Shown: positions 1 through 64,000 of the stretch, piece by piece
How the letters are laid out: each line of letters opens with the position of its first letter
How positions within the stretch are numbered: the first letter of the stretch is position 1
Origin: Asterochloris sp. CNOR1
Lineage: Eukaryota; Chlorophyta; Trebouxiophyceae; Trebouxiales; Trebouxiaceae
Reading direction: 5' to 3'
DNA length: 64,000 nucleotides
Assembly: GCA_963969365.1 (NCBI GenBank)
Contig: OZ017757.1
Coordinates: 1,054,001-1,118,000, forward strand
The notes under the pieces: model-generated
What the model was told of the DNA's origin: nothing
The model's database searches: none
What the model saw: the letters and a program-made list of their open reading frames with translations, nothing else
Position numbers and translations under genes: made by a program

Positions 1-174
1 TACCATGCACATAACAGTTGCTGGAGCTCACTGCTGCTGCTGCCAGAGATGGGAGCTATTACTCAAATACATAAGATTGTTAAAGCATAGGATTGCAATC
101 AATGAATTCAATGAAATCAGTAAGTGCAATGACATCCAAGTGTGAAAGGGCGCTATGCAAACACTGAGCAAGGT
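1..174. other. 3' flank of the GT92 gene; nothing identified
   Basis: This stretch lies downstream of the stop of the minus-strand glycosyltransferase gene. It is more A+T-rich than the coding DNA beside it, as expected of a 3' UTR or intergenic spacer. I see no gene or repeat in it. Confidence 0.4.
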
Positions 175-2202
175 TTATCTGGAGGCCAGCGCATCTGTGC
201 AGCTGTCCTTTGACTCATTGTCTGCCCACTCAAGAAACTCAATGGTCTTGCCAACAACCCCAGAGGCACTCCCCCTGGCTATGTGTTCTTGGAATTCAGA
301 GCGGGATTTTGTGGCATAGTGGTGGATGATGAATGTTTCCCGGTCAACTACTTTGCTCTTGGGGCCGTGCACCTTTTCAAAAGTGGGGGAGACTGCAAAT
401 TTGCCGCGCTGAAACCTGAACTCATGGGGGTTTACGGCAGGGCCCACAATATACTCAGTATGCACGATGATCTTGACGTGCAGGTTATCCGGGTGCGTAA
501 GCGGGAGGCAGGACACATAGTTGGTCAATGTGGTGCCAGAGGCTGGCCGCTCCTGATGGCCACTGGACCCCAAGACACGCACATTGATGGCCACGCCACC
601 AAAAGACTCATAGGCGGGCAGCAGAGTCCGCACATCCTTGCCTTGCTTGGAGTTGATGAGCAAGAACTCATCAGCATCCCAGAACCCCATCCAGCGATGT
701 GACTGCGCGTGCTTCTGGAGGCACATCTCATACACCCACGTCTGGGGGAAGTTGGATGGGTGCTTGAATTCCTTGTAGTAGTGGTACTCCAGCACTCCCG
801 CATCCACCAAGGGGTACAGCTCGCGGATCATGGGGATGTCGCTGTTGTGGTCGTAGATATAGATCTTGCCTATGCCCAGGCTGAGGTGGTGCTCCACCCA
901 TTCCAAAATGTCCCGATTCTGGTCCTTGACTGTCAGGCACATGGCCATATAGGCATGATCAGGAGAGTCCCTGCCGCCCAGACTGGTCCACTGGCTCAGA
1001 GCTGGGGTTTTGTGGCGCCCCATGCGCATGCTCATGCGCAGGCCTTTCGCTGCTTCCTACACGCAAGTGAGGCAAGCTTGCATGGCTGCCAGCAGCTGCC
1101 AAAGGTGGCAGCTGGGCAAGGCATGGAGGCAGTTGAACAAGCTTGGCATGCAAAGCCCGCCGGTTGCAGATGCAGACCAAGGGGTGCAAGTGCATCACAA
1201 TGCCAGGAGCAGACATGCAAGGCTGGCTGATAGCGCATGCAAATCGGTGATGCAGGCGCATCAAGCAGAGCATGCAATGGAACAAGCAGCCAGCTTGGGC
1301 CCAACTTGCTGCTGTGGTCTTCGCGGTGCTGGGCTGAACATGCAAAGAGTTAGCACTATGTCAAAGCAAGGTCAATCTGCAGCCAGGTCCTGTGGCAATG
1401 CACCTAAGCAAGACTACTGGCCAGCCTCTGTACCAAGAGGCTTTGCCAACTGATGGCAAGGTAAAGTGCACAGTGTAGAAAAGGTGCCCAGATAGTGCCA
1501 GGGTGGGATAATGCAAGGACAGATTGTGCAAAGCTGCAGCATTTCGGGGAGACATGGTGCAACAGTTTGGTGCCAGTGAGCTCTAGCCGTTGCTCACCTG
1601 TGCAGCAGCCGCAGCAGACGCAATGGAGCCGCTGCGCTCAGCTTCCTGTGCCCCTTTGTGTGAGCTGGCTGCAATCAGCTGCCCCGAGAGCATGGTGAGC
1701 AGCTGGGGCTCTGCATGCTCCAGAACTCCTGCTGCTGCCACATCAAGGGCGTCGACCTGCATGCAAGCAGAGGCCTTGATGCACACTGCTTGAACACGGA
1801 CAGCAACACACTGACCTGCTGAGATGGCCACAGCAGACAGCTCTATGAGCCTAAGCCTTACCGCAATGGTGACACTTGTGACAGCATCTTTAGGGACAAA
1901 GCTGCTCAGTGCATTGAAGTTGTCTCCTGGCAGCTCTGCAGAAGTACGGCCCACTGTCAGCACCAATAGAACAAGCGAGTTGTCCTCCAGCAGACAGGGG
2001 AGACAGGAATGCTTACTGCTCAGCACAGCAGTAACTGTCTGTACCTACCTGGGTTGTGGCGTGACATCTCTGATGTCATGCTTGGGTGTTGAACCAGCAC
2101 AGACACAACGTAAAACAGGCCTAGGCAGCATGCCAGAGTCGCTGCCCACCAAAGTCTGCAGCCGGCCCATGAACCTGCATCTGTGCGAGCGGACCCTCTC
2201 AT
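175..2202 (-). CDS. GT92 (DUF23)-type glycosyltransferase, probable Golgi type II membrane protein
   Basis: The main exon (175-1035) encodes the catalytic region. It opens with a CLTVKDQNRDILEWVEHH stretch followed by IYIYDHNSD, and carries the metal-binding acidic motif GFWDADEFLLI near residue 120, an arrangement typical of GT92/DUF23 enzymes that add galactose or similar sugars to glycans in the secretory pathway. Upstream minus-strand exons fit an N-terminal anchor. An ATG at 2202 starts a short basic segment followed by one hydrophobic helix (RLWWAATLACCLGLFYVVSV) ending at a GTAGGT donor. Further candidate exons lie near 2020-1850 (ending at a GTAAGG donor) and 1763-1601 (ending at GTGAGC), and would form a stem region. 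The catalytic exon is clear. The joins between the upstream exons are not phase-checked, and the anchor exon could belong to a separate small gene. Acceptor substrate is unknown. Confidence 0.6.
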
Positions 2203-2432
2203 CCGCACAAGGGCCGTGCGAACCAGTGTAACCAGCAAGAAAGCAATCTTCACTGTCACATAGGGCAACAACAGGATGCTAGCGCTATTGCGTTGCCCTG
2301 TGTCTTGGGCATCAGTGTCCTGGTGAGGGCCAATTGCATCTCTCAGCTGAGGTCTCACAGAAGCGGTCCCTCAGAGGGGCGAATTGCATTATCCAGGTGA
2401 GGTCCCACAGAGGGGTTCCTTACAAGAGTGCC
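2203..2432. other. Spacer between the GT92 gene and ATP12
   Basis: About 230 bp lies between the GT92 first ATG and the ATP12 stop, both on the minus strand. It should hold the ATP12 3' UTR and the GT92 promoter. A short direct repeat (TCTCAGCTGAGGTCTCACAG / ATCCAGGTGAGGTCCCACAG, near 2339 and 2391) is present, offset about 52 bp, the second copy covering the region of the true ATP12 3' end. Confidence 0.4.
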
Positions 2433-3774
2433 TCAGCTGCCCTGCTTGAGAAGTCTGTGGAACATCACAGGCGCAGAAATGCGGACACAGATGTCTGCAA
2501 TGTCAATGTCGTGCCCACCCTCCACCAGTCCCCATTCTTCTATCTGGTATGCCTCCTCCAGCCTGGCAGCATCAATGGCCTCCTGGACTGTCAGGCGCCC
2601 CTGCAGCAGATAGTGCAGCTGCCAAATGGCCAACACAGGATTCACAAGCTGTTTTATGTGCACATAGCCTTCCTGCAAGCCTTGGTGGACCGGCTCTTGC
2701 TGAAGCAGACCAGCATAGCTGGTGTTACTGACCTGCATGGTGGCTAGGCCCATCAGCACAGAGCGGCAGGCCCCTGCCAGGTTTTCTGCAACTGCCAGCT
2801 CCCAGTGGTCCAGGCCTGCAGGAAAGCGTCAGGTGAGGCAGCAATATAGGCGCAAGAGCATTTCAATAAATCTAGAAAAGAATCTGGCTGCTGACCTTGA
2901 AGATATGTACCGACAGCTGATGTTGCGTCGGGATTGTGTTGTGACCCAAAAATGCTGCTGGTGACGTCAAACTCTGCCTGGAAGTGTTGCCTTGCCCACC
3001 TCAAGATGGGGTCAAGAGTCTGCACAGACACCAGCAGCCATGTGGATGGACTTTCAGACAGCCAGTCTGACTTGGCCTGACATTATTGGCATGCAAACAG
3101 CAGCAAAGTAACAGCCAAGACATAGTGCCACTAGACACTACTAGAATCTGGTCATGCTTGGGTGCAAGTGCTTGCCTGAGACTGCCTGGCAGCCAGAGTT
3201 CCCTCCTCTTCCCGGCAGCAGATTGCATCTGTGCTGAGATATTGCACCATTGTGTCAATGATGCGCTCTCGCGGTTTGGGCTGATCGATGGCTGTTGCAG
3301 CCAGAGACATGAGTGGCATGGTGAAAGGACGTATTCTCCTGTCCTGCAGAGCAGGGGCACATCAGAGTGGTGCGCAACAGTACACAGTGCTGCAGCCGGT
3401 CAGCTGACCTGCCACTCCCACTCAGCTGCAATGGCAAGAGCCAGGGCCCGGGTTGGGACCCGCAAGGGATGCCGTGCCGGCGTCTTGAGGTCTTTGTCAT
3501 TGAGTGTGACATGCCAGCCTTCCTGCAGTGAAGGTGTGGCATTAGGCGAGCAGCAGACAATAGGACCAATAGCATGGTGATAGCCTGCCTGGTCGGGGGC
3601 AGGCCTAACTCCAACAGACTTGTAAAAGCGCGGCGGGCCCTGCCCTGGCTGGACCTTGGGGTTGGGAGTCACAGCCTGAGCAGCTGAGAACAATCGGAAA
3701 CTGCTTAAAGAGCCCAAGCTCTGTGGCAGCTGCCTGATCGCAGCCAGCTCCTGGATCCTCAGCAACATCTGCAT
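2433..3774 (-). CDS. ATP12: ATP12-family mitochondrial F1-ATPase assembly chaperone
   Basis: ATP12 (ATPAF2 in animals) binds the free alpha subunit of mitochondrial F1-ATPase and prevents its aggregation during assembly in the matrix. Exon 1 (3774-3409) has an N-terminal presequence-like segment, then FYKSVGVRPA and the family signature LKTPARHPLRVPTRALALAI. Exon 2 (3343-3176) carries IRPFTMPLMSLAATAIDQ, followed by a TDAICCREEE stretch. The next exon starts with LDPILRWARQHF at 3019. The following coding carries GLDHWELAVAENLAGACRSVLMG, written here only as the GLDHWEL and CRSVLMG motifs, and the last exon has the hallmark LEEAYQIEEWGLVEGGHD before the stop at 2433. All blocks appear in the family order, so the gene looks complete. 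The intron after exon 2 starts with GC rather than GT. The ATG at 3774 is the first in frame and gives a plausible targeting peptide. Confidence 0.9.
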
Positions 3775-3920
3775 TGCTGCGACCAGGGTGTGTTAAATTT
3801 CGAAGCAGGTTGACCTACAAACCTTCCTTTCTTGGCCATAGCTCCTCATGTTTCTCCTTGTCCATTAGATTGTGGCAACTCGATGTGGCACAGATTTTCA
3901 GCTTGAGCTGAGTCTCCAAC
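3775..3920. promoter_or_regulatory. Divergent promoter between ATP12 and the HAD phosphatase
   Basis: Only 146 bp separate the two start codons, which face away from each other. Both promoters and 5' UTRs must fit here or extend into the neighbouring gene. I see no TATA box. The role is inferred from position only. Confidence 0.4.
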
Positions 3921-5603
3921 ATGCACTGCATCTTTGACATGGATGGTCTGCTGCTGGACACAGAAAAATTCTACACTGTTGCCCAAGAGGTATGCTAAAG
4001 TCAAACAGCCTCTGCAGTAGGTCAATGCACACCATGATGCCCTGCTGATGCAGGTGGTGTTGAGCAAGTATGGCCGACAGTTCAACTGGGAGCTCAAGGT
4101 CTGGGTAGCTTTCAGCTCTGCTCCACAGGAAAGGGTTGGGGCATTGCAAGTCAGACTGGCTGCGTACAGGCTCAGATGATGGGCAGAAAGGCGCTGGACG
4201 CCGCACAGTGGCTCATTGATGAGCTTGGTGGGTGGCAGAATGCTGCTTGCTGTCCCTGATGAGGACAGCCGTCTGTCCCTGCTTGCTGCATCTGAGGTAA
4301 CGGTTGTTGTCCCTGCTTACTCTTCGATCATGCTCGCTTTGTGTGCATTTCTGCTTAGGCATGGCATGCCAGTTCTGCTTTCTGGCCAGCTGGCTGTCCC
4401 TGGTCCCAGACTTGTGTCGCTGCGGGGATCTGAGCCTACTGCTCTAGGGCAACTGCTCACATCTGTTGCGATTGCCATGCCAGATCTGCAAGGGCAGCTG
4501 ACGGCAGAGGAGTTTGTGCAAGCACGTGAAGAGATCCTGCTCAAGCTCTTCCCCACTGCTGAGCTGATGCCAGGCAAGCTTGCCTGGGCCCAGCAATTGT
4601 AACTGTCCTCCCTGGACTCGGCACTTGTCAGATGGCCTGCCTGCTGCCGTCAACATTCACGCCGAACCAAATTCTGATTGGCTGGCTTGGCTCAAACTGC
4701 AGCAGCCTGCTTGCAGAGCACCGGCACAAGTTGTGCATTCCCCTGGAGGATTTGCAGACTTTCACTTGTAATGCTGCTGCCATCTCTGCAGGTGCTGACC
4801 GCCTCGTCAGGCATCTGCATGCCCACAAAGTCCCAATCGCAGTGGCGACCTCATCCTCCAAATTTAATTTTGACCTCAAAGTCACCAAGCACCAAGAGCT
4901 CTTCGGCCTCTTCCACCACATTGTGACAGGTGTTTGCAGCCGGCACTGGCAATGACTCAGGCCTAAGTGGCCAGCTGCTGTACACACCAGATGTGGCCTT
5001 TGGTTGCACTGATGCACGAAATGTCTGGCTACACTGACCTGTCGGGCATCACATCAGGTCGTGAGTGTAGCATGGTGTGCTGACACTGGCATCCAGCCTG
5101 CTCATACTGCTTGACTCAACACAGCAACCAAACACAGAAGCACAGAAATGCCAAAGTTGCCTCAGGGGAATCACAGCAGCTTAAGCGTCTAGGCCCCACT
5201 TTGTGCCTCAGCCGGACGTCACAGCAGCAACCTCCTAAGCATCATTGGTCTCATTGCAGGTGATATGGTCACCAATTCCAAGCCTGCCCCTGACATCTTC
5301 CTGAAGGCAGCCTCTTCCTTTGAGCCAGCGGCTGCAGCAGACAACTGTCTGGTGTTCGAAGACGCTCCAGCAGGCGTCACCGCTGGCAAGGCAGCCAAGA
5401 TGTAGGCATGCATATGATGCACCAGACAGGCCAATAAGGATCCATCAGGTTGCAGACTGCTGCTGATCTGCGCCTGCAGGACGGTCGTGATGGTTCCAGA
5501 CAGCAACTTGGAAAAAGCAGAGACACGGCAAGCAGATCTGGTGCTGAGCAGCTTAGAGGAATTTCGGCCGCAGGACTTTAGGCTTCCTGCGTTTTCCAGC
5601 TGA
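3921..5603 (+). CDS. HAD-superfamily sugar/nucleotide phosphatase (GPP / HDHD1-like)
   Basis: This is a haloacid-dehalogenase phosphatase with the full set of motifs. Motif I FDMDGLLLDTE (nucleophile and acid/base aspartates) lies at the extreme N-terminus. A helical cap region contains QMMGRKALDAAQWLIDEL. Motif II is IAVATSSSK, motif III lysine is in TNSKPAPDIFL, and motif IV is CLVFEDAPAGVTAG. This cap and motif layout is that of glycerol-3-phosphatase, 2-deoxyglucose-6-phosphatase and pseudouridine-5'-phosphatase relatives. Which substrate is used cannot be told from sequence. Exons run 3921-3988, then near 4054-4098, 4172-4224, 4478-4572 and onwards, the last ending SLEEFRPQDFRLPAFSS at 5603. 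The short length (about 230 residues), with no targeting peptide, suggests a cytosolic enzyme. Confidence 0.85.
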
Positions 5604-5911
5604 CGTCCTTGTAGAGACGGCACCCCTCCCCTAGAGGCTTGCAAGCTGCAGTGCAGTCCAGTTTGCTCTCAAGCAGGCTAGAGACATCAGCTGGTGCCAC
5701 CTGGCGCCAGCTGCACAAGATGAGGATGCTGGGAACAGCAACTTCTCTGCATGCCTTCAACCCCCCTAATTGACATAGGGGTAGGTTTTGCACACAAACT
5801 TCATTTCATTTATTTTAACACAAGGCCTGTGACATGCATTATCTGCTAGGTACATGAGGGGAAGTGAGCAACATGCATTCAGAGTTTTGATTGTTAGCAA
5901 GGACCAGAGCC
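5604..5911. other. Convergent 3' intergenic region between the HAD gene and ClpB
   Basis: About 308 bp separate two stop codons facing each other. The middle (about 5790-5822) is A+T-rich, with a TTTATTTTAACACA stretch fitting 3' UTR or polyadenylation signals. I see no coding exon here. Confidence 0.4.
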
Positions 5912-8900
5912 TTAGAGACCCTGAACCTCGATGGGCAGAGCAGAATTATCATCCAGTGAGCCCATGTTGGAATTTGTAGCTTTTGCGCCGTGCTGCACCT
6001 TCAGCACGAGTTCATTGGCCTGTGCTCCTCCAGGGGCAGACACAATTACTGTATCCTCCTCCCCACAGTCTCCACGCAGTAGGGACTTGGCCAGAGCAGT
6101 CTCCAGCTCGCGCTGCACCGCCCGCTTGACGGGACGCGCTCCGTACACAGGGTCGAAGCCTCTGGCCTGCAGGAACAAGCGGACCAGTGTCCGTCAGCAA
6201 CAGGCGGCTGCTGACCCCTTGAGGCTCATCTATCTGTCGCCTCGACTAAGGCCCAGCCTCTCTGACCACCAGAGGTCCACCGTGGCCACCAGAGCCCTCT
6301 CAAGGGACGCTCTGGGGCAGCAATCAGAGGTCATGACAGCAACATGGCGCCCACGACCCAGCCTGCCCGCACTTGTTGTGTGGTGTCGCTCACCGCAAGG
6401 AACTCCAGTCCAGAGTCCTCAAGCTCCAGGCGCATCTTCTTGGCAGCCAGGCGCTGCCGCACGCGCTCCACTTGCAGCAGCACAATGCGCTTGATGTCCT
6501 CACGCTGCAGGGCCTTGAAGACGATGAACTCGTCGATCCTGTTCAGGAACTCAGGCCGGAAGTGCGCCCGTACCTGCGCACACCCAAGGAGTTCATCGCT
6601 ACTGTTCAGGAACTTGGGCCGTATTTCGCCCTCCAGCATGCCCACTGCTCCTGGCAGGGCCAAGGCAGCACCTTTGCCCCCAACAGAGGTGCCAGGCAAA
6701 GCGTTCTAGTTGTGCGGCACATGCATCGTGCCAGGGTCCTGGCACACACACACAGCCAGGCAGGCAGGGCATGCTGCCCGCTCATAGCGCCCCCGCCTTG
6801 CACAGCAGCTCCTAGCCACAGCAGGCATGAGTGCCTGGGCCCCACTTGGGTCATGAGAGTTCCCCTAATGCCCTCCGGGATCTTACACATGCCGTTCAGG
6901 CAGGCCCGCGCTGCATACCCGCCCTGCCGCATGCAGTGATCGCTTCCCCTCAGCATGGTCCACTCACGCAGCAGCTGCCATGCATGGCAGCCCCACCTGC
7001 GTCATGACAGTCTCCCTGACGCCCTCAGGATTCTGGCGCATGCCCTCCAGGATGTACTGGCTGCCCATGTTGCTGGTCATGATGATGATGCTGTTTTTGA
7101 AGGACACCTGGCGCCCCTGGCTGTCGGTGACACGCCCATCATCCAGGATCTGGAGCAGGATGTTGAACACATCTGCGTGGGCTTTCTCCACCTCATCAAA
7201 CAGGATGACTGCGTAGGGGCGCCGCCTGCAGAGGGGTTGACAGGGAAATTGTGTGGCACAGCCTGACTGGAAGTGGCCAATGGACTGCAGGCCCTACTCT
7301 CCCCATCTTGGCAGAGGGCATGACTGTCAAAACAGGATGACTGCGCAAGGATGCTGCCTGCAGGGAGTCAGAGGTGTGTAGGGTGGGCATGCTGCCTTAT
7401 GCTGCTGAAGCACAAGCAAAAGAGCACTGCCTTGTTCAGGAGCATGGAGGGGAGGGGTCAGGGTGCACTGCCTTGTACAGCACAGCTGGGAGCGCGCTTT
7501 AGTGAGCCACCAGCTGACGTCTGTGTCACGCAGACAGAGGCACAGGTCCCAGGCAGGCAAGCTTCAGGAGCTGGTGTCAGCCTAAATACGGCTCACATCC
7601 TTTGAGCACCATGCTGGGCTTGATGCGGCTGTCGCTTGGGGGGTGAAGTGCTCAGGCAGCCGGGCAATGTACTCGGTCAGCCCAATGGGCCTGTGCAGAT
7701 GGATCAAGTTGAGCAGCCTTGACAGGCTTTGTGCAGTGAGTGCTGTGCCTGAACGCCCCTCACCTGATGGCCTCAGTGAGCTGGCCCCCCTCATCGTACC
7801 CCACGTAGCCTGGCGGGGCGCCGATGAGGCGGCTCACGCTGTGCTTCTCCATGTACTCACTCATGTCAATGCGCACCATGGCATCCTGCAGGAGCATGGG
7901 CAGAGGGGACTGCTGAGACAAGACACAGCTGTTACTTTGATGCACACTATGGGCATAGTCTGGCAGAGGGCAGCCTGCAGAGACACAGGCAGAGGGGACT
8001 GCCGAGCCAAGACACAGCTGACGCACATCATGGGCACATCCTGGCAGAGGGCAGTCTGCAGGGGCACGAGCAAAGTGGATGTGCACTTGACACGGGGGGG
8101 AGGGGGGCCAGCTTTGACAGTGTCAGCTTGGCAGAGAGAGCAGCGTGGCTGCAGACAACCAGAGCAAGTGCCAGCAGCTCAGCCTGTCCAAGGGGATGCC
8201 TGCCCCAAGCTGAGGCGCAGCGCAGCTGCATGCCACGTTGCCATCCGTCCTTGAGTGGCAAGTGCAGGCAGAGTCACTGCCCAGTTGCAGGCCTCACATC
8301 TGTGTTGAACAGATAGTTGGCCAGCGCCTTGCCCAGCTCCGTCTTGCCCACCCCCGTGGGCCCCAGAAACATGAAGGACGCGATGGGGCGCTGGGGATCT
8401 GACATGCCCGCGCGGGACCTGCAAAGAGGACGAGTGCTGAGCCATGCTTGGCCTGACCAGGCAGCCAAGGCTGTAGCAACCAAGCACAGCAGCAGAGTAC
8501 CATGCAATGCAGGACTCTCTCCCATCAGGCAGGCCCAGATGTCGTTCAGGTCCACTACCACGTATGCTCATCCCAAAAGTGACCCTGCCAGCTGGCCTGC
8601 AGCAGCCCCTGCACCCCTTGCACCCCCTGCTTGCTGCACTGGTTGCTGCATGACGCCGGCTGCTGCCGCCCCTGTGCGCTGCCCAGCCGGTCACTACTGC
8701 AAAGCACGCCTTGCAACAGCCCCCAATGCAGCGCCTAGCCTGTCATGACTATGCTTCAGCCTTGCGCCAGCCCCAAAGGCAGACCTGTGCTCCCAGCATT
8801 TGTTGGGGAACACCACAATCATGCATGTGACAGCGAGGACAAGACGTGCCTGTCAAGCGAGGCACTTTGACACCAGGATGGTGATTAAGGGGAGGCACAC

Positions 8901-11900
8901 CAGACTGCGGCCTGGCAGCCTCAGCTGAGCGCTCCCAGGTGGTGGAGGTTACCCTTAAACTGTTTGAGCGGTGGGCACTGCCTCCACAGAATCCTCCTGG
9001 TCAATAATCGACTGCCCCAAGTTGTGCTCAAACAGCAGCTCGGCCCCTTGCTGACCCCTGCCAGCCCAGCTGGGCAGCTGGGCAGCCCTGTGCTGCCTGC
9101 ACTCACCTCTGAATTGCGTCGGCCACGGCTTCCACAGCTTCATCCTGGTTGATGACGCGCCGCCGCAGCTCGTCCCCCAGGTTGAGCAGCTTCTCCCGCT
9201 CACTGGCCGCCAGGCGCGCCACCGGGATGCCTGTCCACTTGCTGATGATCTCGGCGACATCAGCCTCAGTCACCTCCTCTCGCAGCATGCGGTTTCCGTC
9301 CGTCTGCGGGAAGCAAAGCCCTGCTTAGTGTGCAGGCTTTGAAAACGCAGATACATGCTCACGGGTTGACTCTGCACCTCAGGGAGCAGGCAGGGCGCGG
9401 GTCAGGACCTGCCCCTCACAGAGCATGCGGTTGCAGCCGTCCTGAGTGCTGCACTGCACTCTGAAGCATGTCACACCAGTCATCTCCTCATTGCAGCATG
9501 CGGCTGCCCAACATCTGCAGCAGTCAGGAGCAGCCTATTGGCTGAACCTATCTCAGAGAACGGCACTGTCAAATAACCTGGCAGGCTCCTGAATTTCACT
9601 CAAGCCGACGCTTCGCAATATTGAAAGCTTTGTGAAGGCTACTGACCTCAGGACTCAGTGGTCTGTGGGCCACGACTTATCAATGTGTGTGCAGAGGGGC
9701 TATGTTCAAGCTGCAGTGCATGCCTGCAGCAGCTCAAGCTGGCTCCAGCAGATGAATACAACGAGTACCAGGGAGGCCTGGGCACAGCCTGAGCGCCGCC
9801 AAGCAACAGGTGGGGACATCTTGATGCATCAGGCTCCTTGACGCACCCAAACGTCCAGCATTCACAATGGCTGGGGGTCTCATGTGGGCTCAAGGCTCTT
9901 GTTTAGGCCTGCACCAACCTGATTGTCCAGCATCTCCTCGTTCCCCCCTCCCTGCTCCCCTCCCTCCTATGACTTCAGCAGGGTGCCGTGAGGCTGCCAC
10001 ACACAGTGCTGCAAGCCAGTGGGCCAGACATACAAGGCCAGACCGACAGACAGCACTCGCCTCCTTCTCCAGCATCTCCTCTGCCTCTTTCAGCTGTTTC
10101 TGCAGCTCCAGCAGGGTCCCATACTTGAGCTCGGCTGCCCTGTTGAGGTCATAGTCCCGCTCAGCTGACTGGATCTCCAGGTTGACTCGCTCAATCTCCT
10201 CCTTCAGCCGTGTCAGGCGCATCATGTCCTCCTTTTCTTGCTGCCACTGCTCCGTCAGCTCACGCTGCAGTCACCAGCAGACGCAGGACATGAGAGAGTG
10301 CAACTGGAGAGTGCGCACTGCAGCCTGGCAGACTGATGCACAGCCCCGCAGATCCAGCTGGGGGTCCAGCATGGCTGCAGGTGGCTTCGAGGGCCTGCCA
10401 GGCCAGCACATGTCAGAGACGCACCAGAGAGTGCCTGCATGCTTCTCCAGGATGCGGTACACCTGCTCAAGCTTCAGCAGGGCGAGATGAGCACCCTACA
10501 CCCTAGACACTGAACCCTTGCCTGTTCCTGCCCGGGCAGGCCCACTGTACACAGCAGGGAGGCATGCAGCATGGTGCCCATCGCATGGGCTGCGCACCTG
10601 CCATGGGCCCGACGCCTGTTCCTGCGCAAGCAGGATAGTTGCACACAGCAGGAAGGCCTCTAGCATGTTGTACAGGTGACCTCAGGGTGCAGGCTGCATA
10701 CCTGCTCGCGCTTGAGGAGATCAAGCTGCGCATCCAGGCTCTTGAGGCGCCCCTTGGCCGCGCGATCGCTCTCTGCGGCCTTGGCCAGGCTGAGACGCTC
10801 CATCTCCAGCTGCAGGATCTGCACGGCAGCCATGCGCAAGCAGGTCAGCAGGCCGTCTCAGCAGCAGCTCCTCCATCTGTTGCAGGGGAGGTGACGTAAC
10901 CCAGGGTCAGCTGTTGTGCCTCTCCTCATCCACATGCATCACAGTCCTGCACAGTCCTGGGCCTGCCCTGCCTTCTGCAGCAACAGCTGAGGTGACAGAT
11001 GGCATGCATGGACTGCATGCTCCCCCCGAAGGCAACACTGAGCTGCAGCAGCCACACAGAAAGCAGTACAAGCGCCTTGATCTTTGCTCATGCAGATTCT
11101 GTGGAGGCCCTGCCCCTTGCGCTACGCCTGCTTGATCCGGTGGAGCTTGACAATTCCTTACGCAGGTGCTGCATATGTACTGCAAGCTCACACAGCAGCT
11201 TGACCCACCTTGCGATCGATCTCATCCAAGTGCAGGGGCTTGGAGGTGATCTCCATCTTCAGCTTGGCAGCAGACTCATCGATCAGGTCAATGGCCTTGT
11301 CAGGGAGGAAGCGGTCCGCAATGTAGCGGTCAGACAAGATGGCCGCCTCAACAAGGGCGGAGTCGCTGATGCGCACGCCGTGGTGCACCTCGTACCTGCA
11401 TAAGACAGGGCAGTACATGCGCATGTGCAAGCTGCTGGCAAGATTCTTTGCACACCTGCCTGCGGGGTTGTGCAGGCTGCTGGCCAGAGCCTTACACTGC
11501 TGTGCCCCCAGAGCTGAGTCACTGATGCACAGAACGTGGTGTGGATATGAACATCATCAGACGCAGGTTGCGCAGGCTGCGCAGGCTGCTGGCTGGCACT
11601 ACATCCTGCTCATGCTGTGGCTGGAGTTGAAAGCACGGGCTCCTGCCGAGCGGGTGGAGAAGGCCAGTGCAGGCTTCACACTAGATCAGCTTGCGTCAGC
11701 ATGCCAAAGCAAGAATCTCTGCAATGACGCTGGGTTGCCACAAAACCATTTCTTTCAACCACCACAGCCCACCTTTCCCTGAGCCCTCTGAGGATGGCGA
11801 TGGTGTCGATGACGCTGGGCTGCCCCACATACACCTGCTGGAAGCGGCGCTCCAAGGCAGGGTCCTTCTCAATGTACTTTCTGTACTCGTCCAGGGTGGT

Positions 11901-14900
11901 GGCGCCGATGCAGCGCAGCTCGCCACGCCCAAGCATAGGCTTCAGCAGGTTGCCTACAGGGAGGGGCGAGAGGACTCAGTCCAGCTGCAGAGAGGGCTGC
12001 CCTCCGTTGCACACCGCTGCTGCCAAATGCACTTCTTAGGCAGGGGCAACGCCGACGCACGCACAGCAGCTTGCCACGGCCCAGCATTGGCTTCAGCAGT
12101 TGCCTGCTGCAGAGGGTCATTGCGTCTCACAGCTTCAGGTCCCACATGCATGGACTCACTAGCACCACCAGCCACCATCAGGAATGGCAGCTAGCACCAG
12201 CACCACACAAGCTGACCAGTGCTTGTGAGCCCCTAGGTCCACCAGGGTAAGCATCTCACCGAGAGCTGATGTTTTCACATCTCAAGTCTCCCATGTGCCT
12301 GGCCTCAGTAGCTGGCACCAGCAGCAGCCACCACCAGTGTGGGCAGTTGCCACCAGCACCACCCATGCTCACCAGCATCCATGGCTCCCTGGGTAGCGCC
12401 CGCGCCCACCACGGTGTGTATCTCATCAATGAACAGCACGATCTTGCCGTTGCTGTCGGTGACCTCCTTGATGACTGCCTTGAGGCGGTCCTCGAACTCG
12501 CCCCGATACTTGGCGCCGGCAATGAGGGCCCCCATGTCCAGAGACATCAGGGTGCGGTCCTGTAGGCAGGAGTCTGCTCACTCAATTGGGCACATGTCCT
12601 GGGAGTCATATGTGCTGCCTGCGCTGTGACTCTGCTGGTGGCATGTCTCTGCAGCCTCTCAGAACAACAGCAACCATAGTTGGGCTGCAGGCAGCAGCAC
12701 ATGCTTCGCAGCATGCGATGAGGGCCTCTGCATCAGGAGCATTAGGACACAATTCTGTAGACGAACAAGCGGGAAACTCTGTACGATGTCAGACGGCTTT
12801 AGAGCTGCAAACATCAGCAATGGACATCAGCGTGCTGGCAGAGCAACGGGGGACCTTGTGCCAGGCAGCATTCCATGCTCTGTGCCGGTGGTGATGGCCC
12901 CAACATGTAATCCTGTTGCCTGGGGTAAAGGGTCACCAAGCAGTGATTGGGCAGCAGCCAGGACCTGGTATGGGGCCCGAATGCAGCGCCGTGATGTCTT
13001 CAAGACGTCCACGCTCAGGTCAACCCAAGATGCATGACTTTTAGCGTCTGTGCAAGAGTGGCTGGGAACCTCCCCTGCAAGCACTCTGTCTGCACTGCAG
13101 TCTGGATAGCACCCCTGGCACCAGCCTGACCCTTTGCTGAACCTGGGAGGCTGCCATCATGTGACAGGCCCCCAGCTAACCAGTAGCCTCTAGCTGGGCT
13201 TCCTGCAGTGCTTAGGGAACATTCCCCACAATGGTGCGCTAAGTTGTCCACCAACCACAATCACCCCGCCTGATCTAGCATGCTTTGCTCAATTTATCTG
13301 AAGCGCCTCACAAATGCTGTCCCGATCTGCTCGACCTGGCATGACAGCAGACTTGAGCTGCAACTGACCTGCAGTGCCGAAGGGACGTCCCCCACAACAA
13401 TGCGCTGCGCCAGCCCCTCAGCCACGGCCGTCTTGCCCACGCCAGGCTCGCCAATGAGCACAGGGTTGTTCTTGGTGCGCCGCGACAGGATTTGGATGGC
13501 ACGCCGGATCTCATCGTCGCGCCCAATGACAGGGTCCAGCTTGCCGTCGCGGGCAGCAGCTGTCAGGTCGCGCGCATATTTGGTCAGGGCTTCATATTTG
13601 CCCTCAGGGTCCTGCACAGGGCGGCATGCGGCTACTGAGCTGGGAGGTCAGGGCTGCATGGGCGCCTCTGGCGGCAGCTGCCCCGCTGGAGGCCACAGGT
13701 TCGAAGGATGCTTCAGTTGCCTGCTGCTGTTGAGTGGGCCTTAGGCAGACCATCTGCCATGGTTTTGGGTGATGGCAGCAGCGGCAGGAACAAAGTGACA
13801 ACCAGGTGTTCACCCACAAAAGTCAGCTTAGTGCTCAGCAGCCTCATGGCAGCCAATGCGCCTGGCTGGTGCACGTACACCACGCAAGCCAGCAACTGAC
13901 CCCTGCCGCTGCGCCATGCCTCCCTGGCTGGCACAGGCCTTGCAGGCGCAGATCCCGCAAGAAGCGACTTGGTTGGGCACCCTTTCTCTTGGTGACATAG
14001 ACCTTCCTGATTGAATCAGGGCCGCATGCTGCCAGAACCCCCAAGGACTGCCCTCAGTGGTGACCCTGTTGCTGACCAGGTACACAACAGATGTCCTTGA
14101 TAACCTCTACGCCATAAGCATACCACATCATCTGGCAGGCGCCGGCCCTGGGGGGGATTTCTTCCAAAAGTAACACGCTTAATGACCCTGTCACTGTTCA
14201 TCCCCAGACCAGGCGCTTCCAGGCCTGCTGCTGCCACCTATCACCCAGAACAGCCCCAGCACTGACCTGGTCGGTGACCCTGTTGCTGCCCCGGACCTCC
14301 TTGATGACCTTCTCCAGGCTGCGCGCGTCCAGGCCCTCATCGCGCAGCAGCTGCTGCCCAAAGTGCTGGTCATCCAGCATGGCCAGCAGCAGGTGCTCCA
14401 CGGAGGTGAACTCGTCCTTCCACTCCTTCTGCAGCTCCTGGGCGCGCGTCACGAGGGCCTCCAGGTTGCGCCCCAGCATCTGCAGCACCGTTAGGCTGTT
14501 TGGCATCCTCAGCGGTTGCTATCCTGTATGGGGTGGCCAATGCTGCATGGGCCTCCAGACAGGCATTGAACAGCTGAGAGCAGGTGCCCCACCTGGTTGG
14601 CGTCCCCTGAGACCTTGGGCTGCCTGCGGATGTACTGGTCCACCTTCTCCAGCAGCTGAGAGGGGTTGGCCCCCGCTTTGGCCAGGATGCGCCGCGCCAG
14701 GCCGTTGGGCTGCTCCAGCAGGGCCTTCAAGAGGTGCTCCGTCTCCACGATCTGCACAACAGGTAGCCACAGCAATTGAGAGGGCAGGGTGTGGACCACA
14801 AAACATGAAGTCATGGGCAAGCAGGGCGCTACGACCACACATGACCAGCTTCTGCACAAGTAGCAGATGGTGCAGCCCCGCCTGAGGGGCAGTGGCTGGG

Positions 14901-15262
14901 TGCAGACTGCGACACAAGTATAGCCACACGAGGCCGGTACCCCGATGGGCCATCTCCACTCAACTTTCTTTAGCCATTTCAAACCCTCAGGCAGGTACTA
15001 GCCGCAGCGGCTGCAGGGAAAGCGAAGCAAGGCAGGCAGCACTGCCTGCTGCAAGCCACCAGCCAACGTGTTGCAGTTCCAAGCAGAGTGATGGCCCTGC
15101 ACAGCGCTGACCTGCGCCTGAGCATTTGTGGCCAGGCTGGGGGCATTGACGATGGCCTGCCAAGCCTTCTCGGTGAACTCATTCTGGCTGATACGCTTGC
15201 CACCAGAGCGCCTGTTGGCGTCACTCTGAGCCGCATTGGTGGCAAACGATCTGCGGCCTCTG
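5912..15262 (-). CDS. CLPB3: Plastid-type ClpB/HSP100 disaggregase (5' exon not found)
   Basis: ClpB is a hexameric AAA+ disaggregase that threads aggregated proteins with Hsp70. Minus-strand exons give all its domains in order: a Clp-N domain ([12 protein letters not shown] near 15190, then [19 protein letters not shown], and [14 protein letters not shown] near 14400); NBD1 with Walker A GEPGVGKT (near 13445) and Walker B LFIDEIH (near 12430); the arginine-finger region [11 protein letters not shown]; the coiled-coil M domain (near 10100-10230); NBD2 with Walker [15 protein letters not shown] (near 8350) and Walker [10 protein letters not shown] (near 7190); and the C-terminal domain [16 protein letters not shown], stop at 5912. 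Segments such as [20 protein letters not shown] and [20 protein letters not shown] resemble plant chloroplast ClpB3 more than mitochondrial ClpB4. The first exon found starts within RRSFATNAA and needs two bases from an upstream exon, so the transit peptide lies beyond 15262. Introns hold many decayed exon-edge copies. Confidence 0.92.
6840..7050. repeat. Decayed donor-side exon copy in a ClpB intron
   Basis: Positions 6991-7050 are the 3' end of the ClpB exon encoding [17 protein letters not shown]. Positions 6840-6900 repeat this 151 bp further into the intron. I count about 46 of 61 identical bases with no gap. The copy still reads [18 protein letters not shown]. Confidence 0.75.
7871..8070. 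repeat. Three-unit tandem repeat at a ClpB intron 3' splice site
   Basis: A unit of about 81-86 bp occurs three times, starting near 7871, 7941 and 8022. Each holds CTGCAG plus CAGAGGG-type sequence. The lowest-coordinate unit contains the working junction of the exon for [20 protein letters not shown]. The other two lie in the intron and keep the acceptor-like core. Confidence 0.7.
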
Positions 15263-16858
15263 CAGCAGCAGGAATTCAGTGGTCACAAGAATGCAGGCGT
15301 TCAGGTCTGGGCCTCAGTAGCCAGCGTGAGAATTGGTAGGCACCAGACAGTCTGTGGCCTGCATGACATGCTCAGCCGTCATGCAGGCAGCAGTGCAGTG
15401 GGGTCATTCCTGGCCTGTCTGTTGGAGTGTCGGGGTGTGGCACACATGCAGGCATAAGCCATGCTGTTGCTGCTCGCATGGCTTACTGCCTGCATGTGTC
15501 CAACACCCCGAGAGCAGGGCGGGCATGCAGGGCCCACCCAGGCAGAAGCCCTGTGAGCAGCAGATCTAAGTCAGGGTTGGAATGCCAGCAATAGTGCAGT
15601 GCAGCCGCACCTGGCTTGGCCCCTGGTGTGTTCAGATGTGCTGGGGCCTGTGAACAACCCTGACAGGGTATGCAGGCCCAGGGAGCTGGCCTGCCGCCTC
15701 ACTGCCACCTGCTGCAGCCTCAGGTGGCTGCCCTGTGCTGGGAGTGCATGCAGCACACCCACTGCCCTGACCGGATGTGCGTTTGCTGACAGCGGGCCGT
15801 GCGCCAAGCTGCTGCGCCCTGCAACAGGAAGAAAAGTGCACTGCAAGAACGGCATGGAGGTGTGCTGGAAAGCTGCCCAGACCTCAATGCGGACAGGGCA
15901 TGCTCTGCAGCTGGAAGCTGCAGGACCTGCGCCATGTCACCACAGCATCCTGGACAGTGGCCCCGGGACCCAGCCATTAGAGTGGCAATGTCATGAAGGC
16001 TATCATGATGTTGGGGGGCCAGGCTGGACAAGCTGCATGCAAAGTGCCAGCGGCAAGCTAGCAATGATTGAGTCCTCACCCAGAGAGCTTGCTCCTAGCA
16101 TCAAAAGCCTTCTTGAAGCCGTGAGTGGCGAGTGCAGGATGACTGCCTCGCGCAAGATTTCACAGATCGGTTTTTGGTGGATGTCCGACAATTGAGTGAA
16201 GGGGTGCCTTCAATGTTGTGCAAAGTCGTGCTGCGTTCTCTGCTATTGAAAGCTGTCTTCTAGACAGTTCATGAAAGTGCTGGAGCTGCTTAACCTAAAA
16301 CTATCAGTGAGACTCCTGAGAAGTTGCCACAGGCAGATGAGGTGTCCAGCATGAGTGTCCAGCAATGCAAGCCTCGCATTTTCCTGTGCTGTGGCTTGAC
16401 ACACACCGCATGAACCCCTGCAGGTGTGTGGCGGTCCGGTGGGACGGTGGGTCAATCATCCTTCGTGGCAAATCAAAAGCCCCTGACAGCAACCACTCAC
16501 TAAGCAGGAAACTTGAGGGGCATAGCTGGAGTCCAGTGCAGTGCAACAAATGGTCTTGAAGGTTTCTGAGTCACACTGCAAGACATGGACAAGAGGCAAA
16601 GCTCCATGCTTTTGGTGCTGTCAACAACTTTAAATTTCTCTCAGTTGCACATTTCCTTTATTCAGTGCCCCAGATGCTAGTCCCACTATGCAGTTGAACA
16701 CAGCAGGACTGATGCAGTCATGGCAGTACAGCTGAACGTGTCTTGAACGCCCGAGGGGGGTCTAATGCAGGACGCCTTCTAGGCAGCATTGGAATTGGTA
16801 TCACTCCCTGCTTCTACAAGGTAGCTTTGACAATGGTGGTCACATGTATGCAGCAGGG
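15263..16858. other. No resolved gene; expected to hold the ClpB first exon
   Basis: About 1.6 kb separates the most upstream ClpB exon I can define from the stop of the next minus-strand gene. The ClpB transit-peptide exon should lie here. One weak candidate ends at a CTCTGG|GTGAGG donor near 16076, but I cannot join it to an ATG in phase. Another plausible segment (reading HLRLQQVAVRRQASSLG near 15700) lacks a good donor. I see no RNA gene or mobile element. Confidence 0.3.
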
Positions 16859-18080
16859 CTAGCCCACTGGCGCAGCTGCCGCTGGAGCCTCGGCTGCTGC
16901 TGTTAGTGAGAGTGGCACCAGAAGATCAACGCCAAAGCCAGCCAGGGTTAGGATTTCCGCAAGGACTATGACGTCCTCAACCTCGCACTCTGCAAACAAA
17001 CAGCTGCTCGTTCATGGGCAGATCCACTGCAATAGCAACACCATATGCCTTGCACACGGCGCAGAGGCCTGTCGCTGCATGCTTGGAGTTGCGGCATCAC
17101 ACCACGTGCGGCAAAGCACATCATGCAACGCAAAGCGAGCCAGCCATGCTTGCCAGGGTAGGTGGTCTCGACTTCAGCGAGCAGGACGGGCTCCATAAGG
17201 GCGACGGACACATTATTTGCGTAGTTGAGGAGTGGGGTCTCGATGCTTTCGTACTCAGCCTTGGGGATCGCGCTGGCAGCTGCCAGCACTTTGGGAGCCA
17301 ACCCCTCAATCACTTCGTTGCCAGCTACAACTGACTCCTCCATCAAGCCACCAAGGATGGGTGTCAGCTCAGCCAGAGGGCATCCAGAAAATGTGGTGGC
17401 AGCTGCGGCGGGCAGTGGCAGGTGTCAGCAGCACAAACAGGAGTCAGCATGGCTCAGGCCCGCACGGGGAGGCAGTAGGGCTGCAGCAGACAAAGCGTTG
17501 GAGTGATTGATGAACGAGGACTGCACAGATTAGCACTGGGGCCATGCCACAAAGTTGAGCTCCATAGGCCAGCCAGGCTGGGAGCAAGGCCCCATATGTG
17601 CTCTGCAGGCTGGCACGGCTTGGAAGGTGCTCGGCCAGGCGCAAGGGCCTTCAGACGGCAGGAGACTATGCAACGCCAGGCTCACCTGGTGCAGCTGCGG
17701 GCGGGACTTGCGCGGCCTGCAGCACAGGGTGGTGACCTCAGCAGCTTGCCGGGCACAGCTGCAGGGGCTGACACTTGAGGTGATCTGCACATGACTGTAG
17801 TTGAGTCAGATCAGGAATATTGTCAGCATCTTCAACACCCATAAGACACCAGAAGCAGCAGATGCAAACACCAGCTGGGATGTCCTCCCAGACACCTAGC
17901 GTACTGCAAGTACTGTTGGAGGCTGACCGTGACTGCGGCAAGGATAAGGGCCATGAGGCCTGTGATCAGTCTCTGCATTGCGCTCAGCGGTGGTTCGGAG
18001 GCTGCAACAAGCAAGGAACGGAAGATGTCAGATGGCAAGGTCGTCTGTGCGGGGCTGACAACATCTGAGGGGGGCCCCAC
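16859..18080 (-). CDS. Unknown small protein with hydrophobic segments
   Basis: I do not recognise this gene. Two exons are well supported. One (up to about 17370, ending at 17154) reads LTPILGGLMEESVVAG, then GLAPKVLAAASAIPKAEYES and NNVSVALMEPVLLAEVETTYP in segments. It is followed in phase, across a GC-AG intron, by ECEVEDVIVLAEILTLAGFG and an Ala/Pro-rich tail ending at the TAG at 16859-16861. A possible first exon starts at the ATG at 18080 and carries one hydrophobic helix (LITGLMALILAAVTVSL), ending at an AG|GTGTCT donor. A further short exon may lie near 17770-17690. The upstream joins are guesses, so the start and the membrane segment are uncertain. Confidence 0.35.
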
Positions 18081-18605
18081 TGAACTTCACATCCTGACAG
18101 GGTCATGGCAATTGCTGGCTGTAACGCTGGAGCAGCAACTAAGGTGAGGAAGCCGATTGTTGCGGGCAGTAAGGCGGGTCAGGCTGACCTGCTTCTGTCC
18201 CCTCAGATCCAGATCCTGATCCTGGCAACAGTACAGGGTAGCAAAGGGGCCCAGGTCTAGCGATGTAGACGGGACCCAGACTCAGCGCTTTGTACGAGGG
18301 CCCGGAGTGTAGCGTGTTGTAGTCCCCCCCAATTGACCTGGAATGGGCTGTCTGACATTACCGGACTGATGGCAGACCGATGCCACTTTCGGCGGGGTCG
18401 GATGCCTGTTGGCCGCCAGCAAAGCCAAGCAGGCTGATTGAAGGTGGTTTGTGAACTTACATTGACAAGTTCCCTGTTCTACAGCTACAGCCTTCGCAGA
18501 CTGCCTGTCGCAGGATGAAGTCAAGTGAACCTAGCTGAGACAGGCTGGGTGAGGCGGAGTATTGGCAGTACGAAAGCTCAAAACTGCTAGTACTTCCATT
18601 GCTTG
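18081..18605. other. Divergent intergenic region upstream of PDCD2
   Basis: About 525 bp separate the possible start of the unknown minus-strand gene from the PDCD2 start. I find no clear TATA box, RNA gene or repeat. The promoters of both genes are expected here. Confidence 0.35.
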
Positions 18606-20037
18606 ATGGCAACCAAAGTTGACGTTTTACGGTGGTCCAGACCTGTCACAGTGGAAATAATCAACGAGCGGAGAGGCCGGGAGAGCAGCCAGTACCAGGT
18701 TCTAAACTTGCTGCTGCTATCTGACAGTCAGCTCGGTAACCTACCCTACTTCTCAGACAAAGCCAGCATGAAAGGTGCAGAAGATGAGCAAGATGAGGAG
18801 CACAACTTCATGCTGGGCTTCACTGAGCCACCCAAGTCTGCTTATCACCTGCTCAGACACCAATTCAGGAGCAAAGTTGGGGGCAGGCCAGCCTGGCTGA
18901 ATCCCGCAGCCCTACCCACACGTCATCAGCTCACCTGTGGGCCAACCCAGCAGCCTCTGGACTTCTTGCTGCAAATATACGCGCCACCACCAGAAGAGCT
19001 GCAGCACGCCTTCCACAGGGCTATATTTGTCTTCACCTCCCCAGCAGGTCTGCAACTCACTAAGGCGGGTGCGGTCAAGGCGTTCAGGTGTCAGCTGCCC
19101 AGGGAAAACCCCTTCTACAGTGCCAAGCCGCCAAAAGATAGCGACCAGCTGCCCCCTCCAGTCGACCTGGAGCTGCCCGCTGTTCAGCAAGACAGGTGAG
19201 GCCTGAGGTGTGCTTGTGTGCATGCACACTGTCCAGCTGTAGGCAGCCGCACTGGACAAAGCATGAGTGCTTTGCCTGTGTTGAAGTCCTATTCACCGGA
19301 GCATGGCTGCAGTCCTCCCCCAAATAACTGAGGCACACGTGGCCGAGTGTTGCAACAGAGCAGGCCCTCACAGCCCCACCTTAGCCAGTTGTACACACAA
19401 GTTTTTGGATCTGTGCTTCAGGAGGCAGTTGACCGCTCCTGCTCTGACCTGCAGATGGCAGAGTGCTGCAGCAGAGCAGGCGCTCCCCAAAACAGTTGCC
19501 ATGCTGGAGGTGCCCCTGTATAAGGAGCTAGAGCTGATTGTGGATGCCGAGCCCTGGGGCACTGACAGCGAGGATGATGCGCACACCCAGCAGCTCATGT
19601 CAGAGTATCAAGCCCGTCTGGCTTCAGAGGGGCCCTTGGATGCAGAAGCGCTGCCCCCTGAGGTGCTGGACGCCATTGAAGACAGCCACAGCCAGGAGAG
19701 CCAGCAGTTTGCTGAATTTGCTGCTCGACTGGCATCCGCTCCAGAACAGGTCCTCAGATACTGCTCTGAGGATGGAGCCCAGCCTCTGTGGCCCAGCCTG
19801 GCCTATGTCCCAGAGCCTGACAGCATCCCTGCTTGCCCCCTGTGTGGGGCGGCGCGGCGTTTTGAGTTTCAAATTCTGCCTCAGCTGCTGCACTTCATGC
19901 AAGTAGATGCTAGCTCCCCAGACTCCATAGACTTTGGCAGCATAGCTGTGTTCACCTGCTCAAACAGCTGCAACATTACAACCCCTGCAGCCCCATCTGC
20001 TTACGCCGAGGAGTATGTTTGGGTGCAGCCTTCCTGA
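18606..20037 (+). CDS. PDCD2: PDCD2-family ribosome biogenesis protein
   Basis: PDCD2 proteins act as chaperones for the small-subunit protein uS5 (RPS2) in 40S ribosome assembly. Exon 1 carries MLGFTEPPKSAYHLL, the N-terminal signature KVGGRPAWLNP, LTCGPTQQPLDFLLQIYAP and FHRAIFVFTSP. It also has CQLPRENPFYS, and ends at a CAG|GTGAGG donor near 19196. Exon 2 starts after CTGCAG at 19454 in phase (QQD-RWQSAA). It ends with the PDCD2_C domain: EPWGTDSEDD, then ACPLCGAARRFEFQILPQLL, and EEYVWVQPS just before the stop. The ATG at 18606 keeps an open frame, but the family normally starts close to the LGF motif, so the ATG at 18768 is also likely. The cysteines of the central MYND-type zinc finger seem absent. 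The 3' end is convergent with the RING gene. Confidence 0.87.
19344..19504. repeat. Decayed acceptor-side exon copy in PDCD2
   Basis: The start of PDCD2 exon 2 (19460-19504) is preceded 116 bp upstream by a copy at 19344-19388. Both share GAGTGYTGCARCAGAGCAGG and a following C-rich stretch. Confidence 0.65.
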
Positions 20038-20219
20038 AAACTTCAACATTGCTCGATGGCATTGAACCTCACTGTGGTTGTGGTCTGAAGGAGAGACAAC
20101 ATGCGTTGGGGGGCTGGTGGCTTGAGGCTTGGGGGTGCACCCATCAGCTGCGGGCCATAGCTGAGGGGCCTGAGAGCAAAGTCAACAAACAAAATGGTTG
20201 GTGGGCTGGTGGCTGGGGA

Positions 20220-23082
20220 CTAGGACGCTGCAGCGCCCTGGCCTTCTGCCTGAGATGTAGTCGAGGCCGGCTGGAGGCTGCCGCTGCTGGTTGGCTCTGA
20301 GCCATGGGCTGCAGCTCCATTGACGGCAGAGGGCCCTGGTTCATCAGCCAGGTCAGGCTGGAGGTGCCTGTTGCGCGTGAATTTCCCAAAGGACGACTTG
20401 CAGGCTCCTGCCACAGCCTGCCACCGTGAGCGGATCGTTTCTGAGGCTGCCCGCAGGTCCACATTCAGAGAGGGGCGTGATGCAGCAAAGGAGCCCTGGT
20501 GATAGTGACCAGATGGAGACTGCAGCAAACAGCAGAAGAGGGGTGTGAGGCCCTGGGACAGCAGGCCCACGCACAGCAACTCATGCACAAGCTAGACAGC
20601 AGCAACGTGTGCCAGTGAACAGACTTGCACAAGACTGCTGCATCTCAGATCAGAGCCACCTACAGCTGAAGTCCCGAGATGACCACAGAATCAAAGCAGC
20701 ATTGCACTCCAAGAGAATGGCAACAGCTGTAGCTCAAAAGGGCATATGAGGCACCCACACGAGCGACCAACCAGTCGCGGCGCCCCTGGGCATGACAAGG
20801 GGCAGGATTGGCGCACTGCAGACGGTCTGCTATGCTGCAAAGCAAGCTGTAGGCATCAATCAGCTGGAGGCTTGACGTCAATGCAGGGTGTGTGCGCCGT
20901 GGGCAGCTTGCTGCAGTTTGATGCGAGGCTGCTGCAGCCCTGGAGCACCATCAGGGGCCGCCACAAGCGGCAGGGTATGGCAGTGTGGTTCCCGACATCG
21001 GCAGCTTGCTGCATTCCCTGCGGTGCAGCCACACTGGAGAGCGAGGCAGCGTCAGGGCCCACACATGCAGCACACCAGGGCAGAACTGCTCACCATGGGC
21101 AGCTTGCTGCGTTCTGACGCGGGCGGCCAGCTGGACGGGAAGGCCCCCTCGCCCAGCTGCTCCATGTTGCTGCTGGGCTCTCCCCCGAGACCTCCCTCTG
21201 CCGGGCTTGCCTGGGCTCCTGAGGAGGACGGCTGCTCACGCCCGCTGCTGCCAGCATGAGCCCTGTGCTGCCCAGAGGACGTGTTGGCCACATCTGCAAT
21301 GCAGCCACTGCAGCCTGTCAGCCCCTGCCAGCATCCCTCCTTCTGTGCCTTGCTGAGCTGCTGATGGCTGACGCAACGTCCAGGGCCCAGATTGGCATGC
21401 TGCCCCCACCCGTCTTCACCTGAAAGAGCTACTGCCTCACACCTGTCGCAAGGCCCCCCGCCATGGTGCTGAGGCTGTCGAAGGCATTCAGACCAGGCAA
21501 GCAAGCAATGCCTGCCCGGCTCAGAGACAGATGGATAGCGGCAGAGACTGAGCTCACCTGAGATGGCGACTGCCTCGCTCCTGTTGCGCGACCGCCGCGC
21601 CCGCCCAGCCATGCTGCTGTGGCTGTTTGTGACGTTGAGGCGGTGCAAGATGCGCTCCAGCTCCCAGGATTCTAAGCCCATCAGGAAGTGTGGGGCCAGC
21701 GCGGGCGCCCTCTCCCTGGGCGCAAACTCCCCAAAGGGCAGCAGCTCGTTCATGGCGGAGTCCTGCAGCCGGATGGCCTCACAGTGTTGCCAGTCACCAC
21801 CGGCCTGAACTGTGCATTGTCGGTCAGGGGCAGCAGCATGCTCATCGACAAGGCCTGCAGACCAGCCAGCTGTGGCTTTCAATGCAGCCTGTCTGCCTCG
21901 TCGACTGCAGCTTGGGTGTGAACTCTCCAGGGGCAGCAGCTCAGGCTGGCTGAGTACTGCAGGCAGGCAGTCACAGTGGTCTTGCCCTTCTGTGCTGCAT
22001 GCAGTGTGGTGTGCTGCCAAAGGGGAGCAGCATGATTATCATTAGCACCTGCAGGCAGGCAGGCACATGGACTTGCAAGCCCTTGCCTGCCTGAGCTGTT
22101 GTGTGCTGTTGAGGGGCAGCAGTTGGTTCACAGAAATGTGCTGCACCCAGTCAGGCGCGAAACTTTGGGCCAGCTGGGCTTGCAGCCTGTCAGCCTTTGT
22201 GGCTGCAGCAACAGCTTTTGAGTCTTTTGGAGCACCGCAGTGTCTGCGGCAGATTCTGCAGCCAGCCAGCCGGGTCAGACACGCAGGTTTGGCAGCTTGT
22301 GTGCCCCAGTGCTTGCAGCGCACACACTCAGTGGCCAGAGGATGCTGCTGGCTCCTTTCTGAAGGGGACTGGTCTTCCCAGTGTGACTGTCTGCTGGACA
22401 TGTGACGTTCCGCATGACACAGGGGATGCCTGAAACACTATGTCGCCTGGCAGGGTAGATAGGCACATCTCCTCAGGAGCCTCAACAAGGCAAGCCTCCA
22501 AGTCTGGCATGGCGTGCAAGATGTCTGATAGAGAGCTGCTCACCTCCAGCTGAAGATGTCTGAAACAGAGAGGGCACTCTCTTGACCTGCAGCGAGAGGG
22601 GTGCTTTGATATACCAGCGCAGCGCTCTGAGGTGGGCACAGCAGGTAAGCTGCAGCAGAATGGGAGCACGCACCTCTGGGCCCACTGCATGATGCACTGC
22701 AGGTGGAAGAGGTGCCTGCAGCAAACATTGGTGTTCCTTGCTGCATTTGTCACTTTCACACAATGTGTCCAAATCACACAGAAGGGAGTGTTACAGAGGT
22801 GCGCGTCCTCGAAGTGCACATCACTGATAACAAAGCATGCTACTGAGTAGCTCTGGCCTTCCTGAAGAGCTTATGCCATGTCTGCTGTGCAACAGGGCCT
22901 CACCTGCAACATGTGGCTTGCCCAGGGTCTTGCTCAGAGAACTCCTCCAAGCATATGGAGCACACATCATCATCCACTTCTGCCTCAATCTGGTGAGCTC
23001 TTCTCGCCAAATCGATGGACTTGCCATCCCTGGCTTCCCCATCACTACCGCTCGGCAGTTCTGCTGCTGGCACCCCGGCCAT
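20220..23082 (-). CDS. RHF-type RING-H2 E3 ubiquitin ligase
   Basis: The first exons assemble into a complete RING-H2 domain. CSICLEEF (23000 region) joins through two AG|G introns to CCRHLFHLQC and then ECPLCFRHLQLE. The spacing C-x2-C, C-x-H, H-x2-C and C-P-L-C fits a zinc-binding E3 ligase. The next exon starts DSAMNELLPFGEF (phase 0) and includes ELERILHRL and a GRARRSRNRSE basic patch. The last part contains ASETIRSRWQAVAGACKSSF and ends in a Ser/Ala-rich tail. This order matches plant RHF1/RHF2 ligases, which target cell-cycle inhibitors during gametogenesis; the target here is unknown. The ATG at 23082 is preceded by an in-frame TTG only and gives a short N-terminus. Introns contain several decayed exon-edge copies. 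Confidence 0.82.
20899..21122. repeat. Three copies of a short unit in an RHF intron
   Basis: A motif with core GGCAGCTTGCTGC occurs at 20899-20927, 20998-21026 and 21094-21122, about 97-99 bp apart, with similar flanking sequence. It lies inside the RING ligase gene. Confidence 0.65.
21718..22150. repeat. Decayed acceptor-side exon copies in an RHF intron
   Basis: The functional exon start (21718-21775, encoding DSAMNELLPFGEFAP) is repeated imperfectly at 21913-21972 and again, more weakly, at about 22100-22150. All three keep the GGGCAGCAG core, and the first copy keeps the CTGCAG acceptor too. Confidence 0.6.
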
Positions 23083-23160
23083 CAATTTGTATTCACAGGT
23101 TGTTCCTTACACTTTCTTTCTGTAGCCTCCTAGGTGGCAGCTGGCAGTCCGAAGTGGCAT

Positions 23161-24794
23161 TTACTCAGTCACCTGCCCAGCAAGCCTGGCTCGCAGACTG
23201 GAGGCCCCCTGTGCTTTGTTGACCTGCCTGGCACGCCCGAAAGCCAGATCATGTGCAGGCACGTCTGAAGTGAGTGTGGACCCAGCTGCCACATAGGCAT
23301 GCTCCCCGATGTTGATTGGTGCCACCAGCGTGGAGTTGGATCCAATCTGCAGCACAGTGGGCAGTCACCAACTGTGACACTTTTTTCAGGCCTGCCTGGA
23401 AGGCAACCCTACCATCACATTGTCTGAAATCACTGTGCGGTGCTTGTTCACTCCATCTGCAGGATAGTGGCAAGCACTGTCAACACTGCAACTGCAGCAG
23501 GGGGGCAGCAACAGGTGTTGCTGCAGATGCAGAGCTGCGTTTACAGTGAGCCTCACCATAGTTACAGGTAATTGTTCCAGCACCTACATTAACCTGCATC
23601 AGCAGGCAAGCACAGTCAGACTCGATCACAACCAGAGCAGCCACCACCTCACACAGGCTCACTTCTCCCCCAATGTCTGCATCGCCTGCATGCACAAGGA
23701 GGAGTTTTCAAACTCCTGACACTGGCACTGGCTGACATCAAGGCTCCATGTCTTGCTTGCTTGATTGACCAGGTCTTACCACTGTAGGCAAAGTGGGCCA
23801 GGCTGCTTCCTGGGCCAATCACTGAATTTTTGACCTCGACAAAATTGCCAATGTAGGCCTTGTCCACTGTGGAGTGGGCTCTCAGGCGGGCAAAGGGGCC
23901 AAAGCCCTGGCCACGATGGGTGGAATCTTCCACATGGCAGAAGGCCCGTACAAGGCTGTTGGGGCCAATCTCTGAATTGATAATCACAGAGGGGCCCTCA
24001 ACCTGCAGGAACGTACACCAGGGTACTCTTTGGGGGGAGACATGCAGAAGTGGCAGCACTGCACAGGGTTGCCCCGCTGATGAGCAACAGATCCTCACTC
24101 TGGTGCCTTCCAGAAGCCTGGTCTTTCCTTGCAGCTGCACACCCACACCAATGTGGACGCCGGCAGCAATCTCAACCTGCTGGTCTATGAAGGTTCCATT
24201 CAGGTCACTGAGAGTCACGCCATTGTCTGCATGCCGCCTGCAGATGTTTGCCCGTATCTGGTCTTGGACCATTAGAACATCGCGTCTATGCTTCAGCCGC
24301 AGACTGCATGCTGCCTGCTGCTGTGCTACATGGGCCAGTGCTAGCTCCACCGCCCTAGCATCAATGACCTCAGGTAGGCCAATTGCACAAGGCGGCGCAG
24401 ATCCTTGAGGCCAGAAGCAGCTTGCGCACTGGAGCTGCAGTGACGCAGGTGGGGCCGCGTTGACCAGCACCTGCAAGGCCTGGAGCTGCTTCTCAGCTGT
24501 GTCGCCTGTCACGATTGAGCAATGGTGACCTTTGAGCTGCCCTCTGACCTGCGGAGCATCTGCTGACATTCTGCATGCAAGCATGGTGCAAGTCAATCAG
24601 CTACATGCTTGGCATCACAGCTGTACCTCTTGAAGCTGGCTGTCAATGCTGTGGTTGCCCAGCAAGATAATGTTGCTGCCACTAAGCTCATCGAGCCGGT
24701 GCAGCAGCAATGGAGCTCCCAGCACTGAAGTGAAGATCAGGTCTGCAGCTGCGGCGTCATGCAGCCACAGCACAATCAGGTCGTTTGGAACCAT
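23161..24794 (-). CDS. GlmU-like glucosamine-1-phosphate acetyltransferase without a normal uridyltransferase domain
   Basis: The C-terminal half is a left-handed beta-helix acetyltransferase closely like that of bacterial GlmU, which acetylates glucosamine-1-phosphate using acetyl-CoA. Blocks include [41 protein letters not shown] and [23 protein letters not shown] joins in phase to [16 protein letters not shown], and then comes [20 protein letters not shown] before the stop at 23161. Residues matching the E. coli active site (Arg of ARLR, Lys of VEVK, His and Tyr of AHFAY, Asn of NYDG, Lys of NKHR) are present. The N-terminal part is short (about 90-130 residues rather than 225) and I cannot find the LxxGxGTRM nucleotide-binding loop; it reads [15 protein letters not shown]. 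The first two exons do not join cleanly, so part of the N-terminus is uncertain. Confidence 0.75.
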
Positions 24795-24873
24795 CCTCAC
24801 TCATGACGCTTCAGATTATCTGTATTTTTGACATCCCCTGACATGTTTGACTTCGAGTAGTTTGTGCAGGTCA

Positions 24874-27800
24874 TCACTCAAAAGACCATGATCTGGGGTC
24901 TGGTGGTGCCAAGCCAAAGGAGGCCAGACCACCAGACTCCTCCAGCGCCTCCTGCACATCTGGCACACCAGCCCACCCCAGGCTGCTGGCACTGGCGACT
25001 CCTGACTCTATGCTGGTCATGCTCCAATCCAGCAGGTGGCTGCATGAAAGACATATTTTCAGCTTTCAAGGTTTCCATGCTGACGAATAGCACTACGGAA
25101 GCAGCGCTCACCTGGCAGAGGCCGGCTTGCTGAGGTTCAAAGAGTTGGTGCTGGCATGGCCGAGCTGCTGCTCCAACGGTGCAGCACCAACATCCGCCAC
25201 TGCAAAGCTGGACATACTGTGGGGTGACCTCACAGCGGTGCTTGTCTGCACACATTCCATGCCATGGCTAAGAAACTGGCAATCAGCAGCCGGTGAGGCA
25301 GCAGCATAGGCAGATGCGGAGCATAGGCTACACACCTGAGAGACTGCTGATGTTGCTGGCAGCCCTGCAAATGCTGCAGGCAGGTGAGCAGCGTCCTGCA
25401 CGTCCTCGCCTGCACCAGGTCCTGCGCGCTGGCCTGGAGGCGCACCGGCCAGCCGCACTGCCTGCTGCCTGTCTGCATCAGGGCCGGCCCCAGCCTGTGG
25501 CTGTGCCCCGCAAGCACCCTCGCCCTCCTGAGCCTCAGTCGCAGCGCCAGTCGTGGCAGCAGACAGCGTCTGCTGGGCTCCTGCCGGCCCTGAGGAGCTG
25601 ATACTGGGCAGCCTGGTGCTGGTGATGCTGCTCCTTATCGTTTCCGTTTGCAGCGCGGGGTCTGAGAGCGCAGCAGAGCTGCTGCTCCCATCTGCAGCGG
25701 CAGCCGCCAGCATCCTGCCCTGAGCAGCCAGCTCTGTCAGCTGGCTGAGGATGGAGCTGCTGTCAGAGGGCAGGTAGCGGGCAGCGATGGCTGCTGGCCC
25801 GCTGAGTGCCTCCTCAACCCGCTGCAAGTCCCCCCCCGACACAAGCTCTGAGGCACCGCCAGCTGTAGGGGTGGGGTCCCTTGCAGCTGGTGCTGAGCTG
25901 ATCCCAAGACTGGTGCTCAGTGTCACCACCTCATCCTGGGCTGGAGGGCTGGTTGCAGGGCGTGGCTGTGGCGAAGCTGTCACACTGAGGCTCACAGACA
26001 TGTCAGGGATGCCCGACCGACCACCCTCTCGCTGATCCCTGATGCCGGCCAAGACTTTGGGGAGGTCCCACGTGGCAGCCCCTCCTTCCTCCCTGGTGCT
26101 TGATGAGACACCATGGAGGATCCAGTTGCTAGTGTCTCCCTCCTCACTGCCCTCTGGAATGGACTCCAGCTGCACAGCGCCGAGCTGCGCTGCCAGCATC
26201 TGAGGGGCGAGGTGAGGTATGGCTGCTGGCACGTCCAGCTCAATACTGCAGGTTCCCAGTGACACAGGGATGACAGCAGGCACAGCTCCTCAGCACTGCA
26301 GGTGGCCAGCTATGTATTCACAGCCGCAGTTTGACGTAGTTATGGTCCATGCCGTAGAAGAGTCCCGTTTTGAACCAGGCAGCCCTTAAGACCCCAAGCT
26401 CACTCACGGAGGCGCTGCTTACTTGCTGCTCTGCTTGTCAGACGAGAGCTGAGGGACACAGCTTTCCCATGCGTGTAGTAAAGTCATGGCTTGCTGCAGA
26501 CATGGCCCATGCGGCAAGTGACTTAGTGCACGCTGCTGCAGCACTGCCCACACAGGCAGGCGCTGACCTGCTGCTTGCCAGCGTTGGCGCGCTGCCCACA
26601 GAATCGCTTCCCAGGGACATGCCTGCCGCAGCTATGCCACCAACAGACATGGGCTGCTCCTGACGCTGGTCAGCAGAGGCATCCGGCCAAGCCAGCATGT
26701 CCCTGCCACCGGCGACAGGTGCCAGACCAGCTGCCTCCTGGTGCTGCCGTACTCCTGAGATTGCCTCTGAGGTCATCGTGTTGGTCTCATCTATGGCCTG
26801 CATGCAGCACCCTGTATACTGCACGCGTTTATTGCACAAAGCCAAAGAGCAGTGAGTGCTCCCTGCTGGCCGCTGAGCAAGGCCAGGCAGACTTTGTATA
26901 GTGGTCCATGCGGGTGGAGGCAGCAACATGCTTGGTCACAAGGTAGATCACCAGGTTTCATGGCTAGGTCAGTGTGGTCTATTACAGCAAGCAGCATGAC
27001 TTGAATTGCAGGCTGCCAACTGGGCCAGCACAGGCTGCCCTGGGGTACACAGCAGGCATGTACGTGCCCTGCTGAATATGTTTTCAACTCAAGGTGATAC
27101 CGCATGCGCTCAGCAACACGCAGCATGACTGGAATGCAGGCCCCACACTGCACGAGCTCAAAGACAGACATGAGACAGCATTGGCGCACCTGCTGCAGCT
27201 GCTTGACCAGGTCTGCCAGGCGCCCCACAGGCAGTGCCTCCCTTGCCTGGGAACATACAAGCAGGCGTGAGCTTGTGTGACGCTTCCTGATGCAGATGTG
27301 GCCTTTTCAGGCATGCTGCCAAGGCCAGAACAACAGGTAGCCAGCATCTGCCGACCTCAGCAAAACAAAGCGCTGCAGGCTGCAGCACACCCATGGTCAG
27401 CACCTGCCTCAGCAGAACAAGTGCATCCCATACCTCAGCCTCAGCAAGAGGAGCAGCACAGCCACAATGCAGGACAAGACAGCACCTACCTGTGCAGAAA
27501 AGTCTGCGTGTGAGATTGGCATACTGGTGCTCTCCCAGGTCTCTGCCAACAGGTCACCACCCAAGCCGACTGGTTCAGCGAAGTTGCTTTCATGCCAGCT
27601 TGAGGCCTCTGCTGGCCGGCGATGGAGCGTGTCCATGGCTGAGGCTACCTGCTTGCCCACGTCTGCAGCTGCAAACGTGCAGGCACACACATGTCAGGAG
27701 CTTGCAGCGCGTAATGACAGCAGATGCTGGGTGAGCTGCAGGTCAGCTTACCAGCAGTCTGTAGATCCTGCACAGCCTCAGACGGTGCCGGCGCAGCAAC

Positions 27801-30800
27801 TCTGCCGCTACTGGGTGCTACACTGTCCGCGCCTGCGCCAACGCTCGACTGCACCACGTGACCTGCCTGCCCGCTGAGCTTTGACGGCTCTGCCACAGAC
27901 GCGGCCTCAGTGCTGTGACTGGCAGCCCCACTGCAAGCTCCATAGAGGAGCTGTGGCCCCTCACTGCCTGAAACTGATGCAGCCTCGCTGCCTCGGGCAT
28001 CAGGCACCTGGAGGGTCCCTCCTGCTGCCAGGCCAGAACCCCTGCCACCCTCATCAGCAGCATCTGGCTGCTGGTGAGACCCGGCCATGCCAGGCCCATT
28101 GGCTTCACGACCAACAGCATCTGGCTGCCGCTGCGCAGCAGGCATGCCACCTGGAGCTGGCTGGGGTCTCACATCAGCATGAGTTGCGCTTCCACCTGAA
28201 GCTGGCTCCTGCTCAGCTTGCAGGCCTCCTGCAATCTGCTGGTGCCCAGCTGAGCCTGCCAGCGATGTCAATGGGCCAAGTGTCAAGCTCTGCTGGCCGG
28301 CCTGCAGGCCACTGCCAGGCATCGAGACCTGCGAGGCGCTTGAGGTGAGCTGGACCCCCCGCTGAGCATCAAGCAGCTGCTGCGCTGACGCCCCAAGCGC
28401 AGCTGTGCCCACCCGCTGAGCTGAAGCCCCTGGTTCTGATGCCTCAGAGCTGAGCTGAAGTGCCTCCTGTGTGACAAGTAGCTGCTGCTCTGAGTTGACT
28501 TCTGCCGTCGCCTGCGGCCCATGGACAGGAGGCCTTGGCACAGATGCCTGGGAGGCTGTGGTGGACTCTGCCACCAGTCGCCTGGCTGCTGCCAGCTGCT
28601 GTGCACTGAAGCGATCGTTGCCTGGCAGCGGCGCCCCAGCATGGGCATCAGGTGAGCCGTCATCTGAGGTGATTCCATCAGACGACAAGAGCACATCCGG
28701 CCCCCTGGGCGCCCAGGCATGCACGCTGACGGGAGGTGCTTTAGTGGATGAGGCAGCGCTGGTGCTGGAGGCTGGGCTGTGCTCGTGCAGCGAGGCCGCA
28801 GCTCCACTTGGAGCTGCTGGGGCCGAAAAGGGTCTGGGGCTTTCAGCTGCCTGCGCAACTGAGCCGGGCGGGGCTGCTGTGCCCAGGCTGAAGCCCAGCT
28901 CCTGCTGCAGAAGATGCAGCTCAAGGTCGATGCTGCTGTCCAGCTGTGCATCGCCATCACATGCTGTGCTGGCTTCCAAAGTGCTCTCCTGCAGACAGCG
29001 TCCAGGCGTGCTCGCTTCATGATGTGAGCTGGTGTTGTTGTTCAGCAGTGGACTCCGCACGACTACTGCACTTTCAATGAAGGAGTGACTCTGCTTTGCG
29101 GCATGGGGAGCAGCCACTGTCTGTATACATGGCTTGACCCAGGCTGCAGCATGTGTAGCAAAAGATATCTCTTGCAGTGAGGCTGCCGTTCACATGCACA
29201 GTGGCCCCCACTGCCCTGATGCCATCCAAGGTGCTCATTTGGCTGCCAGCGCAGACAGCAGCCCACTGCTTCCTGCAGGCCAGCAAGCAGGCAGACTGGG
29301 CACATGTGCTAAGCAACTGTCATGGTAGAGAGTGTGGGACAAGCACGCACCTGAGGTCTGTGCCGGGTAGATGCTGTAGCCTGCAGATGAGCACTGGCAC
29401 TGCCAGGAGCACGCTGGCGTGGGCGTGGCAGCGCCGTGCGAGGCTGAGGTCCTGCGCCATGCTTTACCCCTGTAACAAGCATCAATACCGATCACGGACA
29501 CGATGCCTGACGAGAGGCAGTGCTGGGATGGACCGGCTCTGTCATTGACTGCTGTATAAGAGGGGGAGCAGGCTGCTTTGATGGTCCTGGCTGCAGGAGC
29601 ATATGGAGACAAAGAGCAGCAGGTGCTGAGTGGCCACTGTCCTGGACAGAGGCTGCATGCGTCCAGAGGCAGGGGAAGGCTCCGATGGTCGCACCTGAAG
29701 CGGTGAAGCGCTTCCACTGCGGCCCAGCTGCCGCTGGTGCGCTGTCTGCCACCTCTGTGGCGCCACCTGGCTGCAGGAAGTCGGCCTCAAAGGCGCGCTC
29801 TACCCGCTGCTGCTTGCGCCTGTCGTCCAGCTGCCTACAGGCCAGCACAGGAAAGTCTCATCCAGTAGGGCGCTTTCTGGCTGCATGCACCGCGGCATCA
29901 CGGGCAGCAACAGGTAGCCCACTGCTGACGGTGCTGGGCCTGGGCTCTGCAGCAAGCAGTGCTGCCCCTGATGTTTGCATCCAGTTGTGCCTCAGAGAAC
30001 CCCATCCTGCTGTGCCACAGGACCAGGGTTCCCCGGGCCCCAGGTCTGCTGGCTGTAAGCGATGTGGACCAGCTCACCTGGCAAGCAGCGAGGCCGCCTT
30101 GGCCGGGTCTGAGGCGGCAATCTCCATCTTCCTGTGCTCCCTCTGGGCTCGCTGCAGCTGCTCCAGCTGTTCCACCAGCCTCTTGCCCCTCCGGTCAAGC
30201 TGCTCGTGCCGCACAGCTGCCTGGCCGCGCTCCTGCGCCCTGGCCCTGTTCTCGGCAGACTGCAGCAGCTGCTGCTGCTGCATCTGACCCATTCTGCAGC
30301 AAGCATGGTGCCCTTATCAGCAGACTGCAGCCACCAAAGCCACAGCTATGCTTGTGATCCCTTCCTTGCTGCTGCGGCTGACCCATCCAGGAGCATGGAA
30401 GCCATCTGTCTGAACCAGACTGCAGCAGCCGAAGGCCAAAGTGCGCGTGGCCCATGTCATAGAGATGCTTGACGTTGTCAGCCCAATGACTGACCAACAT
30501 GTTCCTCTCAACAATCAGACATGATGGGCCATCTTGGGCTGGTAGGCGGCATTTAGCCAGCAAAACGCCAGGAACATGGCACAGGCCGTCTGACCTGTCT
30601 GCAGCATCAAGTGCAGCCCTCAGCGGGTCTCTTCCAAGGCCATCGGCGCCAGCTCCCACATGGCGCTCCACAGGGGCTGCCACGCCCAGCTCGTGCATGC
30701 GGGAGAAACGGTAATCAACTGCGCTGGGCAGGCCCTGCTGCAGGCGCGCCGCCTCACCAGCATTTAGAGCTGCCTGCTGGAGCTGCTCCTGCCGCTGACC

Positions 30801-31373
30801 AGCTCGGTACTGAGTCACGAGCAGAAGAGTCTGCTCATCGTTCTCCTTTCTGGTGGCATGCTGTCGCTGGAGGCGGTTCACTCGGTCGTGGACTGCAGCC
30901 TGCTTGGCTGCGTGCTGCTGGTGCAGGGCCTTGCGGAAACGCTGCTGTGCGTGCAGCTCCAGCTGCTGCTCCCGGGTCTGCTTGTGCAACAGCTGGTGCT
31001 TCTGGCGCTCCCGCGCAGCGGCAGCGCTGCGGTGGCTGGCGGCCAGGGCATTAAGTGCTGCCTGCTGCTGTGCAGAGACCTCCCCAATCTCCTGCTGCAG
31101 CGATGTCTGCCAGGCATCCTTCAGCTCCTCCTGTGCCTGCGGGAGCATTGCTGCTGTGTCAGTGGCCTGCCATGTGCTCAATGGCTCACTGCGGCCATGC
31201 CGCACCACGCAAGCCTCAGACTGCAAGGATGCCTTGTAGCGCCTTGCCCTCTCTGCGGCCTGCTCCTTTTCCTGCTGGCGCACTTGCAGTAGGCGTTGTC
31301 TCCTGCTATGCTCTCGCTGCTTGGCCTGGAGGGCTTGTACCTCTTCAGGGGATAGGGGATAGGACCCGTACAT
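24874..31373 (-). CDS. CEP295-like centriole protein with coiled coils and disordered regions
   Basis: The first exons (31373 to about 30060) encode charged coiled coil. It starts YPLSPEEVQALQAKQREHSR, then RQRLLQVRQQEKEQAAERA, and later AQEELKDAWQTSLQQEIGEV and HDRVNRLQRQHATRKEND. The LSP-E start followed by an RRxxLLQVRxQEK helix recalls the N-terminus of CEP295/Ana1, which recruits pericentriolar material and stabilises new centrioles. A middle region (29117-27760) is low complexity, rich in Ser, Ala, Gln and Pro. Later exons carry GRLADLVKQLQQVRQ and a Ser-rich stretch. The apparent stop at 25108 is followed by a clean GTGAGC donor. Splicing to the acceptor near 25045 adds, in phase, HLLDWSMTSIESGVASASSL and ends RSWSFE at 24874. 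Family assignment rests on the N-terminus only; a generic coiled-coil protein is the alternative. Confidence 0.5.
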
Positions 31374-31571
31374 GGCCTGCAGGGGCTCACCGCATGACTG
31401 GTCAAACCTGTGAATTAGTCAAACTATGTGGAGGTGAATTCATGCTCGTGCAAATCTGATCCGAATGTTTATAGGCCATCTGCTGATCTCAGATGGTCCT
31501 CAGCAGCAAATGAAAAGCAACTAGACAACATGATGAAAGGGGCCAAGTATTCAGGTGTCTTGTGACATAAA

Positions 31572-35988
<4,417 letters not shown>

Positions 35989-36206
35989 AATAGAAGCTTC
36001 TCTGACTGCGGAAGCACAGCAGATGATTAAGGGTCTCTGAATACTGGCCGGCAGAAGTTGCCTACCTGAGCAGCTGATCGCTGGAGGCTGTGACTTTCTG
36101 ACACCCAGCTCTTGCCAGTCTCCCTGGGCTGCTCATCGACAGCTATGTGCAGTTGGGCAAGGCCCCTCTAGCTCACAGGCAGGAGACGCAGCGCTGCGGC
36201 GGGAAC
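35989..36206. promoter_or_regulatory. Divergent promoter between the NDR kinase and GINS2
   Basis: A 218 bp gap separates start codons pointing away from each other. No TATA box was seen. Both genes act in the cell cycle, so shared control is possible but not shown by the sequence. Confidence 0.4.
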
Positions 36207-38735
36207 ATGGCGCTGATCAGTGAGGAAGATGTGACCTTTACTCCTGCAGAGGTGTGAGCCCCTGGACCAGGCAGCCTCTTGTTCTGGCTGGCAGCAAGTC
36301 ATGGCCTATGCCTGCACATGTACTCGACAGCGAGACGCTATACCAATGAGCCAGGATCCCACGCACCAGGCTGCCAAGTGACTTGAGCTGGCATCAGAGT
36401 CCTGATTCAATTCTGTTGCACATACCTATCCATTTTGCATCATGCAGCCTTCTGACAAAACATGACCACTCCCGTGTGATTGCAGATTGAATTCTTGGCC
36501 GGGGATGAGCTCATTTCAATCGTGCCAAATTTCTCCCTTGCCACTGAAGGCAGCACTCTAGCCTGCCTGCTGGTGAGGCGCCACGCCAGCAGCTGGCTGT
36601 CCCGTGTGGTGCATCAAGCTTGCTCTTGCCGGCAGGCACTGCTGTTGAGCAGCCGCTATTTGTGTGGCCACACCAGCTGCTGAGCTTTCTGCTGCATACA
36701 CAGCCACATTGGAGCTTGGGAAGCAAGCAGCTGTCTGTCAACATTTCTGGAGCATGAACTGGCACCGCAAAGGCCACAACCTCACAAGCTCTTGGTCTTG
36801 CAGGGTGACTATGGCCCCTTCAATCCCAACTTCCCTGTCGATGTGCCCCTGTGGATGGCACTTGCGTTACACAAAAGGAACAAGTGCCGCATCCAGGCGC
36901 CAGAGTGGATGTCTGTACAGAATTTGGAAGGTGCCTGCTGTCAGTGTGACTGAGCCACTGGGTCTGTTGTTGCTGCGGCCAGATCCTAAGCCACTGCACA
37001 AAGAGGTGCTGGTGTGAGATGGTGCTTGGCCGTGCAATGTGCCTTCCTCTCACTTCACACCTGGCACAGCTTCCGCCCACCCGAGATTGGGTCTTGCTGC
37101 ACGACAGGGGTGCAGGTGCAGCAGGAGCACCTGCCTTGCGACCAGGCACAGAGCCTGACAGGGTCTGGTTGTCCTTGATGTTTTGCGGGCAGCATGAGCA
37201 AAGGTGCATGCAGCATGCAACTCTGTTCTGCTGCCATGCAGGACTCTGCAAGACTGCCACAAAGAGGTGCTGCAACAGTCTGACATGCTGCCTTGCTGCC
37301 AGGCAGAGGTGCTGGAGCAGGAGGAGCGCCTGCAGGCTGTCTTCCAGCCCCTGCCAATGCACTACATCGAGATTGCGCACCTGCTGCTGACGCATGCGAA
37401 GGACACCTTCTCAGATGGGGAGAATGACACACTCACCAAGGTGGGTTTGGCGTCTTTCCATGCCTTGCCAGGTATTCGCAAGGGTCTGCTCCCTGCCTCA
37501 TCGTTGCTGTAGGTGACTGCTGCCACCCTGAACTGAGCACAGGCCTGCCAGGGCTGGGCAGGGGTCAGCATCAGCTGTGGGGCAGCTCCTGGATGGCAGG
37601 GAGTCCCTGGGTCCCAGCAAGGTCTGCTGCGTGGTGTGGAGGAATTAGTTCTGCCCAGGCGGCAACTTGCTGCTCACTGCCGCACGATGTACTTGTTTGG
37701 AGTGAGGCTGGTGGAGATGTAGTCTACCACAGCGCCCTGGGTGGGGTGCTTTGCCTCTCAAGCGGCACTTGTCAAAGCCAGGGACATCTTCTTACCAGGG
37801 GAGGGCAACTACCTGATCATGGACTAGGGTGTGCTGGGAGGCCAGCAACCGGTGACCTGCATGCTGGGCAGTGCATGCCCTCCGTGCAGCAACAGGTCAC
37901 ACTCTGCAACCTCAGCAGGTGCTTGCACCCACCGACAGCTCCTGCTGTGTCTCACAAGCACGCTGGTCTGCAATGGTTGTTGACATCAAAGCTGATACGC
38001 ACACACACACCCTCCCCCTGCCCCACCCCAATCTTTCACACTGGTCAAGGGGGTCAGGGAAATGCATCCAAAGGAGCCACGTCCTGATCAGAAGGAGGAC
38101 ACTGTAGCCACCACCAGCCATGTGGTCATCCTGGATGTTGCGATCTGCACTGACGATACCTGCCTGCCTTCAGACCATGAGTCTGGTCAAGGAGATCAGG
38201 GAGATGCGGTGGAAGAAGATCGACTCAGGACTCAAGATCCTGCAAGGCCCCATGACTGTCAAGCTGAACAACCTATCGGCCATGGAGTGCAATATGATTC
38301 GGGCTTTCTTCCAGGGATCATTAAATCAGTTTTACAAGCTGGAGAGCGTGAGTGGCAGGCCCAACCTGGTGCACACCTGTCTGCTGTCATACAGGCGTGC
38401 TGCAAGGAGAGTGTGCAATGAGAAGGGTGCCACAGATGAAACTAAGAGTGTTGCTTGCTGTGGGAGTTGGTGCTGCAGGCACATTCTCACGAGATGAAGT
38501 GCACAGTGCATCTGAGCAGCCGCAATTTGCATTGTCGACCCGCAAGCCTGGCTGCTTGCTGAATTCTCAAAGTCACCCAACTGTGGTTTGTCTGCAGCCC
38601 TGGACTTGAATTCTGCCTCTGCCCATCCTGCAGATGCGAAGACCAGCAGATGCTGGCATCCTCAGTGGAGCTGTGGAGCCCAACTTGTCATCACAGCAGC
38701 CAGTTGCACGGCAGCTTCGCAGAGATGCCAGATGA
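36207..38735 (+). CDS. GINS2: GINS complex subunit PSF2
   Basis: PSF2 is part of GINS, which with Cdc45 and MCM forms the replicative helicase. The short first exon (MALISEEDVTFTPAE) joins in phase to IEFLAGDELISIVPNFSL, a PSF2 signature. GDYGPFNPNFPVDVPLWMAL and KRNKCRIQAPEWMSV follow across a phase-0 intron after CLL. Later exons give EVLEQEERLQAVFQPLPMHY, LLLTHAKD, VKEIREMRWKKIDSGLKIL and AMECNMIRAFFQGSLNQFYK, and the last exon (38637-38735) joins after KLES and ends RQLRRDAR. All conserved blocks are present in order, at near the usual length of about 200 residues. The exon holding DTLTKV near 37435 is followed by intron sequence, so internal joins around 37440-38175 are less certain. Confidence 0.87.
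38000..38025. repeat. CA microsatellite in a GINS2 intron
   Basis: A run of ACGCACACACACACAC followed by a C-rich tract lies in an intron of the GINS2 gene. Nothing more can be said of it. Confidence 0.7.
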
Positions 38736-38840
38736 CACCGTCCGACCCCTCAAGTCAGTTTGTGTGAAAGAGACTAGCAGCAACCATCTCAATCACATTG
38801 CTTCATGTCTCAGAGCTGAGCAGAGAATATAATGAATCCC

Positions 38841-41800
38841 TCATCGCTGCCCTGCATGCTGAAGCTGTAGGCATCTGTGCCACTCATCAGCAGTCTTGCC
38901 AGCATCTGCAGTTTAGAACATCAGTTCAGTGAGACCCTTTGAGCAACTTGACAGAGCTGAGACAGCCTATCACTCAGACTGACTTCCAGACAGCAACTCA
39001 CATTTGAGCCATGGCGTGGCTGCTAGAGCAGGCTGCTGCCACCACTCTCGGTGGGCCTGCTGCACGCGGCGCTGTGCATCGTCCGCTGACCGTGCATTGC
39101 TTTTCATGGCGCCCTCCAGCACAGGCAGCTGCTCTGCAGCACCACACAGGCTTGCTGTCAGGAGGGTGCTGTGTGCATGCCTCACATGGTGCCTGCCAGC
39201 ATAAGCAGTTGTCCTGCACAGCCACAGTCAAAGTTGGCATGATGCAAACCAGTCTGCAGGCATGCAGCATACAAGCTGGTGACAATGGGTGATATCAAGC
39301 AGGCATGGTCGTGAAACTTTGCTGGGTGATGAGAAGCTGTCTTGCAGGCTCGCTCATGGGAGTGGGGCACACACCTGTCTGGACATCAAACTTGAGCTCA
39401 GCCGCCTGCTCCTGGAGATGCACCGCCGCCCGCGCCAGATGACTGGCCGTCTGCTGGCTTTCAGCCAAAGTGCCGCACCACTGCCCCTGGGTGGCCAGCA
39501 TCTGCTGCAGCTGGCCGCAGCTCTCCCTGCAGCTGTTCAGCAGCGCCGCTGGTGCCCTCACAGCGGCTGCCGTGTCCAGCCTGTGCATGCAGCAGACCGA
39601 GCGGGAGCGTGTGCATGGGGCTTGGTTGACCAGGAAACAGGACTGCATTGTGTGGACTACACGGCCTTGCAGAGGCCTCTTGACAAGCTCAGATGCTGGC
39701 GTCTGTGCCAGGCGGTGACAGAAACCACTGGGCCACATCAAACAGCGCCTTGGGCTGTCTGACTCGGCGCTTCAGGCTGGCACTGGGAATCATCCCTCAC
39801 CTGGACAGGTGAGCCAACACCTTGCCCATGACATCTGCCTGACCGGCCTCAGACCCCATGGCAGCCTCCAGGCGCCTGTCAGCAGCGTCTTGGGGACCTG
39901 CAGTGGATGGCAACGCCTTTCAGTGCAGGAGGAGCAGCAGCAGCAGCAGAGCAGTGTGTGCAGAATTGCGGAACCGCCAGCTGTCAAGCTACCAGGCTTG
40001 CCCTGTGCCAATCGGCACGCAATGCGCTGAATGTTCCCTGGATCCCAGCAGGTTTCCGGCCGACAACGCGGTCTGCAGCACCCCTCATGACCCTCGGCAG
40101 TGTGCCTTCGACTGCCTGCTGCACTGCTGGGCGTCCTGTGGCCCATGACAGTGCAGGCTGCATTGGCCCACTGGCACTTGGGCTGACCTGCTTGCTGCAG
40201 CTGCAGGGGTGGCTGGCTCCAGAATGCGGTGAGCTCCCTGGCAAAGCTGTCTGCCCCAGCGGCGCACTGCTGCTGCAAGCTGCTGGCAGCAGGCTGGAGG
40301 TGCTGATGCAGGTGCGTGTCCACAGCTGCTCCCTGATCCCTCCATCCGCGCAGGGTCAGATTGTTTGCAGCATAAGCTGCCTTGATCGCAGAGTTTAGAG
40401 CCTGCAACACCAGTGGTGCATCATCGAGTATGCACCAGTGAGGGTTGGGAGCAGCCACTGACTTGGAGCACAGGCTGACACAAGTCACAGCTTAATGTAT
40501 GCGTCCACCGACAGCACACAACGCCATTGGTTCTGAGTCAGAACACACCTCATCCTGTTGGTGGAAGTCAGCAATTTGCACCCACATGGTGGCCAGCATC
40601 AGCTTCTGCTGGTGCCCATTGTCCCGCTCATGCTGCATCCTGCCCTGCAGCAGCAGTTGAATGATGCATAGCTGTCAGCCTGCCATCTCACAGCAGCTGT
40701 GACGCGCTGCTCATGGCTCCTGACAGCACCTAATCATGGCTTCTGACAGTGTCTGCATGAATTATGGCAAGCAGGCCACTAAACAGTGGCCAACAGACTG
40801 CTCATCCCCTGTGCGATCACTACCAAAAGTTCTTGACATGTTCTGGCCAGCATTGCCCAGCACCAAGCCCACAAGGTTGTCAAATAATATGTCCAGCCCT
40901 ACCAGATCATCCTCCAGCTGCTGCAGGGCGGCCTGTGATCCTGCTGCCTCTGCACAGGCCTCTGCCAGCTGACGGCTGGCGCCTTGCTGCCTGCAGATGA
41001 GACCCAGAACAACATTAGCCAGGGATGCTCAGTCAGGTTGACTGCCTCAGCTGGGTCAGAACCCATGTTGTCTAGGTGGCAGTGACAGCAGAACGACGTA
41101 GGATCGGCTAGAATCATCTGCACGGGCAAAAGTAGGGAGGGTACCCAAATGAACATCGCTCGGCTGAACATGCCCAGCCAGCCCGGCAGGAGCACATCTG
41201 CAAGCTGACACGCCCTGGGCTCTGCACATGGCAGCATCCCTAGGGCAAAAGGCAGTACGTGCATGTTTTCTAGATGCGTCTGGAAAATCAGGCAGTGCAG
41301 CCTGCCTTTGCGGACCCACGTCTTGAGAAGCTGCTGCAATGTCTTCTGAGCATCCATGCCAGCCTGCATGGCTTTCTGCGCCTCGCAAAACAGCGCAACA
41401 TGCGCAGCCTGCCGCTGCCTTACCAAGTCATCAATGTCAGCAGTGCCTGCAAGCCAAATCTGAACTGACAAGAGATCTGGTGTTGTGAGCTGCAAGGCGC
41501 AGCACCTCAGCTGCTGTCATGTCTTGTGCAGAACAAGCCCCTGCTGTGAGCCTTTTGCTTTGCCCAAGGCCTCACCTCCCTCCCCCTGCAGTTCTGCTGC
41601 ATCTGCCTCTAGACTGAATGCGTCTGTGGCAAGGTGCAGCTCCTGCACGGCCTGCCTGCAGACCCCTGCATGCAAGTGCACAGCTGCTGAGAACATCTGG
41701 GCCCCAGTCAGCAGCCTTCAGCAAGCAGATGGCAGCTCTGCCGGTCATCTGGGCACTGCTTGCCAGCGCACAGCTGCTGAGAACACAGCAACCAATCAGG

Positions 41801-43321
41801 CAGCACTCAGCAAGCATCCTGCAGGCTTGCCTCTTCTTGGGGCAGAGTCTGCTGGTGCACAGCTGCTGGGCACACTGAAGGTGCAGATCAGCAGTGCTCA
41901 GCAGTATCACTGCAGGATCCCTCACCTATCAAGGCAGTGTGAACAGCAGCAGGTGAGGCAGCCAGTGCTGTCTCTGCACTGGCAATGAGTGCATCTGGCA
42001 CTGCTGACGCTACCGCCTCCACAGGCTCAGCAGAGGGCGCAACGCCGCTGCCTGCCTCTTGCAGGAACAACTGCATGGCCTGCAGTGCCTGTTGTGCACC
42101 TGGCTGCATGTTGCCTGGTCTGCCTGCACAGCAATGCACATGGTGAATCTGCGGGCTTGCTGCTGACCGCCTTAGGCCTGCTGTGCCCTTTGCTGTCTCA
42201 GCTCTGCAACTAGATCAACCGGCACGCCCATGCAATGAGGTTACAAGTTGCTCACAGCCCATTTGCTGTCTGCCGGTCGCCACCCTGGTGCTCCCCCAAC
42301 AGCCACCTCTGGAGCAGCCTGACTGCTATTGGATTGCAGGCGCAGAAAAAGTGCACCTGCCCTTGCTGCCTCTCACCTCCTCCTGGGCAGCCCCGCACAG
42401 CGGCAATCTTCTGCTGCAGCCTGTGCTGCATCTCCATAACCAGCTGGACCACCCTCTCTGTTCTCCTGGCGCATGCCTCTAAAGCTGCTGCCTGCAGGCA
42501 ATGCTGGCAGCTGAGTGTCCACAGTTACTTCATTGCAGCGCCTTGCCAGGCAGAGCATGCAGGTGGGCATCAGCAGCCCCAAAAAGGCTGCTGTCTGGAG
42601 CGAACGACCTTGAAGGGGGAATGTCAGCAGGCAGAGTATACATGCCAAAACAGCTATTGGTCCCTCAAGAGGGGTGCAGAGTGAAAGCAGCATGCGGCTT
42701 GCCTGAAGAGCAACCTCCTCTGCGTGCAGCTGATGAGCCTGCTGCTCCTGGAGGTGCCGCCCTAGCTCCCGCTGCTGTTGGTGGAGCCCCTCCTGCATCC
42801 AATAGGGCTGCCAGGGTTGGTAAGTTTCATGCACGCGGCTCATTGTGCCCATTGTTGCAGTACTTCATCCCAAAGACGGTCTGAGCAATGGCTGGGATGT
42901 GAGGGGCGGGCAGGCCTTCAAAGTGAGGCCGGCCCCAACATGACAGTGCAGATGGGCTGCTTTCAAGAGTAGTCAAGCGTGTTGGGACAGGAAGGGCACC
43001 TGCAGATGCCCCTTGTAGCCCACTCACTGCTTAATGGTTGGCAAAGCCACCCACCTTTGCCTCCTTCAGCTCAGCACTGGCCAACTGCAGCTTCCTGTTG
43101 AGCTTGTCACGATTTGTCAACAAGCGTTTCTGGGCTGGTTGGGGAGCCGGTGCAGCACACTGGGCTGCCAGCAAATTGAGATCTGCCAGGGCAGGCATTC
43201 TGCTCCGCAGAAAGTCCCACAGGGGGTCCAGATCTGCGGTCATCAACTGTTGCAGGGCCCCGCTGCACATGAGGCTCGGTGGGCAGCCTTGCTGTTGCAG
43301 CCAGAGATGCAGCTCCGCCAT
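38841..43321 (-). CDS. HAUS5: Augmin complex subunit 5-like (HAUS5/AUG5)
   Basis: Augmin recruits gamma-tubulin to existing microtubules in the spindle and phragmoplast. The start MAELHLWLQQQG followed by DLDPLWDFLRSRM matches the HAUS5/AUG5 N-terminus (a W-x3-LG-type head and an IW-x-F motif). Middle exons are coiled coil: QQRELGRHLQEQQAHQLHAE, VVQLVMEMQHRLQQKIAA, and DIDDLVRQRQAAHVALF near 41440. The C-terminal exons carry LPVLEGAMKSNARSADDAQR, then the family hallmark HREWWQQPALAATPWLK. The in-frame stop at 38970 is probably not used: an AAAT|GTGAGT donor joins in phase to an exon reading YAGKTADEWHRCLQLQHAG with stop at 38841, matching the W-x4-G-x-[ST]-x3-W ending of AUG5. Many middle joins are unresolved. 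A generic coiled-coil protein is less likely given both matching ends. Confidence 0.65.
39089..39230. repeat. Decayed acceptor-side exon copy in HAUS5
   Basis: The start of the exon encoding LPVLEGAMKSN (39089-39150) is repeated about 78-80 bp upstream in the gene, at 39169-39230. The copy keeps the CTGTGCAGG junction and the CTGGCAGGCACCATG counterpart of the coding sequence, read on the minus strand. Confidence 0.6.
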
Positions 43322-43517
43322 CTTGGTGGAGTGAAGCCTGCAGGAGCAGAGCAGCATCGACATGGTGTTTCATGGGCATGCCATGTTTGCCATCTCACCT
43401 CAGGCATGGGCTTTCACGACTGTCATGCTGCCGGCTTATATAAACGAGCCTCGGGGCTTGGCGCGAATGCTGCTGGTCAACAACATTGACCAGAGGTGAA
43501 CCTTTAGAAGATCAGCC
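43322..43517. promoter_or_regulatory. Divergent promoter of HAUS5 and the coiled-coil gene
   Basis: The two start codons are 196 bp apart and face away from each other. The region holds a TATATAAA box nearer the plus-strand gene, described separately. Confidence 0.45.
43437..43444 (+). promoter_or_regulatory. TATA box upstream of the coiled-coil gene
   Basis: A perfect TATATAAA sits 74 bp before the ATG at 43518 in otherwise G+C-rich DNA. Its distance fits a transcription start near 43470 and a 5' UTR of about 50 bases. It is the best TATA box I saw between genes in this window. Confidence 0.5.
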
Positions 43518-45081
43518 ATGGGTGAGCCTCAGCACTGGCAGCATTTTGCTCAAGTGGAGCATGAGGGCAGGCCTTGCATCTACAGCCTGGAGGCAAAACT
43601 TCAGGGCACAAAGCACAACTTGTGAGCCTGCCTGCTGCATTGCACCTCATGGACTTCTCTTGTGTGGATAGTCCCCATTCGCATGCAGCGAGCTGGCACT
43701 GAGCAATTTTACAGACATAGCATTCCAGTGCTCATTCACCTTGACAGAAATCAGCAACTCCTTGGTGAGCTTTGACTTGCATACAGAAGCTCAAAATGTG
43801 CAGACAATGCTTAAAGGAGCAGTCCCCTGCTATAGGAAACCTGGAGCCCAGAAGGTGCTGAGCTTCTTCAGGCTGTGCAGAGGCTGGCCCAAAAAGATGG
43901 CCTGGTCCTGAAGAACAGCAACGGTGAGCCTTGTGACCAAGCTTGCTGAATGCCCCTCTTGCTGGTCTCGCAATGAGGAAGCTGAGCCTGCTACATGTTA
44001 AAAACTGCAGGCAGGTGGTGTCTTCAGGGCTTGCATGACGTTCCTGACGAGCAAAGCTGGCAGGAGACTATCAGGTCAGCATTGGTGGCATTGCCTGTCC
44101 ATTCAAATGGATCTCGTGATATGTTGCAGCCGTGTTGGTGCACCCCCGCTCCTGATGTTGCAGCAAAACAGGCAGGTCATATCGACGGCAACATGATTTT
44201 GCCATTGTCAAGCCCCTGAAGCAACCTGCAAACTGTCCTCAATGCTCTCTGGCTTGCAGACTTCCTCCCAAAGGAGCACCTACAGCAGCCGACCAGCGGC
44301 GAAGCATCGATGCAGGTACTGCGGGGCTGTCTGTAGAGCGACACAGTGTCACACTGTGTTGAAGCCATGCTCCTGCCATGCAGAGCTTGCCCATGGCCTG
44401 CTTGCCAGGCACCAAGCTGCAGAAGAGCTTCAAAGGTCCCAGTGCAATGACATTCAGCAACTAATGGATAAGGTAAGTAAGCCTGGGCAAGCCCTGCATT
44501 GCTCAATAACAGCAGTGGCGGCTTCACTGCTCCTGAGGCAAGCAAGAGCAGAGCTGCAGCACTTTGCCATGCTCACACCAGAAAGCATGCACTGCTGGTA
44601 GGTGTTTGTGAGCGATGACGCAACATGAGCATGGAGGTGGACTGCACAGTCTGTGCACAAAGTGTGGACCATGTCATTGCTTGCTTAGCCTGAGAGGCAT
44701 GTCCTGACCCGGTCATGCTCCTTGATACAGGTCAAGCAGTTAGAGGAAGATACTGCCATCATGGAGCAGGACCTGATGAATGCAGAGAACAAAATACCAG
44801 GCTTTAAACGCACAGGGTCTGGCAGGAGCAGGAGGGCCAGAAGAGCAGCCAGCGGCAGCAAGCTTGCCAATCAGGCAGGAAGTCAGCCAGGTCCCAGCAT
44901 GTCACATGATGTGTTGGAGTCACTGCCAATATCTCAGGAAGGCACTCAGGGCACCACACAGCCAGCGACGCCTGCAACATCTCCTTCGTCACCAGCTGCC
45001 AACATTGGTTTGCCAAAGAGAGTGGACAAGAGGAGGGGCGGACGTAGTGGTAGAGGGGTCCAAAGAAGGCCAATAAAGTAG
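43518..45081 (+). CDS. Unknown protein with C-terminal coiled coil and basic tail
   Basis: I do not recognise this gene. The ATG at 43518 starts MGEPQHWQHFAQVEHEGRPC. The exon ends at an AACTT|GTGAGC donor near 43620 and joins in phase to ELALSNFTDIAFQCSFTLTE. Later candidate exons read AVQRLAQKDGLVLKNSN, DFLPKEHLQQPTSGEASMQ and LAHGLLARHQAAEELQRSQC. The last two join VKQLEEDTAIMEQDLMNAEN after a GTAAGT intron, so the C-terminal half is coiled coil. The tail is Ser/Pro/Gly-rich and ends strongly basic (LPKRVDKRRGGRSGRG), which could be a nuclear or nucleic-acid-binding signal. One internal join near 44030 does not keep phase in my model. The gene is divergent from HAUS5, but no functional link is shown. 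Confidence 0.5.
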
Positions 45082-45239
45082 TGACTTCACGTTGCTGCAT
45101 GTGGAGCGTGATGTGTGGTGTGGCCATGAGAGCTATGCGCAGGCAGCCTTGTTATGTCGACTGGTTAGCAGGCAAGGAACACATGATCAAATGCATGCCA
45201 TGTAAACAGTCACAATCAGTAGGCCTGCGTGAAACAGCG

Positions 45240-46824
45240 TCAACATGCCTCAGGCAGACTGGGGGCCTGTTCAAGTGCAATGCTTGAGGGCCCAGGGCAG
45301 TAGTCTGAGGGTGCAACAGAATCTGTGTCCTCACCAGTAGCATGTCCCCGCACAAAGCGGCTCAGCCGCCGAGAATGCATGCCACCCTCAGGATGAGCTT
45401 CTAAGGCAGCAAGGATATCTGCGCAGCTGATGTCAGCAGGTTTGTCCAGCAGCTGCTGAGAGTCCTCCCCATGCTTGTGCCTTACAAGGGTAATGCGGCC
45501 GTCTTGCTCATCCTGACTCTTGCTCATCAGGTGGTGGAACTGCGCAAGTCCATGCGCCAGCAAGCGCTGGAAGGATCCATCTAGGACAAGCTGCAGCTCA
45601 GCCTGCGGCTCTGCCTGCATGTGATTGGCTAGGTGTGACGTGGAGGTAGTTGGCGCCTTTCATTTGGGGTGAAAGGGTCTCTCACAACCTCACACAGGCT
45701 GCCTGCCATGCCAAGATGGCGTTGCCTTGCTACAGCTGCAGACACAACGTGAAGATGGAGTCTGTTGAACGGCGTCGCCTCCAGCATCTGCGCAGCAGAC
45801 AGCCTGCTCTGTTGCACGAGCATCTGACCTTGACGATGAATTCCAAGAAGCGCAGCTCCATGTCGTCAATGGCCGCTGAGCCAGCCCGCTTGAGGGCTGT
45901 GCGAGCCTTAGAGCTGACTGATGCCCACGCCTGCAGGGCCTGCAGCGCTGCGCGCTCATGCGACAGGGCAGTTGATGGGCCCAGTCTCTCCTTTCTTGCA
46001 TCTTGATTTGAGGCCCTGACGTGCTCCTCCCATTTCTGCAGGCACCTCAGTTTTGTGCAGCAAACATCTGCAAAATCAAGTCTGCAAACGTCATGACCCC
46101 TCTGCTGCAGCTGTGCCTCCTGATGAAATTGCACACAGAAGCTATAGTAAAGCAGCAGACATGGAGCATGCAAAATTGACTATCGAGTCCATGTTCCCGA
46201 ACAGTCTTGCAGTGAGCATGTCTGTGCAGGTGTCAAGGTACACCGCAGCAGACCTGGAGCACCCGAGACTGCCTGTCAGAGTCGATGTTCCGGAACAGCT
46301 CCCAAATGCCCACATTCTCTGGCAGCAGCGCTTGCTGGAGGGGGGTCAGATGGTTGCTGTATCCAAATGGAGCTGGCTGGAAGAGCTCAACCATGCCTGC
46401 AGGGTCAGGGGAGGTCTCAATGCTGTGCCCCGCGGGAGCTTGCCTGCAGGAGAGCTGCTTATCACCTGCATGCGTCAGTGGGCCTGACATATCTCTGAGC
46501 AGCCGCTCATTCAGGATGCGTCTGCAGGGAGACCACTGACTCAGCAAGGTATCTGCAACTCCACAGCTCATCTGCACATTCATACCTTCTCCTCTCTCTG
46601 CCTATGCTGTACAAGGCTTGCAGATCCTCCTGCTGCTGCTGGGTCCTGGGAACAGCTGTTGCGGTCTGACCAGGCTGGTCCTGCCACATCCTCTCCATTT
46701 TGCCAGCTTTTGCCTTTCCCTTTCTGCTGCGTAGAGGCCTTGACTTCTCAGCATGCTCCTCCTGTTCTAAGACTGCTGCCAGGGAGCTGCCATCTGGCAT
46801 GATGTAGGGCGCATGGCCTGCCAT
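45240..46824 (-). CDS. R3H domain-containing protein (R3HDM4-like)
   Basis: The C-terminal exon contains an R3H-type single-stranded nucleic-acid binding module: LDGSFQRLLAHGLAQFHHLM followed by DEQDGRITLVRHK, matching the family pattern of S-F-x-R-L-L-x-H and DE-DGR. The N-terminal part has GKAKAGKMERMWQD and LQALYSIGRERR joined to ILNERLLRDMSG, as in the R3H-associated N-terminal domain. A middle exon has WEEHVRASNQDARKERLG and SSKARTALKRAGS. Domain order fits R3HDM4-like proteins, whose function is not established. The ATG at 46824 is the first in frame, but an acceptor-like GCTAG lies just upstream, so a short first exon within the 125 bp divergent gap to DRC7 is possible. Confidence 0.7.
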
Positions 46825-46949
46825 GTAGGATGGCTTCACAACCTAGCAACGCCACACAATTGCCACAGTGGCACAGTAGGGCTACTATAGGTCAACGGTC
46901 ATGAGCAGCTCACTGTGGTACATGCCGGCCTCCTAGGCAGGGTGAGATC
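46825..46949. promoter_or_regulatory. Divergent promoter between the R3H gene and DRC7
   Basis: Only 125 bp separate the start codons of these two outward-facing genes. No TATA box is seen. Confidence 0.4.
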
Positions 46950-49900
46950 ATGGCAGCCGTGGAGCTGACCCCTGAGGTCCTCAAGGAGCGTCTTGAGGAA
47001 GCTCGCCGGTCTTACAAGCTCAATGTTGGGTGAGCGATGTCAGCGTGCCAGGTGCTAGGACACAGAGCTGCCACTGACTTGGCTTGCCACTGCAGATATG
47101 CTGCCCTCACAGCGCTGCCTTCAGGATTTGTGGAACAAGCCAAGAGACATAATGCAAGAATCTTGGAGCTGGAGCTCTCCAGGTGTGTAGAACAAACAGT
47201 GCGGCATTGCTGCCAAAGCCTGCCACATGCTGCTTGCAAGTTGCACTACTCTGATGTGCTGCTGCATGTCTTACTCCTCGCGCACCACGCTGCTGCAGCA
47301 ACAAACTGTCAGATCTGCCGGCAGACATTGGGGGGCTCCAGCAGCTGCGGGTGGTGCGCCTCAAATACAACAACCTGACACGCATCCCTGAGGTGCTGAC
47401 CAAGCTGCCAGCCCTCGAGGTCGTGGAGCTGTCTGGGAACCAGATCACCACGCTGGACGATGCAGTGCTGTCCAGGCTTGGAAATGTCAGGTGCTGACGC
47501 TGCGGTGCTGCACATATCGCTTTGCAGCCTGCCATGTGCTGCTCAGCAGTGCTGAAGTCAGGAGTCCCAAGCAGGCTACCATTGTCGGCAACTTGCTGTG
47601 CAGGTTGTACCTGGCTCATGGTCGTTGTGCCTCAAGCCCTTGTTATCCTGTGCATGCCAGATCTGACCACATTGGGCTTGCAAGCTGGGTGGGGTCATGC
47701 CTGTCATGCAGCCACCTTGACCTCTCAAACATGCCACACAGCCTTACAGAATAGATTCCCTGGATATGGGCGCCTGCAGGGAACTACTGACGCCTTGAGT
47801 GTGGGAGCCTGTACCCCCCTTCACAAGTCCTCCAATACAGTGCCAACAACACAAGCTAATGTGGATAAGCCACCGCCTGAGGCTGCCTGAAGGGACGTAG
47901 AGCTCCCAAAGAGTGCCATGCACGCTTAGACACTCCCTTTCTGGTGCACCTGCAGGGATCTGGACCTCTCCAACAATGCCATTGGCGAGGTGGGCGAGGG
48001 TGTCACCCACATGTCGGCGCTGCAAGTGCTGCAGCTGGAGAACAACAGGATCGACGCCCTACCTGACAACATGGGCAACTGCAAAAGCCTGATCAAGCTG
48101 GACCTGAGCACCAACAACCTGCACAGCCTCCCCGACTCCATGGGCAAGCTGCGCAAGATCCAGCGCCTCAACCTAGGGAACAACATGCTGCGGCGCGTGC
48201 CGCCCAGCATGGGGCACCTGAAGACCATCAAGGAGCTGGACCTCAGGTCAGCTTTAATTGCTGGCTGGCAATGGACTGGGCTTACCATGGGGCAGCTGCT
48301 GAGCTACCAGCATGGGGCCGCCTGAAGACCATCAGGGAGCTGATCTCACGACGGGCTCCTCTCTCCCAGCCATGTGGCAATTGGAGGTCCCTTAAGGAGT
48401 TGGGGTGTCCGTCTGGTGATATACTGGCAGCTGGCAGAGGATGGTGCTGGCCATGCGGTGCCTCAACTGTACATGCCAATGCAACAGGTTGAACAGCTTT
48501 GAGTGGGGCTGACGGGGTGGCCCAGACAGGCCAACCTGTTCAATAACCCCCAAGATTGCGGAGCCTCTCACATGGGGCTCTCTGGCTGCCCAGCTCTTGT
48601 AGACATCGTTCAAGAGCCTGTGCAGATGTTTATTTGAACATGGGCACCTGCTTGGCTGCTGCAGGTATAACAACCTGGACGAGGCATACCGCAGCAAAAG
48701 CGAGGAGGGCCTGAGTCGCTTCCTGGCCTTCCTGAGAGAAGAGGAGGAGCGGGAGCGCTTAGAGGAGATTGAGCGCCTCAAACCCATTGGCATTCAGGTG
48801 ACATGTTGCCTGGACAGACAGAAGTTCTGCTGGAAACACGTAGTGCCTGAAGACAATGGGATGCGAGCACCAAAGAGAGATGATGTAGGGTCAGCACAGC
48901 CATGTCCTGCATAATCAGGCTGGGCCTGGCCCGGCCCCTTGACAAACACGGTCGGCACGCTAGCACAGCCGCACTCTCGCTGAGGACAAGCTGAGCTTGA
49001 GGCATGCAAAGGGGCTTGGCACAAAGGTGTGCGGCAGCTTTTGCAGCATGATTATGGCACATCGGCGTCTGGGGGCAACCTTACAAAGCATGAAGACCAG
49101 CTCTGTGCCCAGCATGCATCCCTGAAGCGTACAAGGCCAGTGCCTAGCCCTGCACGCCATCAGCCTGCTTGCCCTGCCTTCACCAAACGCCGCTGCAAGG
49201 CCCTGCCAGTTCTGAGCCCTGCCTGTTCGCTGCATCTGGAAACAGCAAGTCGCTCCACAGATCAACACATCCATGCAGCACTGCTGCAAGGCTAAGCTAG
49301 CAATGTCATCACATGAGTATGTCGTGCTGCAGGCTGGCACTTACATAGAGTATCGGTGCAAGGCAGAGGCAGCGCAAGTGACTCGCCTAGAAGATGGAAC
49401 CCAGCGTGCGGTTGACAACAGGTGGGCATGAGGTCTGTGTACATGTCTGGGCAAAGCGTTTGGCTGGACAGACACGCGCAGCAGAGGGGCAAGTCTTACT
49501 GAGTACAGATGTCAAGGTGCCTGTCAGGCACTCAGGAGAGCTGTTTGCAGGACAAAGGTGCAGAGCAGCAAAACACATGCAATAGGCCTCTGGGACATCA
49601 AGGTGCTGCTTGAGCCTGGGGCATGCGCTCAATCAGAAGGGCTTCATGCTGCACGTTTGAAGGCCTGGTGCAGAGACGTCTATAAACAGCCTGCTTGCAG
49701 AATGCCGGGGCATGACATTCCCGTCCACTGCTGTCCATGCCAACTGGAGCTGCTCAGAAAGCACAGTCATATGAACGGGCCCATGCTGTTTGTGGTTGGT
49801 GACGCGGTCACCAGGAAACGGCAGCACTCCACATGCTTACGAGCTCTTTTTCATGAAGGTGCTGGATCCGCTCAGGGCACACAGTCACCCACAAGGGCTC

Positions 49901-52900
49901 CATGCTGTTTGTGTTTGGTGGCCTGGTCACCAAGGACCAGGTGAAGACCAACGATCTCTTCTGGATGAGCACGGACCGCATGGAGTGGCACCTGCAGCCC
50001 ACCACTGGGGACCGGCCCTGTGCCAGGGATGACCACTGTGCAGTTTGGGACGACACCAGCAACAAGTGAGGCCCTGCCTGCCTGCAGACCTGCTGGCTCA
50101 GAACCATAGCAGCGCTTCTGTTTCTGGACTGCCACAATAATATTCTAGGGCAATACCAGAGAGCCAGGACCCTCGTGGAGGCAAGCAATCTGCAGCTATT
50201 TTGCTAAGATGCTTGTGTGGATTGAGACCAGCCCACCCCAGGGGAATGCCGATGCGCCAGGCACAAACAGTGTCCTGTCTTGGGCAACATGTATCACATG
50301 TGAGGCACGTGCTAGCTCCCAAAAGCAGCATCCTGCAGAGGCATCGCTGCTATCCTGGATCCAGTCAGGCGCTGATCTCAGCCTGCATGGGCAAAGTCTG
50401 CCCTGTCAACAGGCTAGCCCTGAGCCGCGCTCCACGACTCAGCAGATTTCTCTGTTGCCAGACACCCATCAGAGCATCTGTACAGTGTAGCCATCCAAGA
50501 ATCACAGGTGCACTAAGCATTGTCTGATGTTCAGCCCTCCTGCTTGATGCCCATGCAGGTGTAGACTGGACTTTCTTGAGAGGAATAGCCAAGGGGTAAA
50601 GCGTCTGTATAAATACACTTCCTGTGTGCAGGCTGGTCATCTTCGGAGGGCGTAGCCAGGAGAAAAAGCGCCTCAATGATGTGCATTTCCTGGACACAGA
50701 GACGTGGACGTGGCACAAGGCTGTCACGGAGGGAACAGTTCCTGTGCCGCGGTGCAGCGCCTCAGCGGTCATCATGGAGGGGCAGCTCATTCTGTTTGGA
50801 GGAAGCGCTGCAGGTGGGCCCTGCCCTGTAGGGCCCTGTCTGCAGCACAGACCCACAAGCTGCACTTGGGCATGGTGGAGTGGGGCAGCGAGCTTCCTGC
50901 TACAATGGACAGACAGCGTCTTGGCCGTCTGCTGCATGCTGATGACCGCGCCGGACAGCCTGACATTTGCGGCGCTGGGGCCCCTGCCTGCAGCGCAGAT
51001 GCTAGTGCACAGGCTGCTTGAAGGCATTGGCATGTCAGCAATGGACACTCTTCCCTTGAGCACTGCAGCCTGCAAGCTGAGCAGCTTGAATCCATCTTGT
51101 CCTGAGCATGAAGGCGGCCATTCTGTCTGCTGCAATGAGCACTGCCAGCACTCAAAACCTGTCCCAGTGCATGCTGAGCTGCCCATAGCGGTGGCCTGCT
51201 GCCAGGACTGGAGCCACCTGCCACATCAAGGCAGGCAGAGCTGCGTCTGAGCTGACGCTGTCTGTCCCCTTCTGTAGGCACCAGGCTGAACGATGTGTTC
51301 CTGCTGGACTTGCACAGCTGGCAGTGGCAACAGCTGACCATGACAGGGACAGCCCCAAGCCCCCGGCAGGGCTCGGCCATTGCCCTGCAAGGTGGGGCAA
51401 GTCTGGTTCAGAAGACGGCACTGATAGGCCGCAAACAGTGTGTCACCACCCCAGAAGTCTTGCCTGCCCACAAGGGCACGAGCTGAGTCTTGCTGCATTG
51501 TGCCTGAGGCCACTCAACCTGCCTGCCCTGCATGCCACAGCTGACGAGGCAGGGCGCTTCCACATGCCAGGGGTCAGCCCAGACCGTGCTCTACCCTTGC
51601 CTGCAGGCAGCCAGCTGTTTGTGCAGGGCGGGCGCAACAACTTCGTGCTGGAGGACATGTTTGTGCTGGACCTGCTGAGGAAGGAGTGGACCGAGGCTCT
51701 GCCAGGGGCCAAGGGGCCGCCTGCGCGCCATGGGCACCTCATGACTGTGCATGCGGACCACCTGTACCTGTATGGTGGCTACGACGAGTTGGGAGCCTAC
51801 TCCGACAGCATGTTCAGGCTTGCGGTGCCCTACGGGCAGGCATTCACGGCAGCCAGGTGGGCCAGCTGAGTGCTGAACAGGGTCTCCCCGCCCGCTGGGG
51901 TTGCATGCATGCAGGTGGCCGGCGCCAGCAGCACAGCTTGGCTGGCAGCGACCAGGTGGCACAGATCCCCCTGGCCGGTGGCTGGGCCTGCAGCCTCAAG
52001 GGGCCACATGTCAACAGCACCCAGTCTAGAGCCAGCGCAGCATTATTGCCGCACAGCAATGTGCTCGCAGCGGTTTGACTTGGAGTGTTGCTGATGCTCC
52101 TCTTCCCCATGTGCCTTCAGCGCCCCAGAGATGGCGAACAGCCTTGCTGCCAGCTGCTGTGGCTGCCCCAGAAGGGTTCACAGTCATGGCACCTGTGCCT
52201 GAAGATGAGTGCAAAAGGGCGTGTACCAATACATTGTAGTGTGGCCACAGCTGCCAGTCCAACTGAAGCTTGTATGTGCCTGCAGCCGCCTGGAGTGGGT
52301 GGAGATGAACGCAGAGGTGGTGTACAACCGCTGCCGGTCAGCGGTGTGCCATGCGGGGCAGATTGGGTTCTATCAAGTGGGCAGCCCCTCGCTAGGACCA
52401 GCAGCCTCCCAGGAGGAAATCGAGCGGGCAGCAGTCAGCTGGGACACCTTTAAGACTGCCAAGCTGGCGGAGCTCAAGGTGAGGCGCCGTGTGTATCTGT
52501 GGTACTGTAAGGAAATATTGAGTCAGTGGTCCTGAATGCAGAGCACTGACAATTGCTCAAGGAGCTCAAGGTGAGCAGGGTGCATTGCTTCGGTATCGTT
52601 CTTGAAAACTGGGCCACAGGTGCTCCTTGTTGGGTCCAACTGCAGGAGCTCATGGTGAGCAGGCAGGGTAGGTGACTTTCCATGCCTCTGCAGCCAGTTA
52701 GGCTGTACATTGAGGGGCATCTGCCCTTAGGAGAGCCTAGCAGGACTTCCAAAGTCAGCATGGTGCAATGGTTTTGCATTTCATTGTTGCCCTGAGAGGC
52801 ACTTGGGCACAGCAAGACGGCCCAGCTGCAGCCAAGATTAAGCAGGGAGCGCTGGGCATCTGCATGGCTGCTATGGCCTTACAAGTCAAAGGTGACATAT

Positions 52901-55900
52901 GACAAGGCACCTAGCAAGCTTCAGCATGTCAGCTGCTTCAGTGCAGAGACATCGTGAATGTGAGCTGCCCTGCAGTACACTGTGCCCCCTGTGGTGGCGG
53001 ATCTGTTGATGTTCTCCCTGCCTTAGCCAGAACCCATTGACAGGGGCATCTGTGCCCACACAACGCCATGCTGCAGCGGAGTCCTCCCTTCATTGAATAC
53101 CGAGTGTAGTCCGCCATCCTGAGCAGATCTGAATCTGTTGTGCTGTTTGTTGTACTGCAGCCTCAGGCCTTGAATGAGATTTCAAAGGCCACGCCACTGC
53201 TGCGGGGGCTTGCTTCTGAGGGTTCCTGCCGGTGCCAACAGGACTCTGAGGACATTCTGACTTTGTCTGCCTGTGCTGCAGCCCAAGCCCATCAATGAGG
53301 AGTCCCTGCGCCCACGTAATGCCAAGCTGCAGCGAGTGCAGCACTGCTTGACTTCCCAGCTCGGCAAGATGCCTCGCGGCTACGTTAGCCACACGCGCAA
53401 GGAGGCAGCCATGCTGGAATACATTGCCAAGTGGGCTGCAGCCTTTTCCCAGCTGTACCCTCAGCGCCGGCCCCTCTTCATTACCCCCAAGAATGAGTGC
53501 GGCCAGCCTAAAGTGGTCTGCACCAGCGTGCGCCCCACAGTGCTGCCCTACCCCGAGTTGTACACGCTGCCAGGGCTGGCGCGCTGTGTAGCAGACTACT
53601 TTGCCTATGAGCCGCTGGAAAAGCCTGTCCACATGCCAGAGTACCTGGTGTCCCCAACTTCGGCCATCAACTGGCAGGTGGGCCTTCACAGAGCCGCCAT
53701 GCAATACAGGATCTGCTTTTGCCCAGACGGACCATGCATCATCTTGTGAGTTTTGAAAGCAAGCTGGTGTTCCCACTGGAAGGTGGTGTATCACACACCT
53801 GCTGTGCAGCAACTGGGTGCCAGACCCGCATGTGCTATCTGCAAGAGACCTGTCCACCTGCCAGATCACCAGATGTGGACGCCATCTGCCGTAAAGTCCC
53901 ACACGAAACAAGGTGCACCTGGTGTCAGGTGGCCTTGGTGTCCCCTCAGATAGCAATCGCCTCAAGGAGGCAGCACTGAGGCGTGTCATGCATCAGAGTT
54001 TGCCAGTCAAAACCGGTCTGCCCCAACTCACCCATCAGTGAATCAGTCTGTCAGGCCACATACACACACACACGCACTAAGAGCATCAGGCAGCACCAGC
54101 AAGAGTTCATAAGCTTTTTCTAGTGTCCTAGTGTGCCTGCGCTGTGGTAGGACCGACAGAACAGTCATCCCCACACAGACAAGCAGCCTTGACTTGGGCT
54201 GCCCTGGACTGCAGGCTGGCGACAGCTTTGACCTGTCCACAGTGCTGTGCTCCCTGCTCATTGGGGCTGGGTTCGATGCCTATGTGGTGGCTGGGTATGC
54301 ACCCCAGGCCATCACCTTCAACGACCAGGCTGCCACACAGTGCCCAGCTCTGGAGCAGGAGGCCCCAGTGCAGCCCCCTGCCTCCCCCAAGAGGAAGGTG
54401 GAACGCCTTAAGAGCACCAAATCGCAAGGGGAGCCCAAGTACAGCATCAAGAGTGGGGCCAAGTTGGAGAGCAAGTTCTTGCAGGTGAGCCTGTGGGCTG
54501 ATCTGGAGATGTTGTTGTGTCTGCATGGAGGACACTTGAACAAACTCCAAAGGTCTTTGATGCAACGGCTGCTTGAGCATTTGTTGGTGCTAGCTGCTGT
54601 TCTGCGCCTGTTTAGCAGCAGCGCAACTGCCACAGAATCTGCATGCCACCCGTTCCATTGCTGGGACTGGGCCAGCAGTGAAGTAAGCGCTACCTTGCAG
54701 GACCAGAAGGCTGCAAGACAGCAGCAGCAGCAGCCTGCAGCTGCAGGCGCTTCTGCAGAGGCAAACAGCACGCCCCGCACCGATACAGGAGCAGCAGCCC
54801 CAGCTGCTGCTGCTCCTGCACCTCGCGGCGCCAACAACAAGTTGGTGCACGCCTGGGTGCTGGTCATGGCTGGCAGGCGGCAGGTGAGAGTATGCAGCTC
54901 CAAGTGCTGCCGACGGCAGCTTAGTGTTCAGGTGCTGGGTCTTAAGATTCACCTAATGCATGTGCTGCCTCTGAATCTTGAGACTGCTGTGCTGATGGCT
55001 GAGCTGACTGCCTTGCTGACTTGCCTGACTCAAGGCAATATGCTGGTTTTGGATGTCCTTGTTACAGCCATTGCAGCCTGTGCGGTCTGCTGCACTTACT
55101 GTGATTGCTCCTGTGTCTGCGTCCATTGCGCTCAGCAGACCTTCCTGCAAGGCAGGGTCTAGATGCTGGCTTGGCATGCCTCCCTGCGTGCCTGTGCCAT
55201 GGGAGGCACACACACAAGCAGCCTGTTCTGACGCCTGCATCTGTGAAACACCTGCAGGTGTCAGAGGCATTGTACATTGAGCCCAGCACAGGGCGCCAGT
55301 ATGCCGTAAAGCAGAGCCCCTACGAGGGCGTAGAGTTCATGTGGAACGATCAGAACTTCTGGGTGTGCATGCAAATGCCAGAGCCGCACTCTGACAGCAG
55401 GGCCAGCGCCGCTGCGCTGTCCCTTGACCTGCGCAACTCCTGCAAGTGGGAGTCGCTCCTGTACGAGTCCCTGCCCAAGGTGGGCCACTGGGCTTGGCAC
55501 GAGCGCAGGGGATGACATGCAAGATGCTCTGCAGATGCTGGTCACTGCTGCATGAACTCTAATCAGGACTGCTCTGGTTGAGCTGTAGACCAGCCTTGCA
55601 CCATGTCAACCGTGCTACTCACAGCATTGCCATGGACTCTTGATGCCTTAGGCTGAGCTGAGCCATCGAGGGGCAGCAGGCTGCCCTGATGGCAACCAAG
55701 CCAGCCCGTGCCGTGTTCACAAGCAGAGACCATCCTCAATTGGTGTGCAGGACTACAATGCAGTCATGAGCACAACGTTTGGCTCTCAGTTGCTTTGCTG
55801 CACTAGGTAGCTGGAATAGCAGTTCAATGAACAGCTGGCAGTGTGCAGGGCTTAGAGGATGATGGCCAGGAGCAAGTGGGGATGGAGGCAGGAGGCAGGC

Positions 55901-58900
55901 TGCTCTCCCAGGCCTTCTCGCGTGCAAATTTTGTGCCAGGGACCAGGCCAGGGGGCAGCCTTGCAGCCCGCACGCCGCGGGGAGGGAAGCCAGGTATGCC
56001 TGAGCGTAGCACTACCTGCAGCCTGCATGTTGCTTGCTGTCCACAGAAGTCTTGAACATACACAGCATCAGCTTCTGCTTTGTGCATGCAGCCTGCATGT
56101 CCTCGGCCGTCTGAGGCAGCATGCAGCACAAGCCTGTGTCTGCAGCATGCACGTGGAGTGCCTGTGCCTCTGGGCCCTGTGTGAGCTGCACGGCCTGCAA
56201 GTATGTATGGCTGCCCCAACCCTGTGCTGAATGGGGTGCTTGCAAGTTGCTGTCTAAGGACAGTGGCGCTGCAGGTGTGCCAGTGCTCCAGCAAGGCACC
56301 GTCGCTGCTGCTGCCATGGCGGTGGCCGGCACCGAGCACAGCAGCTCCGTCACTAGCGAGAGCCGGCGTGCCAGCGAGGCTGGCAGCAAGGCGGGGGACA
56401 GGCCCAGCGACACGCAGAGGGATAGGCAGCCAGGGACAGGCAAGGATAGGGACGCAGACGGCTCTGATGCAGCGCCAGAGTCTACAGGTCAGGGACCGTT
56501 TTCAGGTTTCTGTGTGCATGAGGGCGAACTCGCAGAGGATGCCTAAGAACAGGCATATAGCTGCACAAGGCGCACCATAAACATACCATAGCTATCAGCA
56601 GTCTCAGCAGATTGTGCCGCCATTGCTGACAATCCGCCACCCTCACTGCCATATGTCCCCACACTTAACAGACCTTGTGTCACAAAGCTTGAACCTGTCA
56701 TCACCAGAACTGCATGCCCCAATAGCTGCCTGTTGGGGGGCTCAATGCTCCAAGCTATCGAGCTGGTCACTTCAGCTTGCTCAGAAGGGCCACCACTTGG
56801 CCTGTAGGGCTGCTGGGCATGCCTCTCAGCTGGGTGAACAAGCTGCTCTCTCCAGCAGGCTTGTCCCCACCCCTGTCTTGTCGTATCTTGCAGGGCTGCC
56901 AGACATGCCACCCAGCTGGGTGAACAAGCTGGTCATCCCGCGCGATTGCCTGGACATGCGTTGCCCCAAGGGTGTGAAGAGCACGCTATACCACCGCTGC
57001 CAGCACGAAATATTTGCCCTCTTCGGAGAATGTGCGCGCTGGGATGGCATGGTGGAGCGCATCACCCTGTACGAGGTTAGGCAGTGCTTGACTCCGTCGA
57101 TGTCAGCTCTCAACATGCAAGGGCATGCTCTGGTCCTCTGTCAGGCTGTGCATGCTGGTTTGCATGGAGGTAACACCACTGCCAAGCCAATGAAGTGGTG
57201 TTCAGGGTATTGTGAGAGTAGGTATCTTTAAGCTGACCAGCACCTACGCCTGCTTTCATGTTCTCAGATCCTGCTGCACAGCAAGCACTTGTGTGGCAGC
57301 AGAATACATGCATTTGCAGCCTGTTCCTGATCTTGTGACACTGCATGTGCCGATGACTTTAAGCCTCCCACTCAGGTACTGACATGAAAGCTAGCTGTTC
57401 CTCAAGCTGCCTAGATTGTTTGAGAACACAACAGCATTGGCATCCGTGCGACAACTCCCTCACCGAAGTCCCCAACAGCACTGCTGCACTGCCCAAAGCA
57501 CCCTGAAGGACAATGCGTGCCCTATGCCCCTGAATGTTCCCAACAGCACTATCGTACTGCGCTGAGCCACTTGCAGGACGACACGTGCACTGTTTACGTC
57601 ACTGCCTGCGACATCAACTGCTGCCGGTGCGATAAGCAAGCTTTGTGGCTGTTCTCAGAGCTGACTTTGCGGTGACCTGCGGGATGACTTGCACAATGTG
57701 CCCATCCAGACCTCTGCCAGCACTGCCCACATTCAATGTGCCACTTCCAAGCTGCACCGTGATGTTTTGCAGACAATGCGCACACCCTGCCCACAGAGGT
57801 GTGCATGTTCGCCCGCTGGTGCCACAACTAGCCGGGGGAGCAAGCTGCACTCTATTGCAGGGCTCCCTGCTGGAGTCTTCTTGGCCTCACTGGTTATGGC
57901 GTCCCTGCAGGACGATGGATGCACCATGCCAGCTTAAGTGCACGAGATCAACCATTTGCGCCGCAACACGCAAGCTGCGCTGCCGTTGCCTGGTCTGTAG
58001 AATGAGTTGTGTGCTGTGCCCCAGCAAATGTCTGCCAGCACTGCCTGCACTAAGTCTGCCTCCCCCTTGAGCTGCATCCTGACATTTTGCAGGACGATGC
58101 GCGCACCGTGCCCACCGAGGTGCGGGAGATCAACCGCCGGCGCAGGGATAAGCTGGTGGAGCGGCGGGTGTTTCCCCAGAGGGAAACCAGCATGGAGAGC
58201 TTCCACCAAGGGGCTTGCGGGGGCCTGCGCAACATCACCGTTGTCAAGGGCGAGCAGCGCAAAATGGACTTCTTCCCAGCCGCCCGCCTGGATGGGCTTG
58301 TGCAGGTCAGCTGACCACCCAGTGGGGCAGGTGCTGACTGCCAAGCAGGCTGAAGCTGGGCACGGCATTCTCCAGACACCTGTATGCAGAGGTGCAGTAC
58401 GAGAGCTCTCCCGTTTCGGAAGCCAGCCTGTGCAACATCCTCTTGAGTCCAACCTGCATATGGCTCAAGAAGCATCTGCTTGCTGGTGCAACAATTGGCG
58501 AAAGATTGGGGAATGCCTGGTGGATGTGCTCCAGAACACAGGCAAGAGAGTACACTGTCTGCTGTGATGCAGCGAGTAGAGAAGATTGGGGAGAAGATGA
58601 CTGAGGTCTTCCTGGGCAGGGATGACCACCTTGTCTACCGCTCCATCAGATACGGGGATCTGCCCGCTGCGACGCCAGAGGGCGATGGCAGGTGTGGGTC
58701 GTTGACAGACGCCTCCAGCTCATATTGCCATTGTTTACAGAGAGAGACCTGCTGGCTGCAACGCCAAAGGGCAATGCCGGGCAGACATTGTTTGTAGGCG
58801 TGGTGAAATTCGTACTGACATCTTCCTTTACAGGGAGCCGCAACACCTGAGGCTGATGCCAGATGGTTGCTGTTCATTGACATTCTGAGCTTGAGCTTGA

Positions 58901-61585
58901 CTCGGTGACATGCAGGATCTGCCAGGTGCAACACCTGGGGCTGATGCCTGGTCTGCATGCCCATGTCCAGCACCCCTGCGGCCATCAGCTTGAGGGCCAG
59001 CAATGATGGCCCATATGAATGGCAAACACATCCCCATGCTGGCAGCTACCTTACGGTCAGCGCTGTTGGTGCCTCAGCAGCTGAAGTGTGTGCCATGTTC
59101 ACGGATGCCGTGCAGCCATGCTTGAGCAAGCCTGCAGCTGCTTGCCTGCAGGCACAGTGCCTCTTCAACCGCCAAACTTGCACTTGCCACACACGGCACT
59201 GTGTGCCTGAGCAAACCTGCCAAATCAGCAGATTGCTGCCTCAGCAGACCTGCATGCAGGAGGGGCGCCCCCGCCCTGGTGACAAGGCAGCCTTCCTCAA
59301 AGAAGAAGGCCGATGAGCTTACGCGCCCCATTGTGAAGATGACCGAAAAGTTCTCCCGCCGCTCAGAGCTCCCAGCCCACCTGGACGTGGCCAAGCGCGT
59401 GTTCTACAGCGCGCAGGGCCAGATCAGGCTGGACTACCACTATGCAGGTGGATGCAGCAGGCCTGGTGCATGGCAGTGCTGGTGGTCAATGACGGAAGCT
59501 ACCCATTATCACCGACAGGTGGACGTAGCTCCAAACCATGGAGTTGCTGTGGGGCAAAGAGGACAAGCCAGGCCCTTCTGCATCTGTCCCATCAGTGATG
59601 GATGGGAACCATGCCAGTCTTCACAAAGCAGCCCCCTGTCCACAGGAGCAAGATGCCAACGTCTGCTGTGCAGGGGACAGGATCAGCCATGACAGCCGCC
59701 TGTTCACGCGGGAGGGTCTGTCCCAGCTGGTGCAGGTGGAGCCCCTGGCGCCAATACCCCCGGCAGGGGCCCTCATGGAAGACTACCAGTGCCAGCTGGA
59801 GGCTGAGGGGGCTTGCTTGCAGGTCAGTCAACAGGAATGATGCTGCCCACCTGCCTGGGTTTCCCTCCCTCTACCTGCAGGCTGCCATTATCGAGGAGGA
59901 GCTGCTGGTTGCCCAAAGCCTTGGTGCTGCAATGCCATGAGCCCTCCACCATCTGTCCTGTAAAGGATGCATTGCGACCTCTGAGCGGCTCAGTCAAACT
60001 ACTGGAGACTGCCTGCAACAAGCACTCCATGCAATGGAAGGCAAGGGACTCAGCTCACTGTGTGTACCCGCAGGCTGCCCGCGACAGTGAGAAGGAGGTG
60101 CGTGAGCTGCTGGCGGCCCGGGAGAGGGAGGAGCGCTCAATCAGCCTGGTGACCCCTTACTATGACGCAGTCAGGGAAAAGCACGGCGAGAGTGATGAGG
60201 AGCCTGAGGAGGCTGTCAACACTCAGGCCAACTACCTGACGCCGTTCATGCCGCCGCTGGTTGGTGCGCGGCAGCTGACCAGAGCAGAGGCGCTGGAGGT
60301 CCGGGAGAAGTGCCTCAAGGTGTGTTGAGGGCTACTGGGCCGCTTTTGGTCACACCAAGATCTGGGCTGGTGACATCAGTGACTGCAGTAGTGCTGACAA
60401 GTGGAGAGAGGTTTTTGAGCACGGGCGCCCATCACTGAGAGACAGGTGGGCGGGAATGACAGAGGTCTGGGAAGAACAGCCTTGCGATGTGTTGGTAAGC
60501 TTCATATTGCTGTGTGGCTTCAGGGGCAGCTGCCCAGGGCACAGGTGCTAGAAGGCCAGGGTAAGTGCCTCAGGGTTACTGGGCCCTGCTGGGCATTTGG
60601 GCGCCTCCTTGGGAGGTGCCTAGATAGAGCAGGAGATGCCTGTTCTGGAGAGCTGCCTGCTGACATGCTGGAAGCTGCCATGAGCCTGCTGCACTTGGTC
60701 AATGATGAGAATTGAGGTGGCAGCTGAGGGCTGGAGGGCGTTTGCAACACTGGCTGTAGCAGGGCTTGCAAAGGCCGCCCCTGCTGATAGCTTCTGTGCA
60801 CTCAACCGGTTGCTCCTCCGCAAGCGCTGCCAGTAGTGCAGCAGTGCTGCACGCTGTGGTCAGGAAGCCACAGAACAAAGAACTGGCTGTGTCTCACACC
60901 TGCTGCAGGCACTGAAGGATCGCCTGGTGGAGCGCGCCAACATCATCCAGGCCCGGCATGATGAGGAGACAACGTCCCTTGCTAAGCGGCAGGTTGGCCA
61001 TGGGCTGTCAGCTTGGTGGCTGTGGCTGCTCAGAAGTTCGCAGCCCAGAGCGATGCTGCTAGCAGGGCTAGCAGGGGTCCAATGGACTTTGTGCAGCTTT
61101 AAGAGGACTTGTGCAGCTCAGAGCGCTGACGGCGCTTCAGGTCCACTGGGAGCGCTCCCTGACGGCCTGCACTGAGGATGCACTTTGGGGCTGCACCCTT
61201 CATGTGCACATGTGCAGTAGTGGCCTGTGGAGGTGCCTTTGCTGAGGGGCTGCACTGATGCTGCTCTCGTGTTAACTGCGGCCATTGTCACAATGCCACC
61301 AGAACCAGATCAAGCCCCTCAGCCGTCCCTAGGCAGCCCCTGTGGGTGCTGTCCAGCTCTTACACGTGCACTGCCTGGCAGGCCACCTTCCAGCGCGACC
61401 GGGACCAGATGACTCGCGAAGAGGAGGAGGAGTATGAGCACGCCTGCGAGGAGTGCCTGTTCCGCATACACATCCTGGACAAGAGGCTCAAGCGCCACGA
61501 GGAGCAGGCCCTGCAGAAGTACTTTGAGCTGGACAACAAGATTAGGCATGACCCACGCCTGTCAGCTCTGCTGCAGGCTGATTGA
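46950..61585 (+). CDS. DRC7: Nexin-dynein regulatory complex subunit 7 with N-terminal LRR and Kelch domains
   Basis: DRC7 (FAP50, CCDC135/lobo) belongs to the nexin-dynein regulatory complex linking axonemal doublets. My model has about 25 exons and 1,530 residues, with phases matching at nearly every join. Exons 46950-48797 give leucine-rich repeats (e.g. LQVLQLENNRIDALPDNMGN). A linker (49333-49421, AGTYIEYRCKAEAAQVTRLE) joins in phase to Kelch repeats from 49859 (MLFVFGGLVTK, KLVIFGG, LILFGG, LFVQGG, LYLYGG). From 52286 the sequence is canonical DRC7: LYPQRRPLFITPKNECGQPK, the transglutaminase-like core GDSFDLSTVLCSLLIGAGFD, HAWVLVMAGRRQ and YIEPSTGRQY, a polyQ/Ala linker, DMPPSWVNKLVIPRDCLDMR, EINRRRRDKLVERRVF, VKMTEKFSRRSELP and DVAKRVFYSAQGQIRLDYHY. 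The C-terminal coiled coil includes DRLVERANIIQARHDEET and FRIHILDKRLKRHEEQA. The catalytic Cys is Ser (54224). An exon-like piece at 59881-59924 is probably a decayed copy. Confidence 0.9.
48206..48353. repeat. Decayed donor-side LRR exon copy in DRC7
   Basis: The end of the LRR exon at 48206-48246 (SMGHLKTIKELDLR) is copied 103 bp later at 48309-48353, inside the intron. The copy still reads MGRLKTIRELIS on the same strand but lacks a usable donor. Confidence 0.8.
49761..49970. repeat. Decayed acceptor-side Kelch exon copy in DRC7
   Basis: The true Kelch exon region 49878-49970 is preceded by an imperfect copy at 49761-49858, about 118 bp upstream. Shared blocks include CATGCTGTTTGTG, TTGGTG and CGGTCACCA / TGGTCACCA, and the end of the copy (TTTTTCATGAAG) supplies the working acceptor of the true exon. 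Confidence 0.75.
50608..50615 (+). promoter_or_regulatory. TATA-like element inside a DRC7 intron
   Basis: TATAAATA sits 24 bases before the acceptor of the Kelch exon that starts at 50632. It could be chance in an intron, or an internal promoter for a shorter transcript. There is no other support. Confidence 0.2.
54058..54078. repeat. CA microsatellite in a DRC7 intron
   Basis: A short run of alternating C and A (ACATACACACACACACGCAC) lies in the intron before the transglutaminase-like exon. Confidence 0.7.
56802..56938. repeat. Decayed acceptor-side exon copy in DRC7
   Basis: The exon start at 56888-56938 (acceptor TTGCAG, then LPDMPPSWVNKLVIP) is preceded by a copy at 56802-56853, offset 86-87 bp. 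The copy includes CTGTAGGGCTGC at the junction and an unbroken CAGCTGGGTGAACAAGCTG block identical to the exon. Confidence 0.8.
57503..58113. repeat. Six-copy array of a splice-acceptor segment in DRC7
   Basis: The true acceptor and exon start (58087-58113, exon from 58093) has five degenerate upstream relatives, at 57503-57528, 57571-57592, 57677-57703, 57767-57792 and 57905-57930. Each aligns to the core TTGCAGGACGATGCGCGCAC. The copy at 57767 belongs to a longer match of more than 100 bp that includes CTGCCAGCACTGCC upstream of it. Confidence 0.75.
59881..60119. repeat. Exon-like acceptor copy in DRC7
   Basis: CAGGCTGCCATTATCGAGGA (59878 on) resembles the true exon start CAGGCTGCCCGCGACAGTG (60071 on), and both continue to GAGCTGCTGG. 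Using the first piece as an exon breaks the reading frame in my model, while skipping it keeps phase and fits animal DRC7. Confidence 0.55.
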
Positions 61586-61839
61586 GCAAGCCTCCAAGTG
61601 TGCCAGATCCCCTCTAACAACTTAAAGGTGTTGCCGCCATGATGTGGTAGGCCAAGTGACCATGAGCTGCAAGAAGGTCTGTCTGCTGCTGAACGACTTG
61701 AAAAACTTGACACTTTGGATCCAGAGGAGGCAGGGATGCTGCCATGACCAACATGCCGGCATGATAGGTCAGATTCCCCTTTCCTTCATACTCGATCGCC
61801 TACCAACGGCTGCAGCTCTGTTATTGTTAGGCAAGAACC
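61586..61839. other. Intergenic spacer between DRC7 and GRWD1
   Basis: About 254 bp holds the DRC7 3' UTR and the GRWD1 promoter in tandem orientation. I see no TATA box or other feature. Confidence 0.4.
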
Positions 61840-64000
61840 ATGAGAAAGCCGAAAAGCAAGAAGAAAAGCAAGGTCTGAATTTCATCTGTGTTGAAGGGCT
61901 GCCATCCCAGGGAGATGTCACAATTGCACCTCCCCAGTGTTTGTGCAGGTGACTGCACATGCTGATGAGGCTCCATCTGGCCCAGATGCGGCGACTGCTC
62001 AGCAGGCGAAGCCTATGGTGAGTTGCTCTTCTGTGACGGGTAGCAACCAGCCTGTTGCCTGACGCATCAAGCACTTGCAGGTGTGGCGGCCAGATGCAGA
62101 TGACCAGGCAGAGGAGGATATGATGGACTATGACCCCACTGCCTATGACTGCCTCCACCGCTTTGCCCTGGAGTGGCCCTGCCTCAGGTGAGGCGCCTTG
62201 CAGCACCTTGTTGCTCCCCATCAGGACGCTCTGCCAGGCTGAAGGACACGCAATGCACACTGCCTTCGTGCGCTGGATACTGCTTTTCTGCGCTGAATGT
62301 GGTGTGCTTGCATGCCTCTGGGCCCTTGCAGGGCTGCCTTTGACGCCATTGATGCATCTGCTCAACAGCAGCAGGGGCTGCTTCCTTCTGGCTGCAGTCA
62401 GGCATCAACACAGTGACTCTGGTCATCATGCTGCCTCCTCCTCCAGTAGCCTTGGCCACTTCCACTGACAGGGCCCTCTTTGCTGCTGCAGTCTAGACAT
62501 TCTGCGCGACGAGCTGGGCGGGCCCCGCAATGACTTTCCCCACAGCCTTTACATGGTGGCTGGGACCCAGGCTGCCTCAGCCAAGCGCAACTACCTGGCC
62601 CTTGTCAAGCTGTCAGACATCAAGCAGGGGCGCCACGGCGCAAAAGCTGGCGCAGCGGATGACTCTGACGATGATCTGCTGAGCGAGAGCGATGAGGAGG
62701 TCGAGGATCCCCCGCAGATGCACCTGCGCATGCAGGTAACTATTACTGTTACTGACAGCAGCCAGCAGGATTTGTGCAGCTCAAATCCCCTCCCCACACG
62801 TGCAACGGTAGGCGCTGGTTTGCACGCTGCATGCAAGAGCTACTGAGGGCAGCAGCACTGTCAGTACGGCTGGCTGCCTTGACTTGCCAGGCAGGTGCTG
62901 ACCAGCCACCACTGTGCATGCAAGTGCCCTCCAAAGCCGCTGAGGGCAATAACGGTTTCAAGGCAGGAACACACTCTCAGACTGGACCTCTTTGGCATGT
63001 GCTGATGGTGCACCACTGCGCATGCAGGCCCTCCCCTACGCGGTCAACCGTGTGCGCAGCATGCCTCAGAGGCCGGGCGTGACGGCCCTGTGGGGGGAGG
63101 ATGGGCAAGTGCAGGTGAGCAGCATGCTGCAGCCTGGCTGCAGATTGCGTGCGCTCCGGGGCTGAGCGAGTCTAGGTCAGCCCTCTTAGGGGAGCGCAGC
63201 TGAAATGTTTGCTGCATCCCTCGCTCTGCGTCTCAGACATGTCATTGCCTGTGCCAAGGCTGCCTGCGCCACCTATCCTGCGCTGACTGCCAGGCTGTGT
63301 ACCTGTCTGACCGTTTTGCAGTGGCATCTGCTGCCAAGGAGCTCGAAAAATGTGCAGCAAAGCCATGCCCTGCAAAAATTGCCTGAATTCGTCTGAGGCC
63401 TTGCCCTCCTGCTACCTGCAGGTGTTTGACCTCACCTCCGCTGCTGAGGAACTCCAGAGCAGAGGCAGCAAGCCCAGCAAGAACCAGACACTGCAGCTGG
63501 CACCCCTGCAAGCCCACAGGCATGCCACAGAGGGGTATGCCCTCGACTGGTCCCCGCAGGCAGCGGGGCAGCTGGCCACTGGGGACTGCAGGCGGCATCT
63601 GCACGTGTGGAGCCCCACATCTGCTGGCAGCTGGGAGGTCAGCGCGCCCTACAAGGGGCACACGCAGTCGGTCGAGGACTTGCAGTGGAGCCCCACGGAG
63701 CCCAATGTGAGTTGCCTGCCTTGCCGGCAGAACCTGCCATCGTCTCAAAGCATGCCTTGTTCTTGATGCAGTGCTCAGGGGGCACGTGCACTCAATTGAG
63801 CAACTGCAGTGGACTTCCAGGAAGCCCAGCGTGAGTGGCTCGTCTGGCATCGGCACTCTGTCCTCAACAGGCTCTGCAGCGAGCGTTCATGCCTGCTGAC
63901 GGCTGGGAGGTCAGCAGAGCACATGCACTGTGGTGGTCATGCAGTGGTGCCCCACAGAACCCAGTGTGTTTTGCTCACAGTCTGGGTGGTAGAGCCTGGC
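61840..64000 (+). CDS. GRWD1: GRWD1/RRB1 WD40 ribosome-assembly protein, 5' part
   Basis: GRWD1 (yeast Rrb1) is a nuclear WD40 chaperone that escorts ribosomal protein L3 into pre-60S particles. The short first exon (MRKPKSKKKSK) gives a basic nuclear-type start, joined in phase to VTAHADEAPSGPDAA and VWRPDADDQAEEDMMDYDPT. YDCLHRFALEWPCLSLDILR spans the next intron, then LYMVAGTQAASAKRNYLALV, an acidic stretch (DDSDDDLLSESDEEVED), NRVRSMPQRPGVTALW, VFDLTSAAEEL, EGYALDWSPQAAGQLATGDC and GHTQSVEDLQWSPTEPN at 63711. These are the N-terminal region and the first WD repeats in the usual order. The remaining repeats lie beyond the window. The intron after 63711 contains two copies of the preceding exon end. 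Confidence 0.9.
63674..63970. repeat. Exon end with two downstream copies in GRWD1
   Basis: The exon end 63674-63712 (EDLQWSPTEPN plus the GTGAGT donor) is repeated at 63798-63836 and 63933-63970, offsets about 124 and 135 bp. Each copy keeps TGCAGTGG, a CCCA-G-GAAC/CCC block and a GTGAGT or GTGTGT end. Sequence similarity also extends upstream of each. Confidence 0.75.

Follow-up and report, generated by a model that had tools for sequence, protein, structure and literature searches.

The stretch of DNA analysed here (the window; 64,000 nucleotides of Asterochloris sp. CNOR1, assembly GCA_963969365.1, contig OZ017757.1, positions 1,054,001–1,118,000 of the forward strand) carries ClpB, PDCD2, a presumed RHF ligase, a HAUS5-like gene, DRC7 and GRWD1, among other genes on both strands (names are labels from a first reading of the sequence, with RHF ligase assigned by list order only, as the gene after PDCD2). 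To this window we added ten 20-kb blocks from other contigs (200 kb; L001 and L002 were left out), giving a sample of 264 kb in 11 blocks. A two-strand HMM of our own, with the window and the ten blocks as training data, predicted 44 genes with 477 introns. Of these introns, 330 had two scoring flanking exons of at least 36 bp and were kept (147 with weak or short flanks were excluded), and the 321 with lengths of 60–900 bp were tested (9 lay outside this range). The query was the last (donor) or first (acceptor) 60 bp of an exon, searched in the exon's own intron; an edge had to beat all 100 random other introns (chance expectation 3.2 of 321 per side), and a second control used dinucleotide shuffles of the same intron. 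Inverted queries and exon interiors (90–150 bp from the edge) served as further controls. Each window copy described below beats both main controls unless stated otherwise, and its lag and identity are given against the original exon edge.

ClpB (minus strand) contains copies from both sides of its introns. At the acceptor side, the exon start at 6530–6569 recurs at 6593–6631 (lag 63 bp, 78% identity; the gene model's upstream intron boundary is wrong here), CTGCAG plus 28 bp of exon at 7198–7231 recurs at 7330–7363 (132 bp, 85%), the exon start at 9267–9307 recurs at 9477–9518 (211 bp, 79%), and a junction unit of 51 bp exon and 37 bp intron at 11903–11990 recurs at 12050–12138 (149 bp, 73%). 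At the donor side, copies lie at 8968–9056 (of the exon end at 9116–9208; 148 bp, 62%), 13181–13240 (of the junction at 13345–13406; 166 bp, 69%) and 14032–14080 (of the junction at 14245–14294; 214 bp, 78%). The intron at 6574–6996 holds a further donor-side copy at 6819–6900, in which 55 exon bases and 25 intron bases of the original at 6972–7051 are reproduced at 72% identity (lag 151 bp) and which translates to 18 residues alignable with 18 of the exon; this copy, which the gene model called an exon, was found by hand, without control, and lies outside the automatic count.

The other window genes present a similar mix. On the plus strand, PDCD2 has an acceptor-side exon start at 19456–19485 copied at 19340–19369 (lag 116 bp, 87%), and the gene at 36207–38735 has two, copied at 36993–37030 (original 37253–37296; 263 bp, 75%) and at 38041–38065 (original 38183–38207; 142 bp, 88%). 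In the LRR region (model 46950–61585), an acceptor-side junction at 47951–47981 recurs at 47707–47736 (245 bp, 81%, with a z of only 3.7), and 42 bases of exon end at 48204–48245 recur at 48307–48348 (103 bp, 88%); the latter copy is well preserved, its similarity ends at the junction, and the same intron holds a second, weaker copy at lag 162. In DRC7, about 110 bp of acceptor-side exon start in the Kelch region (49862–49968) is preceded by an abutting, tandem copy at 49744–49856 (119 bp, 68%), and an acceptor-side junction at 56889–56948 is copied at 56803–56863 (86 bp, 79%). DRC7 donor-side copies lie at 53839–53895 (exon end 53615–53670; 225 bp, 70%), at 58746–58781 (exon end 58657–58692; 89 bp, 78%, in a three-copy family with spacings of 89 and 170) and at 60525–60594 (junction at 60270–60340, 50 bp of it exon and 21 bp intron; 255 bp, 75%). 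On the minus strand, the presumed RHF ligase has donor-side exon ends copied at 20897–20932 (original 21093–21127; 195 bp, 81%) and at 21416–21501 (original 21554–21649; 138 bp, 65%, TCAG|GTGA retained), the HAUS5-like gene has an acceptor-side junction at 39092–39146 copied at 39173–39226 (81 bp, 73%), and the gene at 45730–46824 has the donor-side end of an exon, together with 9 intron bases, at 46245–46298 copied at 46152–46204 (93 bp, 80%).

Throughout the sample, exon-edge copies in introns are confirmed as real. Donor edges match their own intron above 100 random introns in 36 of 321 cases and acceptor edges in 31 of 321 (3.2 expected for each), so that both kinds occur, as the original prediction had it; about 6 of these 67 edges are expected by chance. 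The excess also holds against dinucleotide-matched sequence, the comparison on which the prediction had staked its refutation (32 and 31 of 321 edges pass), and 57 edges pass both controls. Copies are present in all 11 sampled blocks, and 64 of the 321 introns, about one in five, hold at least one (~6 expected by chance). The excess is one of orientation and position: inverted queries yield 2/321 donor and 0/321 acceptor edges, and exon interiors 0/166 and 1/181. It is also local, with a median lag of 124 bp (quartiles 90–178) and 60 of the 67 copies between 60 and 260 bp; in the window, lags of ~40–350 bp are almost the only ones at which self-similarity rises above a Markov-5 simulation, with isolated runs beyond. 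Within the window, 12/84 donor and 13/84 acceptor edges beat the random-intron control, and 21 of these 25 pass both controls. Six genes had been named as carriers: ClpB, PDCD2, the presumed RHF ligase, the HAUS5-like gene and DRC7 stand, on both strands, and GRWD1 is not confirmed, none of its 8 tested edges (4 of the 6 introns of its model) beating the controls (best p 0.03 and 0.05). Passing edges also occur in two window genes outside that list.

The reading that we favor, at a probability of about 0.7, is that an old phase of local tandem duplication across exon–intron junctions lengthened these introns. Small duplications with units of roughly 60–260 bp, of a kind that would arise throughout non-coding DNA, would at times fall across a junction; splicing could then keep the outer, original pair of sites, and because these stay in use the protein would be unchanged and the intron longer by one unit, while the inner copy would decay without constraint. 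Fixation would presumably be neutral or nearly so. Break repair may have been the molecular cause, or else replication slippage; the breakpoints are by now too decayed to show it (breakpoint microhomology was judged unresolvable at 70–85% identity).

Junction-crossing units would be expected to carry intron sequence with them, and copying reaches past the splice motif into the intron flank in 14 of 56 cases, or in 21 of 56 if the motif is counted. Simulated copying of exon sequence only gives a copied-flank fraction of.01 against the.25 seen, and is rejected as the sole process; simulated tandem duplication gives.46–.56 at the measured indel rate and.20–.32 at higher indel rates, which were chosen after the mismatch was seen (the edge ratio discussed below was computed with the original rates only). 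Eight of the 67 copies abut their originals (tolerance 15 bp), and 4 of 67 overlap as multi-copy arrays. In line with the predicted lengthening, introns with copies are longer (p 1.9e-10), also among introns of at least 240 bp (497 against 347 bp, p 2.6e-6). The link between length and copies is partly one of opportunity, a short intron having no room for a distant copy. Inspection by eye of intron length minus lag revealed no shared mode.

The copies are decayed, as had been predicted: 40 of the 67 have lost an intact reading frame (39 frameshifted, 16 with a stop), and identities peak at 75–80%. Their description as products of an ongoing process, by contrast, finds no support. Young copies are scarce, with 1 of 47 copies of at least 30 bp reaching 90% identity against ~28% expected at a constant rate, and constant-rate duplication is rejected on the identity spectrum and the edge-to-intron ratio. 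Tandem-repeat finding across the 264 kb returned two arrays with a period of at least 60 and at least 85% match, one of them wholly within an exon. Repeat-induced mutation was rejected as the reason for the missing young copies, there being no C-to-T bias (at the first two codon positions, changes from exon to copy are A to G.136, G to A.116, C to T.088 and T to C.069). Splice dinucleotides are retained in 13/21 donors and 13/17 acceptors lying inside the alignment, and in 13/30 donors and 13/26 acceptors if extrapolation to the junction over at most 12 bp is allowed; these counts allow no firm conclusion on selection against splice sites in copies.

An old age bears directly on whether exon edges are a preferred target, with a splicing- or transcription-linked process at junctions placing copies of exon ends in introns, which would make the excess mechanistic and not one of visibility alone. 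Of 178 cases each, exon edges are copied in 30 and 25 and intron-edge segments in 10 and 7, a 3.0–3.8 fold difference (at z above 4 only, 31 and 23 against 9 and 6). Generic duplication, simulated under the two age models that best fit the identities (a burst at 0.4; ages 0.25–1.2), gives edge ratios of 2.3 and 2.9, since one of the two copies lies in a conserved exon and stays readable there, which makes exon edges stand out. The constant-rate model (1.2, or 1.05 in another run) and bursts at 0.2–0.3 (0.8–1.25) fail against the observed ratio, and a burst at 0.5 reaches 4.6 but fits the identities poorly. Generic and mostly old tandem duplications would thus account for most of the edge excess, and these simulations require no special mechanism for exon edges; some edge preference is possible, because the fitted ratios fall short of the 3.0–3.8 seen, and the copy at 48307–48348, which ends at the junction, is at least one well-preserved case of the expected kind. 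Against edges being preferred are the extent to which age alone yields the excess, the part of the copies that continue into the intron, and the intron-edge segments themselves, which are copied above chance too (1.8 expected). On balance we regard a preferred edge target as unlikely.

Repair-mediated local capture, in which synthesis-dependent strand annealing at breaks places copies near the original without their having to abut it, seems to us improbable. It fits the locality of the copies. In 55 of 67 cases the aligned part falls short of the lag by more than 15 bp, which fits such capture and speaks against tandem duplication; decay can produce it too. The absence of an inverted excess and the 8 abutting copies argue against capture. 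Vertebrate repair duplications as reported by Pace et al. (2009, PMC2671141) resemble our copies in being short and local and in drawing on exons and splice sites as donors, partial exon/intron donors among them (only 4 of 824 there). The proximal ones have a median of 147 bp, and their intensity is reported to have decreased over time. They differ in that pairs within 50 bp were taken out to exclude tandem duplications, and in extending to kilobases, with a peak near 1,200 bp that may be an artefact according to its authors (PMC2671141); most of our copies lie within 60–260 bp and the window has hardly any similarity beyond ~400 bp. Break repair can also yield small tandem duplications (Schimmel et al., 2021, PMC8355091), a possible molecular source of short units such as the tandem duplications that we favor would need; that work concerns new mutations at induced breaks, and ours old, decayed products with unreadable breakpoints.

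Three further accounts are each highly improbable. That the copies are functional alternative or mutually exclusive exons might be suggested by the 27 of 67 that retain an open frame and by the splice dinucleotides kept inside the alignment; a coding function is rejected on the 40 broken frames and on the 27 intact copies, which show no third-position excess (differences by codon position.176/.206/.195) and hence no coding constraint, and lag modulo 3 is nearly flat (20/26/21). Taken over all 67 copies, differences are somewhat more frequent at the third codon position (.276) than at the other two (.196 and.209), a point against the favored reading. Chance or low-complexity sequence has in its favor that TGCA is 4.1 times over-represented and that acceptors read CTGCAG, and is refuted for the bulk of the copies by the other-intron, dinucleotide-shuffle and inverted-query controls.

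The third account, by which the copies stem from intron gain through tandem duplication of an exonic AGGT segment, draws on a known route, in which duplicated AGGT sites come to bracket a new intron (review in PMC3443670, citing Hellsten 2011 and Gao & Lynch 2009). On our favored reading, as there, an in-gene duplication would supply splice sites and leave exon-homologous sequence in the intron; unlike there, existing introns would be lengthened by a unit that spans the junction. The signature of intron gain, a lag equal to intron length, appears in 9 of 410 introns against 2.0 expected, the best case being an 89-bp intron at 8412–8500 on the minus strand of L005L006, so that the intron gain raised in the original prediction would be a minor component at best. 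Only 2 of the 67 copies have a lag within 3 bp of the intron length, and 6924–6996 in the window, among the top-ranked cases, proved to be a gene-model artefact.

Introner elements, dispersed families of similar introns, are a genome-wide process that shapes algal introns. Here, unlike with introners, only 3 of 113,526 intron pairs in the 264-kb sample are similar, all three being neighboring introns, and 2 of the 67 copies match elsewhere in the 264 kb, over 24–28 bp; dispersed elements are thereby dismissed as the source of the copies within this sample, and the earlier claim of local duplication in place of transposon insertion is upheld.

In our judgement, the fast decay of intron sequence makes it difficult to document how introns lengthen without transposons. 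Duplications that cross a junction stay readable against the conserved exon, and could thus be counted, dated and sized. That young copies are so few suggests a duplication rate that changed with time. A more speculative possibility, which we think unlikely, is that a past phase of junction-focused duplication (for example from breaks coupled to transcription or splicing) lengthened introns in this algal lineage and later slowed or came to an end; it would have left a fossil record that can be dated, with each exon as a conserved reference for the growth of its own intron. The two best-fitting age models, taken together with detection rates from simulation, imply about 0.5 to 1.7 duplications for each intron of 240 bp or more, and these would account for a sizeable share of intron length.

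The gene models used here came from a purpose-written two-strand HMM, trained on the window and ten 20-kb blocks (contigs C1–C10), which after re-tuning gave 477 introns in 44 genes over 264 kb, with CAG|GTGAGC as donor and CTGCAG|G as acceptor consensus; some of these models are erroneous or merged. Each query, the last or first 60 bases of an exon, was aligned to its own intron and, as a control, to 100 length-matched draws from the other introns; the own intron was best outright for 36 donor and 31 acceptor edges out of 321 each (3.2 expected in either set). Under the same test, inverted queries gave 2 and 0 matches only, and exon-interior queries 0 of 166 and 1 of 181. The original prediction, that introns carry imperfect copies of adjoining exon edges, also withstood a check against dinucleotide shuffles of the same intron, which 32 and 31 edges exceeded; 57 edges beat both the shuffles and the other-intron control, and within 110 high-confidence introns 18 and 13 edges pass (1.1 expected). 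Copies lie in 64 of 321 introns, in 26 of the 42 genes that contributed tested introns and in all 11 blocks (6 to 41% of introns per block), and an edge is copied a second time within one intron in 5 of 63 cases (0.6 expected; 4 of the 67 were skipped as too short). Ungapped self-similarity in the window occurs at lags (distances from copy to original) of ~40–350 bp, with isolated runs beyond, and a Markov-5 simulation is almost devoid of it.

The genome holding the window comprises 56.38 Mb in 21 contigs at a GC content of ~0.58. In size, GC and intron density it resembles Asterochloris, a lichen alga, for which 56 Mb, 56–62% GC over 98% of the genome and nine introns per gene are published (PMC6652019); A. 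mediterranea has 18 chromosomes and 57 Mb (PMC12542154), and for Trebouxia contigs were retained at 48–50% GC (PMC12712428). A Pfam search with 20 exons placed a glycosyltransferase family 92 domain (175–1056), leucine-rich repeats (47957–48244) and a DRC7 Kelch domain (49860–50063) above cut-off, and AAA (13369–13611), HAD (5262–5399), CEP76-like, DRC7-MORN and WD-repeat matches below it. No Pfam match came from the searched exons of the PDCD2, RHF and HAUS5 genes, so that these names and GRWD1 are labels of the original prediction; ClpB is identified from its own sequence. The model at 20220–36136 is several genes joined, judging by its sequence features (a kinase among them), and that at 46950–61585 may fuse a leucine-rich repeat gene to DRC7.

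The lag has a median of 124 bp, falls within 60–260 bp for 60 of the 67 copies and is nearly flat modulo 3. The copies are decayed: 39 of 67 carry a frameshift, 16 an in-frame stop and 40 either. Over all copies, codon positions 1, 2 and 3 mismatch at.196,.209 and.276, against.206,.211 and.312 in the 40 broken ones, whose third-position excess we read as silent change in the exon; the 27 intact copies (.176,.206,.195) show no sign of coding constraint. Exon-to-copy substitutions lack a C-to-T bias.

Exon-only copying and tandem duplication across the junction differ in whether intron sequence is carried along. The alignment comes within 12 bp of the junction in 56 of 67 copies, and adjoining intron beyond the splice motif was also copied in 14 of these 56 (mean z 1.99; counting the motif as well, 21 of 56). 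Simulated exon-only copying gives a copied flank in.01, and simulated tandem duplication in.46–.56 at the indel rate that the alignments show or.20–.32 at higher indel rates; as the latter were tried only after the mismatch was seen, this last fit to tandem duplication is weak evidence. Of the 67 copies, 8 abut the original to within 15 bp, 4 overlap it in arrays of several copies, and the other 55 align over less than the lag. A dispersed family was not found within the 264 kb, where 3 of 113,526 intron pairs were similar, all of them neighboring introns, and 2 of 67 copies had matches elsewhere, over 24–28 bp; elsewhere in the genome a sparse family may exist. Similar stretches in neighboring introns of one gene (i31/i32 and i112/i113 in the window, i145/i146 in block L003L004) suggest duplications spanning a whole exon. 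Tandem duplication is an established source of new introns (PMC3443670), short local repair duplications, splice sites included, are known in vertebrates (PMC2671141), and small tandem duplications can arise through break repair (PMC8355091). No paper that uses exon-edge fossils to trace how introns lengthened was found among the matches listed in a literature search (titles and abstract openings, few subscription journals).

Copies occur in 4–14% of introns below 400 bp and 37–56% of those of 400–900 bp, and median length with versus without a copy is 443 versus 236 bp (497 versus 347 once introns under 240 bp are set aside), an association that is partly mere opportunity. An intron-birth signature (lag equal to intron length) is present in 9 of 410 introns (2.0 expected). 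The best case is an 89-bp intron of block L005L006 (8412–8500, minus strand), both ends of which match the flanking exons at that lag, the downstream exon scoring weakly; window 6924–6996, also top-ranked, proved a gene-model artefact. Intron lengths in the 264-kb sample are bimodal (a mode at ~60–90 bp, a trough at 140–180 bp and a sharp mode at ~200–240 bp), with no shared intron family there as the cause. The acceptor CTGCAG|G is very strict, each of the T, G and C preceding the AG exceeding 90%, and its polypyrimidine tract is weak; this consensus may contribute to the strong TGCA excess.

Across 178 introns of 240–900 bp, exon edges gave 30 and 25 matches against 10 and 7 for intron-edge segments (31 and 23 against 9 and 6 at z >4), a ratio of 3.0–3.8. 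Generic duplication at a constant rate fails, predicting 1.05–1.2. Bursts at 0.2–0.3 substitutions per site give 0.8–1.25, and a burst at 0.5 gives 4.6 with identities poorly fitted; two old-age models that come close to the observed identities, a burst at 0.4 and ages of 0.25–1.2, give 2.3 and 2.9. The age models were simulated for the donor side, with uniform units of 60–250 bp. Where one copy is a constrained exon it would change little, whereas two intron copies would diverge faster from each other, and together with the fitted old-age models this explains most of the edge excess without targeting. The remainder may reflect sampling (17 intron matches only) or a real preference for edges.

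Tandem Repeats Finder, which is independent of the gene models, returned 17 arrays of period at least 30 bp in the 264 kb and 2 in shuffled sequence. Just two combine a period of at least 60 bp with a match of 85% or more: one lies entirely in an exon, the other crosses a donor junction. The youngest large junction-spanning case, in block L021L022 (13400–13791), has 2.5 copies of a 158-bp unit across a donor junction (85% match); an exonic array in L007L008 (4940–5078) has 1.9 copies of a 75-bp in-frame unit (87%), and a decayed intronic array at window 41666–41875 has 2.4 copies of an 89-bp unit (74%). Identities of the 47 copies with z >4 and an alignment of 30 bp or more number 3 at.65–.70, 12 at.70–.75, 19 at.75–.80, 9 at.80–.85, 3 at.85–.90, 1 at.90–.95 and none above. 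The original prediction took the process to look ongoing; a constant rate would place ~28% of copies at identity of at least.90, against the 1 of 47 observed, and that part of the prediction is not supported. The same holds with no length limit (6 of 62, 29% simulated), and copies from 45 bp give 1 of 21. Selection against young copies is ruled out as the sole cause of their scarcity, because constant input never leaves more older than younger survivors; the simplest reading would be a drop in the rate of duplication or in its fixation.
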